A program made the position numbers and the translations under genes. DNA of 64,000 bases, taken from Synechococcus sp. 1G10. Lineage in GTDB: Bacteria; Cyanobacteriota; Cyanobacteriia; PCC-6307; Cyanobiaceae. Location: contig NZ_NQKW01000013.1 of assembly GCF_002252625.1 (NCBI RefSeq), positions 1 to 64,000 on the forward strand, in the 5' to 3' direction. Shown here in pieces: positions 1 through 64,000 of this stretch (positions within the stretch are counted from its first letter, which is position 1; each line of letters opens with the position of its first letter). The notes below the pieces were generated by a model. That model was not told the origin of the DNA and made no database searches. It was given only the letters and a program-made list of their open reading frames with translations.

Positions 1-600
1 GGCAGCAAGATGGGCCAAAGGACAAGAGCAGTCCCGATAAAACCAGGCCCAGCTTGGCCGCACAACGACCCTTGTGCCTGACTTTCAGTCGGCCCTGCCC
101 ATGGACATCTCCTGTCTGGTATTTCAGTTTAACCGGAGTATGGAGTCTGGGTTCTCCAGGGACGGTTCGCGGTTACACGGACGACTCTGGGTGTATGGCA
201 GCGGGTAAGTGGCGGGTCAGCAGATTCGTCGCGAGGGCGGGAGCTGGCCAGCATGTCGTAGTCGTAGCGCACAAGTCCGTGATCTTCTGCGAGTCTAAGC
301 ACCAAGTTCGCCTTATTGGGGAGCAGTGATTAGTAGGGCCTGCCACACCACCGGCGAGAACCACGAAAGGGCCGTGTTCCGGCAGCTGCTCGGCGAGCTG
401 GTTCCCGAGTGGTGTTGATCCAGGCTGACTCCTGATGGTGTAGCTAAAGGCCTCTCATACGGGGTGGGCAAACTGAAAATCCTCCCCCGCCAGATCCGCA
501 ACCAATTCCAGGGATAGCGCAAGGCCCTTTTGACAACGTACCATGCGAAAAGCCATGGGCGCTACATCACTCACCTGCACACTGTGGGCCAAGCAAGCAT
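1..600. other. Decayed non-coding stretch with no intact gene
   Basis: No open frame here has convincing protein character. On the minus strand, between about 540 and 170, short stretches read like former coding sequence, but they are broken by stops and frame changes. One is a leucine- and alanine-rich segment ending in HPV before a TGA near 459-461, followed by a segment containing EQLPEHGPFVVLAGG. I could not assign these to a family. Together with the transposase remnant just to the right, the region looks like an accumulation site for dead DNA at the left edge of the island. Confidence 0.5.
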
Positions 601-950
601 CGGAGCAGAACGGCGAGCCTGGATCGGCAACAGCTGAAACGTGGAGGTGAATACCACTTGAGTGACGCCTACTTATTCGACATCAGTCAGTGGTGGGGTG
701 CAAGATGGGATTGTCCGGATTGAGGCCCAAAATCAGCGTAACAATATGTTGTGGTGGAGATGCTCCATTAGCAGCTGCTCAGGCGGTAACGCTCGGTCGG
801 CCTTCTGTGGCATACAGCGCATAGAAGAATGGATTTAGCCAATCAAGGGCCTGATCCGCCAGTTTCCGAACCCGCCTGAGCGGATGGTTGGCAGGAATGC
901 ACTACTGGATCGGCACGTAATGAACATATAGCAGCTGCGCTCCCTCCCGT
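600..950 (-). pseudogene. Remnant of an IS4/IS5-type DDE transposase (N-terminal part)
   Basis: Translating the minus strand from about 950 downward gives YVHYVPIQ, a TAG stop, then IPANHPLRRVRKLADQAL, followed by ALYATEGRPSVTA and, after a gap and a frame change, LMEHLHHNILLR and LGLNPDNPILHPTTD. This order (a PxxHPLR start, an EGRPS block, then LMEQL-NLLxRWFxGL) is the known N-terminal layout of IS4/IS5/IS1182-like transposases. At least one in-frame stop, a deletion of the segment between EGRPS and LMEHL, and further frameshifts show it is dead. No DDE catalytic core or terminal repeats are visible, so family assignment is tentative. Confidence 0.55.
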
Positions 951-1021
951 TGACCTCGCGTCAGAAAAGAGCAGTTTCCCCATTTTCGCAGAGGTGGCCG
1001 GATTTTTCAGCAAAATCACAA

Positions 1022-3289
1022 TTAACAGCAGGCTTCATCATCTTTGGGCGCAACAAAGCCTGCGTACGACTTCTGCTCAGTGATATCTGAGTTGGTTTTT
1101 TTATTAATCGCCGCTTTAATGCGAGCGCGTTGATCGTTGATGTGGTACACAGCTCGAGCCAGTTCAATAAACCTGGGGCCGAAGTCGCCATTGCTTTCGC
1201 ATATTCTAATCTCGTCCTCGATCTCCCACAGGCTAATGTTCACAGCCTTCAATTCAGTCTTGAGCAAGTCGATCTCAGGCAGTTTCAGCGTTTCGAGACG
1301 ATCTTGAAGAAGACTATGCTCATGGCGTGTGTGGTGGAGCTTGTGCTCATCAAGCAGGCGCTCGTTCTTGATCTCGAGGATCGTGAGCTTGTCGATCAAC
1401 TCACCTACTGACACTGGGACAGAAACGCATGTCCTGTTGGCGGCGTATGCGGTCATCATGTTGTCATGCTGCTGTGGGAACCGAAGCTGGGCAGCCAGTT
1501 CGCTTCTTACACGATTGATGACCTCGCTCCAGCCCTCATCTCCCTGCTGCCGGAAGAGCCGAAGGGAGTCGTACCAGTGGGTTGTGTCTCCCTGCAGTCC
1601 CCAGCGCCAATCCGCCACTTTTCTGAGCAACAGCCAAGTTGGATGCCCAAGCGCTCCTGCGAGATGAGCCACTGCGCTGTCAGACGTGATCACAAGATCA
1701 CACGCCTTGATCAACGCGGCTGTTTCCAGGAAGTCCCAGGTCAGATCAATGTCAGCTTGGCAGTCTGCAAATCTGCCCCTAAACGTACAGTTCTGAAGTT
1801 GCTCCGATCCATATCCCTTCTGGAGCGAGACGAAACGGATGCCGGGGATGTCCGCCAACGGTCTGAACGCCTCCAACGGGAGAGATCGGCCTTTGAGATT
1901 GACCTTCTCGTGCTCAGGATTTCCCTGCCAATGAATCCCAACGACGAACTCGCCATCATTGCGGAGTCTGCGGGACCAGGATTCCACTTTCCCTGACGAG
2001 ATTGTTAAGTAGGGATCCCGCACTAAAACGTCAGCGGTAGTCACGCCGAGTCGATGAGGCAGAGACATGATCGATACCCATCTCGCATCTTCTGAAAATC
2101 GATTTGCTTCGAGGGGAAGGCTGTATACCCTGTCAAAGAGAGACGACTCCTCAAGAAAGTCCACAATCTTCGCCTCAGCGGCGATCGACAGCCTGGGCAC
2201 CTTCCCTCGGAGATGCTTGGCATACCTCATGAATTGAAAGATATCACCATACCCTTGCTCGGTAACAATCACCAACTCGCCCTGCAATCCCAGATCGCCA
2301 TCCCAGAGGCGGAGATGACGATCAATATTTTCCTGATGCAGAAGCCTGCTAACAACATGCCTGTGCTCGTGCCCTGCCCAGCCCTGCTCATAGTCTCCCA
2401 TGGTGAGGAGAGCCAAGCCCAAATTATACTCAAGCTGCAGTTCCAGCTTCGGATTATCAATAGTCTTTGCTAACGCTTGACGATAAACCTCAATGGCTTG
2501 ATCTGGCAGCCCTTGACAGGCCAGCACTGTGCCTAGATTGATATGCGCCGCCTGCTGGTCAGGACGTAGCTTGATCGCTTCTTTATAGGCAGCAATGGCT
2601 TCTGTGAATCGGTCTTGAGACACCAAGGCGACGCCAAGATTAAAGTGGGCTAAATCCAGGTCAGGGTTAATCTGAATCGCCTGATGGTAGAGCTTAGTCG
2701 CTTCTGTGCTCTTCCCCTGCGATTGCAAAATATTGCCTAAATCTATATAGCTAGCTGCATGGTCTGGAAGGATCCGGATCAGGCTCCGGTAGGCTTCAGC
2801 CGCTCCGTCAAGGTCGTTCGTGCGAAGGAGAGCTAGGCCCAAAGCATGTTGAGCGGCCGCCAAACCCGGAGAATACTCTACAGCCTTCTGATAATTCTTG
2901 ATGGCCTCTTTCGCCTCACCAAGCTTCTCCATTGCCCTGCCGAGTCCGAGCAGTGCCTCAGGTAGATTCGGGCGCAGACTAAGAAATCGGGCATAAGCCC
3001 TGGCTGATTTACTGTACTCTTTGTAGTCATAAAGAACCTGAGCAAGATTCATCCATCCCACAACATCATCGGGATTGAGGGTGACACACTTTTCAAGCAT
3101 GTCTACACTGGCCGCCAACCTGTCAGTTTGCCGATAGATTTGACCCAATGCTCCGTGAACCAAATAGTTACTGGGTTCGCGACGAATCAACTCGATTGCA
3201 GCTCTCTCAGCCGTTTGAAGTTGTCTGGCGGCAAGCGCTTGGAGCATCTGTTGCTGCAAGGTCTGATTCTCAACCTGCCTAGAGTTCAA
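1022..3289 (-). CDS. TPR repeat - glycosyltransferase (GT9-like) - DUF6165 fusion protein
   Basis: This 755-residue soluble protein has three parts. Residues ~1-290 are a run of about eight TPR units (recurrent A-x-x-x-L-G and N-P-D spacing). Residues ~300-600 resemble the GT9/heptosyltransferase-like domain often found behind TPRs, with EQGYGDIFQFMRYA, a SDSAVAHLAGALGHPTW block and a W-x-W-G motif. Residues ~620-740 match the DUF6165 pattern (VPVSVGELIDKLTILEIKNE, coiled and charged), which is normally a stand-alone protein in glycan clusters. It lies downstream of the nucleotidyltransferase gene on the same strand. A transferase role in surface glycan synthesis is inferred; the substrate is unknown. 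The first in-frame ATG is used as start. Confidence 0.8.
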   Translation of the reverse strand: MNSRQVENQTLQQQMLQALAARQLQTAERAAIELIRREPSNYLVHGALGQIYRQTDRLAASVDMLEKCVTLNPDDVVGWMNLAQVLYDYKEYSKSARAYARFLSLRPNLPEALLGLGRAMEKLGEAKEAIKNYQKAVEYSPGLAAAQHALGLALLRTNDLDGAAEAYRSLIRILPDHAASYIDLGNILQSQGKSTEATKLYHQAIQINPDLDLAHFNLGVALVSQDRFTEAIAAYKEAIKLRPDQQAAHINLGTVLACQGLPDQAIEVYRQALAKTIDNPKLELQLEYNLGLALLTMGDYEQGWAGHEHRHVVSRLLHQENIDRHLRLWDGDLGLQGELVIVTEQGYGDIFQFMRYAKHLRGKVPRLSIAAEAKIVDFLEESSLFDRVYSLPLEANRFSEDARWVSIMSLPHRLGVTTADVLVRDPYLTISSGKVESWSRRLRNDGEFVVGIHWQGNPEHEKVNLKGRSLPLEAFRPLADIPGIRFVSLQKGYGSEQLQNCTFRGRFADCQADIDLTWDFLETAALIKACDLVITSDSAVAHLAGALGHPTWLLLRKVADWRWGLQGDTTHWYDSLRLFRQQGDEGWSEVINRVRSELAAQLRFPQQHDNMMTAYAANRTCVSVPVSVGELIDKLTILEIKNERLLDEHKLHHTRHEHSLLQDRLETLKLPEIDLLKTELKAVNISLWEIEDEIRICESNGDFGPRFIELARAVYHINDQRARIKAAINKKTNSDITEQKSYAGFVAPKDDEACC

Positions 3290-3401
3290 CTGCGTTCAGC
3301 CATCTGCCGAAAAGCTAGCATGGGAATGCATGGGACTCAGCATGGTTTGCCGCAAATACTCGACCACTTTGCCGCCAGGAAAACAGGTTGGGTGTGCCTT
3401 T

Positions 3402-4145
3402 TCAGATCTGATTGTCCTCAATGAGTTGCTGCCTGCTGATTTTGAACGAATCACAGATTTGCTCGGGAGTCCCAAACAATGTCACCCCTGTCACCAACGG
3501 AACATGGACCGCTAACCCCCTTTGAATGGCCTGCCTATACATCGGAGCAATGAAGAATTCTCCATTGACCTTCCGGCCAGGATCGGAGATCTCGACTTCG
3601 GCGTCCTTAATGAAGCGCTCAGCACTGGCAAAACCATAGAGGCCAATGGACGCCAGATCGGAGATTCGCTGCTTCTCGCGGACATCGATAGCCCGCGTTG
3701 GTTCCGCGGGATTCACGGAGACAAATGACCAACTCTGGCCTGCGGCTTTGAAGACAGGAATCCAGCCGTAGGCATTCAAGTCAATAATCCCGTGGTCCCA
3801 TTCGAAGGCCGTGTCACAGTTGTGGATCACAATAGAGCCAGATATCTGACCCTCTCGAGCAGCAGCTAGTGCTGTTTTGAGCTGACCCTCAAGCATCGCA
3901 TCGAGCTCCAGCCACTCGATTCTCTGCCCAGGAAACGATTGATTCAGCCGGTTTGCCATCGCGGCTCGCACACCATCCTTACGCTGAGAGACGATCAGCC
4001 ATCGACTGAACAAACCAACAGGGAACGATTCCAATGCCCATGTCAACAGTTCCTTGCCGTGAACTCGAATCAGCGGCTTTGGCCGGAGCACACCCTGGGA
4101 GTAGAAGCGGCTCCCGCGACCTGCAGCTGTAATGATCAGATCCAT
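3402..4145 (-). CDS. Sugar-phosphate nucleotidyltransferase-like protein
   Basis: The N-terminus MDLIITAAGRGSRF followed by a RPKPLIRVHGKELL block is the nucleotidyltransferase signature (glycine-rich loop plus lysine) of enzymes that activate sugar- or alcohol-phosphates with NTP. A conserved-looking acidic position follows in IVIHNCDTAFEWD. At about 247 residues it is compact and lacks a hexapeptide or acyltransferase tail. I chose the ATG at 4145 over an upstream ATG at 4187, because the motif should sit at the extreme N-terminus and the longer form would overlap the preceding gene. The upstream gene encodes a kinase-like protein; a kinase plus nucleotidyltransferase pair suggests a two-step activation of a glycan precursor or substituent. 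The substrate cannot be read from sequence. Confidence 0.7.
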   Translation of the reverse strand: MDLIITAAGRGSRFYSQGVLRPKPLIRVHGKELLTWALESFPVGLFSRWLIVSQRKDGVRAAMANRLNQSFPGQRIEWLELDAMLEGQLKTALAAAREGQISGSIVIHNCDTAFEWDHGIIDLNAYGWIPVFKAAGQSWSFVSVNPAEPTRAIDVREKQRISDLASIGLYGFASAERFIKDAEVEISDPGRKVNGEFFIAPMYRQAIQRGLAVHVPLVTGVTLFGTPEQICDSFKISRQQLIEDNQI

Positions 4146-4158
4146 AGCAGGTGAGGCT

Positions 4159-5793
4159 TCAGGCAGGATAGAGGCATTGCAGGGCAATACAGAGCATGGC
4201 CGTCATCTGGTGAGGCTTGGTTCGATGCAAGGGAAGCATGCTGAAAAATAGGCTTGCTGTGAGTACGGACAGATCAGAGCCATGCATCCTGTCTCCCAGG
4301 AAACATTCATGAAAAGCCCTGGTGATCACCTTCGCATTGCAAGGGGAATAGACTTGTAGCTCAATCTCAGTCGAGAAGCGATTAAGCGTAAAAAGATCAT
4401 TTACAATAGCATCATATCCCCAAGCGACGGAATGATACAACTTACACGCATCGTAGCGCCAGTCGCCAAGGCCTAAGCGGTATCCGCTTCGGAACTTAGA
4501 GTCAAGTCCTCTTGGGTCTATCAGCTTTAGCCGCATCTGCTCGAAGTCGAAGAGAATGTTATTGAAGCAGAGGTCACCATGAACGAATTGCAACTGACAA
4601 TCCTTTTCCAGATGCAACAAAGCCGAATGAAGCTCCTCCATGGCCATTGAAGCGGGTGGATAGTGGCGGCCATTGATAATGAGCTCTCGCGTAAGGAGAG
4701 ACTCGTGATCCGGCTGTGTGTAGCACCAAGCAGTAAGCTCTCTTCGGCGAAACTCCAACTTCTCAGAATACAGCCATGCGGCATCGCCATGGCAAGGCTC
4801 ATAGGCATTGCGAAACGCTGAGCAGATCTCGGCAAGACTGGAAAAAACTTCCATCCAGCGGGATGAACTCAACTTGCGATACAGATACCATTCGCTAAGT
4901 GATGGAAATGGTATGTACTCCATCCAGAATGACGCCACTTCAGGGGGCAAGCCTGGATGTGTCGATGTTTCCTCGCACATCACAACTGACGGAAAGAACT
5001 TTTGCAGCTCATCTGGAAGGCTAGTGAGATAGGCCATTTCGCCACTCAGTCTGGCGGTATCTTGAGAAGTCTTTCGAACCAGTCCTTGGCTGGGGAAGAA
5101 CTCCAGCCTATTGAAGTCTCTGCTTGTGATCCCTAATCCACATAACTCGTTGCGAGAGTCTGGAGCCAAGCAATCTAAACAACCTGAGCTGATCCGATCC
5201 ATAGGCTCACTTTGGGCCAGCTGTTCGGCAATCTGGATCAAGCTAATATCCGGAGCTTGACAATCCGTCAGGACCGTCTGAAGGGCCTTTCTACTGCAAC
5301 TCACGATGCATGACTCAACGTCTGATCGCATGCCCTTGGTGTGATATCCACCTTCATCGGTCAGGAAGACTTCCGGACTCAGCCGGGTTGGTCGCCGAGT
5401 GGTAAGCAGGTGAATTGGGTAGAGGATCAGCCAGTCTGTCTGGGCCTCATCGAGGCAGAATTCGAGGCAGTGACGGGTCGACCTCAAGCGTTCGCGTGAA
5501 CGCAGCAAACGCCAGTGCCGAGCTTGGTAAACTGGATAAAGTGATTCCTGCTCATTGGGATCAACGGCCAGCAGCATTTCATGGGGTGATGGATCGTTGT
5601 CAAACAGTTCGGCAACGGCATGGATGCTGAGGCGGCTGCCCAGAGGCAGCCAGAACCAGGGTTCCGCGGGACGTCCCGAATCCGAAACGTCATCCAGAGG
5701 TGGGTCCCCACCGGAATATCTAGACCTTGGCGGCAGCGCAATGACACTAAAGGGAGGCCCTACAGCACCAAGCTCATCCATAATCCCGGTCAT
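4159..5793 (-). CDS. Two-part protein with C-terminal APH/choline-kinase-like domain
   Basis: About 544 residues. The C-terminal ~250 residues carry a phosphotransferase motif, FVHGDLCFNNILF (Brenner-type H-G-D-x-x-x-x-N), followed by LKLIDPRG in the position of the metal-binding DFG-like Asp, as in aminoglycoside phosphotransferase and choline-kinase-like enzymes. The N-terminal half has no motif I recognise; it contains a Pro-rich start and a patch ending in FLTDEGGYHTKG. The start is set at the ATG at 5793, which overlaps the TGA of the upstream gene in a TGATG arrangement implying translational coupling; an ATG at 5847 would overlap 55 bases. The nucleotidyltransferase follows directly, so phosphorylation then NTP activation of one small molecule is plausible. 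Confidence 0.65.
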   Translation of the reverse strand: MTGIMDELGAVGPPFSVIALPPRSRYSGGDPPLDDVSDSGRPAEPWFWLPLGSRLSIHAVAELFDNDPSPHEMLLAVDPNEQESLYPVYQARHWRLLRSRERLRSTRHCLEFCLDEAQTDWLILYPIHLLTTRRPTRLSPEVFLTDEGGYHTKGMRSDVESCIVSCSRKALQTVLTDCQAPDISLIQIAEQLAQSEPMDRISSGCLDCLAPDSRNELCGLGITSRDFNRLEFFPSQGLVRKTSQDTARLSGEMAYLTSLPDELQKFFPSVVMCEETSTHPGLPPEVASFWMEYIPFPSLSEWYLYRKLSSSRWMEVFSSLAEICSAFRNAYEPCHGDAAWLYSEKLEFRRRELTAWCYTQPDHESLLTRELIINGRHYPPASMAMEELHSALLHLEKDCQLQFVHGDLCFNNILFDFEQMRLKLIDPRGLDSKFRSGYRLGLGDWRYDACKLYHSVAWGYDAIVNDLFTLNRFSTEIELQVYSPCNAKVITRAFHECFLGDRMHGSDLSVLTASLFFSMLPLHRTKPHQMTAMLCIALQCLYPA

Positions 5794-7058
5794 CAGATGT
5801 ATTGATGACGATCCGACCACAGGAAGCCCGACAGAGCGGGCTTCCATCCCACTGAGACGCCCGTGAAATTCAGGAAACGGGCAAAACTGACCTCAGAAGC
5901 AAAGCGCTCATGGCCCTGAAACAATCGGGTGTAACCCAGGGGACTGGCCTTGGCTCCATACGTGGCCAAAGTTCGGGCCAACGGCTCTCCACCGCCCAGC
6001 AAGATCTTGCGCAGTTCGACTGGTGCATCAGGCTTGCCAACCACCTCTACCGGAAAGAGCATCCCAAACCATTTAAAGCTGTCCTCCGATCGCAGGATCT
6101 GCATCATATTAACTGGAAAGTACCGATCTTCGTTGTTATCAAAAAATCCAGGGATAGCCTGATGGAAAGCATCCCAAAGCATCATGGTAGCCCGGTCGCC
6201 ACCAAAAACCTTGTCTGAGCAGGCCCAAAAACCACTTCGAGTGCCAGTGACGGACGCCAAAAGATCCTCTGGCTGGACGTAGAAATAGTCACTTCTGAGT
6301 TTGATAATGTGCGTATATTCATGGCCACTCTCCTTCTCTCTGATTCGTATCATGTCAAGACAATGCGCAAGCCTCATCCATTGCTGCATCGATGGCACCG
6401 GCAGAGTGGGATCATCCTCAACGAGGCGCACGCGCAGATGCGGCGCGGCCGCCAAGCCTTTGGCTACTTCTGCATAGCTCTCGGATGTGCAGATAAAAAG
6501 ATCGCAGTGTTCGGAGAGAGCAATAAACAGACTGGCGTTCCGTTGCCAGCAGCGCAACTCTCCAGGGAGAACAATCGCAACACGTGAACCAGGAGCTGGC
6601 GGCTTCAGATTCTGAACATGCCTTTGAACGAGGTGTGGGGAGCAGTCATTGAGTTTGCGTAACAGCACAAGGTCCTGGCCCGACAAGCTGAAGGCCTGCT
6701 GCCACTGTGCCAGTGCCGGTGCGCGATCGTTTCTCGCTTGGTATGCCTTCCCGCGCTCCAGAGCGATCCAGGGATCGTTCTCTTCGAGCCTGAGGAGACG
6801 CTCCTGAAGAAGTGCAAGCTCCCCTTTCCCGTCATTCATGAGTCGAGCTTCCATGATCTTCTGCAGCAATCCTTCTGCCTCGCGGTGAGGTACTTGGGCC
6901 TGCACACGCATGGCCCATAGGCTCCGATCAGGTGGAGGCGGCTGATCGGCTGAGGCCGTCAGCAGGACCCAGTCATCCTGAAGCTGCCAGGGATGCGCTG
7001 GCAGCGAATGCCCAAGGGACAGAGAGGGTTGCGTGACCAAGAGAGGAGCCCAGACCAA
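5793..7058 (-). CDS. WavE-like polysaccharide biosynthesis protein, putative glycosyltransferase
   Basis: A 421-residue soluble protein. Residues ~60-150 look TPR-like (LERGKAYQARNDRAPALAQW). The C-terminal ~260 residues begin with RVAIVLPGELRCWQ, a Rossmann-like start, and contain HIIKLRSDYFYVQPEDLL around residue 255, the K-x-R-x-D-Y pattern of the WavE lipopolysaccharide synthesis family. FDNNEDRYFPVN further on suggests an acidic metal site. It is first in a minus-strand operon with the kinase-like, nucleotidyltransferase and possibly TPR-GT genes, and is divergent from the sulfotransferase-like gene at 7112 with a gap of only about 50 bases. Assignment to a glycosyltransferase role is by family resemblance; activity is inferred. 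Confidence 0.6.
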   Translation of the reverse strand: MVWAPLLVTQPSLSLGHSLPAHPWQLQDDWVLLTASADQPPPPDRSLWAMRVQAQVPHREAEGLLQKIMEARLMNDGKGELALLQERLLRLEENDPWIALERGKAYQARNDRAPALAQWQQAFSLSGQDLVLLRKLNDCSPHLVQRHVQNLKPPAPGSRVAIVLPGELRCWQRNASLFIALSEHCDLFICTSESYAEVAKGLAAAPHLRVRLVEDDPTLPVPSMQQWMRLAHCLDMIRIREKESGHEYTHIIKLRSDYFYVQPEDLLASVTGTRSGFWACSDKVFGGDRATMMLWDAFHQAIPGFFDNNEDRYFPVNMMQILRSEDSFKWFGMLFPVEVVGKPDAPVELRKILLGGGEPLARTLATYGAKASPLGYTRLFQGHERFASEVSFARFLNFTGVSVGWKPALSGFLWSDRHQYI

Positions 7059-7111
7059 AACGCCCTTCCGCCCAGCAATGATAAAGTGAATTCATTCTAG
7101 TTGAACGTAGA

Positions 7112-8110
7112 ATGCCCCTTTGCCTGCATGTTGGGCACGGCAAAACCGGCTCCTCCTCTCTTCAGTCGTGGATGTCGGTGAACCGTACATCGCTAATGAA
7201 GCTTAATCGTACAGCCTACCCACAGGTATCTCCAGTCAACGGTTTCGAGGAAGCCGATGCCCGGCAGCTCAGATTCAGCATGGGCAATGGTTTTATTCTG
7301 AACAGTATCTTGGATTCTGCGGATCCGTTGTTGCATCTCGCCAGTTTGGTCGATGAGCTGCAATCTGATGACAGGCTTCTGTTCAGCCGGGAAGCCTTGA
7401 TGAAGGAGATTCCGCATCGGCTGTCAGAGATTGCGGACCTGGCCGAAGCGGTGGGCCTGGGTCATGTGGAGATTCTGCTGTTCGTACGTGATCCACTCGA
7501 GCATGCCTACTCTCTATACGGACAGATGGTTAAAGCCCATGGCTGCATCGAATCTATCGTCGAATGGCTTCCAAAATACAATCTCAATGATGCGTTGGAA
7601 TCTTTTCTCGAAGCTGTCTCCGCCGACCCCCGTTGTCATCTCACCGTCCACAATTACTCGCGTGCTCCAGCCGCCATCTTCGGACAAGCTGCTGAGTGGC
7701 TGGCTTTACCGAATGGTTCACAGACTCTCACGGTCGAGCCAGGCATCCACGTCAACCGGAGCCTTCAGCTGGATGAGCTGCGTCTGATGCTGCTACTGAA
7801 CCGCCATCTCGGCCGCAGAGCCAGCGCGATCGGCCGACTACTGGTCGAATCAACACCAGCCCCTGGAGATCTCCCGTCACAGGTGCCTCCTGAGGCTCAG
7901 GATATCTTCATTTGCCGGATGGAGGCGAGTGTGGCTCGCATCAACGCTCGGCTCCCGGAGCCGGCTCACCTGAGATTGCAACGTCTGCCTTGCAATCTCA
8001 CGGGACTCGACCAAGCTGGCCACAGCCTTAGTGAACAGTCTTTGAAGCTCACGACCCGCCAGCTGGAGGTGGTTGTCGAGGGGCTGCTGCATTGCCATGC
8101 CGACGTTTGA
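7112..8110 (+). CDS. Sulfotransferase-like protein (PAPS-binding fold)
   Basis: A 332-residue protein opening with LCLHVGHGKTGSSSLQSW, the P-loop-like 5'-phosphosulfate-binding motif of carbohydrate sulfotransferases. At about residue 125, LLFVRDPLEHAYSLYGQMV matches the 3'-phosphate-binding R-D-P-x-x-x-x-x-S element. Enzymes of this fold move sulfate from PAPS to a hydroxyl or amine on a glycan, lipid or protein. The same motif arrangement recurs in the protein at 14364, so they are likely paralogs. Its stop overlaps the start of the sulfatase gene, which suggests the two are co-translated. No signal peptide is seen, consistent with cytoplasmic action before export. The acceptor is unknown. 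Confidence 0.75.
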   Translation: MPLCLHVGHGKTGSSSLQSWMSVNRTSLMKLNRTAYPQVSPVNGFEEADARQLRFSMGNGFILNSILDSADPLLHLASLVDELQSDDRLLFSREALMKEIPHRLSEIADLAEAVGLGHVEILLFVRDPLEHAYSLYGQMVKAHGCIESIVEWLPKYNLNDALESFLEAVSADPRCHLTVHNYSRAPAAIFGQAAEWLALPNGSQTLTVEPGIHVNRSLQLDELRLMLLLNRHLGRRASAIGRLLVESTPAPGDLPSQVPPEAQDIFICRMEASVARINARLPEPAHLRLQRLPCNLTGLDQAGHSLSEQSLKLTTRQLEVVVEGLLHCHADV

Positions 8111-9425
8111 CGTCTCCCGGGTGAGCGCCTCTGATTCCGTATCGTCCTGGTTGCTGATCAGCTTCGACCAATGGCGGGGTGACTGGCTTCTGCAGCCCTG
8201 GCTCCAGCTCCCTCACCTTCGCAGTCTGGTCGCGAACGGATGGTTGGGAAGCCGTTGCTACACTCCCAGCCCACAATGCGTACCAGCGCGGGCGAGCTGG
8301 CTTACCGGCCTGCGACCCAGTCGGCTTGGTTTGGACCGGAACCGCCCCTTCACCATGCCGCCGGACGCTCCTTCCTTCGTTCGCGATCTGCAGGAACATG
8401 GCTATGTCACCAGCTTGGTTGGTAAAACCCACTGGACACCCCACCATCACGGCGTCGAACTGCGCGACAACATCCCGTTGTTGCGGGCGCTGGGGTTCGA
8501 CCGTGCCGTGGAGATCGCTGGACCAAGGGCGCTGGCCGAGGTGAGCTGTGCGTTGACCGACGCGTGGCGGGACTGCGGAATGCTGGATTGTTACCGAGAG
8601 GATCTCACGGCCCGCTACGCGAATGGTCGTGTGGACGCGGTCTGGCCCACGGTGTTGCCGGAAGCTCTCTATCCAGATCTCTGGCTGGGAGAGCAGGCGC
8701 TCAAGGAGTTGGCTGTCCTGCCCGACGACATGCCCTGGTTCCTCTGGGTGAGCTTCCCCGGCCCCCATGAACCCTTCGACGTGCCCAGCTCGTGGCGACA
8801 GAGTGCCGATCAGACGCCAATCCCGGCTCCGGTGCCTCGGCCGCCCGAAGCCGAGATGCTCCCAGTGGACTGCCAGCTCAGCCAGCTACTGCGTCGCTGG
8901 CCGGATGGTTTCCCGCCGGAATCGCTCCTGCTGCTCCGACAGGACTACGCCAATCACCTGGCCTTGCTGGATGCCCAGGTGGGCGCTCTGCTTGCCGCGC
9001 TGCAAGCCAGGCCAGACGGGCATCGCGTTGCTGTTACGGTGATCTCGGACCATGGAGAACTCCTGGGCGACTGGGGACTCATGCTCAAGGGCTGTTTCTT
9101 GGAAGGCGCTGTCCGCAGCTTGTTCATCCACCAGCCCCCGGGGGGACGTCGACAGGATGAATCCCCGGGCTCGGAACGTCCGATCGCAGCAACCCCAGCC
9201 CTTCACTCGATTGCCCGTGGTGTGACCTCAGGTGCCCGTCTCGAAGCCCTCGAGCGTCTGGCAGGCTCCACGGGTGCTGTAGAGAGCGAGTTCGCCGGTG
9301 AGCGACTCCAAGTGAGGGAGTGTCAGCGATTGTTGATCGATAGCTCGGGCCGCCCCTATGGTTACTTTGACGTTAGGGGCGTTCTTCACGTCATCGAGAG
9401 TCGTTCCAGCACAACCAACTCCTAG
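8097..9425 (+). CDS. Formylglycine-type sulfatase
   Basis: About 442 residues of the sulfatase family. The catalytic signature CVPARASWLTG matches C-x-P-x-R-x-x-x-x-T-G, in which Cys is converted to formylglycine. Metal-ligand regions are present near the N-terminus (LLISFDQWRGDW) and in VISDHGELLGDWG. Such enzymes hydrolyse sulfate esters. No signal peptide is evident, so it may act inside the cell or leave by another route. The ATG at 8097 is preferred, giving a 14-base overlap with the sulfotransferase-like gene; an in-frame start at 8073 is also possible. A sulfatase overlapping a sulfotransferase gene suggests editing or recycling of the same sulfate groups. No maturase gene (formylglycine-generating enzyme or anSME) is seen in the window. 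Confidence 0.85.
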   Translation: MPTFDVSRVSASDSVSSWLLISFDQWRGDWLLQPWLQLPHLRSLVANGWLGSRCYTPSPQCVPARASWLTGLRPSRLGLDRNRPFTMPPDAPSFVRDLQEHGYVTSLVGKTHWTPHHHGVELRDNIPLLRALGFDRAVEIAGPRALAEVSCALTDAWRDCGMLDCYREDLTARYANGRVDAVWPTVLPEALYPDLWLGEQALKELAVLPDDMPWFLWVSFPGPHEPFDVPSSWRQSADQTPIPAPVPRPPEAEMLPVDCQLSQLLRRWPDGFPPESLLLLRQDYANHLALLDAQVGALLAALQARPDGHRVAVTVISDHGELLGDWGLMLKGCFLEGAVRSLFIHQPPGGRRQDESPGSERPIAATPALHSIARGVTSGARLEALERLAGSTGAVESEFAGERLQVRECQRLLIDSSGRPYGYFDVRGVLHVIESRSSTTNS

Positions 9426-9475
9426 AAGCCTGACCATCAACCCAAGCCAACCCCGACTTTCCCTTCATCAGCCCC

Positions 9476-10189
9476 TTGGACTCTGAACCCCTCTACTTGA
9501 CCGAACTAAGGCGCCATGGACTCCTGCAAGAGTTCGTCAAGCGCCAGGTTGTCGCCGATGCGGTGAAGGGTATTCCTCTGGCACATGGCATGGCCGAGCA
9601 GCTCCTGGGGCGCTATCGGGAATCCAACGGGCTGTCGAGCGAAGAAGCGTTCTCGACTCATCTTGTTGAACGGGGGCTCGACAGGACAGCTCTTCAATGG
9701 CAACTTGAGCTACCGGTACGGCTGGATCACTACACCCGTGAGCATTTCGCAGATCGCGCTGAACAACGTTTCCTCGGCCGGAAAACCGAGCTGGATCAGA
9801 TCGTCTACAGCCTGATTCGTGTAAAGGATCCCTTTTTGGCCCGCGAACTCTATCTCCAGATTGCGGAGAGTGAAGCCAGTTTCTCCGACCTGGCAACGCG
9901 CCACTCTCAGGGGCAGGAAAGCCAGAGTCAGGGGCTGATCGGCCCTGTCCCGTTGGGAGTTCCCCACCCTTCCCTGGCCGAGCGCCTGCGGACGGCAACA
10001 GTCGGAGAGGTTCTGGAGCCAATCCAGGTGGCGGAATGGTGGCTTTTGATCAGGCTTGAGTCGATGATCCCAGCCAGCTTCGACCCCGCGATGCAGGCAC
10101 GCATGACCAGGGAGTTGTTTGAGGAGTGGGTGCAGACTGAGGTGACTCGTAGGCTTGTTGCAAACTCGCTTCAGTCGACAGCAGTTTGA
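9476..10189 (+). CDS. Parvulin-type (PpiC/SurA-like) peptidylprolyl isomerase in secretion cluster
   Basis: A 237-residue protein with an N-terminal helical SurA-like segment (LLQEFVKRQVVADAV) and a C-terminal parvulin core at residues ~105-200. This contains ARELYLQIAESEASFSDLATRHSQG, then GLIGPVPLGVPHPSLAERL and GEVLEPIQVAEWWLLIRLES, the hallmark of PpiC domains. No signal peptide is visible, so it probably acts in the cytoplasm. The proposed TTG start at 9476 is the best available; other starts are possible. It ends overlapping the ABC transporter gene. Parvulins of this type occur beside type I secretion genes in cyanobacteria as I know the family, so a role in keeping the exported protein competent for secretion is plausible but inferred. 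Confidence 0.75.
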   Translation: MDSEPLYLTELRRHGLLQEFVKRQVVADAVKGIPLAHGMAEQLLGRYRESNGLSSEEAFSTHLVERGLDRTALQWQLELPVRLDHYTREHFADRAEQRFLGRKTELDQIVYSLIRVKDPFLARELYLQIAESEASFSDLATRHSQGQESQSQGLIGPVPLGVPHPSLAERLRTATVGEVLEPIQVAEWWLLIRLESMIPASFDPAMQARMTRELFEEWVQTEVTRRLVANSLQSTAV

Positions 10190-10194
10190 ATCGT

Positions 10195-13170
10195 ATGACT
10201 CTGACATCCACTCTCTCGCTGCTGGATCAAGCGCCTTTCGATCAGCTTTCGGAAGCCAGCAAGGCCATTCTCAAGTCCGAGGGCAAGTTACTGAGCTTCG
10301 AGCTGGGACAGCCGCTGACCAGCGGCCAGTTGATCGGTGATCGTGTTCTGGTGGTACTCGATGGTCAGGCACGCGTGCTGTCCAAGGACCACAAACGCCT
10401 CTTCACGCTTGAAAAGGTTGGCCCCGGCGCCATCGTCGGGCTGTGCTCGCTGCTGCGGGCCTCCCCATGTGAAACGGTCGCAGCGGCAAGCAAGCTGGTG
10501 GCATTGGCGATTCCGGATCGGGTGATCCTAGACCTGCTGAAACGCGAGCCCAACTTCGCGCGCTGGTGCCACTCAACGCTCTGGCTGGCAGAGTTTGATC
10601 AACTGTTGAGCACAATCGAAGCGATCAATCCCCGCAGCCTCAACCGCTCCACAATCATCCAGGAGGCCTGGTCTCAGACGAGGCTCTGCCAGGGCCGAAC
10701 GGACCCCGACCTGACCGATCCGGAGCGGGTTTGCTTTATGGCCAGCGCGAACGGAACGGATACACCGTTCGCACAGCGCCTCGAAGCCGAAAGCTGGCCA
10801 TCTGCTCGACCGCCACTGCCACCCAGAGTGGTGAGTGTGCCGGCGGAATGGCTTGAACGGGTTTTGTCGGGCGGAAGCTCCAGCCAACCGGCGCCGTCCA
10901 TGGCCATCGGTACCGACTCACTCCAGAATGGAGCCAAGCACCATCAAGTTGTGCCGGCCGAGGCGATTGAGACTGCCACCCTACCTGGAGCAAGTGCTCT
11001 GGATTTGGGCAGTGGAGCTTCACCTGCCGCTGTGACGCTGATCCGCGCCAGCTCCGGACGGGCGGAGTTGATGGCCTGCCTGCAGATGCTGGCGAAGCAG
11101 ATGGGGGTACCGTTCCGCCGTGACGGCATCGAACGGGTTCTGCTGGATGCGGAGCGCCGCGGGCAGGAACTCAACATCCAGCTCGCCGGCCAGCTGGCCG
11201 GCAGCATGCATCTCTATGTGGTCGGGGCCGTGGTGCCCACCAATCAGGCGACTCGCCTGGAGGTTCCTGCCCTCATGGCCTTCCAGGATGGCTTCGGCGT
11301 GGTAACCGAGAGCAACAGCCGCGGACTGACCGTGGCTGTCCCATCGAAGGGATGGCTCCAGCTGAGCATCAGTCAGCTGGAGAACATGTTCCCGGAAGGA
11401 ATCACTGTGGTCCTGGTGGATCGGCTTGCAACCAGTCCTGAGCGTAAGTTCGATTTCAGCTGGTTCCTGCCTGCGATCAAACGTTATCGGTTGGTCCTTA
11501 GCCAGGTTCTGCTGGCGTCTTTCGTGGTTCAGTTGTTCAGCCTGGCCAACCCGCTGTTGATTCAGGTGATCATCGATAAGGTGATTAGCCAGCGCAGCCT
11601 CGACACACTGCAGGTGATGGGCCTGGCACTGGTGGTGGTGACCGTGCTGGAGGGCGTGATTGGCTCACTGAGAACGTTTTTGTTCGCCGAAACCACCAAT
11701 CGCATCGATCTGCGCCTCGGGTCTGAGGTGATCGATCACCTCCTGAGGCTTCCACTCAGTTACTACGACCGACGTCCGGTCGGTGAGCTAAGCACCCGGA
11801 TTGCCGAACTCGAGAAGATTCGAAGCTTCCTGACGGGACAGGCGCTGACGACTATCCTGGATGCGCTATTTTCCGTGATCTACATCGTGGTCATGGTTCT
11901 GTATAGCTTGACGCTCACAGCTGTGGCGCTGGCGGTGCTACCGATTCAAATCGGGATCACCGTACTCGGTACGCCCCTGTTCCGACGTCAGAACAGACAA
12001 GTCGCAGAGGACAATGCGAAAACCCAGTCTCACCTAGTGGAAGTACTCACTGGGATCCAGACGGTGAAGGCTCAAAACGTGGAGATGGTGAGTCGCTGGA
12101 AGTGGCAAGACCTATACAGCACCTACATCGAACGAACCTTCAACAAAACGATCACCGTCACGGCTCTGAGCCAGACCAGCCAGGTGCTACAGAAGCTCTC
12201 CCAGCTGCTGGTTCTCTGGGTCGGTGCCTCATTTGTATTGAAGGGCGAACTGACCCTTGGTCAGCTGATCGCGTTCAGAATCATCAGCGGTTACGTGACC
12301 CAACCACTCTTGCGGCTGACGACAATCTGGCAGAATATCGTTGAGCTAAAAGTGTCATTCGAACGGTTGGCTGACGTTGTCGACTCCAAACAGGAATCCG
12401 ACGACATTGACCAACAGAAGATCAGTCTCCCGCCCATCCATGGCGAGGTGGAATTCGATCATGTCAGCTTTGCGTTTCCAGGAACCAGCCAAACCGTGCT
12501 GAAGGACGTTTCTGTCAAGGTTCCAGCTGGAACATTTGTTGGTGTTGTCGGCCAGAGCGGCAGCGGCAAAAGTACACTTATGAAGCTAGTGTCCAGGCTT
12601 TACAGCCCGGATTCCGGGCGGATTCTAATCGATAGCTACGATATTGACAAGGTGCAGATCTATTCATTGCGGCGTCAAATTGGCATTGTGCCGCAGGATC
12701 CCTTGTTATTCTCCGGTAATATCAATGAAAATATAGCTCTCACCAATCCCGAAGCGAGCAGTGAGTCAATCGTTCAAGCTGCCAGGATCGCCTGCGCTCA
12801 TGAATTTGTCATGGAGCTTTCGTCGGGCTACAGCACTTCGGTTGGCGAACGGGGTTCTGGCCTGAGTGGCGGGCAACGTCAGCGGATTGCCATAGCTAGA
12901 ACTATTCTCAGTAATCCGAATATCTTGGTTCTTGATGAAGCAACCTCGGCGCTAGACTACCAGACTGAGCGACAGCTTTGCGATAATCTCAAAGAGCACT
13001 ATCACAACAGAACAGTTTTCTTTATCACGCATCGTCTCACAACCATCCGCCAAGCAGACTTGATTCTAATGCTTCATAAAGGGGTGATTGTTGAGCAGGG
13101 AACACACACTCAACTGATGGATCAACGCGGCAGGTACTACGCCCTTTACAGGCAGCAGGAGGCGTTATGA
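10195..13170 (+). CDS. Type I secretion ABC exporter with cNMP-binding and C39-like N-terminal domains
   Basis: About 991 residues, far longer than a plain HlyB (~700). Residues ~10-130 form a cyclic-nucleotide-binding-like beta-roll (LDGQARVLSKDHKRLFTLEKVGPGAI is its core, split here only by domain). Residues ~285-420 resemble the C39 peptidase domain: a Cys is present in ELMACLQML, but the usual His-Phe-Val-Val is FQDGFGVV, so it is probably a non-cleaving C39-like domain. Residues ~428-720 are the transmembrane domain. The ATPase follows, with Walker A GQSGSGKST near 786, signature LSGGQRQR and Walker B ILVLDEATS. The ATG at 10195 is chosen; a TTG at 10186 overlaps the previous stop. It should form a tripartite exporter with the HlyD protein and an outer-membrane TolC not found here. 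Confidence 0.9.
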   Translation: MTLTSTLSLLDQAPFDQLSEASKAILKSEGKLLSFELGQPLTSGQLIGDRVLVVLDGQARVLSKDHKRLFTLEKVGPGAIVGLCSLLRASPCETVAAASKLVALAIPDRVILDLLKREPNFARWCHSTLWLAEFDQLLSTIEAINPRSLNRSTIIQEAWSQTRLCQGRTDPDLTDPERVCFMASANGTDTPFAQRLEAESWPSARPPLPPRVVSVPAEWLERVLSGGSSSQPAPSMAIGTDSLQNGAKHHQVVPAEAIETATLPGASALDLGSGASPAAVTLIRASSGRAELMACLQMLAKQMGVPFRRDGIERVLLDAERRGQELNIQLAGQLAGSMHLYVVGAVVPTNQATRLEVPALMAFQDGFGVVTESNSRGLTVAVPSKGWLQLSISQLENMFPEGITVVLVDRLATSPERKFDFSWFLPAIKRYRLVLSQVLLASFVVQLFSLANPLLIQVIIDKVISQRSLDTLQVMGLALVVVTVLEGVIGSLRTFLFAETTNRIDLRLGSEVIDHLLRLPLSYYDRRPVGELSTRIAELEKIRSFLTGQALTTILDALFSVIYIVVMVLYSLTLTAVALAVLPIQIGITVLGTPLFRRQNRQVAEDNAKTQSHLVEVLTGIQTVKAQNVEMVSRWKWQDLYSTYIERTFNKTITVTALSQTSQVLQKLSQLLVLWVGASFVLKGELTLGQLIAFRIISGYVTQPLLRLTTIWQNIVELKVSFERLADVVDSKQESDDIDQQKISLPPIHGEVEFDHVSFAFPGTSQTVLKDVSVKVPAGTFVGVVGQSGSGKSTLMKLVSRLYSPDSGRILIDSYDIDKVQIYSLRRQIGIVPQDPLLFSGNINENIALTNPEASSESIVQAARIACAHEFVMELSSGYSTSVGERGSGLSGGQRQRIAIARTILSNPNILVLDEATSALDYQTERQLCDNLKEHYHNRTVFFITHRLTTIRQADLILMLHKGVIVEQGTHTQLMDQRGRYYALYRQQEAL

Positions 13171-14324
13171 TTCGACATACTCCAGCATCATCCCCGGCTC
13201 CACAACCTATGGCCACGGCCAACCATCAATCAAGATCTTCACAGGTGGTGCTCCGCCAACCATATTTCTGGTTACGTGCGATCACATGGAGCCTGATCGG
13301 CACAACAGGCTTTGCGGTTGCCTGGCTGTTCTACGCTCAAACAGAAGAGGTTGTGGTCGCTTCTGGCAAGATTGAACCGACTGGGAAGGTTACAGAAATC
13401 CAGATTCCCCTTGGAGGTGTGGTTGATAAAGTTGAGGTGCAGTCTGGGGAAACGGTCCAAAAAGGGCAAGTTTTAGTGAGAATGGATTCACAAGTTAGCA
13501 ATGAACGACTCAGATCAGTTCAAAATGCCATTCGGATTAAGCTTCTTCAGAAAAACCTTAAGGAGCATGAGTTGTCTACATACCTTAAGCTTAACGAGAC
13601 GGAAGCTTCGATGCTGAGTCGCAATCTCGTGCTTGACCAGGAGATGACAGATCGACTTGAAACATTGAGCAAGGAGGGTGCTGCTGGCCAGTTGCAATAC
13701 CTACAGCAGAAAAATAAAATGGAAACGTCTAAGGGCCAGCTCAGTCAGAATAGGGTGGATCGAGAGCGCCAGCGGGCCATTCTTGAGCAACAAATCCAGC
13801 AACTGAATGCAGACTTATCAGACTTGTCGAGCAGACTTACTGATCAGGTTGTAACCAGCCGATATGAGTTGATCCGTGCGCCAGTAACCGGTGTTGTGTT
13901 TGATCTCAAGCCACGAGCATCGGGGTTTGTAGCACAAGCGAGCGACCCAGTGATGAAGATTGTTCCCAAAGATAAGCTACTGGCTCGAGTGGAGATTCCA
14001 AGCAATAAGATTGGATTTGTACGCATTGATCAGACAGCTGAGATCAGCATCGACTCTTTTCCCTCAACGGATTTTGGCAGTCTCCCTGCTAAAATCAAGT
14101 CTATTGGTTCTGATGCCCTGCCACCAAACGACCTGCAAAGAGAGTATCGTTTTCCAGCCGAACTTAGCCTTTCTAGTCAATCGCTGAAAACCAGGGATGG
14201 AAAGGAACTGCCATTGCAAGTGGGTATGTCGCTGACGGCCAATATCAAGCTACGCAAGCTATCTTACTTGCAGATACTGCTTGGTAGCTTCAAGGATAAG
14301 GCTGATTCGCTGCGAACTCTGTAG
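13167..14324 (+). CDS. HlyD-family membrane fusion protein of the type I secretion system
   Basis: A 385-residue adaptor with a short cytoplasmic N-terminus, one membrane helix at residues ~33-54 (WSLIGTTGFAVAWLFYAQ), and a biotinyl-lipoyl-like half-motif VVASGKIEPTGKVTEIQ and VVDKVEVQSGETVQKGQVL. A long coiled-coil hairpin (residues ~115-225, rich in Q, L, E, K) follows, then a returning lipoyl half with ELIRAPVTGVVFDLKPRASG and a beta-barrel C-terminus. This is the full HlyD layout. Its ATG shares an ATGA with the stop of the ABC exporter, so the two are translationally coupled. It links the inner-membrane exporter to an outer-membrane channel. The gene is visibly more AT-rich than genes to the right of 22 kb. 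Confidence 0.92.
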   Translation: MIRHTPASSPAPQPMATANHQSRSSQVVLRQPYFWLRAITWSLIGTTGFAVAWLFYAQTEEVVVASGKIEPTGKVTEIQIPLGGVVDKVEVQSGETVQKGQVLVRMDSQVSNERLRSVQNAIRIKLLQKNLKEHELSTYLKLNETEASMLSRNLVLDQEMTDRLETLSKEGAAGQLQYLQQKNKMETSKGQLSQNRVDRERQRAILEQQIQQLNADLSDLSSRLTDQVVTSRYELIRAPVTGVVFDLKPRASGFVAQASDPVMKIVPKDKLLARVEIPSNKIGFVRIDQTAEISIDSFPSTDFGSLPAKIKSIGSDALPPNDLQREYRFPAELSLSSQSLKTRDGKELPLQVGMSLTANIKLRKLSYLQILLGSFKDKADSLRTL

Positions 14325-14363
14325 ATCTTTTGGTCATCCAGCTAGCTTAAGAGATTAAATCCA

Positions 14364-15503
14364 ATGATCCAAGAACTGATTTTCCATGTCGGCCCTCACA
14401 AGACTGGCAGCACCGCGTTGCAGAATTATCTTCACAAGAACCGTCAAGGCATTGGATCATCTGGAACCTACGTTCCCCGAATCACTTCTTCAGACACTCC
14501 GGCCAACAGCTGGTATCTCGTTTATGTGGGTGTAAGCTCGCCGGAGCAACTCACCAACTACCACAATGCAATCAGAGCCGGCCATAACGCTAGTGCATGT
14601 GCAGATCTGAAACAGAGGTTTACTGAGGCTTTCACTGCCGAGCTAGTCCGAGCGAACGAGCTTGGATTTCAGCGTGTTGTCTTGTCCACAGAAGAAATTT
14701 CATTTCTGAGTAACGAGGACTGGAATTCATTTTATGACTTTCTATTGGCACACTTTGAGCGTATCTCATTATTCTACTATTTGCGCAATCCCTACGAGCG
14801 CCTCGCAAGTGATTTGATGCAGACATTGAAGGGCGGTAATGTGCTTAGCCCACAGTATCTATCCAAGATTTCGGGACAGGATTATGCAAGAATCTCCCGA
14901 ATGGAGCCAGTGATACAGAATAGAGATCGCATCAAGCTTCATGCCTTGCCCTATTCCTACGTCAGCAATCAGGACTCTTCTGCTGAACAATGGAACATTA
15001 TCAGTGATTTTTGCCAACATGCTGATTTGCCGCTTCCCTCAGAACTAGGTACCTATTCCGGGGTTAATCCCAGAATGTCTGCCCAGATGATGTCAGTTGT
15101 CAATGAGATGAACCGAAAGATCCCTGCAATCCAGCCCGACAAATCCTACAATCCACTTCGATACCATCTTCATCATGCGATTGAATCGTACCGCTGGACA
15201 GAGCACGACACCAAGTTCAAACTAACTAAAAAAGATCTAGAACTGTTAGCGGCCTCTCAAGAAAACGATAAAGCCGCGCTTTTCACCTACTGCCCTCTGC
15301 AAGAATGGATAAGTTTCAGTGTTGATCCTGCTTACGAGCAACTGCCAGAGATCTTGGACGACGAGCGCAGTTTTATGGAGATTAGCTATGAGCTACCCCC
15401 TTCTTACTATGTTAATGTGACCTGTCACTTTTGGTCGTATCTCCGCAAGGTTCAGCTGCATGCCAAGGTCGTCGATGATTCAAGCCAGATTGCAGGGGTT
15501 TGA
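14364..15503 (+). CDS. Sulfotransferase-like protein, paralog of the one at 7112
   Basis: 379 residues. The N-terminus MIQELIFHVGPHKTGSTALQ is the 5'-phosphosulfate loop, closely matching the HVGHGKTGSSSLQ of the protein at 7112. LFYYLRNPYERLASDLMQ around residue 140 corresponds to the 3'-phosphate-binding segment (R-N-P-x-x-R-x-x-S). It starts 39 bases after the HlyD gene, so it is likely in the same transcript, and it precedes the large repeat protein. The proximity suggests that the exported protein, or a glycan attached to it, is a sulfate acceptor; this is inference. The C-terminal third has no recognised motif. Confidence 0.7.
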   Translation: MIQELIFHVGPHKTGSTALQNYLHKNRQGIGSSGTYVPRITSSDTPANSWYLVYVGVSSPEQLTNYHNAIRAGHNASACADLKQRFTEAFTAELVRANELGFQRVVLSTEEISFLSNEDWNSFYDFLLAHFERISLFYYLRNPYERLASDLMQTLKGGNVLSPQYLSKISGQDYARISRMEPVIQNRDRIKLHALPYSYVSNQDSSAEQWNIISDFCQHADLPLPSELGTYSGVNPRMSAQMMSVVNEMNRKIPAIQPDKSYNPLRYHLHHAIESYRWTEHDTKFKLTKKDLELLAASQENDKAALFTYCPLQEWISFSVDPAYEQLPEILDDERSFMEISYELPPSYYVNVTCHFWSYLRKVQLHAKVVDDSSQIAGV

Positions 15504-15866
15504 TCGCGTCAGACTGAGAATAGGGCGGAGCAGCCTCAATCAATCCGTCCGCTTGCCAGAAGGCCATAGGGTTATACGCTCGGGCGAACGGCGGCCAGCA
15601 AAGTCTTGGTATGACAATTTCTGCGCCGGCACAGTTTGCAGCCAGCCTTAAAAAAGCTAAAATGCCATCGAAAACAGTGTTTATCTGAATGACAACGGCC
15701 TAAGTCTAATGAGTCCCAGCGCACTGCTAACTTTATGGTCGGCGCGGGCTTCCTCTGCGTCTTGGCGAACGTGCCTCGGACAACAGAGCAGATCTTGGGT
15801 TTCGCAACGAGCTTCTGCCGTTCAAGGGAACTCACTCAAAACCAATTCCAAACCGGAAACCTTCTC
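15504..15866 (+). other. Intergenic leader upstream of the repeat protein
   Basis: About 360 bases with no convincing gene. A reading frame continuous with the repeat protein starts at 15735, but its 44 extra residues look nothing like a signal peptide, are Cys- and Arg-rich, and precede a better start at 15867. The region probably holds the promoter and 5' leader of the repeat protein. I see no terminator for the upstream operon. Confidence 0.5.
15636..15663 (+). promoter_or_regulatory. Candidate sigma70-type promoter for the repeat protein
   Basis: TTGCAG at 15636-15641 and TAAAAT at 15658-15663 are spaced by 16 bases, close to consensus -35 and -10 boxes. This would give a leader of nearly 200 bases before the ATG at 15867. 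It is based on pattern only and could be chance in this AT-richer stretch. Confidence 0.25.
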
Positions 15867-18710
15867 ATGACGAACCTTCCTGCATTTTCAATCGGTACAG
15901 AGGGTACCCCTGACACACTGGTTGCAGTTGTTCCAGGCCCTGCCAGTAATTCCTCGGTCTACGACAACATTGTCGCAACCGCACCTTTTGCTAACCAGAT
16001 CAACGCAAAGAATCTTGTCGTTGGTGGTGGTTTTTACATTGATCTAAGCACTGATAACGACACTATCCGTGTCAAGCCTGCCACAGGTGCTTTCTTCCCG
16101 CCCACGGGTGATTTGTTTGGACCTAACACCCTCTATATGTTCGGGGGTGAGATTGACATGGATGCAGGCAACGACCTGATTCGTGTTGATGCCACGCTTG
16201 TTGGTGAAGATGGTCCTTGCGAGCAGCCGCCCGGCATTTACATGGGTGCCAAGCCTGGGTCTTCAGGACCTGGTGTTGGACCAATCCCCTTCGCGATCGA
16301 TCCCTCCCTGCCTCTCTTCCAGGATTTGCCGTTTATCTTCCCAGCGTTGGGAGGTAATTCCATCTTGATGGGCTTAGGCAACGACACCATTGAGGTAGCT
16401 GCTCTTGCCGACGGTGTCGTCATGGACGGCATCGAAACGGGTGATGGCAATCTGATTCAGTTTGGAGCAGGCGAAGACCTTCTCGACATCGTGGCTGGAC
16501 GAACCGCTCTGAGCATGAGAGGGTCTTCCAATTATGTTTATATGGGTGCCGATAATGACACAATCGCCATTAATATGTCTGGCGGCCTCCCCCTGAAGGC
16601 AGACCATGCCAATGCTATTGCACAGGGAGAAGATGCTGAAGAAGAGCTACTTATAGCCGGGATTTACATGGAGGGTGGCGACAATGGCATCAGCCTCCAA
16701 GAGGGGAATGACGTTATTGACATCACCGGGCTCGGATACTATGGTATTTTTAGCGATACCGGTCATATTTACACCGGGCAAGGCGCTGACCTTGTTAACG
16801 TTGAAAATGACGGGCTTATTTCCGGTTACAGTGGAGAACCGACTCCGTTAGACGTTGGTGTTAGTGGCGGATATGGAGTTTATCTTTCTGAATCGGGTTT
16901 GCTTGCCCTTGGTGCCGACAACGATACCCTGAGAGTGAGATCCACTCAAACTGCTCTTACGCTCTCTTACGGCTCACTGTTAAAGGGCGGTTCTGGAAAC
17001 GATCTAGTTGATCTAGATTCAAGCTCAACCACTTCTTCTGAAGCAGTATATCTCGCTTACGGCAGCTCTATCCTCCTGGGAGCTGGTGATGATACCCTCA
17101 AGGTATTGGCTGCTACCCAAGACGGAGATGGTGTTGATGTATACTATGGGAGTAAGATTGATGCTGGAGAAGGCAATGATCTGATAAGTATTGAATCAAC
17201 CGAGGGCGAGTATGGCCTTTATATCTCTTCTGGCAGTGCTGTCTATCTTGGCGCTGGCAACGATACCCTCACTATCAAGTCTGGTGAATATGGAATTTAT
17301 GCTTCCGAAGGCGCACTCATCGACCTTGGGGATGGTGACAATCTCCTCTCCGTTTACAACGCAGATGGCTCAACTGAAACAGGTATTTATCTCTACGAGT
17401 CATCACTTATTGCTGGTACTGGCAACGACACGGTCAAAGTTGAATCAGCCTACGCTGGGGTTTATGTTTCAGCCTCCAACGTCAAGCTCGGTGCCGGAAA
17501 CAATCTAGTTGACATCGATTCTGATTACTATAGTGTTTATGCATTAAACTCAAATATTAACTTTGGTGATGGAGACAATGGTGCCGGCAACGACACTCTC
17601 AAGCTTCTCTCCAACTCGAGCTATGGCCTCTATCTGAGCTATTCTGCCCTAGCCATGGGCGGCGGCAGCAATCTGATTACGATTGACGCTGCTGAAGAAG
17701 GTATCGATCTTGAGTACGGTGCTAATATTGTATTTGGGGAAGGAGCTGACACCATTAAGGTTGTCTCTCGGAATAACGATTATGATGGTATTTATCTCTA
17801 CTCTGGCTCCGGTATCTATCTGAGTAACGGTAACAATCTTATTGACGTTACTTCAAATGGTGATGATGCTATTGATATATTTTACAACTCCACAATTAAA
17901 ACCGGTTCTTCTGATGATCGCATCCTTGCAAAGGGCGGTGATCAAGACAGCTCTAGTAAGGAGTCGGGGATTTCGGTCACTTCCTACAGTGGGCTTTACA
18001 CTGGTGAAGGGAACGACTTCATCTCCGCCGAAGCCACCTACGGCTTGTACGTCACAACGCAAAGTGGGGTGGATACAGGCTTTGGGCTTGATACCATTAT
18101 CGCCAAAGGGAGAAGCGAGGCTGGTATCTACCTGTCTGACGGCTCTGTTAACACTGGCAACAATGCCGATATTATAGATGCAACCTCCATCAAGGATTAT
18201 GCCTTGGTCACCGAGGAATATGCCTCTATCAATACAGGGCGAGGCGGAGATCTGGTCGATCTCACCGTAGCCGGTGGTGCGGAAGGTGGCTGGTACACAG
18301 ATGGTGGTGGCTCCATCAGTCTTGGCGCTGGTAATGACACTCTGCTCATCACCAGTTGGGATGTTGATGGCAGCATCGACAGCATCATTCAGCTTCCCGG
18401 CCTGCGTCCTCCTGGCTCGAATGGTCCTGACGTCGCCGCTGCATTCGTCAACGGTGGACGTGGTACCGACTGGATCAAGTTTGGCGAAGGTGTTTACAAC
18501 ATCTTCCATCTGCCTAACATCTTCAATGGTCTGTACGGCATCATCGATCAAGATGGTGACATCTTGGCTGTCACGAATGTCGAGAAGCTTGCGGGTGTTG
18601 GCACTACCGGCCAGCAGCCTGCCTCCTTCCTCGATTTTCCTTTCAACACAACGAGTTACGTCTTCAACGTCAACTCCTCTGGCGACATCGCTCAAGGTGT
18701 GCCTGTCTGA
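15867..18710 (+). CDS. Large RTX-like beta-solenoid protein, probable type I secretion substrate
   Basis: About 947 residues, acidic and nearly Lys/Arg-poor. It is built almost entirely of units carrying a single RTX-like nonapeptide such as LGAGNDTLTI, AGEGNDLISI or LGAGNNLVDI, roughly every 26-30 residues, separated by Y-G-(I/V/L)-Y-x-S strands. Around 24 units run from about 16140 to 18350. Gly-Asp/Asn loops of this type bind calcium in RTX proteins. The ATG at 15867 (MTNLPAFSIG) is chosen over the frame opening at 15735. The last ~100 residues lack repeats and end SSGDIAQGVPV, fitting an uncleaved C-terminal type I signal. Position directly after exporter, adaptor and sulfotransferase genes supports export; a surface-layer, adhesin or motility role would be guesswork. 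Confidence 0.85.
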   Translation: MTNLPAFSIGTEGTPDTLVAVVPGPASNSSVYDNIVATAPFANQINAKNLVVGGGFYIDLSTDNDTIRVKPATGAFFPPTGDLFGPNTLYMFGGEIDMDAGNDLIRVDATLVGEDGPCEQPPGIYMGAKPGSSGPGVGPIPFAIDPSLPLFQDLPFIFPALGGNSILMGLGNDTIEVAALADGVVMDGIETGDGNLIQFGAGEDLLDIVAGRTALSMRGSSNYVYMGADNDTIAINMSGGLPLKADHANAIAQGEDAEEELLIAGIYMEGGDNGISLQEGNDVIDITGLGYYGIFSDTGHIYTGQGADLVNVENDGLISGYSGEPTPLDVGVSGGYGVYLSESGLLALGADNDTLRVRSTQTALTLSYGSLLKGGSGNDLVDLDSSSTTSSEAVYLAYGSSILLGAGDDTLKVLAATQDGDGVDVYYGSKIDAGEGNDLISIESTEGEYGLYISSGSAVYLGAGNDTLTIKSGEYGIYASEGALIDLGDGDNLLSVYNADGSTETGIYLYESSLIAGTGNDTVKVESAYAGVYVSASNVKLGAGNNLVDIDSDYYSVYALNSNINFGDGDNGAGNDTLKLLSNSSYGLYLSYSALAMGGGSNLITIDAAEEGIDLEYGANIVFGEGADTIKVVSRNNDYDGIYLYSGSGIYLSNGNNLIDVTSNGDDAIDIFYNSTIKTGSSDDRILAKGGDQDSSSKESGISVTSYSGLYTGEGNDFISAEATYGLYVTTQSGVDTGFGLDTIIAKGRSEAGIYLSDGSVNTGNNADIIDATSIKDYALVTEEYASINTGRGGDLVDLTVAGGAEGGWYTDGGGSISLGAGNDTLLITSWDVDGSIDSIIQLPGLRPPGSNGPDVAAAFVNGGRGTDWIKFGEGVYNIFHLPNIFNGLYGIIDQDGDILAVTNVEKLAGVGTTGQQPASFLDFPFNTTSYVFNVNSSGDIAQGVPV
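16141..18350 (+). repeat. Protein-level repeat array with alternating unit types
   Basis: Each unit is about 80-90 bases. The coding sequence repeats GGxGxxGGxAACGATAC-like blocks, but the DNA is diverged, so the repetition is mainly at protein level. From about 16910 the units alternate: a unit ending in D-T-(L/V/I) is followed by one ending in (N/D)-L-(L/V/I), then D-T again. The first examples are at 16910 (NDTLRV), 16987 (NDLVDL), 17077 (DDTLKV), 17163 (NDLISI), 17248 (NDTLTI) and 17324 (DNLLSV). Confidence 0.8.
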
Positions 18711-18723
18711 TTGTTGCACTCTC

Positions 18724-18743
18724 AGCCAGCGTTCGCGCTGGCT
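18724..18743 (+). terminator. UUCG-tetraloop hairpin after the repeat protein
   Basis: A perfect 8-base-pair stem, AGCCAGCG and CGCTGGCT, closed by a TTCG loop, starts 14 bases after the stop codon. It has no following T-run, so it is more likely an RNA-stabilising 3' hairpin acting with the terminator downstream than a terminator by itself. Confidence 0.5.
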
Positions 18744-18769
18744 GTCTCTAAGCCAGTCATTCATCAATG

Positions 18770-18795
18770 GGGCACCTAAGAGGTGCCCTTTTTTT
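18770..18795 (+). terminator. Rho-independent terminator
   Basis: A perfect 8-base-pair stem, GGGCACCT and AGGTGCCC, with an AAG loop is followed at once by seven T residues. It ends the transcript of the repeat protein and isolates it from the phosphatase-superfamily gene downstream. Confidence 0.88.
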
Positions 18796-18864
18796 ATTGG
18801 TTTATGGCGAGCTTCCAGCGGTTTGTCGCGTTTAATCTGTAGAGGTCTGAGTGATTCTGAAACA

Positions 18865-19728
18865 TTGAAGCCTGTGACTCATCCGGACGATGTTCTGATT
18901 CTTACTCTTGATTCTTGTCGCTACGATACCTTCCGCCGTGCTGCCACTCCTCATCTCGATAGGGTCGGCCCCACTCACCGCGCCATGGCTCCCAGCTATT
19001 TCACCTATGGCAGCCATGCCGCCTTCTGGATGGGGTTCACACCCGGTCTCAACCATTCAAAACAGCCGTGGTTGAATCCCAAGGCCGGCAAGTTGTTCCG
19101 GCTTATGTATTCTGCAGCGTCGGGTGATGATCGCGCTCCCTTTCAACTCGAAGGGGCCAATATCATCGAGGGTTTTCGGCGGTTGGGCTACCATGCCATC
19201 GGCACGGGCGCTGTCTCGTGGTTCGATCCGTCCACTCCCACTGGTGCAGTACTCGGCGCACCGTTCAACGCCTTTCATTTTGCTGGCAATACCTGGAGCC
19301 TGCTCGATCAACTCTGCTGGATCGAGCTGCAGTTGCGGCAACTCTCTCCCCGGCCGCCAACCCTGGTGTTTCTCAATGTGGGGGAAACCCACGTCCCCTA
19401 CTGGCACCAGGGGGCCGACTGGCCGCGTTGGCCCTCTCCCTGCGTACCATTTGGTGGGCCAGGTTGCAGTGCGCCTGAATCTCGTCGTCGTCAGCAGGCC
19501 TGCCTCGAATGGGTCGACCGGCAGCTCGGCCCCCTGCTTGAGCGCTTCCATCACGGCACGATCCTCGCCTGCGCCGATCACGGCGACTGCTGGGGTGAAA
19601 ATGGACTCTGGGAGCATGGCGTGAGCCACTGGGCAACTCTCACGGTGCCGCTGTTGCTGCGCGTGCGCGGCAAGCCCGTCACCAACCCCAGTCGAATCCG
19701 TAACGCTTTCGCACGGCTGTGGCGCTGA
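18865..19728 (+). CDS. Alkaline-phosphatase-superfamily hydrolase/transferase without a sulfatase cysteine
   Basis: About 287 residues. LILTLDSCRYDTFRRAATPHLD is the first metal-site segment of the alkaline phosphatase/sulfatase superfamily (shown here with its flanks; core is LDSCRYD). LACADHGDCWGENGLWEHG provides the second Asp-His pair. Where sulfatases have C-x-P-x-R, this protein has SYFTYGSHAAFWMGF, so the nucleophile should be Thr or Ser, as in phosphoglycerol-transferase and phosphatase members. The start is uncertain: TTG 18865 or GTG 18874 fit the end of the conserved region, while the same frame open back to 18274 only overlaps the repeat protein. The C-terminus overlaps the convergent sulfotransferase gene by about 50 bases. 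Substrate unknown. Confidence 0.65.
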   Translation: MKPVTHPDDVLILTLDSCRYDTFRRAATPHLDRVGPTHRAMAPSYFTYGSHAAFWMGFTPGLNHSKQPWLNPKAGKLFRLMYSAASGDDRAPFQLEGANIIEGFRRLGYHAIGTGAVSWFDPSTPTGAVLGAPFNAFHFAGNTWSLLDQLCWIELQLRQLSPRPPTLVFLNVGETHVPYWHQGADWPRWPSPCVPFGGPGCSAPESRRRQQACLEWVDRQLGPLLERFHHGTILACADHGDCWGENGLWEHGVSHWATLTVPLLLRVRGKPVTNPSRIRNAFARLWR

Positions 19729-20473
19729 TCTCCAGTTGGCGCCGTAGCAGCTCCTTGACGTGCGCCTGGACCGCCTTAGCTTCTTCGAGGCCAGCATTTT
19801 CTCGAGGCATCTCGAACTCCCAGCTCACAGGTGGAACCCCCAGAAACGCATACAACCTCTCCCATGGCTCCCGTTTTCCGCTCAGCAGAGGCTCACTTTG
19901 GAGCACAAGAACCTGCTGAGGGGGAAAGAGCGCTTCGATGCGGTCCAGCTGTTGCTCGTAGCGGCTGCGGGCCACGTAGCTGTGCTTCTGGTGGCTGTAG
20001 TGGGAAGAGCCTGCCGCCTGCAGAATTGCCTCCGCATCGGCGAGCCTTCCATGTTCCGCCTTGAGTGCAGCCTCGAGCGACAGGGTTTCGAAACCATGCC
20101 TGCGGGCATGAAAGTATTGAGAAAGTGTGCGCTCCACTGGATCTCGCAGTAGCACCACCAGCCTCACTGCTGGCAATGCGGCCCTGATGCGGGCTGGGGC
20201 CTGCGGGTGAAAGAGGTAATACGGAGTGACCTCCCCACAGAGCTGAGCATCACCCCTTCCCTCGAATTGCCGCAGATACCATCCCCACGGGCGATCAGTA
20301 TGCAGCGAGAAGTAGTGCAGTTCCTTGGCGGGCGGCAGAAAAATGCCTGGATGATTGCCAAGACGGCGGTGCACGGTGCTCGTGCCGGCCTTCTGAGCAC
20401 CGACTACCAGAAAATGGGGAAGCAGTGGCTGCTCCACCTGCGGGTACGGTTGTTGCTGATCATCTCGTTTCAT
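19679..20473 (-). CDS. Sulfotransferase (heparan-sulfate-type)
   Basis: About 264 residues. HFLVVGAQKAGTSTVHRRL is the 5'-phosphosulfate loop, PPAKELHYFS is the following conserved Lys-Glu block, and VVLLRDPVERTLSQYFHARR is the 3'-phosphate site. This arrangement is typical of heparan-sulfate-like glycan sulfotransferases. ATG 20473 (MKRDDQQQ) is chosen because the next upstream ATG at 20521 would overlap the divergent gene. The 3' end overlaps the convergent phosphatase-superfamily gene. A glycan acceptor is likely from the family; its identity is unknown. Confidence 0.85.
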   Translation of the reverse strand: MKRDDQQQPYPQVEQPLLPHFLVVGAQKAGTSTVHRRLGNHPGIFLPPAKELHYFSLHTDRPWGWYLRQFEGRGDAQLCGEVTPYYLFHPQAPARIRAALPAVRLVVLLRDPVERTLSQYFHARRHGFETLSLEAALKAEHGRLADAEAILQAAGSSHYSHQKHSYVARSRYEQQLDRIEALFPPQQVLVLQSEPLLSGKREPWERLYAFLGVPPVSWEFEMPRENAGLEEAKAVQAHVKELLRRQLEISATAVRKRYGFDWGW

Positions 20474-20484
20474 CCCCACACTTC

Positions 20485-21297
20485 GTGACGCATTTGAGCG
20501 ACGACATCGGGCAGCCTGCAAAGCTGATTCTGTTGACCGGCATGCATCGCAGCGGTACGTCGCTGCTGGGCCGTGTGCTTCAGGGCCTTGGCGTTCCCCT
20601 CCCAGGCGAGCTGATCGCCGCTGATCACTTCAACCCCACAGGATACTTCGAACGCCGCGATGTTACAGCTGTTCATGAACAGCTGCTGATCAACCTGGAT
20701 CGGTGGTGGCCAACGGCCGAGGGCTGCCAGCCCCTGCCTGAGGGCTGGATGGACATGCCTCTCGCTCGCGAGGCCAGTGAAGAGTTGCGAGCAATCCTGC
20801 AGGCAGAGCTGCGGGTGCAACACAGACCATGGGCCATCAAGGATCCGCGTATTTGCCGGCTGCTGCCGCTCTGGCGTTCGGTGGCCGGATCGCTTGGGAT
20901 CCAGTTGCACGTGATCTATAGCTTGAGGGATCCAAGTGAGGTTTGCACCTCTCTGCTGAACCGTGATGGTCCGCTGGTGGGAATGGATCTTGACCGCGCC
21001 GAAACCCTCTGGTGTCTTCACTACAGTGAATTGTTTCGCGATTCTATCAATCTCCCCTGCCATGGGGTCGACTATGAGCTCTGGTTCAGCCAACCGCAAC
21101 AGCAACTTCAGCGCATCGCCCGAGTTCTCCAGGTCTCCTTGGGAAATACAGCCAGGAGCGCTGGTCTGGCATCCATCGAACCAGCTCTTCGGCGTAGCCG
21201 TGATGTTCACTTGCCACGACCTGTGAATCCATTGATCGCGGCGCACTATCAGGATCTGCGCAGCAGGCTTATCGCCAACTATAGTTCAAAGCCTTAG
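20485..21297 (+). CDS. Sulfotransferase family protein
   Basis: About 270 residues. KLILLTGMHRSGTSLLGRVL is the phosphosulfate-binding loop in the G-x-x-R-S-G-T-S form of a different sulfotransferase subfamily from its neighbours. VIYSLRDPSEVCTSLLNRD supplies the 3'-phosphate-binding segment, and WAIKDPRICRLLPLW is a conserved middle block of the family. The start is probably GTG 20485 or TTG 20494; an ATG at 20425 lies in the frame but would sit inside the divergent sulfotransferase gene. It is the fourth sulfotransferase-like gene in 14 kb. The 3' side leads into a stretch with only a dead insertion sequence. Confidence 0.75.
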   Translation: MTHLSDDIGQPAKLILLTGMHRSGTSLLGRVLQGLGVPLPGELIAADHFNPTGYFERRDVTAVHEQLLINLDRWWPTAEGCQPLPEGWMDMPLAREASEELRAILQAELRVQHRPWAIKDPRICRLLPLWRSVAGSLGIQLHVIYSLRDPSEVCTSLLNRDGPLVGMDLDRAETLWCLHYSELFRDSINLPCHGVDYELWFSQPQQQLQRIARVLQVSLGNTARSAGLASIEPALRRSRDVHLPRPVNPLIAAHYQDLRSRLIANYSSKP

Positions 21298-21614
21298 AGA
21301 ATGAGGCGTCATGCACGCTCAATGGCACAGAACATCTCGTAGTGATCTATATATCCAGGCATAATGGCCTTTATGTATCGCGTCTTGCACTGCAGATCGC
21401 ATTGGCGCAATATCTAGCCCAGAGGCTGGGATTGCAAATGATATCTTGGATCGCCGCCGTGAACGCCTTCAAATTGATGCGTCCGTTGCGGGCATGGATG
21501 GTGCCTAGGATAGGGCGCCGGGCAGGCAGGCATTGTTTGAGTGTCAAGGGCTGACTTTCAGCCCTGAATGATGATCTAGTGTGCATTCCCGCAAATAACT
21601 GACAAAATATTGAG
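21298..21614. other. Gene-poor gap left of the IS630 remnant
   Basis: Roughly 320 bases with two short opposing frames (about 70 codons each) that have no recognisable motif and no good ribosome site. I see no RNA gene or terminator. It may be a remnant of an older insertion. Confidence 0.4.
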
Positions 21615-22333
21615 TGTCTCCCAAGGGAGTCTTTTCATGGCTGTCGGCCGTCCGATGCAGCCGCTCGTCCTCACGGAGGACAAAGTTCAGCGGCCGAGGT
21701 GATCAATCGGGCTCTGCAGACCAAACCCACCGATGTCAGCACCCATTGGAGCGTCCGTTCCCTGGCTGCAGACCTTTTCGGTGCAGCCTCACCGTCAGAA
21801 GACTTACCGCTCCGCGGAAGCCTTTGCTGCCCATGGGCCTGGGCTATGTGGAGGGCGTCACCCACGACTACATCCGCCACGGCACAACCACACTGTTTGC
21901 CGCCCTTGACGTGGCCACCGGCGAGGTGACGACCCAATGCAGACCCCGCCCCGGCACCAGGAGTTCCTGGTGTTCCTGCGCCTGATCGAAAAGTCAGTTC
22001 CGCCGAATTGGATGTCCACCTGATCGTCGACAACTACTGCACCCACAAGCACGCCAAGGTCCGCGCCTGGCTGGCGCAGCGACCGCGCTTCCACGTGCAC
22101 TACACGCCCACCTACGCCTCCTGGCTCAACCAGGTGGAGCGCTGGTTTGGGATCATTACCCAGCGGGCCATCCGGCGCGGCAGCTTCTCCAGCGTCAAGG
22201 AGCTGATCGCAAGGATCGAGCAGTTCGTTGCGGCCCACAACAAGACCAAAGCCCCGTTCAACTGGACCGCCACAGCGGATTCAATCCTGGAGAAGCTCCA
22301 AGGACTTTGATCGCAAATCTCCGGGTCGAGACA
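21615..22333 (+). mobile_element. Internally deleted IS630-family insertion sequence
   Basis: The transposase pseudogene defines the element. Possible imperfect terminal inverted repeats share TGTCTC followed by a GGAG or GGGAG: 21615-21629 on the left, and its reverse complement ending at 22333 on the right. The right end lies about 14 bases past the stop of the HEAT gene, so it landed without breaking it. Ends are tentative. Confidence 0.6.
21637..22310 (+). pseudogene. IS630-family transposase, deleted and frameshifted
   Basis: Pieces of one IS630 transposase read in order across frames: [20 protein letters not shown] at 21637, then [20 protein letters not shown] near 21700, [12 protein letters not shown] near 21780, [19 protein letters not shown] near 21830, and an intact C-terminus from 22008 beginning LDVHLIVDNYCTHKHAKV and including PTYASWLNQVERWFG. 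Compared with the usual ~340-residue protein, the helix-turn-helix region after the first block and a segment around the first catalytic Asp are missing, and several frameshifts separate the pieces. The last catalytic Glu region (LNQVERWF) survives. It cannot make active transposase. Confidence 0.85.
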
Positions 22334-22346
22334 TTAGGAACCGCTG

Positions 22347-22979
22347 CTACCACTGAAGCCCGTTCAGTGCCGCCGCCGCCACCCGGTGGTCGGGATCGGC
22401 CTGCAGCGCCACTAAGGAAGCACGGACCTCGGGGGGTTGCAGAGTTTCGGCCCCAGTGACCGTGGCCTCCCGCACCAGACGGCCCAGGATCTCGGCACCT
22501 CCAACCCGCACCGTGCCATCGCCGTCGGCGATCGCCTGATTGGCCAGATCCAACAGCCAGGACGCCGGCATAGCCGGGTCTTCCGCCAGGGCCGAGAGGA
22601 TGCTGCAGCGCACCAACCACTGGTCATCGCTCTCGAACGACTGGCGCAGCAGCGGCCAGGCCCGTTCCACCCCGTAACTGACCAGGGCGTTAGCCGCCTC
22701 GGCGCGAACATTGGCATCCCCATCGCCCTTGAGGGCCGCAGCCAGGGCCTCCCAGCCCGCCTCGTTGCGCTTCACCCCAAGGCCCGCGCAGCTGAGCGAG
22801 CGAACGATGAACGGCTCCTGCTCCAGGCCCAGCAGCAGCAACGGCACGGCCTGCTCCGCCTCCAGCTGCCGCAGGCTCACCAGGGCCGGCATGGCGCGAG
22901 AGGGGTCACCGGAAAGGATGGCCTGACGAATCTCCGCGGGGTTCAGGCCAGCCGGAGAAGGGGACTCTGGATCGGACAT
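22347..22979 (-). CDS. HEAT-repeat protein
   Basis: A 210-residue, mainly helical protein with repeated alpha-alpha units, for example EAGWEALAAALKGDGDANVR then AEAANALVSYGVERAWPLL and VRASLVALQADPDHRVAAAAL. This is the PBS-lyase HEAT-like pattern common in cyanobacteria (NblB and bilin-lyase-related scaffolds). No catalytic residues are visible, so a protein-interaction or chromophore-related scaffold role is all that can be said. It is separated from the next minus-strand gene by about 25 bases, so it may be the tail of the ruvB-M20 transcription unit. Confidence 0.7.
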   Translation of the reverse strand: MSDPESPSPAGLNPAEIRQAILSGDPSRAMPALVSLRQLEAEQAVPLLLLGLEQEPFIVRSLSCAGLGVKRNEAGWEALAAALKGDGDANVRAEAANALVSYGVERAWPLLRQSFESDDQWLVRCSILSALAEDPAMPASWLLDLANQAIADGDGTVRVGGAEILGRLVREATVTGAETLQPPEVRASLVALQADPDHRVAAAALNGLQW

Positions 22980-23004
22980 GGACTGGGATCAGGGTTGGGT
23001 GACT

Positions 23005-23283
23005 TCAGCCTCCCACGCCGTTCACACCACTGCCGCCAGGACCCTGCTCAGTACTAGATGCCTGTCCCGGAGCCGCCAGGCGCAGGGCCTCCAGCAGGAT
23101 CCGCCGCCTCTGGGCCCGGCGCAGACCACTGCTCACGAGCAGGCCGGTGCCGATCATCAGGGCCGGGACCGCCTCAAGCCGCTGGGTGCCTCGGCGGGAG
23201 GCCATGCTCACCAGCGCCAGCAGAATCAGCAGAGGGGCCGAAAGGGCAAGCACCATCCTCAGGGCAGGACGGAAGCGGCTCAA
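23005..23283 (-). CDS. Small two-helix membrane protein, DUF3188-like
   Basis: 92 residues with two hydrophobic helices: residues ~8-27 (MVLALSAPLLILLALVSMAS) and ~38-53 (AVPALMIGTGLLVSSG). They are separated by a short basic loop and followed by an Arg-rich RRAQRRRILLEAL segment. Size, topology and position after an M20 amidohydrolase fit the DUF3188 family of picocyanobacteria as I remember it. Its ATG overlaps the end of the amidohydrolase gene by four bases. Function is unknown. Confidence 0.6.
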   Translation of the reverse strand: MSRFRPALRMVLALSAPLLILLALVSMASRRGTQRLEAVPALMIGTGLLVSSGLRRAQRRRILLEALRLAAPGQASSTEQGPGGSGVNGVGG

Positions 23284-24503
23284 GCCTGGCGCTCCATCCA
23301 GAGCAGCAGGCTGAGGGTGAGCACCTCGACCCCCACCGCCAGGGAGCCTTCATCGGGGTTGAAGCCACCGTTGTGAAGAGGGGCACAACCATCGGCTCCA
23401 GCCACCCCCAGACGGAACATCGTTCCCGGCGCCACCGAGAGCAGCTGAGCGAAATCTTCAGCCCCCAGAGAAGGTTGATCCAGGCGCAGCACCTGCGGGC
23501 GGCCCAACAGGGCCTGGGCGGCCTCCTCCACCAGGTCGGTGAGGGCGGGGTCGTTGTGCACCGGGGGCGAGATGCAGCGGTAGCGCACCCGGGCCTCGCC
23601 GCCATACCCCCGGCAGATGGAGTGGACGGTGTCCTCGATCCAGCCCGGCAGCTCGGCATGCACGGTGGTGTCCAGACAGCGGACGGTGCCCAGCAAACGC
23701 ACGTGGTCGGCGATCACGTTGAACGCCTTGCCCCCCTCGATCCGCCCGAAGCTCACCACCACCGGGTGCAGGGCATCGAGCCGGCGGCTGATCGCCTCCT
23801 GCAGGCCGCTCACCACCCGTGCCGCGATCCAGATCGCATCGGTCGACTGGTGGGGCCGGGCCCCATGGCCCCCTTCCCCCAGCACCTCCACCTCCAGCTC
23901 GCCCGCGGCGGCGGTGAGGCTGCCGCTGCGCACCCCGATCGTTCCGACCAACAAGCTGGGGAACACATGCAGCCCGAACAGGGCCTGCACGCCCTCCATG
24001 GCGCCATCGGCCAGCATCCAGGCCGCCCCCTGAGCCGTTTCCTCCGCCGGTTGAAACAGCAGCCGCACCCGGGCACTCAGCTGACCGGCCAGGGGAGCGA
24101 GCAGTCGCGCCACACCGAGCCCCACAGCGGTGTGCAGATCGTGCCCGCAGGCATGCATCAACCCCTGCTGGCTGGAGGCAAAAGCGAGGCCGGTGCGCTC
24201 CTCCACCGGCAGGGCATCCATGTCGACCCGCACGGCCAGCAGCGGAGCTCCTTCCGGCCCCAGCTCACCCACCACACCGGTGCGGCCGACCCCTTCGCGC
24301 ACCTGCCAACCGAGCAGGCGCAACTCACCGGCCACCAGGGCCGCCGTCTGGTGTTCGGCACCGCTCAGCTCGGGGTGGGCATGGACATGGCGGCGCAGGC
24401 CGATCAACTCGGGCGTGGCCTGCTCCAGAGCCCTGGCCAGATCCAGCCGCCGCCAAATATCCGCCGCGGTGCCGCTGGAACGGGATGGGGCGGCAGAACT
24501 CAT
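23280..24503 (-). CDS. M20 family amidohydrolase (HipO/IAA-amino-acid hydrolase type)
   Basis: About 407 residues. The two-metal peptidase layout is clear: LRRHVHAHPELSG near the N-terminus, VRVDMDALPVEE, GLMHACGHDLHTAVGLG with metal-binding Cys and His, LLFQPAEETAQGA, and a final LGAEDFAQLL. Members cleave N-acyl or N-aryl amino acids such as hippurate or IAA conjugates. The start at 24503 shares ATGA with the stop of the upstream TPR gene; a longer frame from 24578 lies within that gene. It is part of the ruvB-TPR-M20-DUF3188 string. The natural substrate in cyanobacteria is not evident. Confidence 0.85.
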   Translation of the reverse strand: MSSAAPSRSSGTAADIWRRLDLARALEQATPELIGLRRHVHAHPELSGAEHQTAALVAGELRLLGWQVREGVGRTGVVGELGPEGAPLLAVRVDMDALPVEERTGLAFASSQQGLMHACGHDLHTAVGLGVARLLAPLAGQLSARVRLLFQPAEETAQGAAWMLADGAMEGVQALFGLHVFPSLLVGTIGVRSGSLTAAAGELEVEVLGEGGHGARPHQSTDAIWIAARVVSGLQEAISRRLDALHPVVVSFGRIEGGKAFNVIADHVRLLGTVRCLDTTVHAELPGWIEDTVHSICRGYGGEARVRYRCISPPVHNDPALTDLVEEAAQALLGRPQVLRLDQPSLGAEDFAQLLSVAPGTMFRLGVAGADGCAPLHNGGFNPDEGSLAVGVEVLTLSLLLWMERQA

Positions 24504-25315
24504 CGCTGGACCAACTGGAGAAAATCTTCGAGAGCCTGAACCGGCCCCGGGGGCCAGCGTCGGATCTCCAGCAACCATTCTGGCTGGCGGTAGCGGGGAT
24601 CCAGACCAGAGGCCGCCGCCCAGTTGCTTTCCGCTTCACCGGCGGCGCCCCGTTGCCAGAGCAGGGCCGTCAGGGCCGCCCGAGCGTCGGCGAAAAGGGG
24701 ATAGCGGCGCACCAGCTTGCGCAGTTCCCGCTCGGCCTCGGCCGGCTCCCCCAGCTGAAAAGCGGCCAGGGCCGCACTGGAGCGGGCCATGGCAAAGCCC
24801 GGCCGGGCCGCCGCCGCCGCCTCGAAGCAGTCCCTGGCCTGATCCCAGTGACCAAGCGAACCTTGCACGTTGCCGAGGTTGTACAGGGCGGAAGCCTCCT
24901 CGGGATCCCGCTCCAGAATCCAGTGGTAATCGGCGGCGGCCAGGTCCCACTGGCCCAGGGCCTCTTCTGCGGTGCCGCGGTTGAGGTGGGGATCGGCGTT
25001 GACAGGATCAAGCGCCATCGCCTGCTCCTGGTCAGCGATCGCGGCCTCAGCCCGCCCCAGGGCGAGCTGCACGTTGCCCCGGTTGCTCCAGGCGGCGGCA
25101 TCACTCGGAGCCTGCTCCAGCACCCGGTCCCAGAGGGGCAGGGCATCACCGAAGCGGCCCTCGCGGCTGGCAGCGAGGGCCTGCTCGAACAACTGAGGCA
25201 GCGGCGCTGCTGTGGCGGGGCTGGCCCAGAGCGGTCGTGGGGCCGGCAGCAGCGCCAGAGCCAGGGTCAGACCGAGCGCCAGCAGGCACCTTCCCATGGC
25301 CCGCAAGCCAGCCAT
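24500..25315 (-). CDS. Secreted TPR-repeat protein
   Basis: 271 residues with a signal-peptide-like start: positive MAGLRAMGR, a hydrophobic core at residues ~10-23, and a possible cleavage after LWASPATA. It then has at least five TPR units, including AAAWSNRGNVQLALGRAEAA and ASALYNLGNVQGSLGHWDQA. It is probably periplasmic or thylakoid-lumenal. The ATG overlaps the ruvB stop as TGATG, and its own stop overlaps the M20 start, so three genes are coupled. Homologs in picocyanobacteria often follow ruvB, as I recall. Partners are unknown. Confidence 0.8.
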   Translation of the reverse strand: MAGLRAMGRCLLALGLTLALALLPAPRPLWASPATAAPLPQLFEQALAASREGRFGDALPLWDRVLEQAPSDAAAWSNRGNVQLALGRAEAAIADQEQAMALDPVNADPHLNRGTAEEALGQWDLAAADYHWILERDPEEASALYNLGNVQGSLGHWDQARDCFEAAAAARPGFAMARSSAALAAFQLGEPAEAERELRKLVRRYPLFADARAALTALLWQRGAAGEAESNWAAASGLDPRYRQPEWLLEIRRWPPGPVQALEDFLQLVQR

Positions 25316-26394
25316 CAGGCGGCCTCCGGCCAGGCCAGATGGCGCCGTGCCGCCTCGGTGGCCACCCGGCCCCTGGGGGTGCGTTGCAGGAATCCGAGCT
25401 GCAGCAGAAAGGGCTCCACCACTGTTTCCAGGGTGATCGGGTCTTCACCGAGACCGGCGGCCAGGGTGTCGAGGCCCACCGGGCCGCCGCCGTAGCCACC
25501 GAGCAGCAACTCCAGCAGGCGGCGATCGCTGGCATCGAGGCCAAGGGCATCCACCCTGTGCAGGCTGAGGGCCTCGGCCACCAGTCCTGGGCCGATGCGC
25601 GCTTGCCCCTGAACGCTGGCCACATCTCGCACCCGCCGCAGCAGCCGGTTGGCGATGCGAGGCGTGCCGCGGCAGCGACGGGCCACCTCCACAGCCGCCT
25701 CCGCCTCCAGCACCAGACCGATCAACCCGGCGGCCCGCTCGACGATCGCCTGGAGATCGTCGACGGTGTAAAACTCCAGCCGCTGAATCAGCCCGAAGCG
25801 ATCGCGCAGGGGTGAGCTGAGGGCTCCGGCCCGCGTGGTGGCGCCCACCAAGGTGAAGGGGGCCAGCGGCACCGCCCGGGTGCGGGCCGTGGTGCCCTTG
25901 CCGACGGTGAGGTCGAGGCGGAAGTCCTCCATCGCCGGATAGAGCAGTTCCTCGGCCACGCGGTTGAGCCGGTGGATCTCATCGATGAACAGCAGTTCGT
26001 TCGGGCGCAGGTTCACCAGCAGACCGACGATGTCGCGCGGGCGCTCCAGAGCGGGGGCGCTGGTGATGCGGCAGCGCACGCCCAGTTCCTCCGCCAGGAC
26101 CAGCGCCATGGTGGTCTTGCCGAGGCCGGGGGGGCCGTAGAGCAGCACGTGATCGAGGGCCTCCGCCCGCTGACGGGTGGCCTCCACGGCGATACCCAGC
26201 ACCTGCTTGAGCTCGCTCTGGCCGATGTAATCACTGAGGCGCCGCGGCCGCAGGCCGTCCTCCCGGTTGGGGAGGGGGGCCTCCTCTTCGGCCTCGAGCG
26301 GATCCCGGCTGCGGCTGGCCGTCTGCTGGCGTGGATCCAGCAGCCGCGGTGGCGGCTGGGCGCCGGATCCGGCTGCGGAGGAGACGATCGCCAT
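25315..26394 (-). CDS. ruvB: Holliday junction branch migration ATPase RuvB
   Basis: 359 residues, slightly longer than the typical ~335 owing to a variable N-terminal extension of about 45 residues before [12 protein letters not shown]. The AAA+ core shows Walker [11 protein letters not shown], Walker [12 protein letters not shown], sensor 1 VGATTRAG and the arginine-finger region [10 protein letters not shown]. The C-terminal winged helix carries [20 protein letters not shown]. With RuvA and RuvC it drives branch migration in recombination repair; ruvA and ruvC are not in this window. It is divergent from smpB, with about 60 bases between the starts, which must hold both promoters. Confidence 0.97.
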
Positions 26395-26453
26395 GGCCCT
26401 GACAGTAGGCAGGTCAGGACATGGATAGGGTCAGTTCAGCAGAGGGGAGGTCG

Positions 26454-26951
26454 ATGGCCAAAGGCGCGGGCAAGAAAGCGGCCAAAGCTGCACGGGATGC
26501 CGCCAACCGGCTGCTGGCCGACAACCGCTTCGCACGACATCAATACGAGATCCTCGAAACCCTGGAAACGGGCATCGAGCTGGTGGGCACCGAGGTGAAG
26601 TCGATCCGGGCGGGCAAGGCCAACCTGCGTGACGGCTTCGGCCTGATCCGCAACGGCGAACTGCAGTTGCACAACGTGCACATCTCCCCCCACAGCCACG
26701 CGAGCGCCTACTTCAACCACGAGCCTCTGCGCACCCGCAAGCTGCTGGCCCACCGCAAGGAGATCAATAAGCTGCGGGTGGCACTCGACCAGAAGGGCCT
26801 CACCCTGGTGCCGCTGAATCTGCACCTCAAGGGCTCCTGGATCAAGCTCACCCTGGGGCTGGCCAAGGGCCGCAAGCTGCACGACAAGCGCCAGGATGAG
26901 AGGCGTAAGGACGCCGACCGCGAGGTGCGTTCGGCCATGGCGCGGATCTGA
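26454..26951 (+). CDS. smpB: SsrA-binding protein SmpB
   Basis: 165 residues from the ATG at 26454, which follows a strong purine ribosome site (AGGGGAGG at 26443-26450). An in-frame ATG at 26421 lacks such a site and adds residues not typical of the family. Conserved blocks include [38 protein letters not shown] and the basic C-terminal tail beginning [12 protein letters not shown]. SmpB binds tmRNA and delivers it to stalled ribosomes for trans-translation. The tmRNA gene is not seen here. It is followed closely by kdsD on the same strand. Confidence 0.96.
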
Positions 26952-27016
26952 CCCCCACCCCGATCCGCCCAGCTCGCCCGCCATACAGTCGCTTGGCTCC
27001 ATCGCCTGCAGCTGAT

Positions 27017-28015
27017 ATGTCGGCATTGACGCGCTGCCTGCAGGAAGAGGCCGCAGCCATCGCCGCAACGGCCGACCGGCTGGACAGCCAACAGGTGGAT
27101 GCGGCCCTGGTTCTGCTGGACCGCTGCGCCGACGAGCGCGCCAAGCTGGTGATCACCGGGGTGGGCAAGAGCGGCATCGTGGCGCGCAAGATCGCCGCCA
27201 CCTTCTCCTCGATCGGGCTGATGGCCCTCTTCCTCAACCCCCTCGACGCCCTGCACGGCGATCTGGGGGTGGTGGCCCCCCAGGACGTGGTGCTGCTGCT
27301 CTCCAACAGCGGCGAGACCCAGGAGCTGCTGGAGATCCTGCCCCACCTGCGCCGCCGTGGCACCGGCCGCATCGCCCTGGTGGGTCGGGTGGCCTCGAGC
27401 CTGGCCCGGGGCTGCGAGGTGGTCCTCGATGGCTCCGTCGACCGGGAAGTGTGCCCCCTCAACCTGGCGCCCACGGCCAGCACCGCCGTGGCGATGGCGA
27501 TCGGCGATGCCCTGGCGGCGGTGTGGATGGAGCGGCGCGGCATCTCACCAGCCGATTTCGCCCGCAATCATCCCGCCGGTGCCCTGGGCAAGCAACTCAC
27601 CCTCACGGTGGGTGATCTGATGGTGCCGACCGCTCAGCTGCATCCCCTTGAGGAGGGCGCCAGCCTCAGCGACGTGATCGCCAGGCTCACCGGCGATGGG
27701 GTGGGGGCCTGCTGGGTCAGCCGTGCTGACAACGAATCCCTGCTGGCCGGGCTGATCACCGATGGCGACCTGCGCCGGGCACTGGAGCATCATTCACCGG
27801 CCACTTGGGGGGAACTGCGGGCCACCGATCTGATGACCGTCGACCCGATCACCGTGGGGGCGGATCTGCTGGCGGTGCAGGCGCTCGAGCGGATGGAGCG
27901 CAACCGGCGCAAACCGATCGGTGTGCTGCCTGTGCTGGCCGACGGGGGACCGATGCTGGGGTTGCTGCGCCTGCACGATCTGGTTCAGGCGGGCCTGGCG
28001 CCGGGAGCAGTCTGA
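27017..28015 (+). CDS. kdsD: Arabinose-5-phosphate isomerase KdsD/KpsF
   Basis: About 332 residues from ATG 27017; a TTG at 26993 is also possible. The SIS domain (residues ~30-170) contains VITGVGKSGIVARKIAATF and SNSGETQELLEILPHL. Tandem CBS domains occupy the C-terminal ~130 residues, including LAGLITDGDLRRAL and KPIGVLPVL. The enzyme converts ribulose-5-phosphate to arabinose-5-phosphate, the first step toward Kdo. It sits convergent with kdsB, only a few bases from stop to stop. The remaining Kdo genes kdsC and kdsA lie 32 kb to the right. Confidence 0.93.
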   Translation: MSALTRCLQEEAAAIAATADRLDSQQVDAALVLLDRCADERAKLVITGVGKSGIVARKIAATFSSIGLMALFLNPLDALHGDLGVVAPQDVVLLLSNSGETQELLEILPHLRRRGTGRIALVGRVASSLARGCEVVLDGSVDREVCPLNLAPTASTAVAMAIGDALAAVWMERRGISPADFARNHPAGALGKQLTLTVGDLMVPTAQLHPLEEGASLSDVIARLTGDGVGACWVSRADNESLLAGLITDGDLRRALEHHSPATWGELRATDLMTVDPITVGADLLAVQALERMERNRRKPIGVLPVLADGGPMLGLLRLHDLVQAGLAPGAV

Positions 28016-28019
28016 GCCC

Positions 28020-28862
28020 TCAGCCGGCAGCGGCCGCTGCAATCGCCCGGGCCTGCTCCAGCTGCTCGGCGGTGTCCACCGAGAGGAAATCACCGTCGAC
28101 AGGGAAGGTGCCCACCGGGATGCCTGCTTCGATCAGCCGCAGCTGCTCGAGCTTCTCGGTGTGCTCCAGGGGTGAGTGGGGCAGATGCGCCCAGCGGGCG
28201 AGCACGTCGGCCCGGTAGCCGTAGATGCCCACATGCCCCCAGTAGGGAGTGTGCCGGGACCAGTCAGCGGACTCGACGCCACGGACGTGCGGGATCGCGG
28301 AGCGGGAGAAGTAGAGGGCACGACCGTCCGCCGCCAGCAGCGTCTTGACCACATTCGGGTTGTGGACCTTCTCCGCACCCATCCGGTACACCGGGGTGAG
28401 CACGGCGGGGGCTGGCGTGGTGCCGGCGAAGGCCTTGGCCATCGCATCGATCACCGCCGGATCAATGAAAGGTTGATCCCCCTGGACATTGATGATCACC
28501 GTGCGCGCAGGATCAGGCGGGGCAGCCTCCGCTCCGGCGACTGCGGTGGCAGCCAGGGCCGTGAGCTCGTCCACAACCGAAGCGAGGCGGTCGCTGCCGG
28601 AGCTGCAGGAGGCCGCTGTCATCAGGACGGGGAAACCCCAGCCCTCGGCCTCCTGCCGCAGCAGGTCGCTGTCGGTGCAGAGCACCACCGCTGCGGCCCG
28701 CCGGGACTGCCGGCAGCACTCCAGCACCCGCCGCAGCATCGGCTGCCCGCCGATTTCGGCCATCACCTTGTTCGGCAGCCGGGAAGACTCGAGCCGGGCG
28801 GGTACCGCCACCAGGCAACGCCATGGGGCCGCTGCCTCCTGCTGCAGGTCTGCCTCGTTCAC
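28020..28862 (-). CDS. kdsB: CMP-Kdo synthetase (3-deoxy-manno-octulosonate cytidylyltransferase)
   Basis: 280 residues from a GTG start at 28862; the same frame runs further upstream only as antisense to other genes. CLVAVPARLESSRLPNKVM is the nucleotide-binding start, and VIINVQGDQPFIDPAVID, SRSAIPHVRG and HVGIYGYRADVL are KdsB hallmarks. It is somewhat longer than the usual ~250 residues because of an Ala/Pro-rich loop before VIINVQGDQ. It activates Kdo with CTP for transfer to lipid A or capsule. It is downstream of the HIT gene on the same strand. Confidence 0.94.
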   Translation of the reverse strand: MNEADLQQEAAAPWRCLVAVPARLESSRLPNKVMAEIGGQPMLRRVLECCRQSRRAAAVVLCTDSDLLRQEAEGWGFPVLMTAASCSSGSDRLASVVDELTALAATAVAGAEAAPPDPARTVIINVQGDQPFIDPAVIDAMAKAFAGTTPAPAVLTPVYRMGAEKVHNPNVVKTLLAADGRALYFSRSAIPHVRGVESADWSRHTPYWGHVGIYGYRADVLARWAHLPHSPLEHTEKLEQLRLIEAGIPVGTFPVDGDFLSVDTAEQLEQARAIAAAAAG

Positions 28863-28890
28863 CGCAGGGCCCCGGTCGCTGCAGCGGAGC

Positions 28891-29400
28891 CTATCGCCAG
28901 GCCGCAGTGAGCTCCCTGGCTTGGCGCACCAGCTGCTCCACCTGCCGCTCCGGCGCCGCGGCCCGCTCGCCAGCAGACACTGCCCGGTAAAGGTCCGCCA
29001 CCCTCCAGGCCTCACTGCCAGGGTCGTCCCCGTGGCGGGGAATGAGATGTACATGCAGATGCCGGGCACCTTCACCGAAAGCGATCGCGTACACCCGCCC
29101 GCAGCCGGTGAGTGTTTGCACAAGCTCGCTGCAGCGCTGCAGCATCGGACCGAAGGCCACTGCCTCCTCCGGCAGGAAGTCGATCGGACCGCCGAGGTGG
29201 CGGCGGGCATCCAGCAGCAACCAGCCCGCCAGGGGGGTCGGCCGGGGGTGATGGCGCAGCAGCCAGGGCCCGAGGCGAAGGATTTCGTCGCGGGCCACCG
29301 CCTCCTCATCGCCATGGAGGCGACAGATGCCGCAGGGGGCCTCGCCGCTTGGCGGACCGGAGCCCTCCTGCGAAGCTGCGCTCAGCTGCGGATCGCTCAT
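28891..29400 (-). CDS. HIT-family nucleotide hydrolase-like protein
   Basis: 169 residues from the ATG at 29400; the frame open to 29931 upstream is antisense to a glycosyltransferase gene and is ignored. CGICRLHGDEE is the N-terminal Cys-containing HIT start, and the catalytic triad is GARHLHVHLIPRHGDD. HIT enzymes hydrolyse or transfer nucleotidyl groups (Hint/Fhit/GalT superfamily). It lies about 28 bases from kdsB and is divergent from a GT2 gene with only 22 bases between proposed starts. The nucleotide substrate is unknown. Confidence 0.85.
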   Translation of the reverse strand: MSDPQLSAASQEGSGPPSGEAPCGICRLHGDEEAVARDEILRLGPWLLRHHPRPTPLAGWLLLDARRHLGGPIDFLPEEAVAFGPMLQRCSELVQTLTGCGRVYAIAFGEGARHLHVHLIPRHGDDPGSEAWRVADLYRAVSAGERAAAPERQVEQLVRQARELTAAWR

Positions 29401-29422
29401 CACTGCCGTTCCTCCCGGTTCC

Positions 29423-30367
29423 GTGCCCGTGGTGCTCAGCGTGGCGTACCACAGCCTCGACGCCCTGCAGCAGCTGGGGGACGATCTGGCCCGCCAGAGC
29501 CTGCTGCCGTTCCGCTGGCTGGTGGTGGACAACAGCCCGGAGTCGGCGCCGCTGCGGGCCGACGACCTCAGCGGTGGAGGCGGCGGGCCACCGCTGGAGC
29601 TGGTGGCGGGGCGTGAAGGGGATGGCTTCGGGGCGGGCTGCAACCGGGGCTTCGAGCACCTGGCACGCCAGGGCTGGGGGGGCTGGATCTGGCTGCTCAA
29701 TCCCGATACCGCCCTGCCGGCCGGCCATGAATTGGAGCGGCTGAGCGAGACCCTGGCGCAACTGCCGCCCCGGGCACTGCTTGGCACCGCCGTGCGCGCC
29801 GCAAGCGGTGAGCTCGAGCCCAGCGGCGGCTGGATCGATCGCGGCCTCGATTTCCGCCGGCGGCGGGTGAGTGAAGCCAGACTGGCCTCTGCTGTCGGCT
29901 CAGCCGCAGCCTCTGCTGCCGCCACTGCCATCCCTGGCGGAGGCGCGGTGCAGCTCGACTGGCTGAGCGGCTGCAGCCTGTTGATCCGGCCCAGCGCCCA
30001 CCTACCCCCGGCTCGCTTCGATCCCGCCTTCCCCCTCTATTACGAAGACATGGACCTCTGCCTGCGGCTTGGGGCGGCGGGCGCCCCGGTGCTGTGGTGG
30101 CCGGCGCTGGCGGTGACCCACCAGCGGGGTGCAGGCAGCCAAACCCCCAGCGAGCGACGCCAACGGCTCTCGACCCTGAGTTATCTGCGCTTCCTGCGCC
30201 GGCACCGGCCCGGCTGGGTGCTGGCCCTGCGCAACCTCAGGTTGCTGCTCATGACGCTGCTGCGGCTGCCGGGGCGGCCGAAACGCAGCTGGGCGACGCT
30301 CGTGGCGATGGCGGAGGCCATGGGTCCCTTCCCCACCGCTTCGCCGGCGGTTCCCCCAAGGCGATGA
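29423..30367 (+). CDS. GT2 glycosyltransferase (rhamnosyltransferase-like)
   Basis: About 314 residues from a GTG at 29423, chosen because VPVVLSVAYHSLDALQQL is the first beta strand and an ATG at 29327 lies inside the divergent HIT gene. GT-A features are WLVVDNSPES (first Asp), GFGAGCNRGFEHL, WLLNPDTALP (metal-binding site) and FPLYYEDMDLCLRL, the E-D-x-D of rhamnosyltransferase-like enzymes. The C-terminus ends in basic and hydrophobic helices that may hold it at the membrane. It is ATGA-coupled to the GT4 gene behind it. Confidence 0.85.
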   Translation: MPVVLSVAYHSLDALQQLGDDLARQSLLPFRWLVVDNSPESAPLRADDLSGGGGGPPLELVAGREGDGFGAGCNRGFEHLARQGWGGWIWLLNPDTALPAGHELERLSETLAQLPPRALLGTAVRAASGELEPSGGWIDRGLDFRRRRVSEARLASAVGSAAASAAATAIPGGGAVQLDWLSGCSLLIRPSAHLPPARFDPAFPLYYEDMDLCLRLGAAGAPVLWWPALAVTHQRGAGSQTPSERRQRLSTLSYLRFLRRHRPGWVLALRNLRLLLMTLLRLPGRPKRSWATLVAMAEAMGPFPTASPAVPPRR

Positions 30368-31446
30368 GTTCGGCGATGCCCCTGGCCCTCTTCAACGGCA
30401 GCTACCTCAGCCGCCGCCCCACCGGCATCGGGGTGGTGGCCCGCGATCTGGTCTCCGCCCTGGATCCGGCCCTGGTGCCGCTGCTGGATCCCCTCGGCCT
30501 CGGCCGCCCCGGCAGCCTGCCGATCCCCGACAACCTCTCGCCCGACCACGGCCGCCGCGGCCACTGGGCCCGGCTGGTGTGGACCCAGAACGAACTGCCG
30601 AAGCTGCTGCGGCGCCACGGCGTTCCACTGCTGCTCTCACCACTGCCGGAAGCCCCCCTGGGGCGGGGGGTGCGCTCGGTGGTGCTCGCCCACGACCTGC
30701 TGCCGCTGCGCTACCCCCAGCTCACGCCCCTGCTGGTCTACCACCTGGCCTACGTGCCGCTGGTGTTGCACCGGGCCGTGCGGGTGCTGTGCAACTCCGA
30801 GGCCACCGCCCGCGAGGTGCACGAGCGGCTGAGGGTCCCCGTACGGCGTCTGGAGCCGATCCGGCTCGGCTTCGATCCGGGCCTGCTGCGGCCCCTGGGC
30901 CTGGAGCGGGAGCCCTTCTTCCTGGTGCTGGGGCGCCATGACCCCCACAAGAACCTGGAGCGGGCGCTGCGGGCCTTCGCGGCCGTGCCCGATCCGCAGG
31001 GGGACCTGCGCCTCAAGCTGGTGGGCCCGCACGACCGCCGCTACACCCCCCGCCTGCAGCGCCTCGCCACCGAGCTGGGCATCGACGGCCGCTGCGACTG
31101 GCTCCCCTGGGTGAGCGACGCCGAACGCCTGCAACTGCTCAACCGTTGCCGCGGCCTGCTGACGGTGAGCCTGTGGGAGGGCTTCGGCCTGCCGGCGCTG
31201 GAGGCCATGGCCTGTGGCGCCCCGGTGATCGCGGCCCGTGCCGGCGCCCTGCCCGAAGTGGTGGGGGACGCGGGGCTGCTGGTGGATCCCCGCGATCCCG
31301 CCGCCATCGCCGCGGCTCTCACCGACCTGGGCCGTGATGCGCTTCTGGCCCGGCAGCTGGCCGGGGCGGGGCCGGCACGGGCGGCCGGCTTCCGCTGGAG
31401 CGAGACCGCCGACCAGGTGACCCGCAGCCTCCGTGAACTGGCCTGA
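30364..31446 (+). CDS. GT4 glycosyltransferase
   Basis: 360 residues from the ATG at 30364, sharing ATGA with the upstream GT2 stop. The GT-B fold is shown by the N-terminal glycine region SRRPTGIGVVARDLV, the middle phosphate-binding segment FLVLGRHDPHKNLERAL, and the donor-binding E-x7-E motif in WEGFGLPALEAMACGAPVI followed by ALPEVVGDAGLL. It transfers a sugar from a nucleotide donor, retaining configuration. With the GT2 it forms a two-gene unit before the duplicated cassette. Confidence 0.92.
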   Translation: MSSAMPLALFNGSYLSRRPTGIGVVARDLVSALDPALVPLLDPLGLGRPGSLPIPDNLSPDHGRRGHWARLVWTQNELPKLLRRHGVPLLLSPLPEAPLGRGVRSVVLAHDLLPLRYPQLTPLLVYHLAYVPLVLHRAVRVLCNSEATAREVHERLRVPVRRLEPIRLGFDPGLLRPLGLEREPFFLVLGRHDPHKNLERALRAFAAVPDPQGDLRLKLVGPHDRRYTPRLQRLATELGIDGRCDWLPWVSDAERLQLLNRCRGLLTVSLWEGFGLPALEAMACGAPVIAARAGALPEVVGDAGLLVDPRDPAAIAAALTDLGRDALLARQLAGAGPARAAGFRWSETADQVTRSLRELA

Positions 31447-31529
31447 AGAGTCCCAGGCGACAGGGCTTTGCGTCCGCGGATACAGGAGGTGAAGCTGGGC
31501 TAGCAACCTCTCACCCTTACGATCCTGCG

Positions 31530-32579
31530 ATGATGGTTGGCCCCGATTCCTCGGATCCTTCCGCTCCAGATCAGGCGCTGACACCTTCGGGTGAAATCTG
31601 GCACTGCTGGAATGGACGATCCGTCCTTATCACCGGTGGCCTGGGGTTCATCGGCTCCACCCTCGCCATCCGCCTCTACGGACTCGGCGCCCGGGTCACG
31701 GTGATCGACAGCCTCATCCCTGATTACGGCGGCAATCAATACAACCTGGAAGGCCTGCAGGAGAAGATCCGGATCAATCTCTCCGACATCCGCGATCGCT
31801 TCTCTCTCGAGGCCCTGCTCCACGGGCAGGAGGTGATCTTCAATCTGGCCGGCCAGACCAGCCACCTCGATTCGATGCGTGATCCCCAAACGGATCTGGC
31901 GATCAATGCCACGGCGCAACTGAGCCTGCTCGAGCTCTGCCGAAGCGTCAATCCAGGGGCGCGGATCGTCTTCGCCAGTACCCGCCAGCTCTATGGCCGG
32001 CCCCACTATCTGCCGGTGGATGAGCGACATCCGGTGGATCCGGTGGACGTGAATGGCATCAACAAACTCTCCGGCGAGATGTACCATCGCCTCTACCATC
32101 AGGTCTATGGGCTGAGCACCTGTGTGCTGCGACTCACCAACACGATCGGCCCCCGCATGCGCATACGTGATGCCCGCCAGACGTTTCTCGGTGTATGGAT
32201 TCGGCAGTTGATCCGGCAGGAACCGATTGAGGTATGGGGTGGAGACCAGCTGCGCGACTTCAATGATGTTGAGGATGTGGTGGATGCGATGCTGCTGGCC
32301 GGTGGTCGAGCTGATCTGCCGCCTGGTCCTTATAATCTAGGATCAGCAGAAACCATCAGCCTGCGCCAGCTTGCCGAACTGCTCATCGAGCTCCATGGCA
32401 GCGGCGAACTGATCGTCACCCCCTTCCCTGAAGAACGCCGCAAGATCGACATCGGCGACTACTACTCCTGCTATTCACGCTTCCAGCAGGCCTGTGGCTG
32501 GCAGCCGAGCCGCAGTCTCCGGCACACGCTCAAGCGCACCCTGGCCTATTACCAGCAGCATGGGGAGCATTATCTGTGA
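31530..32579 (+). CDS. Extended-SDR NAD(P)-dependent sugar epimerase/dehydratase
   Basis: 349 residues. The Rossmann motif VLITGGLGFIGSTLAIRL is at residues ~32-48. The usual catalytic Y-x-x-x-K is replaced: the sequence reads VDVNGINKLSGEMY, so Asn stands where Tyr is expected and Lys is kept. RLTNTIGPRMRIRDARQTF and VWGGDQLRDFNDVEDVVDA are the sugar-binding blocks. It overlaps the next gene by GTGA. With the aminotransferase it should make an amino-sugar nucleotide, but the missing Tyr makes the exact chemistry uncertain. The partner copy at 45358 is broken, so this is the only complete one. Confidence 0.85.
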   Translation: MMVGPDSSDPSAPDQALTPSGEIWHCWNGRSVLITGGLGFIGSTLAIRLYGLGARVTVIDSLIPDYGGNQYNLEGLQEKIRINLSDIRDRFSLEALLHGQEVIFNLAGQTSHLDSMRDPQTDLAINATAQLSLLELCRSVNPGARIVFASTRQLYGRPHYLPVDERHPVDPVDVNGINKLSGEMYHRLYHQVYGLSTCVLRLTNTIGPRMRIRDARQTFLGVWIRQLIRQEPIEVWGGDQLRDFNDVEDVVDAMLLAGGRADLPPGPYNLGSAETISLRQLAELLIELHGSGELIVTPFPEERRKIDIGDYYSCYSRFQQACGWQPSRSLRHTLKRTLAYYQQHGEHYL

Positions 32580-33787
32580 GCCACGACTCCCCTGCCGTGA
32601 TCGCCAGCCCCAGCTCTGACCCGCCGGCTGATCCGTTCAATTTTCCCCAGCAGGAGCTCTGGCGCGACGGAGCGCTGCTGGGCGAGGCGCTGGATCGGAT
32701 GCGCGCATCCGGTCAGGTGATCCTGGGCGAAGGGGTGCGCCGTTTCGAGCAGGCCCTCGGCGCCTGGCTGGGCGGGGACGATCCCGCCCCCGAGGTGGTC
32801 GGTGTGGCCAACGGCACCGACGCCCTCGAACTGGCGCTGCGCGGTAGCGGGGTGCAGGCCGGCGACCGGGTGCTGCTGCCCTCGCACACCGCCTACGCCA
32901 CCCTCGCCGCGGTCCTGCGGATCGACGCCGTGCCGGTGTTCGTCGACCTGGAGCCCGGTCGTGCGGTGCTGGCGCCCGACCACGTGGACGCCCTCCTGAG
33001 CCGCAGTGCCGGCAGCCCCGGCGAACGGCCCCGTGCCCTGATCGCCGTGCATCTCTATGGGGAGGCCTGTGATCTCGATGCCCTCGGGGCGCTCTGCGAT
33101 CACCACGACGTGCCCCTTATCGAGGATTGTGCTCAGGCCACCGGCACCCTGGTCGGCGGCCGACCGGTCGGCACACGCGGGCGGTTCGCTGCCTTCAGCT
33201 TCTACCCAACCAAGAACCTGGCGGCCTTCGGCGACGGCGGGGCCCTGGTGGTGAATCACCCGGAGGATGCGGAGTGGGCCCGGCGCAGCCGCTTCTATGG
33301 CTGGGATGAGCGGCGGGAGGCGGTGCAGTTCGGCATCAACAGCCGTCTGGATGAACTGCAGGCCTGGGTGCTGCTCGGCAAGCTGCCCCATCTCGAGCAG
33401 CGCATCCAGCAGCGGCGCCAGGTGGCCGCCTGGTACGCCGAGCTGCTGGGCGATCGCGTCACCCTGCCCCGTGATGGCTCCGACTGGCGGCACGGCTTCC
33501 ATCTGCATGTGGTGGAGGTGGAACCGTCGCTGCGGGACCCTCTGCTGGCGGCCGGCCGGAAGGCGGGACTGCCCCTGGCGGTCCACTACCCGCTCCCCTG
33601 CCATCGCCATCCCCACGTGATCCAGCGCTTCGGCGCCGCCGGCGGCCTGCCCCGCACCGAGGAGCTGGTGGCCCGGATCCTGAGCCTGCCTCTGCATCCC
33701 TATCTGCCCAGGGACCAGGTGGAGAGGGTCTGCGAAGGGCTGCTGCCCCTTCTGGAAGGAGCATTCCAAGCCGGGGGAACGGGCTGA
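32576..33787 (+). CDS. DegT/DnrJ/EryC1/StrS sugar aminotransferase
   Basis: 403 residues from GTG 32576. GVANGTDALELALRGSGVQAG is the PLP-phosphate region (core: NGTDALELAL), PLIEDCAQATG holds the Asp that binds the PLP nitrogen, and FSFYPTKNLAAFGDGGAL carries the Schiff-base Lys near residue 213. NSRLDELQAWVL is the conserved substrate-side block. The enzyme aminates a keto-sugar nucleotide, presumably the product of the upstream SDR. Its stop overlaps the methyltransferase start as TGATG. The second copy at 46343 has a frameshift. Confidence 0.93.
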   Translation: MSHDSPAVIASPSSDPPADPFNFPQQELWRDGALLGEALDRMRASGQVILGEGVRRFEQALGAWLGGDDPAPEVVGVANGTDALELALRGSGVQAGDRVLLPSHTAYATLAAVLRIDAVPVFVDLEPGRAVLAPDHVDALLSRSAGSPGERPRALIAVHLYGEACDLDALGALCDHHDVPLIEDCAQATGTLVGGRPVGTRGRFAAFSFYPTKNLAAFGDGGALVVNHPEDAEWARRSRFYGWDERREAVQFGINSRLDELQAWVLLGKLPHLEQRIQQRRQVAAWYAELLGDRVTLPRDGSDWRHGFHLHVVEVEPSLRDPLLAAGRKAGLPLAVHYPLPCHRHPHVIQRFGAAGGLPRTEELVARILSLPLHPYLPRDQVERVCEGLLPLLEGAFQAGGTG

Positions 33788-34563
33788 TGCAGCCCCGGGA
33801 ATACGAGGTGATGGCGGCCCTGGAGCAGGGGCACTGGTGGTACCGGGCCCTGCGGCGTCGTCTGCTGAAGCGACTGGAGCGGGAAGCCCACCGGCGGGGG
33901 CGCCCCCTTCAGGTGTTCGACGCCGGTTGCGGCACCGGAGGGCTTCTGCAGGAACTCGGCCGCTGCCCGGAGATCGCCCGGGCCGAGGGCTGTGATCTCC
34001 ATCCCCAGGCGCTGGACCATGCCCGCGCACGGGGCCTGGCCGTGAGGCGGTGTTCGGTGAATGAACTGGACGAGGTGCCGGCTGGCTGGGACGTGGTCCT
34101 GTCGGTGGATGTGCTCTACCACCGCCAGGTCATTCCCGAGCGCGCCATGGCGGGCATGGCCGGCCTGCTGGCACCGGGTGGACTGCTGCTGCTCAACGTG
34201 GCCGCCATGCCGGGCCTGGCCCGCCGCCATGATCAGCGCGTGATGGGGGCCCGCCGCTTCCTGCCGGACGGCCTCAGGCTGCTGGCCGCGTCCGCCGGCC
34301 TGCGGACGGAGGAGCTCACCTACTGGAACTCCTGGCTGACGCCACCCCTGTGGCTCTGGCTCCGCCTGCAGCGTTTGACAGCTTCCGGTGTGGAGGGCGA
34401 CGGCGACGCCCCCTCCGAACTGACGCTTCCCCCCGTCTGGCTGAACGGCAGTCTGGAGAAGCTGCTGGAACTGGAACGTCGACTTGCGAGGCTGCTGCCC
34501 CTTCCCTGGGGCAGCTCTCTGCTGCTCGCGGCCCGCAAACCCATGGCCCAGGAGGTCTGCTGA
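33787..34563 (+). CDS. Class I SAM-dependent methyltransferase
   Basis: 258 residues. Motif I is VFDAGCGTGGLLQEL, followed by the acidic EGCDLHPQALDHAR and DVVLSVDVLYHRQVIPE in the motif II-III region. An N-terminal HWWYRALRRRLL block is often seen in polysaccharide-locus methyltransferases. The C-terminus (SSLLLAARKP) is the last strand of the fold. It could methylate the amino sugar or a lipid-linked intermediate; the acceptor is not shown by sequence. Its paralog at 47523 is intact, so both copies may work. Confidence 0.85.
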   Translation: MQPREYEVMAALEQGHWWYRALRRRLLKRLEREAHRRGRPLQVFDAGCGTGGLLQELGRCPEIARAEGCDLHPQALDHARARGLAVRRCSVNELDEVPAGWDVVLSVDVLYHRQVIPERAMAGMAGLLAPGGLLLLNVAAMPGLARRHDQRVMGARRFLPDGLRLLAASAGLRTEELTYWNSWLTPPLWLWLRLQRLTASGVEGDGDAPSELTLPPVWLNGSLEKLLELERRLARLLPLPWGSSLLLAARKPMAQEVC

Positions 34564-34564
34564 G

Positions 34565-35584
34565 ATGCCCGTCGATCATCACGAACTCGCCGGCTGGGGC
34601 GAGGCTCCGGAACTCAGCCTCGTGATCCCCCTTTATCGCAGCAGCGGATCGATCGAGGCGCTGATCCAGCGGCTGGAGGGGCTATCCCTGCCCTGTGCCT
34701 GGGAGCTGGTGATGGTGGATGACGGCAGCCCCGACGACACCGTCGAGCGGGCCCGCCGCCGCCTCCGCGGCAGTCCCCTGCGGGTGCTGCTGATCCGTCA
34801 TGCCCGCAACTACGGCGAACATCAGGCGGTGCTCACGGGCTACCGCCACAGCCGGGGCCGCTGGGTCATCAACCTCGATGACGACCTGCAGAATCCACCC
34901 GAGGAAGCCCTGCGGCTGTGGCGGATGGCCGAGGAGCAGGAGCTGGATGTGGTCTACGGCAACCATCGGGAGAAACGTCATGCCCCCTGGAGGAACCTGG
35001 GCAGCCGCTTCGCCAACCGCACGGCCAACTGGCTGCTGGATCTGCCGGAACGCCTCTACCTCTCCAGCTTCCGCTGTGTGGCCGGGCCGATCGCCCGCCA
35101 GGTGGCTCAGTACAGCGCTCCGTACCCCTACATCGACGGTCTGCTCTCCCAGTACACCCAGCGGATCGGCACGCTGACGGTGAACCACGACCCCCGCCTC
35201 GACGGCGAAAGCAACTACAACATGCGGCGTCTGGTGCGGCTCTGGCTCACGATCTTCACCAGCTTCTCGATCATGCCGCTGCGGCTGGCCTCCCTGCTGG
35301 GCCTGGCCCTGGCCTTCACCGGTCTGCTTGCGATCGCGATCCTGCTGGTGCAGGCCCTCGTGCAGGGCCTGGCCGTGGCGGGCTGGCTCTCGATCATCTC
35401 GGCCATCCTGATCTTCGGCGGCCTCCAGTGCCTGCTGATCGGCGTGCTCGGCGAGTATCTCGGCCGGATCTTCCTCACGGTCAGCGGCAAGCCCCAGTCG
35501 TTCGCCCGCAGCATCGAGGCCGTGGGCACCTGGCCGGTTGAGACACCGGCGAGCAGGGCCAGCGACCCGGCCCGACGAGCGTGA
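34565..35584 (+). CDS. GtrB-like polyprenyl-phosphate glycosyltransferase (GT2)
   Basis: 339 residues. The GT2/DPM1 catalytic domain has LSLVIPLYRSSGSIEALI, LVMVDDGSPDDTVERA, RHARNYGEHQAVLTGY and WVINLDDDLQNPPEE. Two C-terminal membrane helices follow (residues ~235-265 and ~270-300). This layout matches GtrB/ArnC-like enzymes that load a sugar onto undecaprenyl phosphate on the inner face of the membrane. It begins one base after the methyltransferase stop, and the GtrA-like gene overlaps its end. The paralog at 48340 is also intact. Confidence 0.9.
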   Translation: MPVDHHELAGWGEAPELSLVIPLYRSSGSIEALIQRLEGLSLPCAWELVMVDDGSPDDTVERARRRLRGSPLRVLLIRHARNYGEHQAVLTGYRHSRGRWVINLDDDLQNPPEEALRLWRMAEEQELDVVYGNHREKRHAPWRNLGSRFANRTANWLLDLPERLYLSSFRCVAGPIARQVAQYSAPYPYIDGLLSQYTQRIGTLTVNHDPRLDGESNYNMRRLVRLWLTIFTSFSIMPLRLASLLGLALAFTGLLAIAILLVQALVQGLAVAGWLSIISAILIFGGLQCLLIGVLGEYLGRIFLTVSGKPQSFARSIEAVGTWPVETPASRASDPARRA

Positions 35585-36022
35585 CCAGGAATCGCCGACC
35601 CCTGCCGCTGCTGCGCCGCGGGCTCGATTCCACGCTCGTGCGCTTCGTGCTGGTGGGTGGATTCGGCGAGCTGCTTACCTGGGCTTGTTCGCCCTTGCGC
35701 TCCGCGCCGGGGTGGGCTCCCTGGGGGCCATCGTGCTGGCGGGTGGCACCTGCCTGGTGGTCAATGTGCTCCTGCATGCGCGCATCAGCTTCCTTGTGCG
35801 CTTCCCCGGGCCCTGCGTATCGACTACCTGCTGATCCAGGGCTTCTGTCTGCTGCTGGCCCTGGGTCTGGGGTGGCTGCTGGAGCAGCAATCCACACCGC
35901 CTGCGGGGGTCGAGATCGCGACCCTGCTGGTGTGGGCAGGCACGTCGTTCCTGCTCACCCGCTGGCGCTATCGCAGGCCCGCGGGGTTGGACTCCAAGCA
36001 GACCAGCCACTGGCCCCGGTAG
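35581..36022 (+). pseudogene. GtrA-like flippase with two single-base deletions
   Basis: The sequence reads STLVRFVLVGGFGELL in the first frame, then YLGLFALALRAGVGSLGAIV after a shift near 35675, then RIDYLLIQGFCLLLALGLGW after a second shift near 35812, ending LLTRW and a stop at 36022. The stretch is 442 bases long, exactly two fewer than the 444-base intact copy at 49323, so two one-base deletions explain it. GtrA proteins are four-helix membrane proteins thought to flip lipid-linked sugars. Unless these are sequencing errors this copy is dead, and the copy at 49323 would have to serve both cassettes. Confidence 0.88.
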
Positions 36023-37551
36023 GTCACGATCGATCCGCGCTCCGGCCAGGCCCGGCAGCGGGGCAGGGAACCCCGAACTTCCGCCTCGTTGCCCTCGCTG
36101 CGGTAGGCGAGGTGCTCCACCTCGATGCCGAGCAGCTGGCGGAAGATCGCCTGGATGCTCCAGCTCTGGCGGAACGCCGATTCGCCCACGCTGCTCCAAT
36201 GAGGGAACGGCTGATTGTGCTCCGTGGTTCCGAACAGCCGGAAGGTCTGGGGAGGAGGATCGGAGGCGGTGCTCTTCAAGGAAAGAGCGCGGATATCGGC
36301 GGCGATCGCCTGGGCCATGGCCATGTCGCGCCGTTCCAGAAGCTGGGTCAGTTCCCACACCCGGGAGGCGAAGGCGCTCTGGGGAATCACGTAGCCCACG
36401 ATCAGCAGGCTCACCAGGGCGCGGCTGCCGAGGCGCGCCCAGCGGCCACGAGCCCCGGGAGACCCCGCCAGCCAGGCCAGCGCGATCACGCTGAAGGCGA
36501 CGATGCCCACATTGCCCAGGCAGAACGAACGGCGGGGGAACCCGGCCTCCAGCACAACGAATAGCAGGAACGGTGACTGGGTGAGCAAGCCGGCCGCCAG
36601 CCACAGCAGCGCCAGGCGATGGCGGCGTTCCCTGCCCGGGGCGGCTCGCCGCCACAGGGCGATGCTGAGCGTGACCAGCAGCAGCAGAAACACACAGGAG
36701 AGGAGGATCTGGGCCGGCCGCCAGAGCAGGGAAACATCGGTGGCGTAGACCTCCTGGTAGACGCCCGCATCCAGCACCTTCTCCACCAGTCGGGAGAGGG
36801 TGGCGAAGCCAGTGCGCTCATTCGCGCTCTGGCCCCTCATCGCTAGCTGGGCGATGCCGTAGTAGATGAGGGACCCGCTGATCACGCCGGCCAGCAGCCG
36901 CAGCCAACTGCCGGGGGCCGGCTGCCTGGATCCCAGCGCCCGGGCCAGGGCGTCGAGCCCGATCAGCACCAGCCCCAGCGCTCCCGTGGGTTGGTAGATG
37001 CCCATGGCCACGACCACCATCGCGACGCCGAGCACCGCATCGCGCCAGCGCCGCCCGAGCAAGGGTGGGCAGGGGTTGTAGGCGATCAGCACACCGCCCC
37101 AGAGCGACAGGGCCCCGGGCAGCAGATAGAGGCCGATGGCGAAGCTGAAGTTGAACAGATCCAGCAGGTAGGCGTGCAGGGAGATCAGCAGGGCGGCCAG
37201 CGCGATCCAGGGAGCCGTCAGGTACGGCAGGAACAGAGGAAGGGCGGCGGCGATGGCGAACAGGGAACCCGCCGCCAGCAGCCAGCCGAAGAACGGCGAG
37301 AAGGCGTGCTGGAACAGCAGGGCATGCACCAGATCCCAGGCGGGGCGACTCTGTTGGGCCTGCTGAATCGCGGAGCCGATCAGGGCCCAGTCGTCGACAT
37401 TGAGGGTGGGGGAGGTGACCTCCTGCCAGTGCACGGCCAGGAAGAGAGCCAGGAACACCAGCCCCCAGATCTCCGTGCCGGGCGAGCTGAGGGCGGCGGG
37501 CAAGGTGGTGACCGCGCCGTCCGTCGGCCACGGCGAATCTTGCTCACTCAT
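35968..37551 (-). CDS. GtrII-like polytopic membrane glucosyltransferase, copy A
   Basis: About 527 residues with roughly ten membrane helices. EVTSPTLNVDDWALIGSAIQ after the first helix gives the early loop with two Asp residues, and VAMGIYQPTGALGLVLI is a further conserved-looking element; both fit the serotype-converting glucosyltransferase family (Glucos_trans_II). Such enzymes move a sugar from undecaprenyl phosphate to polysaccharide on the outer face. The soluble C-terminal ~150 residues contain HWSSVGESAFRQSWSIQAIF. ATG 37551 is chosen by comparison with the paralog; an ATG at 37590 is possible. It is convergent with, and overlaps, the broken GtrA-like gene by 55 bases. Confidence 0.8.
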   Translation of the reverse strand: MSEQDSPWPTDGAVTTLPAALSSPGTEIWGLVFLALFLAVHWQEVTSPTLNVDDWALIGSAIQQAQQSRPAWDLVHALLFQHAFSPFFGWLLAAGSLFAIAAALPLFLPYLTAPWIALAALLISLHAYLLDLFNFSFAIGLYLLPGALSLWGGVLIAYNPCPPLLGRRWRDAVLGVAMVVVAMGIYQPTGALGLVLIGLDALARALGSRQPAPGSWLRLLAGVISGSLIYYGIAQLAMRGQSANERTGFATLSRLVEKVLDAGVYQEVYATDVSLLWRPAQILLSCVFLLLLVTLSIALWRRAAPGRERRHRLALLWLAAGLLTQSPFLLFVVLEAGFPRRSFCLGNVGIVAFSVIALAWLAGSPGARGRWARLGSRALVSLLIVGYVIPQSAFASRVWELTQLLERRDMAMAQAIAADIRALSLKSTASDPPPQTFRLFGTTEHNQPFPHWSSVGESAFRQSWSIQAIFRQLLGIEVEHLAYRSEGNEAEVRGSLPRCRAWPERGSIVTYRGQWLVCLESNPAGLR

Positions 37552-37629
37552 GCTGAACGCTGCTCCCAGACGACTCCGACTCCGGGCCATGGCCGGTCCC
37601 GGACCCGTGCTGCGGTTGACAGCATGGTG

Positions 37630-38490
37630 TCATTCACGCCACATCACCCCGGCATCCAGGCCGGCCTCGGCACAAACTGACGCGCGCAGGCGTTCATCGA
37701 CGTCACCGGGCAGCGCCACCCTCACCACCGTTCCGGTTCTGCACCAGCGCAGGGCCGCCAGCAGCATCAGGCTCTCTCCCACCACCACAGTCCCCCGCCA
37801 GAACGGCAGCACCTGTTCGGGGGGGACCTGCAGGCATCGATCCCCCTCCGCCAGCGGCAGGGTCCAGGAGCGCTTTGCGTCCACCGGATGCGGGATCAGC
37901 CACCAGGGCCGCGGCAGGGCAGCCGCATCCTCCTGCAGCCGCTCCACCCCTGGGGAATCGATGATCAGGGTCCCCCGTGGCGGCGGCAGCGGGACCTCCC
38001 GGGCACCGTCGGGAGGGGCTTCCTGGCGATCGAACAGGGGTCCCAGGTCGCGGCAGCGGAAGCGCGCGCACCAGCGGGCCCGCCAGGCCGGGGCATCGGA
38101 GAAGAGCCAGTAGTCGATCCCCTCAGGGAACGCCCGGGGATCGACCGCCCGGGGCGCGGCCCTGTACTGGTCCAGGCCGTCGTCGAGCAGCACGATCCGG
38201 TGGGCCCGGGCCGCGATCCGCCGCAGGGCCCGGCCGGCGTTGTGCAGATGGGCCAGGCGCAGTTCCCGCACCAGGCCCGCCAGGGCCGGCGGCATCAGCA
38301 GCGCCATGGTGAGAGGAGTCACCGGCAGGCGCAAGGGCCAGAGCCGGCGATCCTCCGGCCCCAGCCGCATGCGCCGCGGCTCCCAGAGCAGGATCTCAAG
38401 CGGCGCAGGGCCGGTGAGGGCCGGGTTCCGCCGCAGGCGCCGCGCCGCCTCCAGGTGCAGGGCGTTGCTCGCCAGCGTCAGGCGGATCAC
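37630..38490 (-). CDS. Putative sialyltransferase-like glycosyltransferase (GT52/polysialyltransferase-like)
   Basis: About 286 residues from a GTG at 38490 that shares GTGA with the preceding gene. The opening LTLASNALHLEAARRLRR, HRIVLLDDGLDQYRA near the middle (the D-D-G of sialyltransferase-like GT-B enzymes), WWLIPHPVDAKRSW (His-Pro element) and VVVGESLMLLAAL near the end are in the order seen in bacterial GT52 and polysialyltransferase-like families. No membrane helix is seen. Donor is unknown and could be CMP-Kdo or CMP-sialate. It is the last gene of a minus-strand set starting at the acyltransferase gene. Confidence 0.5.
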   Translation of the reverse strand: MIRLTLASNALHLEAARRLRRNPALTGPAPLEILLWEPRRMRLGPEDRRLWPLRLPVTPLTMALLMPPALAGLVRELRLAHLHNAGRALRRIAARAHRIVLLDDGLDQYRAAPRAVDPRAFPEGIDYWLFSDAPAWRARWCARFRCRDLGPLFDRQEAPPDGAREVPLPPPRGTLIIDSPGVERLQEDAAALPRPWWLIPHPVDAKRSWTLPLAEGDRCLQVPPEQVLPFWRGTVVVGESLMLLAALRWCRTGTVVRVALPGDVDERLRASVCAEAGLDAGVMWRE

Positions 38491-39479
38491 CGTGGCCCCA
38501 GGGCACGCTTCATCCTCTCCAGACGCCCGCGCCCCAGGCCGAGCACCAGCACCGGAAGCTCCAGGAGCCGCCGGCCGGAGTGCCACCAGAGCCGATGCCA
38601 CCAGCGCACCGCCCAGCGCCCCTGCCGGGAGGGCGGCGCCAGCTTGGGGGGCAGCTCCGCCAGGAAGACGTCCGGGATCGCCAGGAAGCAGCTCCAGAAA
38701 GCCATGCGGCGCGCATGGTCGATCTCGTCGGCGGTTTCGGCGGTGGGGCGCGGCACGGAGGCGCTGACCACCCGCCACAAACCCGACGCCGTCTGCTCGT
38801 AGACGCTGGCGGGGGTGCGCGGGCCCCAGGGGTGGTGGGCCGCCAGCAGCCGGTTGCCGAGTCGCGAGGAGCGCATCGTCGCCAGCCCCAGGCTGCGGCG
38901 CAGCGCCTCCCCCTCGCCGGCCCTCGGCTGGCCCATCCGCTCCTCGTTGGAGTGCTCGATCACCCCGATCGCCTCCGTGGGGATCGTGCTGAGGCGCAGC
39001 CCCTGCTGCACCTCCAGCCGGGCCCGCAGATCCTTGTCATCGAAGCCCCAGCCCCGCAGGTACTCGTTGAAACCGCCCACGGAGGCGAACGTGCTCCGCT
39101 CCATCAGGAACTGGCCGTAGCGTCCTTCGCCGCCGCTGCCCACCCACACCGGCCCGGCGGCCAGCAGGGCTGATGGCTCCAGTTCCCGGGTGGGCCAGCA
39201 GTCGGCGTCGAGCTTCAGCAACCAGGTGCCGCTAGCCTGGCCCAGGGCGAAGTTGTAGGCGCGACAGAGATTCCAGCGGCTCTCCCCCTCCACCCGCAGC
39301 AGCCGCAGGCGAGGGTCGTCCGGCAGATCCTCGCGGCGCAGGGGCTCACGGCTGCTCCAGTCCACGATCAGGTGCTCGTGGTGGTGGGGCCAGGCCGCCA
39401 CCCGTGGCGCCGTGGTCAGCAGGTGCTCGCGCCGGTTCATGCAGACCGTGACGACGCTGAGGCGTGGCTGTTCGCTCAT
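38487..39479 (-). CDS. GT2/galactosyltransferase-like protein, tandem copy 1
   Basis: 330 residues from ATG 39479, which shares ATGA with the upstream paralog. LSVVTVCMNRREHLL is the GT-A start, HEHLIVDWSSREPL follows, TWLLKLDADCWPT holds the D-x-D metal site, and GFNEYLRGWGFDDKDLRARL is the W-G-x-E/D-D-x-D acceptor-side motif. The frame extends upstream to 39812 but only as antisense-like, Gly/Ala-rich sequence within the neighbour. The C-terminal WAVRWWHRLWWHSGRRLLEL is a distinctive amphipathic tail shared with the neighbour. Role: sugar transfer in surface glycan assembly. Confidence 0.8.
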   Translation of the reverse strand: MSEQPRLSVVTVCMNRREHLLTTAPRVAAWPHHHEHLIVDWSSREPLRREDLPDDPRLRLLRVEGESRWNLCRAYNFALGQASGTWLLKLDADCWPTRELEPSALLAAGPVWVGSGGEGRYGQFLMERSTFASVGGFNEYLRGWGFDDKDLRARLEVQQGLRLSTIPTEAIGVIEHSNEERMGQPRAGEGEALRRSLGLATMRSSRLGNRLLAAHHPWGPRTPASVYEQTASGLWRVVSASVPRPTAETADEIDHARRMAFWSCFLAIPDVFLAELPPKLAPPSRQGRWAVRWWHRLWWHSGRRLLELPVLVLGLGRGRLERMKRALGPR

Positions 39480-40501
39480 GGCGTCCTGCTCCCCCCCGCC
39501 GTGAGCAGGGCCTGGGCCGCAGCCAGAGCCTGAACCGGCAGCAGCACCAGCCGGCGGCCGGTGTGCCACCAGAGCCGGTGCCACCAGCGCACCGGCCAGC
39601 GCCCGCCCCGCTCCGGCGGGAACAGGCTCCAGGGCATCGCCTCCAGGCCCACCTCGGGAATCACCAGGAACGCCCCCCAGAAGGTCATGCGCCGCACGTG
39701 CTCCAGTTCCGCCGCCACCTCGGCCGGCGGCCCCGGCAGGGACTCCGGCTCCAGCCGCCACCGGTCCGGCGCCACCTCCCGATAGCGCGAGCCGGGGCTG
39801 TCCGCGCCCCACGGGCAGTGGGCCGCCACCACCCGGTTGGCCATCCGGGTGGCCCGCATCGCCGCCTGGCCCCGGGCCGCCTCCAGGCCGCTGCGCCGGG
39901 CGGCCCTCCCCTGCCCGGCCCGCTCCTCGTCGCCGTGGGCGATCACCGCCAGCCAGTCGGCCGGGATCACGGCCGGGTCATGGCCCGTGCGCAGCCGCAG
40001 CCGGGCCTGCAGGTCCTTGTCGTCGAAGCCGTAGCCCACCATCAGCTCGTCGAAGCCCCCCACCGCCTGCACCAGCGCCGCATCGAGCAGCAGCTGCCCC
40101 TTGCGGCCCTCGGGGCCGCTGCCGAAGGCACAGAGCAGGCCGCTGCCGGGCAGCCGCAGGGCCGGATCGTCCGGGTCGAATCGCTCCGTGGGCCAGGCAT
40201 CGGCGTCCAGTTTCAGCAGCCGCGTGCCGCGGGCCCGGGCCAGCGCGAAGTTGTAGGCGCGGCAGAGGTTCCAGCGCTCCTCCCCCTCCACCCGCAGCAG
40301 CCGCAGCCGTGGGTCGTCGGGCAGATCCTCCCGGCGCAGGGGCTCGCCGCTGCTCCAGTCGACGATCAGGTGCTCCTGGTGGCGGGGCCAGGCCGCCAGC
40401 CGGGGGGCGGTGGCGAGCAGGTGCTCGCGCCGGTTCATGCAGACGGTGACGACACTCAGTCCCAAGGGGTTCCTGGCCTCAGTCCCACAGGCCCATGGCA
40501 T
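39476..40501 (-). CDS. GT2/galactosyltransferase-like protein, tandem copy 2
   Basis: 341 residues, homologous along its length to the gene immediately downstream: LSVVTVCMNRREHLL, LIVDWSSGEPLRREDLPDD, RLLKLDADAWPT and GYGFDDKDLQARL are nearly identical blocks. The stretch between residues ~150 and ~280 differs more, suggesting a changed acceptor. The ATG at 40501 overlaps the end of the GT8-like gene by 23 bases; a start a few residues in is possible. It probably arose by tandem duplication with its neighbour. Confidence 0.8.
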   Translation of the reverse strand: MPWACGTEARNPLGLSVVTVCMNRREHLLATAPRLAAWPRHQEHLIVDWSSGEPLRREDLPDDPRLRLLRVEGEERWNLCRAYNFALARARGTRLLKLDADAWPTERFDPDDPALRLPGSGLLCAFGSGPEGRKGQLLLDAALVQAVGGFDELMVGYGFDDKDLQARLRLRTGHDPAVIPADWLAVIAHGDEERAGQGRAARRSGLEAARGQAAMRATRMANRVVAAHCPWGADSPGSRYREVAPDRWRLEPESLPGPPAEVAAELEHVRRMTFWGAFLVIPEVGLEAMPWSLFPPERGGRWPVRWWHRLWWHTGRRLVLLPVQALAAAQALLTAGGSRTP

Positions 40502-41225
40502 CCTCGCGGGCGCGGTACCACTCCGCCGCCAGCACGCCGCCCATGGTGAACTGCTCGCGGAACCAGGGCCCGCCCAGGGTCCAGTGCAGCAGGGTCGGTC
40601 CCCCCTCCCCGGCTCCGGCGTCCGGGGCCGGCTGCACGTCCACCAGATGGTTCCAGCGGTCGGGCAGGGCGCCGATCTCGTGGTCGCCAGCCAGCCAGTG
40701 GAAGCGATGCAGTTCCAGGCCGGTGGCGGTGTTCACGTAGTCGGGGGTGAGGGCGGTGCAGCGCTCGCAGTTCAGCAGCATCAGCGAGCTCCAGTTCTTC
40801 TTCGGATAGGCGCTTTGCACCTCGCCCAGGAACTTGCGGGTCTCGCTGGGGGTGTGCTCGTGCTGGACGCACTGCACGGCGTAGGCCGCGTCACGCGCCT
40901 GCCACAGCTCGGCGATGTCGCCGCGGCAGAGCATGTCGCAGTCCATGAAGATCGCCCAGCCCTGGTAGGCCATCAGATGGGGCACCAGGAAGCGGGTGAA
41001 CGAGAAGGCCGTGCTCTGCTTCGGATCCCGCTCCCTGCGGTACAGGCCCTGGTTCTCCAGCTGGGGCGTCACCAGGGGTGTGATCGCCAGCGGCATGCTG
41101 CTGTGCTGGTACAGGCTGTCGATCAGCACGTTGGTGGCGGCCCGCTCCCGGGGGTCGTAGCCGATGAAGATCGGGATGGAACCGGTTCCCTGAGCCAACG
41201 CCTGCACGCCGCGAAGCCCGGTCAA
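40479..41225 (-). CDS. GT8-like glycosyltransferase
   Basis: About 248 residues. IPIFIGYDPRERAATNVLID is a GT8-like opening, AIFMDCDMLCRGDIAELW carries the D-x-D metal site (Asp-Cys-Asp), and DHEIGALPDRWNHLVDV plus LLHWTLGGPWFRE are the later conserved blocks, with His near the end. The start is likely TTG 41225, sharing TTGA with the stop of the acyltransferase gene, or GTG 41207. Sequence upstream of that in the same frame is antisense-like. GT8-type enzymes transfer galactose or glucose to LPS in bacteria; the substrate here is unknown. Confidence 0.7.
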   Translation of the reverse strand: MTGLRGVQALAQGTGSIPIFIGYDPRERAATNVLIDSLYQHSSMPLAITPLVTPQLENQGLYRRERDPKQSTAFSFTRFLVPHLMAYQGWAIFMDCDMLCRGDIAELWQARDAAYAVQCVQHEHTPSETRKFLGEVQSAYPKKNWSSLMLLNCERCTALTPDYVNTATGLELHRFHWLAGDHEIGALPDRWNHLVDVQPAPDAGAGEGGPTLLHWTLGGPWFREQFTMGGVLAAEWYRAREDAMGLWD

Positions 41226-43324
41226 TGTAGGTCCAGGGTTTTCGCGTTCCCCTCGGGCATGGCGGTGCTCAGCAGCCCCCGGTCGGCCAGAAAGCGGCGG
41301 AAGTCCTCGGCCATCCGGGCCACGCCGAGCTCGTTGAGATGGTCGCGGTCGCGGTAGAGGAGGTTGCCCTGTCGGTCGTGGCTGCTGCAGGTGCCATCGG
41401 CACACAGTGATACCGCCGGATCGAACACGTGCACGTGGGGATGGGCGGCGGCCACGGCCTCGAACACCTTGTTGAGGGCTTCGTTCTCCTGCCGGTACCC
41501 GGCTAGGGACTGACGCTGGGGCTGCTGACACTGGGGGGGCAGCCAGGGCCGGAACCACTGGCGGATGCAGAGGTTCGGATCCACCTTCAGATCGAGGAAG
41601 CGCGGCACCTCCCCGAGGATCACCAGATTGGCCCCGCGGGCTCCCAGGTTGGCGGCCAGATCCTCGAGCGCCTTGCGGTAATAGGCCAGCTTGTTCGCCG
41701 CGCCGAGCACATGACGGCCCGCCGCATCGATCTGCATGTTGCGGGTGTCGTCGCCGTCGCCGAAGTGGGAGCGGAAGTAGTTCTGGATCACCACGATGTC
41801 GCCCGGGCGAACGGCGCTCGTCACCGCGTCCAGCATCTGGCGGGAGAACGCCCAGCAGCCGCTCGATTCATGCCCCGAGGCGGAAGGGGGGAAAGGGCAG
41901 CCGCTGCGCGAGTAGTGGGTGATCTGCAGGGGCAGTCGGTCGTGGAGGTGCTGTTCCAGCGGCATCAGGGCCAGGGCATGGCTGTCGCCGAGCAGGAAGA
42001 GGTGTCGCCGATCGCCGGGGCGCCGCTCGGTGGTGCAGTGGCGGACATAGGGGGCGAACGACCCCGGGGTGACCTCCGGACCGGTGTGGCAGAGGGTGCC
42101 GTTGACCGTGGTGCCGGGGATGCCGATCCGATGTTCCCAGTGCCTGCGGTAGGCCGCGCCATCGCTGCCGGTGAAAAGATGCCCCCGCAGGGGCTTGCCG
42201 AGCACCACCAGCAGCAGGGCGGCGGCCGCTGCTGCCGCCAGGCCGTAGAGGATGGAAAGCGATGGCCGGGACGACCAGCGGGCCCTGCGCAGGGGCTGCT
42301 CGATCAGGTGGTGGGAGGCCGCCGCCAGCCCCAGGATCAGCGCCAGCTGGAAGGGCACGGTCCACGGATGGATGCCCACGGTCCAGGCGCTGATCGAGAG
42401 CACGCTCCAGTGCCAGAGGTAGAGGGCGTAGGAGATCAGGCCCAGGTAGCGCATCGCCGGTGACGTCAGCAGCCCGTAGGTCCCCTGGCCTGCCGCCAGC
42501 ACCAGCAGCAGCAGGGCCGTGACCAGAACCACGGCCGGCGTGGTCCAGGGCTCCCCGGAGCGGGGCAGCACCATCAGCACCAGCAGGGCGCCGGCCAGGA
42601 ACCCCGGCAGCGGCCAGCCGCTGCCCTTCTCGGCGGATCCGCCCCGGTTGCGCCACACCAGGAAGGCCAGGGCGCCGGCGGCCAGTTCCCAGAAACGGGC
42701 CGGGAAAAAGTAGTAGCCGCCAAGCGGATCCCGGCTGTTCAGCACGGCGAACGCGATCAGGGAGGCCACGCTCAGCAGGATCAGGGGCAGGGCCAGCCGT
42801 CGCCCCGCACCCACCTGCTGCCGCGAGAAGCCGCTGAGGAACACCAGCAGCGGAAACAGCAGATAGAACTGTTCCTCCACACCGAGCGACCAGGTGTGGG
42901 TAAAGGGATTCAGGGCGGTGCTGGTGGCGAAGTAATCCGACTGATGCGCCTGCAGGCTGATGTTGGCCGCACCGAACAGGGCGGCGATCCCCGTGCTCCA
43001 GGTGGCCTCGAACTCATCGGTGCCCGGCGTGATCACCAGGAAACCGATCAGCGTGGTGAGCACGACACAGGCGATCAGCAGAGGCATCAGCCGCTTGACG
43101 CGGCGGGCGTAGAAGCTGAGCAGGAAAGGGCGCAGCGACGACTCCCCATGGCCGGCGAGCGACGCGGTGATCACGAAGCCGGAGATCACGAAGAACACGT
43201 CGACTCCCAGGAAGCCACTGGGAAGCAGACGGTCGTTGAAGTGATAGGCGATCACCGCCAGCACCGCGATCGCCCTCAGGCCATCGATCTCCGGCCGGTA
43301 GGGGAAGGGAGGGGTATGCCGCAC
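41222..43324 (-). CDS. OafA/YrhL-type acyltransferase with C-terminal SGNH domain
   Basis: 700 residues. The N-terminal ~380 residues are the ten-helix acyltransferase-3 domain: YRPEIDGLRAIAVLAVIAYH at the start with catalytic His, GFLGVDVFFVISGFVIT, ARRVKRLMPLL and HTWSLGVEEQFYLLFP. A C-terminal SGNH domain follows, with HLFLLGDSHALALMPLEQH (nucleophile Ser) and a late D-x-x-H in DRDHLNELGVARM. Such proteins O-acetylate outer polysaccharide. It is upstream of the GT8-like and GT2-like genes on the minus strand and probably in one operon with them. Confidence 0.95.
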   Translation of the reverse strand: MRHTPPFPYRPEIDGLRAIAVLAVIAYHFNDRLLPSGFLGVDVFFVISGFVITASLAGHGESSLRPFLLSFYARRVKRLMPLLIACVVLTTLIGFLVITPGTDEFEATWSTGIAALFGAANISLQAHQSDYFATSTALNPFTHTWSLGVEEQFYLLFPLLVFLSGFSRQQVGAGRRLALPLILLSVASLIAFAVLNSRDPLGGYYFFPARFWELAAGALAFLVWRNRGGSAEKGSGWPLPGFLAGALLVLMVLPRSGEPWTTPAVVLVTALLLLVLAAGQGTYGLLTSPAMRYLGLISYALYLWHWSVLSISAWTVGIHPWTVPFQLALILGLAAASHHLIEQPLRRARWSSRPSLSILYGLAAAAAAALLLVVLGKPLRGHLFTGSDGAAYRRHWEHRIGIPGTTVNGTLCHTGPEVTPGSFAPYVRHCTTERRPGDRRHLFLLGDSHALALMPLEQHLHDRLPLQITHYSRSGCPFPPSASGHESSGCWAFSRQMLDAVTSAVRPGDIVVIQNYFRSHFGDGDDTRNMQIDAAGRHVLGAANKLAYYRKALEDLAANLGARGANLVILGEVPRFLDLKVDPNLCIRQWFRPWLPPQCQQPQRQSLAGYRQENEALNKVFEAVAAAHPHVHVFDPAVSLCADGTCSSHDRQGNLLYRDRDHLNELGVARMAEDFRRFLADRGLLSTAMPEGNAKTLDLH

Positions 43325-43412
43325 GGGTGGAGAGGGGCAGACCCTGAACGCTACGAACGGGGTGACACGGCCTCCGGAGAGCCCGGACCACAGGGCGGAG
43401 CGGCCGGCCGCA

Positions 43413-44682
43413 TCATTTGCCCAGGTAGGCCACCAGGTAGTACCTGAGCTGGATGGCCCAGATCATGATCCCCAAGAAGCCCAGCAGCCAGGGGGTGATC
43501 AGGTTGCCGGGTCGCCGCGGCAGCAGGGTGGTGAGTCCGCCCACCCAGCCCAGCACCACCGTGGGCAGGAAATGGATGCCGTAGATCCACGCGTGCTGGC
43601 TGAGCGATTGGTGCAGCAGCGGCACGAACAGCCAGAGCTGGGCCGCGGCCAGGATCAGCAGCAGCTGCCGGCGGCGCCCATGGCTGCGCAGGAGGGTGAT
43701 GGCGAACAGAACCACGCCCAGCATCCAGATCGCCGCATGTTCGAGCAGATGTCTGGCGGGCAGCCCCGACGACTCGATCGTGGCACCGGACATCTGGAAG
43801 ATCAGAAACTGCAGGGAATCCAGCACGCCCTGGTGCTCGCTGGTGCTGGCGGTGAGCCCCATCCGATCGAACAGGCTGCTCCCCTGAAGGCCCTGCGGAA
43901 ACATCAGATTGGCGATCAGGCGCTGGATCCAGTAGAGGGCCATCGCCACCACCGCGGTGAGGGAGATCGCCCGCAGACCCTTGAGAAGGTCGACTTCCAG
44001 CCGCAGCCGCCCAGGCCGCGGCCACCGGCCAGGCCCCGGGGGGGTGTCGCCGGCTCCACCAGTCCCCCAGGAGTGCCACGCCCAGCAGCATCAGCAGAAG
44101 GCCCAGGTAATCGGGCTCGTCGATGATGGTGAAGCGCAGGGCGGCCTCGTTGGTGATCGTGATCGCATAGGCCACCACGAACACCAACTGGCGCGTGCCA
44201 CGGCCCCGATCCGCGAAGCACAGGGTGGCGATCCTGCCGAGCACCAGCCCCAGGGCGATCAGGAACAGGAACGCCAGGCTGATCTTGACGGCGGGAAACC
44301 CCGCTTCCCCACCGACGAGTCGGTAGCCCACCCAGTAGGGAAGCAGATAGAGCGGGGGATAGGACTGATAGAGCGTTGGGGGGAACTGATGGGGTGGGTA
44401 GTAAGTCCCTCCCAGGGGGAAGAAGCCCGCCATCCGGAAGAAGCCATGGTTCTCCCAGGCCTGCACCGCCCGGAGGGTTTCACTGCCCAAGGCATAGACG
44501 TGGTCGCCGACATGCTGCGAGAGCAGGCGTGTGAAGGTGAGCCACGTGATCGCCGCCAGCAGGCCGATCAGGGGCAGGTTCTCCCTCAGGGATGGGGAGA
44601 CCTTCCAGCCTGGGTTCCAGCTCCGGCCACCCTGCCGCCAGAAGGAGAAGCGCCCCAGTTGGTGAATCATTCCGAGTCCCAA
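43413..44682 (-). pseudogene. Polytopic membrane protein, GT39/PMT-like, with one frameshift
   Basis: Two halves read in different frames: residues from 44682 to about 43990 ([19 protein letters not shown], a loop [19 protein letters not shown], then several helices) and from about 43988 to 43413 ([19 protein letters not shown] and more helices, ending YYLVAYLGK). The join lies at the CGACC/TTCTC run near 43988-43992, where one extra base breaks the frame; the total length of 1270 bases fits a one-base insertion. The profile resembles polyprenyl-phosphate-dependent membrane glycosyltransferases, but no clear Asp-Asp/Glu motif confirms this. It may be inactive, unless the shift is a sequencing error. 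Confidence 0.65.
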
Positions 44683-44829
44683 TCGCGGCGACGGTACAGG
44701 CTTCCCCTAGAGGTGAGGGAGTCCTGGAATACTTCGCAGCGATCGGGCCCCAAGGGTCCCCCATGGCTCTGTCCTTCCCCTGCCCCCCTCCTTCGGGTGT
44801 CGGGTGGCACGGCGCCGGGGCCTGCTTCC

Positions 44830-45218
44830 GGCCTCAACGACGCCCAGCGCCGGGCGGTGGATCATCGCGACGGGCACCTGCTGGTGGTGGCCGGTGCCGG
44901 CAGCGGCAAGACCCGCGCCCTCACCCACCGCATCGCCCATCTGATCGGCCAACACGGCGTTGATCCCCACCAGCTGCTGGCCGTCACCTTCACCAACAAG
45001 GCGGCGCGGGAGATGAAGGAACGGCTGGAGCTGCTGCTGGCCCAGCCCTTCAGCCCCAGCAGCAGCGGCAGCTACGCAACCGCATCTACCGGGAGGTCAC
45101 CAAAGAGCTCTGGATCGGGACCTTCCATGCCCTGTTCGCAAGGCTGCTGCGCTTCGACATCGACAAGTACAAGGACCCGGAAGGGCTGAGCGATGCCGAC
45201 CTGGACGCGGAGCGGTGA
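44830..45218 (+). pseudogene. Damaged 5' fragment of pcrA
   Basis: The fragment reads [32 protein letters not shown] (Walker A) and [20 protein letters not shown], then after a deletion and frame change [20 protein letters not shown] and [12 protein letters not shown]. This parallels codons ~6-137 of the intact gene at 51843. Nucleotide identity over the first ~240 bases is very high, about 95% by eye. Two deletions (about 27 and 10 bases) lie after LLLAQ. Homology stops near 45189; a short tail of unrelated codons follows to a TGA. Confidence 0.88.
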
Positions 45219-45357
45219 TGCCCCCTGTTCCTCCTGGAGGACAGCGCGACCCAGGGGCGGCAGCAGCTGCACGACCTAGCCTGAACGCCGATGCAGACCC
45301 TTCGCCTGACGGACGCATGAGCCAGTCGTCAGGCCGGGGCGATCACGCCAGCAGCGC
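45219..45357. other. Junction sequence between pcrA fragment and truncated SDR
   Basis: About 140 bases that match neither pcrA nor the sequence before SDR copy A. One frame reads PLFLLEDSATQGRQQLHDLA and then stops (TGA near 45281), which looks like the genuine C-terminus of some third gene whose body is absent. The rest is unassigned. Confidence 0.4.
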
Positions 45358-46311
45358 CTCGGCTTCATCGGCTCCACCCTGGCGATCCGGCTGTGCGACC
45401 TGGGAGCCCGGGTGACAGTGATCGACAGCCTGGTGCCGGAGTACGGGGGCAATCTCCATAACCTCAGCGGCTATGCGGAACGCGTACGCATCAACCTGTC
45501 CGACATTCGCGACTGCTTCTCGCTGGAGGCGCTGCTGGGGGGGCAGGAGGTGATCTTCAACCTGGCCGGACAGACAAGCCACCTCGATTCCATGAAAGAT
45601 CCCCAGACGGATCTGGCGATCAACTTCACGGCTCAGCTGAGCCTTCTGCAACTGTGTCGCCGCGTCAATCCCGGCGCTCGGATCGTGTTCGCCAGCACGA
45701 GATAGCTCTATGGACGCCCCGCCTACCTACCGGTGGACGAGGACCATCCCGTGCATCCGATTGACGTCAACGGGATCAACAAGTTGTCCGCAGAGCTCTA
45801 TCATCGCCTGTACCACGAGGTGTATGGACTGAGCACCTGCGTGCTGCGACTCACCAACACGATCGGACCGCGCATGCGCATCCGCGATGCCCGTCAGACC
45901 TTCCTTGGTATCTGGGTCAGACAGCTGCTGGAGCGGCAGCCGATTCAGGTCTGGGGAGGTGACCAGCTGCGCGATTTCAACGACGTCGAGGACGTGGTGG
46001 ATGCCCTGTTGCTGGCAGGCAGCGATCCCTCCCTGCTACCGGGTCCGTACAACCTTGGCGCCCCTGAGACGATCAGCCTGCGACAGCTGGCAGAACTGCT
46101 GATCGAGGTCCATGGCGGGGGGCATCTGGAGATCCTGCCCTTTCCGGAAGAGCGCCGCAGGATCGACATCGGCAACTACTACTCCTCCTACAGCCGCTTT
46201 GAGCAGGCCACGGGCTGGTCGCCCAGCAGGCCGCTGCGCGCCACGCTGCAACGCACCATCACCTACTACCAACAGCACGCGCGCCATTACCTGCCGGTCC
46301 AGCCGGACTGA
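45358..46311 (+). pseudogene. SDR epimerase/dehydratase, 5'-truncated with a nonsense codon
   Basis: Homology to the SDR at 31530 begins abruptly at LGFIGSTLAIRL, so the first ~35 residues, including the first Gly of the NAD motif, are missing. An in-frame TAG at 45703-45705 replaces the CAG (Gln) of R-Q-L-Y-G in the other copy. The remainder is open to 46311 and still contains VDVNGINKLSAELYH, so the Tyr-to-Asn change is shared and predates the duplication. No start codon or ribosome site suits the fragment. It is clearly a pseudogene. Confidence 0.92.
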
Positions 46312-46342
46312 CGCCGGCCACCAGCCCGACCCCAGCCATGCC

Positions 46343-47523
46343 ATGACCCAGTCGCCCCCCGGTGCCGACCCCGGCGACCCCTTCAACTTTCCCCTCCAGG
46401 AGCTGCACCGCGATGGCGGACTGCTGCTGGAGGCCCTGGCGCACATGCGCGCCTCGGGGGAGCTGATCCTGGGGGAGGGGGTGCGCCGCTTCGAGCAGGC
46501 CTTCGGCAGCTGGCTGGCCGCCGGCAGCGACCCGCCGGCGGTGATCGGCGTGGCCAACGGCACCGATGCCCTCGAGCTGGCGCTCCGCTGCAGCGGCCTG
46601 GGGAGCGGGGATCGCGTGCTGCTGCCCGCGCACACGGCCTACGCCACCGTCGCGGCGGTGCTTCGACTGGGGGCCGAGCCGGTTTTCGTGGATGTCGAGC
46701 CCGACGTGCCCCTGCTGTCGGTGGCCCATCTGGAGGCGCTGCTGGCGGGGGAGGATCTGCGCCGGCGTCCAGCCCGGGCCCTGATCGCCGTGCATCTCTA
46801 CGGTGCTGCCTGCGATCTCGATGCCCTCAGCGCCCTGTGTGAGCGCCATGACCTCACCCTGATCGAGGACTGTGCCCAGGCCTGCGGCACCCTGGTCGGG
46901 GGGAGGCCTGTCGGCACCCGCGGACGCTTCGGGGCCTTCAGCTTCTACCCCACCAAGAATCTGGCGGCCTTCGGTGACGGCGGCGCCCTGGTGGTGAACC
47001 GCCCCGAGGATGCCGAGCTGGCCCGCCGCAGCCGTTGCTATGGCTGGGACGGATCCCGGCAGGCCGTTCAGTTCGGCGTCAACAGCCGGCTCGATGAGCT
47101 GCAGGCCTGGGTGTTGCTCGGCAAGCTCGCCCATCTTGAGGCGCGGATCGCCCAGCGCCGGCAGGTGGCCGCCTGGTACGACGCGCGCCTGGATGCCGCC
47201 TCACCGTCCCCGGGGACGGTGAGGCGTGGCGGCACAGCTATCACCTCTACGTGGTCGAGGTGCCGGAAGGGCATCGCGATGCCTTGCTGGCCGCCGGTCG
47301 TCAGGCCGGGCTGCCCCTGGCCCTGCACTACCCCCAGGCCTGCCACCAGCATCCCCACGTGATCCGCAGCTTCGGCCCGCCGCCGGAGCTGCCACACACC
47401 AGAGCGCTTCTCGGCCGGATTCTGTCCCTGCCCCTGCACCCCTACCTGGAGGAACGGCATTTGGAGCAGGTGTGCACCCAGCTGCTGCCGCTGCTCGATG
47501 CCCCCGCGCCCCGGATCCGCTGA
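46343..47523 (+). pseudogene. DegT-family aminotransferase with a frameshift
   Basis: From ATG 46343 the frame encodes the first ~286 residues, with NGTDALELAL, LIEDCAQACG and FSFYPTKNLAAFGDGG (catalytic Lys) intact. Near 47200, in the run GCCGCCTCACCGTC, one base is missing compared with the intact copy. The frame then continues elsewhere as VPGDGEAWRHSYHLYVVEV to a stop at 47523. The total length of 1181 bases is one short of a multiple of three. The C-terminal domain would be lost, so the product should be inactive unless the shift is a sequencing error. Confidence 0.88.
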
Positions 47524-48335
47524 TGCTGCCCGAGGAGTACCGCAGCCTGGCGCGCCTGGAGGAGCGACACTGGTGGTTCATCGCCCTGCGCCGCCGGCTG
47601 CTGGCGCGGCTGGAGCGGGAAGGCCGGCGGCGCGGCCGACCCCTGCGGGTGTTCGATGCCGGCTGCGGCACCGGGGGACTGCTGCGGGCCCTGAGCCGCC
47701 GCGCCGATGTCGCCCGGGCGGAGGGCTGCGACATCCATCCGCTGGCGCTCGCCCATGCCCGCTCGCTGGGGCTGGAGGTGCGGCACTGCTCCGTCAATGA
47801 CCTGTCGCCTGTGCTCGGCGACTGGGATCTGGTCTGTTCGGTGGATGTGCTCTACCACCGGGATGTCTCCCCCGAGCAGGCCCTGCGGGGCATGGCCGGT
47901 CTTCTGGTGCCGGGGGGCATGCTGCTGCTGAACGTGGCCGCCATGCCCTGCCTGGCTCGCAGCCACGACGTGCGGGTGATGGGAGCCCGGCGCTTCCTGC
48001 CGGCCGGGCTGCACCGGCTGGTCGAGGCGAGCGGTTTCTCCGTAGAGGAGATCCGCTACTGGAATGGAACGCTGACGCCGCTGCTGTGGCTGCGCCTGTG
48101 GCTGCGCCTGTGGCTGCGCCTGCGGCTGGGTGACCTGATGCGGCGTCCCGAGGGGGCATCCGGCGCCGAGGATTGCCCAGGGGACTCGGAGCTGCGGCTC
48201 CCCCCAGCCTGGATCAACCGGAGCCTAGGCACTCTGCTGGAGCTGGAACGCCTGCTGGCCCCCCTGCTGCCGCAACCCTGGGGCAGCTCCCTGCTGCTGG
48301 TGGCCCGCAAGCCCCACGCCCCGCACCCTGCCTGA
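47523..48335 (+). CDS. Class I SAM-dependent methyltransferase, copy B
   Basis: 270 residues. VFDAGCGTGGLLRAL is motif I, with EGCDIHPLALAHAR and LVCSVDVLYHRDVSPEQAL following; it is homologous along its length to the protein at 33787. The TGATG overlap with the aminotransferase stop is preserved. A run WLRLWLRLWLRLRL near residue 195, created by a 12-base tandem repeat, lengthens a hydrophobic helix that is short in copy A. Frame and motifs are intact, so it is probably functional even though the two genes upstream are broken. Confidence 0.85.
   Translation: MLPEEYRSLARLEERHWWFIALRRRLLARLEREGRRRGRPLRVFDAGCGTGGLLRALSRRADVARAEGCDIHPLALAHARSLGLEVRHCSVNDLSPVLGDWDLVCSVDVLYHRDVSPEQALRGMAGLLVPGGMLLLNVAAMPCLARSHDVRVMGARRFLPAGLHRLVEASGFSVEEIRYWNGTLTPLLWLRLWLRLWLRLRLGDLMRRPEGASGAEDCPGDSELRLPPAWINRSLGTLLELERLLAPLLPQPWGSSLLLVARKPHAPHPA
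48084..48119 (+). repeat. 12-base tandem repeat, three units, inside the methyltransferase gene
   Basis: CTGTGGCTGCGC occurs three times in a row, with a degenerate partial unit after it, encoding L-W-L-R three times. Copy A has only one related unit (LWLWLRLQ), so the array expanded in copy B by slippage without breaking the frame. Confidence 0.9.
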
Positions 48336-48339
48336 GCCG

Positions 48340-49326
48340 ATGACGCCCCCCTCCCGACCCGCGCCTGTGGAACTGAGCCTCGTGATTCCGCTGTACCGCA
48401 GCGGGGGCTGCGTCGAGGCGCTGATCGGGAGGCTCGAGGCCCTGGCGATCCCCTGTTCCTGGGAGCTGGTGCTGGTCGATGACGGCAGTCCGGACGACAC
48501 GCTGGAGCAGGTCCGGCGGCGCCTTCAGCACACCAGCCTGCGGGGTCTGGTGCTGCGCCATGCCCGGAATTACGGCGAGCATGCGGCGGTGCTGACCGGC
48601 TATCGCCACAGCCAGGGTGCCTGGATCGTCAATCTCGATGACGACCTGCAGAATCCGCCCGAGGAAGCGCTGCGGCTCTGGCGGAAGGCCCGCGAGGAGG
48701 AGCTCGACGTGGTGTACGGCGAATACCGGGAGAAGCAGCACGCCACCTGGCGCAATCTCGGCAGCCGCTTCGCCAATCGCACCGCCAACTGGTTGCTGGA
48801 TCTGCCTGAGCGCTTCTATCTTTCCAGCTTTCGCTGTGTCTCCGGGCCGATCGCCAGGCGCGTGGCGGAGTATCAGGGTCCCTATCCCTACATCGATGGT
48901 CTGCTGTCGCAGTACACGCAGCGCATCGGCAGCCTGGAGGTGAGCCACGACAGCCGCTATAACGGCGTCAGCAACTACAACCTGCGTCGTCTGGTGCGGC
49001 TGTGGCTGACCATCTTCACCAGCTTCTCGATCATGCCGCTCCGGCTGGCCTCGCTGCTGGGGATGGGCCTGGCCGGTTTCGGGCTGGTGGTGATCGTGCT
49101 GCTGCTGTTGCAGGTTCTGCTGCTCGGCTCCGATGTGGCAGGCTGGCTGTCGATCATCTGTGCCATCCTGATCTTCGGCGGCCTGCAGTGCCTGCTGATC
49201 GGTGTGATGGGTGAGTATCTGGGCCGCATCTTCCTCACGGTGAGCCATAAGCCCCAGTCATTCGTGCGCAGCATGGAAGCCATCGGTGCCCCGGGAGCTC
49301 CTGTGACAGGGGGCAGCCAAGGGTGA
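48340..49326 (+). CDS. GtrB-like polyprenyl-phosphate glycosyltransferase, copy B
   Basis: 328 residues, very similar to the protein at 34565. ELSLVIPLYRSGGCVEALI, LVLVDDGSPDDTLEQV, RHARNYGEHAAVLTGY, IVNLDDDLQNPPEEALRLW and FANRTANWLLDLPERFYLSS are shared blocks. Two C-terminal helices (residues ~233-262 and ~268-298) anchor it. It starts a few bases after the methyltransferase stop, and its stop overlaps the GtrA-like GTG. It should load a sugar onto undecaprenyl phosphate for the GtrA-like flippase. Confidence 0.9.
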   Translation: MTPPSRPAPVELSLVIPLYRSGGCVEALIGRLEALAIPCSWELVLVDDGSPDDTLEQVRRRLQHTSLRGLVLRHARNYGEHAAVLTGYRHSQGAWIVNLDDDLQNPPEEALRLWRKAREEELDVVYGEYREKQHATWRNLGSRFANRTANWLLDLPERFYLSSFRCVSGPIARRVAEYQGPYPYIDGLLSQYTQRIGSLEVSHDSRYNGVSNYNLRRLVRLWLTIFTSFSIMPLRLASLLGMGLAGFGLVVIVLLLLQVLLLGSDVAGWLSIICAILIFGGLQCLLIGVMGEYLGRIFLTVSHKPQSFVRSMEAIGAPGAPVTGGSQG

Positions 49327-49766
49327 GGGCACCCCTGTTCCGTCGCCTGCGCCATCTCGGCCCGGTGCGCTGGCTGAACCACAGTCTGGTGCGCTTCCTG
49401 CTGGTGGGGGGGCTCGGCGAACTGCTGTATCTGCTGCTGTTCATGGTGGCCTCCCGCGCCGGCACGCCGACACTCGTGGCGATCACCGTCGCGGGCGGGA
49501 TCTGTCTGTTGCTGAATGCCGTGCTGCATGCCCGGATCAGCTTCCGGGTCCGCTTCCAGCGGCAGCTGCTGCTGCACTATCTGCTGATCCAGGCGGCGTG
49601 CCTGCTGCTGGCTCTCGGGCTGGGCTGGATCCTCAAGCGGCAAGAGTCGCCGGAGGTGTTGGTGGGCCTGGCAACCATGCTGCTCTGGTCCAGCATCTCC
49701 TTCCTGCTGACCCGCTGGAGCTTTCAGCGGGCGCGCACCAGCGGGCAACCAGCCCGGAAAGGATGA
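49323..49766 (+). CDS. GtrA-like flippase, intact copy
   Basis: 147 residues from GTG 49323 (GTGA overlap with the GT2 stop). There are four membrane helices at residues ~20-43, ~47-66, ~80-98 and ~108-128, beginning with LVRFLLVGGLGELLYLLLF and including LLLNAVLHARISFRVRF, the N-x-x-x-x-x-x-x-x-x-F element of GtrA proteins. It is predicted to move the lipid-linked sugar from the inner to the outer membrane face. As the counterpart in copy A has two frameshifts, this is probably the only working one. Confidence 0.88.
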   Translation: MRAPLFRRLRHLGPVRWLNHSLVRFLLVGGLGELLYLLLFMVASRAGTPTLVAITVAGGICLLLNAVLHARISFRVRFQRQLLLHYLLIQAACLLLALGLGWILKRQESPEVLVGLATMLLWSSISFLLTRWSFQRARTSGQPARKG

Positions 49767-49925
49767 ACACGAATCCTGGAAGGCAAAGCTACTGATCGCG
49801 TCCCAATGGGCCGGCTCCGGTTTGCCTGACCCATCGCATGGCTCAGTCGCCAGCATTCAGGCTGGCTGACGACAGGGGCTGGGGCCCCTGCGCCGATCGA
49901 GGGCCTCGTCAGGCCGGCGCGCAGC

Positions 49926-51560
49926 TCAGCGACGCTCGCCCGCAGTTGATGGAGCCGTGGAGCTGGCCTCCAGGCACACCAGCCAGAGGCCCCGGTAGGG
50001 CACGATCGCATCGGGGGCAGGCCAGGCACCGCAGGCTGGCAGCGTGCTGCGGTCCACGGAGGCTGGCGTGCCCTCGCTGCCTGAGCGGAGATGCGTCACC
50101 TCCAGCCCCAGCAGCTGGCGGAAGATCGCCTCGATGCTCCAGCTGGCACGAAAGGCTGATTCCCCGACACTGCTCCAGTGGGTGAAGGGCTGATTGCTCT
50201 CGGTGGTGCCGAACAGCCGGAATGGCTCGGGCGGCAGGCGGGGGTTGGCACGGGAGAGGGACCGCACGTCGGCGGCGATCGCCTGAGCCATCGCCATGTC
50301 GCGCCGCTCGAGCCGCTGGGTGAGCTCCCAGATCCGCGAGGCGAAGGCAGCTTGGGGGATCACGTAGCCCACGATCAGCAAGCCCACCAACCCCCTGATG
50401 ATCAGGCGGCTGGGAAGCGCACGGGGCACAGCCCGACCCGAGAGCCAGGCCATGGCCACCACGCTGAAGCCCACGATGCCGACGTTGCCGAGGGCGAAGG
50501 CGCGGGCCGGGAAGCCGACCTCCAGCGCCGTGTAGAGACAGAAGGGCCAGACGGTGCACCAACCTGCGGACAGCCACAGCAGGCCCAGCTGCCGCCGGCG
50601 GGCCGCCACCGTGGGGAGCGTGCGCCAGAGGTGAACGCTCAGCCACAGCACCATCAGCAGGAAGATGCTGGAGAGCAGGATCTGGGCCGGTCGCCAGAGC
50701 AGTGGAACGTTGGTGGCGTAGACATCCCGATACCGGTCGATGGACCCGAGCTTCACTAGGAACATGGAGAAGCTGGCCAGCTCCGTGCGGTAGTCGGCGA
50801 CGTGGCCGATAATCGCCAGACGGGCGGTCAGGCCGTAGATCAGCAAGGCGAGCAGCAGTCCGGCCGCGAGGCGCAGCCAGCTCCAGGGGTACGGGCGGAA
50901 GGTGCCGAGGCTGCGGCCTAGGGCGTCGAAGCCGAACAGCACCAGCACCAGCATGGCGGGGGGCTGATAGATGCCGATCGCGAACGCCACCATCGCCACT
51001 CCGAGCACGGCATCGCGCCAGCGCCGCCCCAGCAGCGGCGGGCCCGGGTTGTAGGCCACCAGCACCCCGCCCCAGAGGGAGAGCGCCGCCGGCAGGAGGT
51101 AGAGGCCGATGGCGAAACCGAAGTTGAACAGGTCCAGCAGGAAGGTATGCAGGGAGATCAGCAGGGCGGCCAGCGCGATCCAGGCCGGTGCCAGCGACGG
51201 CAGGAACAACGACAGACAGGCGGCGATCGCGAACAGAGAGCCCGCCGCGATCAGCCAGCCGTAGAAGGGAGAGAAGGCGTCCTGGAACAGCAGCCCGTAG
51301 ATCAGATCCCAGGCGGGGCGGCTCTCATAGGCCTGACGGATCGGCTTGCCGATCAGGGCCCAGTCGTCGACGTTGTAAGTGGGGGAGGTCACCTCCTGCC
51401 AGTGGATGGCGAGGAAGACCACCAGAAACAACAGCCCCCAGCGGAGCGTGGCGCGCGACCGCAGCGCGACCGGCAGGGCTGCCCAGCGTCCGGGCGCGCC
51501 GCAGCCGCGCTCCGGCACCGAGGGTCCCGAAGTGGGACGTTCATCCGGTCGCATCGTCAT
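49926..51560 (-). CDS. GtrII-like polytopic membrane glucosyltransferase, copy B
   Basis: About 544 residues with roughly ten helices, homologous along the full length to the protein at 35968. TSPTYNVDDWALIGKPIRQ follows the first helix, YNPGPPLLGRRWRDAVLGVA and IGIYQPPAMLVLVLFGF are conserved, and HWSSVGESAFRASWSIEAIF lies in the soluble tail. The ATG at 51560 is chosen by comparison with copy A; the frame extends to 51740 without homology. It should transfer a sugar from undecaprenyl phosphate to an outer glycan. It is convergent with the GtrA-like gene across a 159-base gap and divergent from pcrA. Confidence 0.82.
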   Translation of the reverse strand: MTMRPDERPTSGPSVPERGCGAPGRWAALPVALRSRATLRWGLLFLVVFLAIHWQEVTSPTYNVDDWALIGKPIRQAYESRPAWDLIYGLLFQDAFSPFYGWLIAAGSLFAIAACLSLFLPSLAPAWIALAALLISLHTFLLDLFNFGFAIGLYLLPAALSLWGGVLVAYNPGPPLLGRRWRDAVLGVAMVAFAIGIYQPPAMLVLVLFGFDALGRSLGTFRPYPWSWLRLAAGLLLALLIYGLTARLAIIGHVADYRTELASFSMFLVKLGSIDRYRDVYATNVPLLWRPAQILLSSIFLLMVLWLSVHLWRTLPTVAARRRQLGLLWLSAGWCTVWPFCLYTALEVGFPARAFALGNVGIVGFSVVAMAWLSGRAVPRALPSRLIIRGLVGLLIVGYVIPQAAFASRIWELTQRLERRDMAMAQAIAADVRSLSRANPRLPPEPFRLFGTTESNQPFTHWSSVGESAFRASWSIEAIFRQLLGLEVTHLRSGSEGTPASVDRSTLPACGAWPAPDAIVPYRGLWLVCLEASSTAPSTAGERR

Positions 51561-51842
51561 CCCTTGATTGCCCCCAGCGTCACCGGCGTTCGGAATGCTC
51601 CCCTCTGCATGGCCGTCCTGCACGCGCAAACGGACTGAATGTATTCGGCCGGCCTTCCCGCTGAACCTTCGCCGGGACGACGAGGCAGAGCGCCCTGGAA
51701 CACCGGGGAACGATTTGAGTTGGGGTATGGGAGCCTCCACCGGCGCGAGCGCCGCGCCGGGCGGGAATCCTGGGCAGGCCTCCCTTTGGGCCTCTCAGGT
51801 CCTGGCTGCCGTTGGTACCGACAGCGCAGATACCATCCAGCG

Positions 51843-54236
51843 ATGAGCTTCCTCGACGGCCTCAACGACGCCCAGCGCCGGGCGGTCGATCACCACAACG
51901 GCCCCCTGCTGGTGGTGGCAGGCGCCGGCAGCGGCAAGACCCGCGCCCTCACCCACCGCATCGCCCACCTGATCGGCCACCACGGCGTCGATCCGCACCA
52001 GCTGCTGGCCGTCACCTTCACCAACAAGGCGGCGCGGGAGATGAAGGAACGGCTGGAGCTGCTGCTGGCCCAGCGGCTCGCCACCAGGCAGTTCGGCCAG
52101 CCCTTCAGCACCCTGCAGCCCCAGCAGCAGCGGCAGCTTCGTAACCGCATCTACCGGGAGGTCACCAAAGAGCTCTGGATCGGCACCTTCCACGCCCTGT
52201 TCGCGCGGCTGCTGCGCTTCGACATCGACAAGTACAAGGACCCCGAAGGTCTCACCTGGACCCGCCAGTTCTCGATCTACGACGAATCCGACGCCCAGAC
52301 CCTGGTCAAGGAGATCGTCACCCAGGAGCTGGGTCTTGATCCCAAGCGCTTCGAGCCCAAGAAAGTGCGCTGGGCCATCAGCAATGCCAAGAATCAGGGC
52401 TGGCGGCCCGATGTGATGGAGGCGAAGGCCGAGGGGATGCGCGGCCGCAAGGAGGCCGAGGCCTACCGGCTATACCGGCGCGCCCTCGCTGCCAACAACG
52501 CCCTCGACTTCGACGACCTGCTGCTGCTGCCGGTGCAGCTGCTGCAGAGCAACGAACAGGTGCGCCACTACTGGCACGGCCGCTTCCGCCATGTGCTGGT
52601 GGATGAATACCAGGACACCAACCGCACCCAGTACGACCTGATCAAGCTGCTGGTGACCGGCGGCCGCGATCCCGAGCACTTCGACGACTGGGGCCAGCGC
52701 TCGGTCTTTGTGGTGGGCGACGCCGACCAGAGCATCTACAGCTTCCGGGCGGCTGATTTCACAATCCTGATGGGCTTCCAGGACGACTTCGGCGATCGGG
52801 CCAGTGACGAGGCCACCCGCACTATGGTGAAGCTGGAGGAGAACTACCGCTCCACCGCCACGATCCTGGAGGCGGCCAACGCCCTGATCGCCCACAACAG
52901 CGAACGCATCGACAAGGTGCTGCGCCCCACCCGCGGTGAAGGGGAACCGATCACCCTTACCCGCTGCGACGACGAGATCGCCGAGGCCGAGGCGGTGGTG
53001 CACCGCCTGCGCATGCTCGAGGCAGCCCACCCCGAGCTGAGCTGGGGCAACATGGCGATTCTTTATCGCACCAACGCCCAGAGCCGGGCGATGGAGGAAT
53101 CGCTGGTGCGTTGGGGCATCCCTTACATCGTGGTCGGGGGCCTGCGCTTCTACGACCGGCGCGAGATCAAGGACGTGCTGGCCTACCTGCGTCTGCTGGT
53201 CAACCCGGCCGACAGCGTCAGCCTGCTGCGGGTGCTGAACGTGCCGCGCCGCGGCATCGGCAAGACCACCGTGCAGCGGCTCACCGACGCCGCGGCCCAG
53301 CTGGGTCTGCCGCTCTGGGAAGTGGTGAACGATGCGGAGGCGGTGCGCTCTCTGGCGGGCCGCTCGGCGAGGGGACTGCTGCAGTTCAGCGAACTGATAA
53401 CTGATCTGAACCGCCGCATCCAGGACGCGCCCCCATCGGAACTGGTGCAGCGGGTGATGGAGCAGAGCGGCTACCTTGCCGAACTGATCACCGAGGGCAC
53501 CGATGAGGCCGAGGAGCGGCGGCGCAACCTGCAGGAGCTGGTGAACGCCGCCCTGCAATACCAGGAGGAGAACGAGGAGGGCTCGCTGGAGGGCTTCCTG
53601 GCTTCAGCCGCCCTGGCCAGCGACGCCGACAGCAAGGACACCGAGCAGGACCGGGTCACCCTGATGACCCTGCACGCCAGCAAGGGCCTGGAGTTTCCCG
53701 TGGTGTGCATGGTGGGACTGGAGCAGGGCCTTTTCCCCAGCTACCGCTCGCTGGAGGATCCCGCCGCCCTGGAAGAGGAGCGGCGCCTCTGCTACGTGGG
53801 CATCACCCGGGCCAAGGAGCGCCTGTTCCTTTCCCACGCCAGCGAGCGACGCCTGTGGGGCGGCATGCGCGAGCCAGCGGTGCCGTCGGTGTTCCTCTCG
53901 GAGCTGCCGCCGGAGCTGGTGCAGGGCGACATCCCCCACAGCGGTGGTGCCGCCATCCGGCGGGAGCAGCGGCTGGATCGGCTCACCCGTGTTGACCGGG
54001 AGGAGAGCCAGCGGGTGGCCGCCGGCGGCAGCGCCGCGGCCCCGACCAATGCGGTGCGCCGCCGCGCCCCGGCAAGGGCCTGGGCCATCGGCGATCAGTT
54101 GCGCCACGCCAGCTTCGGCGACGGCACGATCACCCACCTGTTCGGCAGCGGTGAGAAGATCTCGATCGCGGTGAAGTTCGAGGGCATGGGCCCGAAGATC
54201 CTCGATCCACGCCTGGCGCCGATCGAGCCCCTGTGA
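51843..54236 (+). CDS. pcrA: UvrD/PcrA-type DNA helicase
   Basis: 797 residues from ATG 51843 ([15 protein letters not shown]); the frame open to 51639 adds non-homologous sequence. It has all SF1A motifs: Walker [28 protein letters not shown] (Ia), VLVDEYQDTN (II), VVGDADQSIYSFRGA-like GDADQSIYSFRAAD (III), NYRSTATILEAAN (IV), TLMTLHASKGLEFPVV (V) and EERRLCYVGITRAKERLF (VI). A basic linker and Tudor-like tail (HASFGDGTITHLFG) close it, as in PcrA. It unwinds DNA 3' to 5' in repair and replication. A ~280-base divergent region precedes it. Its 5' end is duplicated at 44830. Confidence 0.96.
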   Translation: MSFLDGLNDAQRRAVDHHNGPLLVVAGAGSGKTRALTHRIAHLIGHHGVDPHQLLAVTFTNKAAREMKERLELLLAQRLATRQFGQPFSTLQPQQQRQLRNRIYREVTKELWIGTFHALFARLLRFDIDKYKDPEGLTWTRQFSIYDESDAQTLVKEIVTQELGLDPKRFEPKKVRWAISNAKNQGWRPDVMEAKAEGMRGRKEAEAYRLYRRALAANNALDFDDLLLLPVQLLQSNEQVRHYWHGRFRHVLVDEYQDTNRTQYDLIKLLVTGGRDPEHFDDWGQRSVFVVGDADQSIYSFRAADFTILMGFQDDFGDRASDEATRTMVKLEENYRSTATILEAANALIAHNSERIDKVLRPTRGEGEPITLTRCDDEIAEAEAVVHRLRMLEAAHPELSWGNMAILYRTNAQSRAMEESLVRWGIPYIVVGGLRFYDRREIKDVLAYLRLLVNPADSVSLLRVLNVPRRGIGKTTVQRLTDAAAQLGLPLWEVVNDAEAVRSLAGRSARGLLQFSELITDLNRRIQDAPPSELVQRVMEQSGYLAELITEGTDEAEERRRNLQELVNAALQYQEENEEGSLEGFLASAALASDADSKDTEQDRVTLMTLHASKGLEFPVVCMVGLEQGLFPSYRSLEDPAALEEERRLCYVGITRAKERLFLSHASERRLWGGMREPAVPSVFLSELPPELVQGDIPHSGGAAIRREQRLDRLTRVDREESQRVAAGGSAAAPTNAVRRRAPARAWAIGDQLRHASFGDGTITHLFGSGEKISIAVKFEGMGPKILDPRLAPIEPL

Positions 54237-55315
54237 GCACGGCTCCCAGGGTGCTCGTGCTCAGCGGAGGGCTGATCCATCTCGTCAACCAGCTGGCGGT
54301 GGTGCTGGAGCGGCCGGAGCTGCGTGGCGGTGCCGCGGAGATCGCTCTGCTGCTCACCGGTGCCATCACCTGGGATCCCCTGCGGCTGGCCGAACAGCAC
54401 CGGGCAATCGAGCGCTGGCTGGAGCAGCTGCGCCAGCTGGATCCTGAAGCCATGGCTCCGGTGCATCTCGTGCGGGAACCGGAGACCCTCGAGCCAGACA
54501 CCTACGACCTGGCCTGCCTCAACAACCAATGGCAGCAGGTTCAGCGGGACCCCTGCGAGCAGCTGGGGATCCCCACCTGGCTGATCTGCGGCGATGGCCT
54601 GGGCATCTACTACCGCTGCGCCCGCGAGCTGAAGGCGATCCTGCCCAGCCTGCTCAACCGGCCGATCCCGGAGCCGGGCCGACGGGTGCACACTGTGCTC
54701 GAAGGCGCCCAACCGCACTGGCACCGGCCCCATGGGCCGGTGGATCCCGTGCCGCTGGGCACCCGCGCGCGACTGTTCGAAGCCCTGGTGGCCAGCTTCG
54801 GTGCTGCCTGCCAGCCGTTCGTGGAGGCCTGCCTCGCGGCCACCCAGCCGGAGCGTGCGCTCTGGCTCTGCTCCCTCCCCAACCTGGCCCATCAGTTCCC
54901 GGGGGAGCGCCTGCCACCGGAACTGCTTGAGGCCTGGATCGCCCAGCTGTCGGGCTTCGATCCGTCCCTGGATCGCCTGCTGCTGCTCGAGCACCCGAAG
55001 GCACCGGCCAGCGGCAGCTTCGGTCCCGAACCGCCAGCCGGGGTGGCCGCCGTGTTGCGCAGCGCAGTGCCTGTGGAGGTGCTGGTGCGGACTCTTCAGC
55101 AGGCGGCGCCCGGTCGGCGCCTGGTGGTGGCCGGCCTCACCTCGGCGCTCTATGGGGTGCGCAGCCTGAGCGGCGCCGAGGTGGTCTGGCTCGGCCTTCG
55201 GCCCCTGTGGACCCACAACCCCCGCTACCGGCATCATCCACTGGAGTTCCTGCATCGTCTGGTGCGGGTGCGGCGCATGGCCTGGCTCACCCAACGTCTG
55301 GTGACCCCGTGCTGA
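54233..55315 (+). CDS. Protein of unknown function, possibly polysialyltransferase-like
   Basis: 360 residues from a GTG that shares GTGA with the pcrA stop. VLVLSGGLIHLVNQLAVVLE at the N-terminus looks like the first strand and helix of a GT-B fold, and IPTWLICGDGLGIYYRCARE contains a D-G near a Rossmann-like strand, as in polysialyltransferase-like proteins. No membrane helix or signal is seen. The overlaps with pcrA and with the tRNA nucleotidyltransferase gene show tight co-expression. I cannot name a function; a glycan transferase role is a guess from fold hints and context. Confidence 0.55.
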   Translation: MSTAPRVLVLSGGLIHLVNQLAVVLERPELRGGAAEIALLLTGAITWDPLRLAEQHRAIERWLEQLRQLDPEAMAPVHLVREPETLEPDTYDLACLNNQWQQVQRDPCEQLGIPTWLICGDGLGIYYRCARELKAILPSLLNRPIPEPGRRVHTVLEGAQPHWHRPHGPVDPVPLGTRARLFEALVASFGAACQPFVEACLAATQPERALWLCSLPNLAHQFPGERLPPELLEAWIAQLSGFDPSLDRLLLLEHPKAPASGSFGPEPPAGVAAVLRSAVPVEVLVRTLQQAAPGRRLVVAGLTSALYGVRSLSGAEVVWLGLRPLWTHNPRYRHHPLEFLHRLVRVRRMAWLTQRLVTPC

Positions 55316-56631
55316 TCCAGCTCGATCCCCCCCTGCGGCGGGCCCTGCAGCTGGTGGTCGAAGCCGCTGCTCCCCTGCGGGTGGCCCTGGTGGGCGGGGC
55401 CGTGCGGGATCTGCTGCTGCACCGGGTACACAGGGATCCCTGGCGTGGCCTGCCCGACCTCGACCTGGTGGTCGAGCAATCCGGGTCTGAACCCGGGACG
55501 CCGGCCGCCCACCGCATCGCCCGCCAGCTGGCCGAGCTGCTGGGGCACAGCCTGCGCCGCTGCCAGCTGCATGAGGAGTTCGGCACGGCCGAACTGGACA
55601 TCGACGGGGTGCTGCTGGATCTGGCCACCGCCCGGCGGGAGTGGTACGAGGAACCCGGCGCCAATCCCAGCGTCTGCTACGGCTCCCTGGCGGATGATCT
55701 GGCGCGCCGCGATCTGAGCATCAACGCCATCGCCTTGCTGCTGGATGTCGAGCAGCTGGAGCGGGCCGAGTCAGCCCACGCCGATGCCCTCGAAAGCCAG
55801 CTGCTGGACCCCTTCGGCGGGCGGGAGGATCTGGCGGCCCGGCGCTTGCGCTTCCTGCACGGGCACAGCCTTCAGGACGATCCCACCCGGATCGTGCGGG
55901 CGGCCCGCTACAGCGCCCGGCTGGGCCTGGAGCTGGCGCCTGAGGCCCTGGCGCAGTGGCAGCACACCCTCGCGGCCTGGCCCTGGCGCCGAGGTGAGGC
56001 CAAACCCGGCGGCAGCCCGGGGGTACCCCCTTCCCTGGGCAGCCGCCTGCGCAAGGAGCTGGAGCTGCTGCTCGGACGTGAACCCTGGCCGCGGGCCCTG
56101 GAGCTGCTGCAGCACTGGCAGGCACTCGAGCTGCTGGATCCCGTCATTCAGCATGACCGGAACTGGCGGCGACGGCTGCGCTGGGCCCAGCGGCTGCTGG
56201 CCCTGACTCAGTTACCCGCCTGGCCCCAGGAGCAGTGGTTGATGGTTGCCCTGCTGGCCCCCCTGGCGGATCCCCTGGCTCTGGCCGACCAGCTGCAGCT
56301 GGCTCACCGCAGCCAGCTGAGCCTGCGCGGCCTGGTGCGGCTGCGCGAATGGCTGGTGAAACCCGGCCTTGAGCCAGGCGGCAGCCCGGCGCAGCTGAGC
56401 CTGGCCCTGGAGCGGGGGGGGCTGACGCCGGAAGCGGTGATCCTGGCGTTGGTGAGCGGGCCGTCCGGTGTCTGGCGACGGGGGTTGCTGCGCTGGTTGC
56501 TGCGCTGGCGCTGCCTGGCCTCCCCCACCAGCGCCCGGCAGCTGCTGGAAGCGGGGTACGCCGCAGGACCGGCCCTGGGGGAGAAGTTGCGCCAGTTGCG
56601 CGGTGAGCGGCTCGATCAGGAGCGCTGGTGA
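55309..56631 (+). CDS. cca: CCA-adding tRNA nucleotidyltransferase / poly(A) polymerase family
   Basis: About 440 residues from a GTG at 55309 overlapping the upstream stop by seven bases. The class II nucleotidyltransferase head has VALVGGAVRDLLLHRV, LPDLDLVVEQ (D-x-D) and LARRDLSINAIALLLD. LQDDPTRIVRAARYSARLGL is the neck motif that selects bases. The C-terminal ~200 residues are helical and less conserved. It adds or repairs the CCA end of tRNAs; some cyanobacteria split CC and A addition between two enzymes, and the sequence alone does not tell which activity is present. Confidence 0.9.
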   Translation: MLIQLDPPLRRALQLVVEAAAPLRVALVGGAVRDLLLHRVHRDPWRGLPDLDLVVEQSGSEPGTPAAHRIARQLAELLGHSLRRCQLHEEFGTAELDIDGVLLDLATARREWYEEPGANPSVCYGSLADDLARRDLSINAIALLLDVEQLERAESAHADALESQLLDPFGGREDLAARRLRFLHGHSLQDDPTRIVRAARYSARLGLELAPEALAQWQHTLAAWPWRRGEAKPGGSPGVPPSLGSRLRKELELLLGREPWPRALELLQHWQALELLDPVIQHDRNWRRRLRWAQRLLALTQLPAWPQEQWLMVALLAPLADPLALADQLQLAHRSQLSLRGLVRLREWLVKPGLEPGGSPAQLSLALERGGLTPEAVILALVSGPSGVWRRGLLRWLLRWRCLASPTSARQLLEAGYAAGPALGEKLRQLRGERLDQERW

Positions 56632-56655
56632 GGCCTGGGTGCATCACCTGCCGAA

Positions 56656-57882
56656 TCACCAGCGCACCTGCCAGGGCCAGCGATCAGGCACGCAAAGGAA
56701 GCTGTCGTTCTGGCCGCAATCAAAGCCGGCTGAGGGAAGGATGCGTCCCTCGAACCAGTACTGGAACGTGACGTAGACCGCTGGAATGACACACCAGTGC
56801 GCGTCGTAGCGGTTCAGCCAGATCAGGAAGCTGATCAGCAGCAGGAAGGCGACGCTGTCGGCCAGGCGGCTGGTGACCTGGGGCAGCCACTGGTGGCTGA
56901 CCGAGGCCTGGATCAGCAGGTATGCCACTCCGAAGACCATCAGCAGCCGGGTCTGCTCACAGCGCAGCAACCGCAGGGGCGAGAGCCGCTTCTGGGCACA
57001 GGCCAGCAGGACACCCAGGGCCAGGGCGCGCTGCAGACGGCCCACGATCCTGCGGATCGAATAATCATTGAAATAGGCATCGAATGAGTAGTCCTGCAGG
57101 CGCTGGAGGGCCGTGATCCCCACCAGGGTGATCAGGGCCCCACCAGCGAGCACCGACAGCAGAACCAGCCAGCGGCGCAAGCCGGGGAGCGACCAGACAT
57201 CTCGGCAGCGCCCGGCCGCCAAGGCAAGCGACTCGGGCAGGCGCATGGCCAGTGGGCTGAGGCTGATCAGCAGATTCCAGACGATGGTGCTGTGGGTGAG
57301 CGCCGAGAGGATCACCCCTAGCCCCAGCCAGAGACGTTGGGGGCGGAACTGGCGGGCCGCCCAGAGCATCAGCGGCAGGAGCAGCAGCACCGCCAGGGCC
57401 TGACGGCTGTGGGCGTTCTGCATGAAACCCCGCAGCATCGGACTGCAGCAGATCAGCAGAGACCACCAGCCGCCCCAGGCGGGCACACCCCAGGCCCGAG
57501 CCATCAGCAGCGGCGCTGCCGCATAACCAGCGACCACGAGCCCATGCACGGCGGCCATGCGGTAGGGCAGCAGCAGCACCAGCGGCCGCAGCAGGCGCCA
57601 GAGAGGCTCCGGCGGTCCCCGCTCTGGATCCACCGCCATGTAGTGGGAAAAGCGGGTGGTGTCGCTGTTGCCCCAGCTGGCCAGGGTGAAGAACACCAGC
57701 ACCAGCACCAGCAGCACAACAGCGGCGCCCCACCACAGGCGTGGCCGGCGGTAGGCCCCGGCCAGGTGCAGCAGCAGCGCCATCAGCACCTGCGCCAGGA
57801 ACAGCGCAGCCATCAGACCAGGGGCCTGGGTGACCTGGTCGATCCGGAAGGGAGCCTCGAGCGGAAAGGGCGCAGACAGCAT
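56656..57882 (-). CDS. EpsG/Wzy-like polytopic membrane protein, tandem copy 1
   Basis: 408 residues and about ten helices. FFTLASWGNSDTTRFSHYMA is an early loop resembling the G-x-D-T-x-x-Y of EpsG proteins. FMQNAHSRQALAVLLLLPLM in the middle corresponds to the N-x-x-R-Q-x-x-A helix, and LSALTHSTIVWNLLISL to the H-x-S/T helix. EpsG/Wzy-type proteins polymerise surface polysaccharide repeat units. It overlaps the upstream paralog as TGATG. The last residues, CGQNDSFLCVPDRWPWQVRW, are strikingly similar to the C-terminus of that paralog. Confidence 0.65.
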   Translation of the reverse strand: MLSAPFPLEAPFRIDQVTQAPGLMAALFLAQVLMALLLHLAGAYRRPRLWWGAAVVLLVLVLVFFTLASWGNSDTTRFSHYMAVDPERGPPEPLWRLLRPLVLLLPYRMAAVHGLVVAGYAAAPLLMARAWGVPAWGGWWSLLICCSPMLRGFMQNAHSRQALAVLLLLPLMLWAARQFRPQRLWLGLGVILSALTHSTIVWNLLISLSPLAMRLPESLALAAGRCRDVWSLPGLRRWLVLLSVLAGGALITLVGITALQRLQDYSFDAYFNDYSIRRIVGRLQRALALGVLLACAQKRLSPLRLLRCEQTRLLMVFGVAYLLIQASVSHQWLPQVTSRLADSVAFLLLISFLIWLNRYDAHWCVIPAVYVTFQYWFEGRILPSAGFDCGQNDSFLCVPDRWPWQVRW

Positions 57883-59120
57883 CAGCGTGAGGGGAGATCC
57901 CAGTAGCGGATCTGCCAGGGCCAGCGATCAGGAACGCAGAGGAAGTTGTCGTCAAGGCCGCAGCTGAGCAGGCGCGAGGGCAGAAGGCGCTCGATCAGCC
58001 AGTAATCAACCGTGACGAACAACGCTGGCAGCACTGCCCAATGGCATTGGTAACGGTTCAACCAGGCCAGATACACAATCAACAGAAACAAGCCCACCAC
58101 ATCGGCGAGGCGACTGGTGATCTGCGGGAACCATACGGCCTGCACCGACCATTGCATCAGGTGATAGAGAAGGCCGAACAGGATCAGCTGACGGGTGACA
58201 CCGCAGCTCAACAAGGCGCGCCAGCTCAGCCTTCGCCACCAGCAGGTGAGCAGCACTCCAAGCAGCATCGCTGCCTGGAGCCTCCCCACCGCCGGATCCA
58301 GGGGGTACTTGTTGAAGTAGCTCTCCTGTTGCACGTAGACCGCCAGCTTCTCCACCGCCGTTGGCAGGGCCAAGGCCAGCAGCAGCGCCAGGCCGGCGAC
58401 CAGTGCGGCGACGGCAACCAGGGTGATCGCTCCGGCAGGCCGGTGCAGACGCCGTCGCAGCAGGGCCAGAGTCGTGGTCCGCCTCGCCAGGAGCCCCGGA
58501 AGAAGCGCCAGCGTGAGGGAGCCCGCGAAGGCCGTGTGCATCGTGAGTGAGAGCAGGGCAGCCAGGGCGCCCCAGCGCCTCCGCACCTCGGTCAGCTGGC
58601 CCGCCCAGAGCAGCAGAGGGACCAGCAGCAGCGTGGCCAGGGCCTGGCGGCTGACGCCGTTCTGAAGAAAGTTGCGCAGCAGCGGACTGCAGCAGATCAA
58701 CAGGCTCCACCAGCCTGCCCAGGCCGGGGCCCGCCAGCGCCATGCCAACAAGAGCGGCGCCAGGGCGTAGCCGGCCACCACCAGCCCATGCACCGCCGAC
58801 ATGCGGTAGGGCAGCCGCACCACCAAGGGGGCCACCAGCACCCAGAAGGCCTCCCCCCTGACACGGGAGAGATCGAAGCTGAAGTAGTAGCTCAGCTTGG
58901 TGGTATCGCTGTTGCCCCAGCTGGCGAGGGTGAAGAACAGCCCCACCAGGGCCACCAGGGCCAGGGCCGCCGCCCACCAGCAGGACGTCCGCTGGCGTAC
59001 CCCCGCCCAGGCCATGGCAGCCGCCAGCAGCAGCTGGGCGGCAAAGAGGACGGCCATCAACAGCGGCGCCGCAGTGACCTGATCGAGGCGGAACGGAGCG
59101 ACCGAAGGGAAGGCCAGCAC
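57882..59120 (-). CDS. EpsG/Wzy-like polytopic membrane protein, tandem copy 2
   Basis: 412 residues, homologous to the downstream gene: APFRLDQVTAAPLLMAVLF at the start, FFTLASWGNSDTTKLSYYFS, FLQNGVSRQALATLLLVPLL and the terminal CGLDDNFLCVPDRWPWQIRY. Ten or so helices are predicted by eye. A tandem pair of putative polymerases is unusual, since one Wzy per repeat unit is the rule; they could handle two repeat structures or act together. The gene lies just downstream of the unknown gene at 59126 on the same strand, suggesting one operon with kdsC and kdsA. Confidence 0.65.
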   Translation of the reverse strand: MLAFPSVAPFRLDQVTAAPLLMAVLFAAQLLLAAAMAWAGVRQRTSCWWAAALALVALVGLFFTLASWGNSDTTKLSYYFSFDLSRVRGEAFWVLVAPLVVRLPYRMSAVHGLVVAGYALAPLLLAWRWRAPAWAGWWSLLICCSPLLRNFLQNGVSRQALATLLLVPLLLWAGQLTEVRRRWGALAALLSLTMHTAFAGSLTLALLPGLLARRTTTLALLRRRLHRPAGAITLVAVAALVAGLALLLALALPTAVEKLAVYVQQESYFNKYPLDPAVGRLQAAMLLGVLLTCWWRRLSWRALLSCGVTRQLILFGLLYHLMQWSVQAVWFPQITSRLADVVGLFLLIVYLAWLNRYQCHWAVLPALFVTVDYWLIERLLPSRLLSCGLDDNFLCVPDRWPWQIRYWDLPSR

Positions 59121-59125
59121 GGTGC

Positions 59126-60250
59126 TCAGGCGGCGGGAGCGGACCGGCGCCGGTCCAGCAACAGATCACGCAGGGCCGTTGCCGGCTGCAGCGCATCGAA
59201 ACCCCAGTAAGGATCGAGCAGGCTTCGCACGCTGTCCTGGGAACCGGGCTCCCCCGACCCCAGCACCTCCCGCAGGAGAGTGCTCAGGCGCTGCCGCTCG
59301 GCCCACTCAGTGGCCTCCTCCTCAGCCTTGGCGCCGGCCAGGGCCGAGAGGTCCTGCTCGGCTTCCGACTCGATCCAGTGCAGCCGTGCCCCCAGGGCCA
59401 CTCCGTAGCCGAGGTGGGTGCCGAAGGCATTGCTGGCCAGACCATCACTGAGCTCAAGCAGAGTGCGCATCGCGTCAAGGAACCAGGGGTTGGAGCGATG
59501 CCCATTGCAGGCCACGATCCATTCCGGCGGCAGCGGCAGGAGTTCGGGGTCCTTCCAGTGGCGCAGCCAGATCAGTGAGCGGTAACCGCCGGCCTCCATC
59601 AACCCACGGACCTCCGCAACGCAGCGGTCCAGGTCCATGCGCCGCTCCACCTGATCCCAGCTGTGGGCCAGCACCACCAGCAGGGTGGGGCCGAGCTCGG
59701 CACGCAGCTGGCTGATCGCCTCGACCGTGAGCAGGGGCCGGGCATAGGCGATCCAGGGGCCGATGGCATGGGCTGGCAGCCCAAAACGCTCGCGCAGCCA
59801 GCGGGCCCGCAGGGGTCCCATGCAGAGATAGCCGTGGGTCCACGGGCGCGGACGCTCGAAGGTGGCCTCCCGGCTCACCTTGAGGCCATGCTCCAGCAGG
59901 TGGGGGAGCGGCGCCCCGATCAACGGCAGGCCCGCATGGCGCTTGAGCTGGATGTCGTGGCCGTAGTGGTGGGAGGAGTTCTCCAGCTCGCGCCGGGCCG
60001 GGCTGAAGAACGGCTTGGTGGACACGGCGGAGCGGAAGGCATGACGATCCCAGAGGTCGGCGCTCACCCGCGGGGCGAAGGGCCGCTGACCGAAGGCCTG
60101 ATGCACCAGTCCCCGGTAGGCGGCCAGGGCCTGCCACTCATCCCGGTCAAGCCGCTCCAGCTGTCCGATCGGACCGAGCCGCCCGGCCCTGACGGCCTGG
60201 CGCAGCCCGGCGCGCAATCGCTCCCGCAGGCCCGCGCGGCGCTCAGCCAT
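59126..60250 (-). CDS. Conserved protein of unknown function in the kdsA-kdsC unit
   Basis: About 374 residues from the ATG at 60250 (MAERRAG), which overlaps the kdsC stop by eight bases. It has no membrane helix or signal. The second half has alternating strand-helix character: TLLVVLAHSWDQVERRMDL, YRSLIWLRHWKDPELL, WIVACNGHRSNPWFLDAM and LASNAFGTHLGYGVALGARL. The last block resembles the donor-site 'SNSFGTHLGY'-like end of some cyanobacterial glycan proteins, but I cannot place the family. Position between Kdo genes and putative polymerases suggests a transfer or pyruvylation-type step; this is inference. Confidence 0.55.
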   Translation of the reverse strand: MAERRAGLRERLRAGLRQAVRAGRLGPIGQLERLDRDEWQALAAYRGLVHQAFGQRPFAPRVSADLWDRHAFRSAVSTKPFFSPARRELENSSHHYGHDIQLKRHAGLPLIGAPLPHLLEHGLKVSREATFERPRPWTHGYLCMGPLRARWLRERFGLPAHAIGPWIAYARPLLTVEAISQLRAELGPTLLVVLAHSWDQVERRMDLDRCVAEVRGLMEAGGYRSLIWLRHWKDPELLPLPPEWIVACNGHRSNPWFLDAMRTLLELSDGLASNAFGTHLGYGVALGARLHWIESEAEQDLSALAGAKAEEEATEWAERQRLSTLLREVLGSGEPGSQDSVRSLLDPYWGFDALQPATALRDLLLDRRRSAPAA

Positions 60251-60824
60251 TGCGGTCACGCCAGCCGGCACGACTCAGCACGCGCCACTCGTCCCGTGCC
60301 CGCAAAATCGCCTCGGCCAGGGAGCGCACGGCGCCTTGGCCGCCGGCGGCGGCGAGTACCGCATCTGCCTGGCGGCGCAGGGGACTCACCGCATCAGCCG
60401 GACAGAGCAGCAGGCCAACCCCCGGCCGAACCGCCAGATCGTTGAGGTCGTCACCCACAAAAGCGGTCTGGGAGATGGTCATGCCCAGGCTGCTCTGCAG
60501 TTGCACCAAAGCCGCAGGCTTGTCCTTGACGCCTGTCAGGCACTGGCTGATGCCCAGATAGCGGGCCCGCTGCTCGGTGGCACCGCTCTTGCCGCCGCTG
60601 AGCAGCGCCACCTCCAGGCCCGCCTGCTGCAGCAGCCGGATCCCGAGACCATCGCGCACATCGAAGCGCTTGATCACCTCCCCAGACTCCGTCGTCCAGA
60701 GACCCCCGTCGGTGAGCACCCCATCCACATCCAGCACCAGCAGCCGCAGGGCTCGCAGCCGCTCACGCCAGCGCCAGGCCAGCAGGGCCGGCTGGCGCCA
60801 GGGCAAGGCCAGGGGCCCACTCAC
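60243..60824 (-). CDS. kdsC: Kdo-8-phosphate phosphatase KdsC (HAD family)
   Basis: 193 residues from a GTG at 60824 sharing GTGA with the kdsA stop. [18 protein letters not shown] is HAD motif I (D-x-D-G-V), [16 protein letters not shown] is motif [13 protein letters not shown] supplies the Lys, and [13 protein letters not shown] is motif III. The N-terminal ~27 residues are a basic, Trp-rich extension. It removes phosphate from Kdo-8-P, the third step of Kdo synthesis. The frame open upstream to 61097 is antisense-like sequence within kdsA. Confidence 0.94.
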
Positions 60825-61633
60825 AGCACCGTGACGGCCTCCCCCTGCTCCTGCAGGGGGGCGCGGATGGCCAGCAACTGCTCCAGCAGAGGCTCGACCC
60901 GATGCAACGGCACCATGTTCGGCCCATCGCTGAGGCCCCGGTCGGGATCGGGATGCACTTCCATGAACAGGCCATCGATACCGACCGCAGCCGCTGCCCG
61001 CGCCAGGGGTGCCACGAATTCGCGCTGGCCACCGCTGCTGCTGCCGCGGCCTCCCGGCTGCTGCACCGAATGGGTGGCATCGAAAATCACCGGGCAACCC
61101 AGGGCGCGCAGCTGGGGCAGGCTGCGGAAATCGACCACGAGGGTGTTGTACCCGAAGCTGGAGCCCCGCTCGGTGAGCCAGAGATTCTCGACTCCGGCCT
61201 CCCGCAGCTTGGTCACCACCTGGGCCATATCCCAGGGTGCGAGGAACTGGCCCTTCTTGACGTTGATGATCTTGTCGGTGCCGCGCACAGCCTCGGCAGC
61301 CGCCATCAGCAGATCGGTCTGGCGGCAGAGAAAGGCAGGGATCTGCAGCACATCCACCACCTCGGCCACGGGGGCCGCCTGCTGGCTTTCGTGAATATCG
61401 GTGAGGACCCGCAGGCCGAAACGCTGCTTCACCTCCTTGAGCACCTCCAGTCCCCCACTGACTCCAGGGCCGCGGAAGGAGCCCCCCGAGCTGCGGTTGG
61501 CCTTGTCGAAGCTGGCCTTGAAGATGTAGTTGATGCCCAACCGCTCAGCGATCGTCTGCATCCGCTCGGCCACCTGAAACACCAGCTCGGGGCTCTCGAT
61601 CACACAGGGGCCGGCGATCAGGGTGAAGCTCAT
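60821..61633 (-). CDS. kdsA: Kdo-8-phosphate synthase KdsA
   Basis: 270 residues from ATG 61633. [85 protein letters not shown] and [19 protein letters not shown] are diagnostic KdsA blocks. [17 protein letters not shown]-like text (here [15 protein letters not shown]) has Glu-Arg in place of the metal-binding Cys-Glu of some forms, and IAGPCVIES keeps the first Cys. It joins arabinose-5-P and PEP to form Kdo-8-P. It is overlapped by kdsC and preceded at about 20 bases by the ABC exporter gene. Confidence 0.96.
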
Positions 61634-61652
61634 TGGGGGAAGGAGAAGGGCG

Positions 61653-63518
61653 TCAACTGACCAGCTTGCGTTCCAGAGAGGCGAGATCCCTGAAGGTCTC
61701 CGACCGCTGCTGCAGCTCCTCGAAGGTACCGGAGGCCTTGATCCGCCCAGCCTCGAATTCGTAGATTCGATCACAACGCATCACGGTGCTGAGCCGGTGG
61801 GCGATCACCACGGTGGTGCAGCGGCGGCCCACCACCTCCAGAGCCTCGATCACCTCGTTCTCGGTGCGGTTGTCGAGGGCGCTGGTGGCCTCATCGAGCA
61901 GCAGGAAGCGGGCCCGGCGGAAGAAGGCCCTCGCCAGGGCCAGACGCTGACGCTGGCCGCCGGAGAGCTGGAGACCGTTCTCCCCCACAGGCGTGTGCAG
62001 CCCGTAGGGCATCTCACTGACGAATTCCGCCAGCTGGGCGGCGTGCAGGGCATCCCAGACCTCGTCCGTGTCAACGGTCATCTCGGGCAGACCGAAGGCA
62101 ACGTTCTCGAGAATGCTGGCGTCAAGCAGGTTGATGAACTGCGGAACCTGGGCGCAGCAGGCCTGCCAGGCAGGCACATCCAGATCGCTGACGGGAATGC
62201 CGTCGAGTTCCAGGCAGCCCGGTTCAGGGTTGAGCAGACCAAGCAGCAGGTGGGCAGTCGTGGTCTTGCCGCTGCCGGTGGAGCCCACCAGGGCGATGCG
62301 GGAGCCCACCGGAATCGAGAGGCTCACCCCGCGCAGAACAGGCTCATGGCTGCCCGGATAGCTGTACCAGGCGTCGCGCAGACGGATCGTGCGGGTGGGG
62401 AAGATGCCCTCAGGGCTGGGCACACCGGGGGTCTGCAGGGTGGGCCGCTCAGGGGGCAGGTTCAGGTATTCGAGGGTCTTCTCCATCACAGGCAGACCAC
62501 CGCGCAGCTGGGTGAGTGCCGAGAAGAAATCCTGCAGTGGCGGAGTGAGCCGCAGGGCCACCACCGCGAGGGTGGTGAGGAAGGGAATGATCTGGATGAT
62601 GCGGTCGCTATCGCCGCTGAGCAGGGCCGGCACGGCCCCCACCGCAAAGATCAGAGTGATACCGAACGGCTCGATCAGCATCCTCGGCAGGGTGGGCAGC
62701 AGCTCGGAGGCCCAGGAGTATTGCTTGGCCTTCTCGCCGGTCGAGACGAAGGAGTCGCGGAAATAACCCTCGGCACCAGTGAGACGGATGTCGCGGATAG
62801 ATCCCAGCGACTCCATCAGGATGTGGGCGCTGCGTGACTCCAGGCGAAGTTTCTGCTTCGAGGCATGGCGCAGGTAGGGGGTGATCACCAGCGACAAGGT
62901 GAGATAGGCCCCTACCAGGGAACTGATCAGGATCACAGCCAGCCAGCGGCCCACCACCAGCATCCCGAAGGACAGCAGAAGGATCGAGAAGATGCTGCCC
63001 ACCATGCGCAGCAAGGGATTGACCACCGAATTGGAGGTCTTCTTGATATGACTCAGTAACAGGGTGGAAAGCTTTGCTGTGCTCTTGGAGAGATGGAATT
63101 CATAGCTCTGGGCCAGCACCCTGGAATGAATCAGGTTGCATAGATCGATCCAGATCTTGGCGGTGAGGCGCTGCTGGAAGAACTGCAGGCCCACCTTGGA
63201 GAAGGAGCCCACCCAGGAGAGAACGATCAGCAGCAGGATCAACCAGAGGCTCTGATCAACCGGGTTGCCCCCGAAGACCTTGACCCCCGGGAGGGTGTTC
63301 GGAAGCTTGCTGCCCACCAGCGCCCCCATCAGCCGGCCCACCATCGCCACGGTGGCCAGGTCGATCAGGCCGGGAATGATCGAGAGGGGCAGCAGCACCG
63401 TCAGGGCACGCAGGCGCTCCGGCGGCAGGTAAGCCAGCAGGCTGCGCAGCTGGGACACCGTTCTGCTGCGCATACGCGGCATCGATCGAAGCGGAGATCC
63501 CAGCGCAGCCGAGCCCAT
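61653..63518 (-). CDS. MsbA-like ABC exporter (fused membrane and ATPase domains)
   Basis: 621 residues. Five to six membrane helices lie in residues ~35-330, and the ATPase follows with Walker [19 protein letters not shown], signature [19 protein letters not shown], Walker [18 protein letters not shown] and the H-loop [14 protein letters not shown]. The half-transporter works as a dimer. This type exports lipids, lipid-linked glycans or peptides. Its place next to kdsA and a glycosyltransferase suggests lipid-linked glycan transport. The start may be at 63518, 63482 or 63473; all are ATG. Confidence 0.9.
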
Positions 63519-63554
63519 TCAGCATTGACGGTATGTGACTGAATCCGACCAGGG

Positions 63555-64000
63555 TCAGCGGGACAGCCAGCCCTGCAAGCGCCCCATGCGCTGCTGCCAG
63601 CGAAGGCGCCAGGGAGGAAGCGAGCTCAGCGGCGGCTCGCCCGAGCCTGACGAGCCCCCTGGACTCAGGCCCAGGAGACGATCCCAGTGCTGATCGATCA
63701 GCCCCAGCGCCTCGGCCCAGCGCCGCAACAGCTCAGGTTCACCGCAGGCCTCCAGCAACGACGCCAACCGCTGCGGCTCGGCCCGCCAGGCCTGGGGATC
63801 CAGCGCCGCCGCACTGATCCGCTCCAGGTCGGACTCCAGGGTGCCGCAACCGATCTGATGGCCAAGCCGCCCCGGATCGAGGAAGTCGGCCAGGGCATGG
63901 TTGAGGCTGCTGAACACCACGCAACGGCAGGCCATCGCCTCCAGGGGCGGCAGCCCGAAGCCCTCGCTCACACCGCGGCCGCGCCAGTAATCGGCGGAGT
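63555..64000 (-). CDS. GT4 glycosyltransferase, C-terminal part (runs off the window)
   Basis: The frame is open to the right edge and has no start here. YWRGRGVSEGFGLPPLEAMA is the donor-binding E-x7-E region of GT4 enzymes, followed by CRCVVFSSLNHALADFL and a helical tail. About 148 codons are visible. It is on the same strand as the ABC exporter and likely in the same operon, ending about 37 bases before the exporter start. Confidence 0.85.
   Translation of the reverse strand, partial: SADYWRGRGVSEGFGLPPLEAMACRCVVFSSLNHALADFLDPGRLGHQIGCGTLESDLERISAAALDPQAWRAEPQRLASLLEACGEPELLRRWAEALGLIDQHWDRLLGLSPGGSSGSGEPPLSSLPPWRLRWQQRMGRLQGWLSR

What the first reader, a model, noticed from the sequence alone, without database searches (positions are those of the whole stretch)
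31530..51560. Two copies of a six-gene Gtr/amino-sugar cassette with complementary gene decay
The same six genes occur twice in the same order and orientation. Copy A keeps intact SDR and DegT aminotransferase but has a GtrA-like gene with two one-base deletions (442 versus 444 bases). Copy B keeps intact GtrA-like but has a truncated SDR with CAG-to-TAG and an aminotransferase missing one base. The union is one complete set. This suggests each copy lost what the other supplies, making the two cassettes jointly essential for one glycan. Established: GtrA/GtrB/GtrII form a three-part glycan decoration system. Inference: complementary degeneration.
Basis: partly seen in the sequence, partly recalled or inferred. 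Interest (0 to 1): 0.85.

Follow-up and report, generated by a model that had tools for sequence, protein, structure and literature searches.

The report
Two fused alleles sharing sugar genes
A picocyanobacterium-like genome carries two old, diverged versions of one sugar-decoration gene set side by side, apparently joined by recombination, and together they hold one working copy of the key sugar-making genes but two different sugar-attaching enzymes.

Summary
In detail: two six-gene cassettes (A 31530-37590, B 45355-51650) in the same order, about 73% identical in DNA. GtrA_A is frameshifted twice; SDR_B is 5'-truncated with an in-frame TAG; AT_B is frameshifted. The genome has one intact SDR, aminotransferase and GtrA of this kind, so the union is one full set. 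B is not a fresh copy of A. Both lie in a diverged block (about 30.4-51.85 kb) with flanks mostly 94-98% identical to two sister species that lack both cassettes. B sits between a dead 5' fragment of uvrD and the whole uvrD, and its SDR starts at codon 37 at that junction: cut by recombination, not slow decay. Three lesions missing each other is expected by chance (about 0.7). Sharing is better supported by relatives: those with two GT-C transferases have one GtrA and one cassette-type GT2, the B-type transferase standing alone; others split the set over two loci. Against it, one relative's only GtrA is itself broken. Most likely: two alleles fused in tandem, one lipid-linked amino-sugar supply feeding two GT-C enzymes, as suggested for some Salmonella gtr operons. 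Sequencing error at the frameshifts is unlikely but not excluded.

The parts
30400..51850 (.). Diverged block bounded by near-identical flanks (allelic exchange between a GT4 gene and uvrD)
   Evidence: 400-b bins against G005/G006: 96-98% left of ~30.4 kb except 89-91% in one or two bins at 29.2-29.6 kb; 72-85% at 30.4-31.4 kb; inside unmatched or 65-90% (repeats take the best match), 93% at the uvrD fragment; 91-98% from uvrD rightward
31530..32579 (+). SDR_A, NAD-dependent epimerase/dehydratase, intact
   Evidence: PF01370 4.2e-43; only close intact SDR in genome
32576..33787 (+). AT_A, DegT/DnrJ/EryC1/StrS sugar aminotransferase, intact
   Evidence: PF01041 1.4e-87; PDB 7b0d 2.9e-63, WbpE 3nyu 1.5e-54
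33787..34563 (+). MT_A, SAM methyltransferase, intact
   Evidence: PF13489 2.2e-11
34568..35584 (+). GT2_A, polyprenyl-phosphate glycosyltransferase (ArnC/GtrB-like), intact
   Evidence: PDB 9bhc 2.5e-42 and Synechocystis GtrB (sll0501) 5ekp 1.7e-36
35581..36022 (+). GtrA_A, broken: two one-base deletions put its three parts in three frames
35968..37590 (-). GTC_A, polytopic GT-C transferase, intact, convergent
   Evidence: 540 aa; GT-C fold matches, best Z 14.3; ArnT 5f15 Z 11.1, 394 aligned
44828..45189 (+). 5' fragment of uvrD/pcrA, dead (37-nt deletion, frame lost)
   Evidence: spacing change 7028 to 7065, frame switch; 94% to 51857-52252, 92.4-93.3% to seven of eight sibling uvrD and 81.6% to the eighth; UvrD N-terminus only
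45190..45354 (.). junction stretch between uvrD fragment and SDR_B
   Evidence: only short matches (up to 41 b, E above 0.01 outside the SDR start) in the window and fetched loci
45355..46311 (+). SDR_B, broken: starts at codon 37 of A, TAG at 45703-45705
46334..47530 (+). AT_B, broken: one-base deletion near 47195
47521..48335 (+). MT_B, intact
   Evidence: PF13649 9.9e-12; 66% aa to MT_A
48340..49326 (+). GT2_B, intact
   Evidence: PF00535 1.1e-22; 77% aa to GT2_A
49323..49766 (+). GtrA_B, intact, four hydrophobic segments; only intact GtrA of this kind in genome
   Evidence: PF04138 3.8e-10, 40.4 bits against cut-off 26.1
49926..51740 (-). GTC_B, GT-C transferase, intact ORF (homology to about 51500); orthologous to orphan genes in G165, G279, G372
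51849..54236 (+). uvrD/pcrA, whole; right edge of the block
   Evidence: PF00580 1.9e-86, PF13361 5.5e-78; 96% to G005

Best explanation
The region is a tandem fusion of two diverged alleles of one surface-glycan locus. Recombination joined an A-type allele, cut inside uvrD, to a B-type allele, cut inside its SDR gene, and the block (about 30.4-51.85 kb) replaced the shorter version that sister species carry. SDR_B was therefore dead on arrival, and AT_B and GtrA_A were lost later as redundant. What remains is one route: SDR_A, AT_A and a methyltransferase make a nucleotide-linked (methylated) amino sugar; a GtrB/ArnC-like GT2 loads it on undecaprenyl phosphate; GtrA_B flips it; two different GT-C enzymes (A and B) attach it outside to a KDO-linked glycan at two positions or acceptors. 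Shown: anatomy, lesions, gene inventory, mosaic edges, junction, gene families. Inferred: order of events, the sugar, flipping, shared use.
For: Eight of eight siblings have no GTC match and only short partial cassette matches; in five of the eight both flanks of site A lie next to each other; uvrD is whole in all eight. Identity drops at ~30.4 kb and returns at uvrD (five siblings). B is bounded by a uvrD 5' fragment and a 5'-cut SDR. A and B pair in trees of SDR 94, AT 100, MT 98, GT2 100, GtrA 91. GTC_B groups with orphan GTCs of three genomes (support 100); those three hold one GtrA and one cassette-type GT2 each, and G165 and G279 one SDR each. 13 of 13 carrier genomes tested have one GtrA match. 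In G366 and G357 SDR-AT-GT2 lie apart from MT-GtrA-GTC. Intact genes keep Ka below Ks (A-B Ka 0.19-0.27 against Ks 0.58-0.70 for MT, GT2, GTC).
Against: No reads, expression or glycan data. The lesion pattern alone is not above chance. Broken AT_B and GtrA_A show no mapped in-frame stop and no loss of codon pattern, so the breaks are very recent or errors. No genome with a lone B-type cassette at uvrD was found: G187 has that layout but another GTC type. MT_B has higher Ka than MT_A to all 11 outgroups, so B may be under weaker constraint.
Confidence: 0.57

Rival explanations
1. Both cassettes are drifting without selection; lesions fall where they fall, and at most one or neither pathway still works.
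For: Non-overlap of lesions has chance probability about 0.7. Eight of eight siblings do without the cassette. B has three dead or cut pieces in a row (uvrD fragment, SDR_B, AT_B). The only GtrA of relative G357 is broken, and G189 has only fragments of the GT-C gene. Raised from 0.25 to 0.27 for the G357 finding.
Against: Both GT-Cs, both GT2s and both MTs are open over their length, with Ka below Ks. In 12 of 13 carrier genomes the GtrA match is in one frame.
Confidence: 0.27
2. The one-base deletions in GtrA_A and AT_B are sequencing or assembly errors, so A is a complete cassette and B lacks only SDR.
For: All frame-corrected pieces still read as good protein without stops. Draft assembly of 84 contigs. 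No reads available.
Against: Other stretches of the same genome show frame-break candidates at the rate of a one-contig sibling (9 in 217 kb against 8 in 200 kb), 8 of the 9 and 8 of the 8 beside a stop or start as at ordinary gene boundaries; the window has 6 in 64 kb, three of them at GtrA_A, AT_B and the uvrD fragment. TAG, SDR truncation and the 37-nt uvrD deletion are not one-base indel errors.
Confidence: 0.15
3. B arose by tandem duplication of A inside this lineage and then diverged.
For: A and B are sisters in five gene trees. The junction (uvrD cut, SDR cut) is what a tandem duplication from SDR to uvrD would leave.
Against: A and B differ by about 27% while the two uvrD 5' copies differ by 6%. 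GTC_B has relatives at 75-76% aa in other genomes against 64% to GTC_A. The genes between GTC_A and uvrD are not repeated after GTC_B.
Confidence: 0.15

Closest known systems
Three-component Gtr O-antigen glycosylation (GtrA, GtrB, Gtr-type) of Shigella and Salmonella phages
   Same: GT2 loading enzyme, small GtrA, polytopic GT-C; GtrA and GtrB reported interchangeable between serotypes while the transferase is type-specific (PMC3259042, passages)
   Different: Carries its own sugar-making genes (SDR, AT, MT); sits in a chromosomal glycan block beside KDO genes; no relative of the GT-C in viral contigs (the block was not scanned for phage genes); the GT-C is not a GtrII by Pfam
Salmonella gtr operons of GtrC family II
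   Same: gtrB carries a conserved deletion while gtrC is intact, and every such genome has a second gtr operon, which the authors say may enable its function (PMC3688519, one Discussion passage)
   Different: Here two alleles of one locus are fused in tandem and the lesions lie on both sides
ArnC/ArnT lipid A aminoarabinose pathway
   Same: GT2 best matches ArnC by sequence; GT-C model aligns along its length with ArnT 5f15 (Z 11.1, 394 aligned)
   Different: ArnC model score is far under the NCBIfam cut-off (150.7 against 529 bits), as are SDR and AT against the ArnA and ArnB models (25 against 777, 136.5 against 631); ArnD was not looked for
Pentofuranose three-component systems (GT136)
   Same: Lipid-linked donor, flippase, GT-C decoration after polymerisation (PMC11127046, passages)
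   Different: That system uses a MATE flippase and a phosphoribose donor; here GtrA and an amino-sugar set

Membership tests
Three-component Gtr-type glycan decoration system | Polyprenyl-phosphate glycosyltransferase (GT2 with C-terminal membrane segments) | tested here: met
   PDB matches to ArnC 2.5e-42 and GtrB sll0501 1.7e-36; C-terminal hydrophobic stretches in both copies
Three-component Gtr-type glycan decoration system | Small four-TM GtrA-family protein | tested here: met
   GtrA_B PF04138 40.4 bits over cut-off 26.1, four segments; GtrA_A is broken
Three-component Gtr-type glycan decoration system | Polytopic GT-C transferase | tested here: met
   By fold only: model pLDDT 64.5; the 42 listed entries with Z 8.1-14.3 are GT-C enzymes or GPI transamidase U-type subunits (four rows) and the next, unrelated row is 4.5. 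Caution: the tool warns that helical models without a clear match can reach Z 14, and plain Foldseek gave no match at 0.001 or better (best AftA 7.2e-3)
Three-component Gtr-type glycan decoration system | Lipid-linked donor, flipping and transfer shown biochemically | not testable with these tools
   needs bench work
GtrII (Pfam Glucos_trans_II, name recalled) | Match to the family profile | tested here: not met
   Not among the three families listed at E up to 10; best is DUF6056 at 0.0018, 17.5 bits under cut-off 27 (HMMER filters drop most weak matches)
Locus replacement by recombination in shared flanks (serotype-switch type) | Near-identical flanks around a diverged block in sister genomes | tested here: met
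   five of eight siblings used
Complementary (reciprocal) degeneration | Lesions avoid hitting one gene in both copies more than chance gives | tested here: not met
   chance 0.67-0.73
Complementary (reciprocal) degeneration | No other intact close copy of the lost genes in the genome | tested here: met

The most novel reading that the evidence does not exclude
The B-type GT-C is a stand-alone, spreading decorator gene: it moves between picocyanobacteria without its donor genes and works wherever a resident cassette already makes the lipid-linked sugar, so one donor pool yields two or more surface patterns (possibly phage-receptor variants). The window shows the intermediate stage, in which the donor genes that came with it are being shed.
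Probability: 0.3. Interest if true: 0.55.

Novelty: new variant of a known kind. Interest (0 to 1): 0.42.

Why it matters
It gives a concrete case in which two alleles of a surface-glycan locus are kept in one genome and reduced to one donor supply with two transferases, a sharing that was proposed for Salmonella gtr operons with further study called for. The relatives (orphan B-type transferases, split cassettes) make the idea testable by gene deletion and glycan analysis in a phototroph, and tie modular sugar decoration to recombination beside uvrD.

Tried and rejected
Recent duplication of A into B: disfavoured on divergence. Programmed frameshifting in GtrA_A: two shifts would be needed; not pursued. 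Phage origin: no relative of the GT-C in viral contigs; one viral contig has a 50% GT2 relative (L131), not followed. Plasmid collection: six records, partial SDR/AT matches only, in Azospirillum, Indioceanicola and Streptomyces. tRNA genes: none in the window. Age of the breaks from codon-position bias: no clear signal beyond intact genes. Frame-switch candidate at 30271 in the window: an ordinary overlap of two full-length genes. A paper search for reciprocal loss in operons gave nothing on point among the 12 of 31 listed; a search on GtrA with picocyanobacteria terms gave no paper on this locus among the 10 of 56 listed, which is not proof that none exists. Papers: PMC3688519, PMC3259042, PMC11127046 and PMC4924310 were seen in passages only; others in listings only.

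Rows dropped: G145 (weak GTC hit, E 8e-5) was not fetched; G329 (GTC cut by contig end) and the degenerate GTC of G189 were left out of the trees; SDR and MT hits under 55% identity were left out of the trees; siblings G002, G003 and G007 were not used. My notebook entries are too strong in one point: they say the orphan GTCs lie in three different contexts, but G165 and G372 share a 165-base match at a corA end; G279 differs. The scan missed the first GtrA_A deletion and cannot see the TAG. One candidate in its other stretches lacked both a nearby stop and start; my look at it used a frame off by one for its upstream part and shows only that an ABC transporter-like frame begins there.
Full report
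WHAT IS THERE. The window is the first 64 kb of a 77 kb contig in a 3.34 Mb draft genome of 84 contigs. A scan of named genomes gave 14 loci with a related GT-C gene: 13 are MAGs, all but one titled as cyanobacteria or Synechococcus (one is titled Bifidobacterium breve, which I take for a mislabel), and one is Synechococcus sp. Tobar12-5m-g. Cassette A (31530-37590) and cassette B (45355-51650) have the same order: SDR, DegT aminotransferase, methyltransferase, GT2, GtrA on the plus strand and a convergent membrane protein (GTC) on the minus strand. They are 73% identical in DNA, so the pair is old.

GENE INVENTORY. In the whole genome the next SDR and AT relatives are at 33% and 41% identity or less, and there is no other GtrA relative at E 0.1 or better. 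So one intact SDR, one AT and one GtrA remain, while MT, GT2 and GTC are intact twice.

HOW IT AROSE. In the eight other genomes of the genus no cassette is present: one search found only short partial matches (the longest, 471 bases at 69%, in SDR of G008) and no GTC. In five of them the left flank (to 31309-31447) and the right flank of site A (from about 37.85 kb) lie 250-380 bases apart; G002, G003 and G007 differ around the site. uvrD is whole in all eight. Against G005 and G006, in bins of 400 bases, the window is 96-98% identical up to about 30.4 kb (with 89-91% in one or two bins at 29.2-29.6 kb), then 72-85% to 31.4 kb, then unmatched or 65-90%, 93% at the uvrD fragment, and 91-98% from the start of uvrD. 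This reads as a replaced block between a GT4 gene and uvrD. Relatives in another genus carry one cassette at site A, then GT genes, in some an acyltransferase, and uvrD. B lies where those genomes have nothing: between a dead 362-base piece of uvrD's 5' end (37-nt deletion) and the whole uvrD. SDR_B homology begins 165 bases after the uvrD piece, and those bases match nothing fetched beyond short pieces. One illegitimate join of an A-type chromosome cut in uvrD to a B-type chromosome cut in SDR explains both truncations at once. G187 shows that a cassette can lie directly beside uvrD, although its GTC is of another type.

TREES. With 8 to 16 sequences per gene, winA and winB form one side of the tree in SDR (94), AT (100), MT (98), GT2 (100) and GtrA (91); in the GTC tree winB joins three orphan genes from G165, G279 and G372 (100) and all these with winA against the rest (100). 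The trees are unrooted nucleotide trees of diverged genes, so they show grouping, not direction of transfer.

SHARING. Of 400 genomes of the family, 15 including this one had a GTC match; the carrier genus g6 was covered by 42 genomes, 11 with a match and 3 of these with two. In the three double carriers the B-type gene stands without the other five genes (19 kb seen in G165 and G279, a 4.6 kb contig in G372), and the second gene belongs to a cassette (complete in G165 and G279; GT2, GtrA and GTC on a short contig in G372). All 13 genomes tested have one GtrA match; in 12 it lies in one frame, but in G357 it lacks roughly 70 bases and changes frame. SDR at E 1e-30 or better was found in 10 of 13, once at 62% identity or more in each; the three without are 64-84% complete. 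The cassette-type GT2 occurs once in G165, G279, G372, G357 and G366, was not found in G303, and occurs twice only in the window genome, of the nine genomes searched. In G366 and G357 SDR, AT and GT2 lie on another contig than MT, GtrA and GTC; in G303 the contig ends within AT. One set thus stands beside two transferases elsewhere, and the genes persist apart. This, not the lesion pattern, is the better argument that the window's two halves act together. The broken GtrA of G357 speaks against GtrA being always needed, unless that MAG is faulty.

CHANCE. Three lesions in 12 gene slots avoid striking one gene twice with probability 0.73; given one lesion in A and two in B, 0.67. If SDR_B was cut by the junction, only AT_B and GtrA_A are decay events. 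The word 'complementary' therefore describes the result but is not evidence of selection by itself.

ARE THE FRAMESHIFTS REAL? A frame-switch scan gave 9 candidates in 217 kb of other stretches of this genome (about 6.5% of it, chosen by me), 8 in 200 kb of the one-contig sibling G003, and 6 in the 64 kb window, three of them at the uvrD fragment, GtrA_A and AT_B. Of the other three, that at 30271 is an overlap of two full-length genes, that at 46305 is the SDR_B/AT_B boundary, and that at 28907 was not followed. There is no sign of genome-wide indel errors. But both broken genes still read well once pieces are laid on the right codons (no stop), so the breaks are recent or errors; reads are needed.

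MECHANISM. GT2 belongs with ArnC and Synechocystis GtrB; GtrA_B matches Pfam GtrA with four hydrophobic segments; the GTC model, of middling confidence (pLDDT 64.5), aligns with GT-C enzymes at Z up to 14.3, the next unrelated row being at 4.5, though plain Foldseek gave nothing at 0.001. SDR and AT match nucleotide-sugar epimerases or dehydratases and sugar aminotransferases without reaching any NCBIfam cut-off. Genes for a KpsF/KdsD-like isomerase (26993-28012), a KdsB-like cytidylyltransferase (28023-29315) and a KdsA-like synthase (60824-61774) and several glycosyltransferases point to a KDO-containing surface glycan as acceptor; this is inference. The best reading is one lipid-linked amino-sugar donor and two GT-C transferases.

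KNOWN PARALLELS. In Shigella GtrA and GtrB are described as interchangeable and the transferase sets the type (PMC3259042, passages). In Salmonella, all genomes with GtrC family II carry a gtrB with a conserved deletion, an intact gtrC and a second gtr operon, and the authors raise the possibility that the second operon supplies the function (PMC3688519, one Discussion passage). The window is a tandem case of the same idea, with sugar-making genes included. PMC11127046 and PMC4924310 were read in passages only.

VERDICT. Observation confirmed; interpretation partly supported. A new variant of a known kind, moderately interesting.

Noticed in passing
L041:9234-10892, L043:10964-12763, L045:2725-4353: Orphan B-type GT-C genes without the other cassette genes; similarity between loci is nearly limited to the gene (82-86%); G165 and G372 share a 165-base corA-end match nearby, G279 differs.
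   Followed up: partly
L128:5845-8968, L129:905-4068: SDR-AT-GT2 modules on contigs other than the MT-GtrA-GTC module: a naturally split form of the system.
   Followed up: partly
L049:6600-6970: The only GtrA of G357 lacks roughly 70 bases in its first third and changes frame there.
   Followed up: partly
window 30400: Sharp recombination edge inside a GT4 gene: identity to two sister species falls from 96-97% to about 80-85%.
   Followed up: yes
window 1-22000: Mostly lower GC (0.45-0.64) than the rest (0.64-0.75), with TPR/DUF6165, NTP-transferase, ABC and HlyD exporter, and weak sulfotransferase matches; looks like a separate region.
   Followed up: no
window 39190-40459: Two neighbouring GT2-like genes with 272-nt repeats 87% alike.
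   Followed up: no
window 63927-63965 and 31177-31214: A 38-39 nt near-repeat in opposite orientation, also present in the GT4 gene region of relatives.
   Followed up: no
L054:8079-8351: G189 has a complete SDR-to-GtrA set but only fragments of the GT-C gene, one with two TAG inside.
   Followed up: no
L131: A viral contig with a 50% identical GT2 relative.
   Followed up: no
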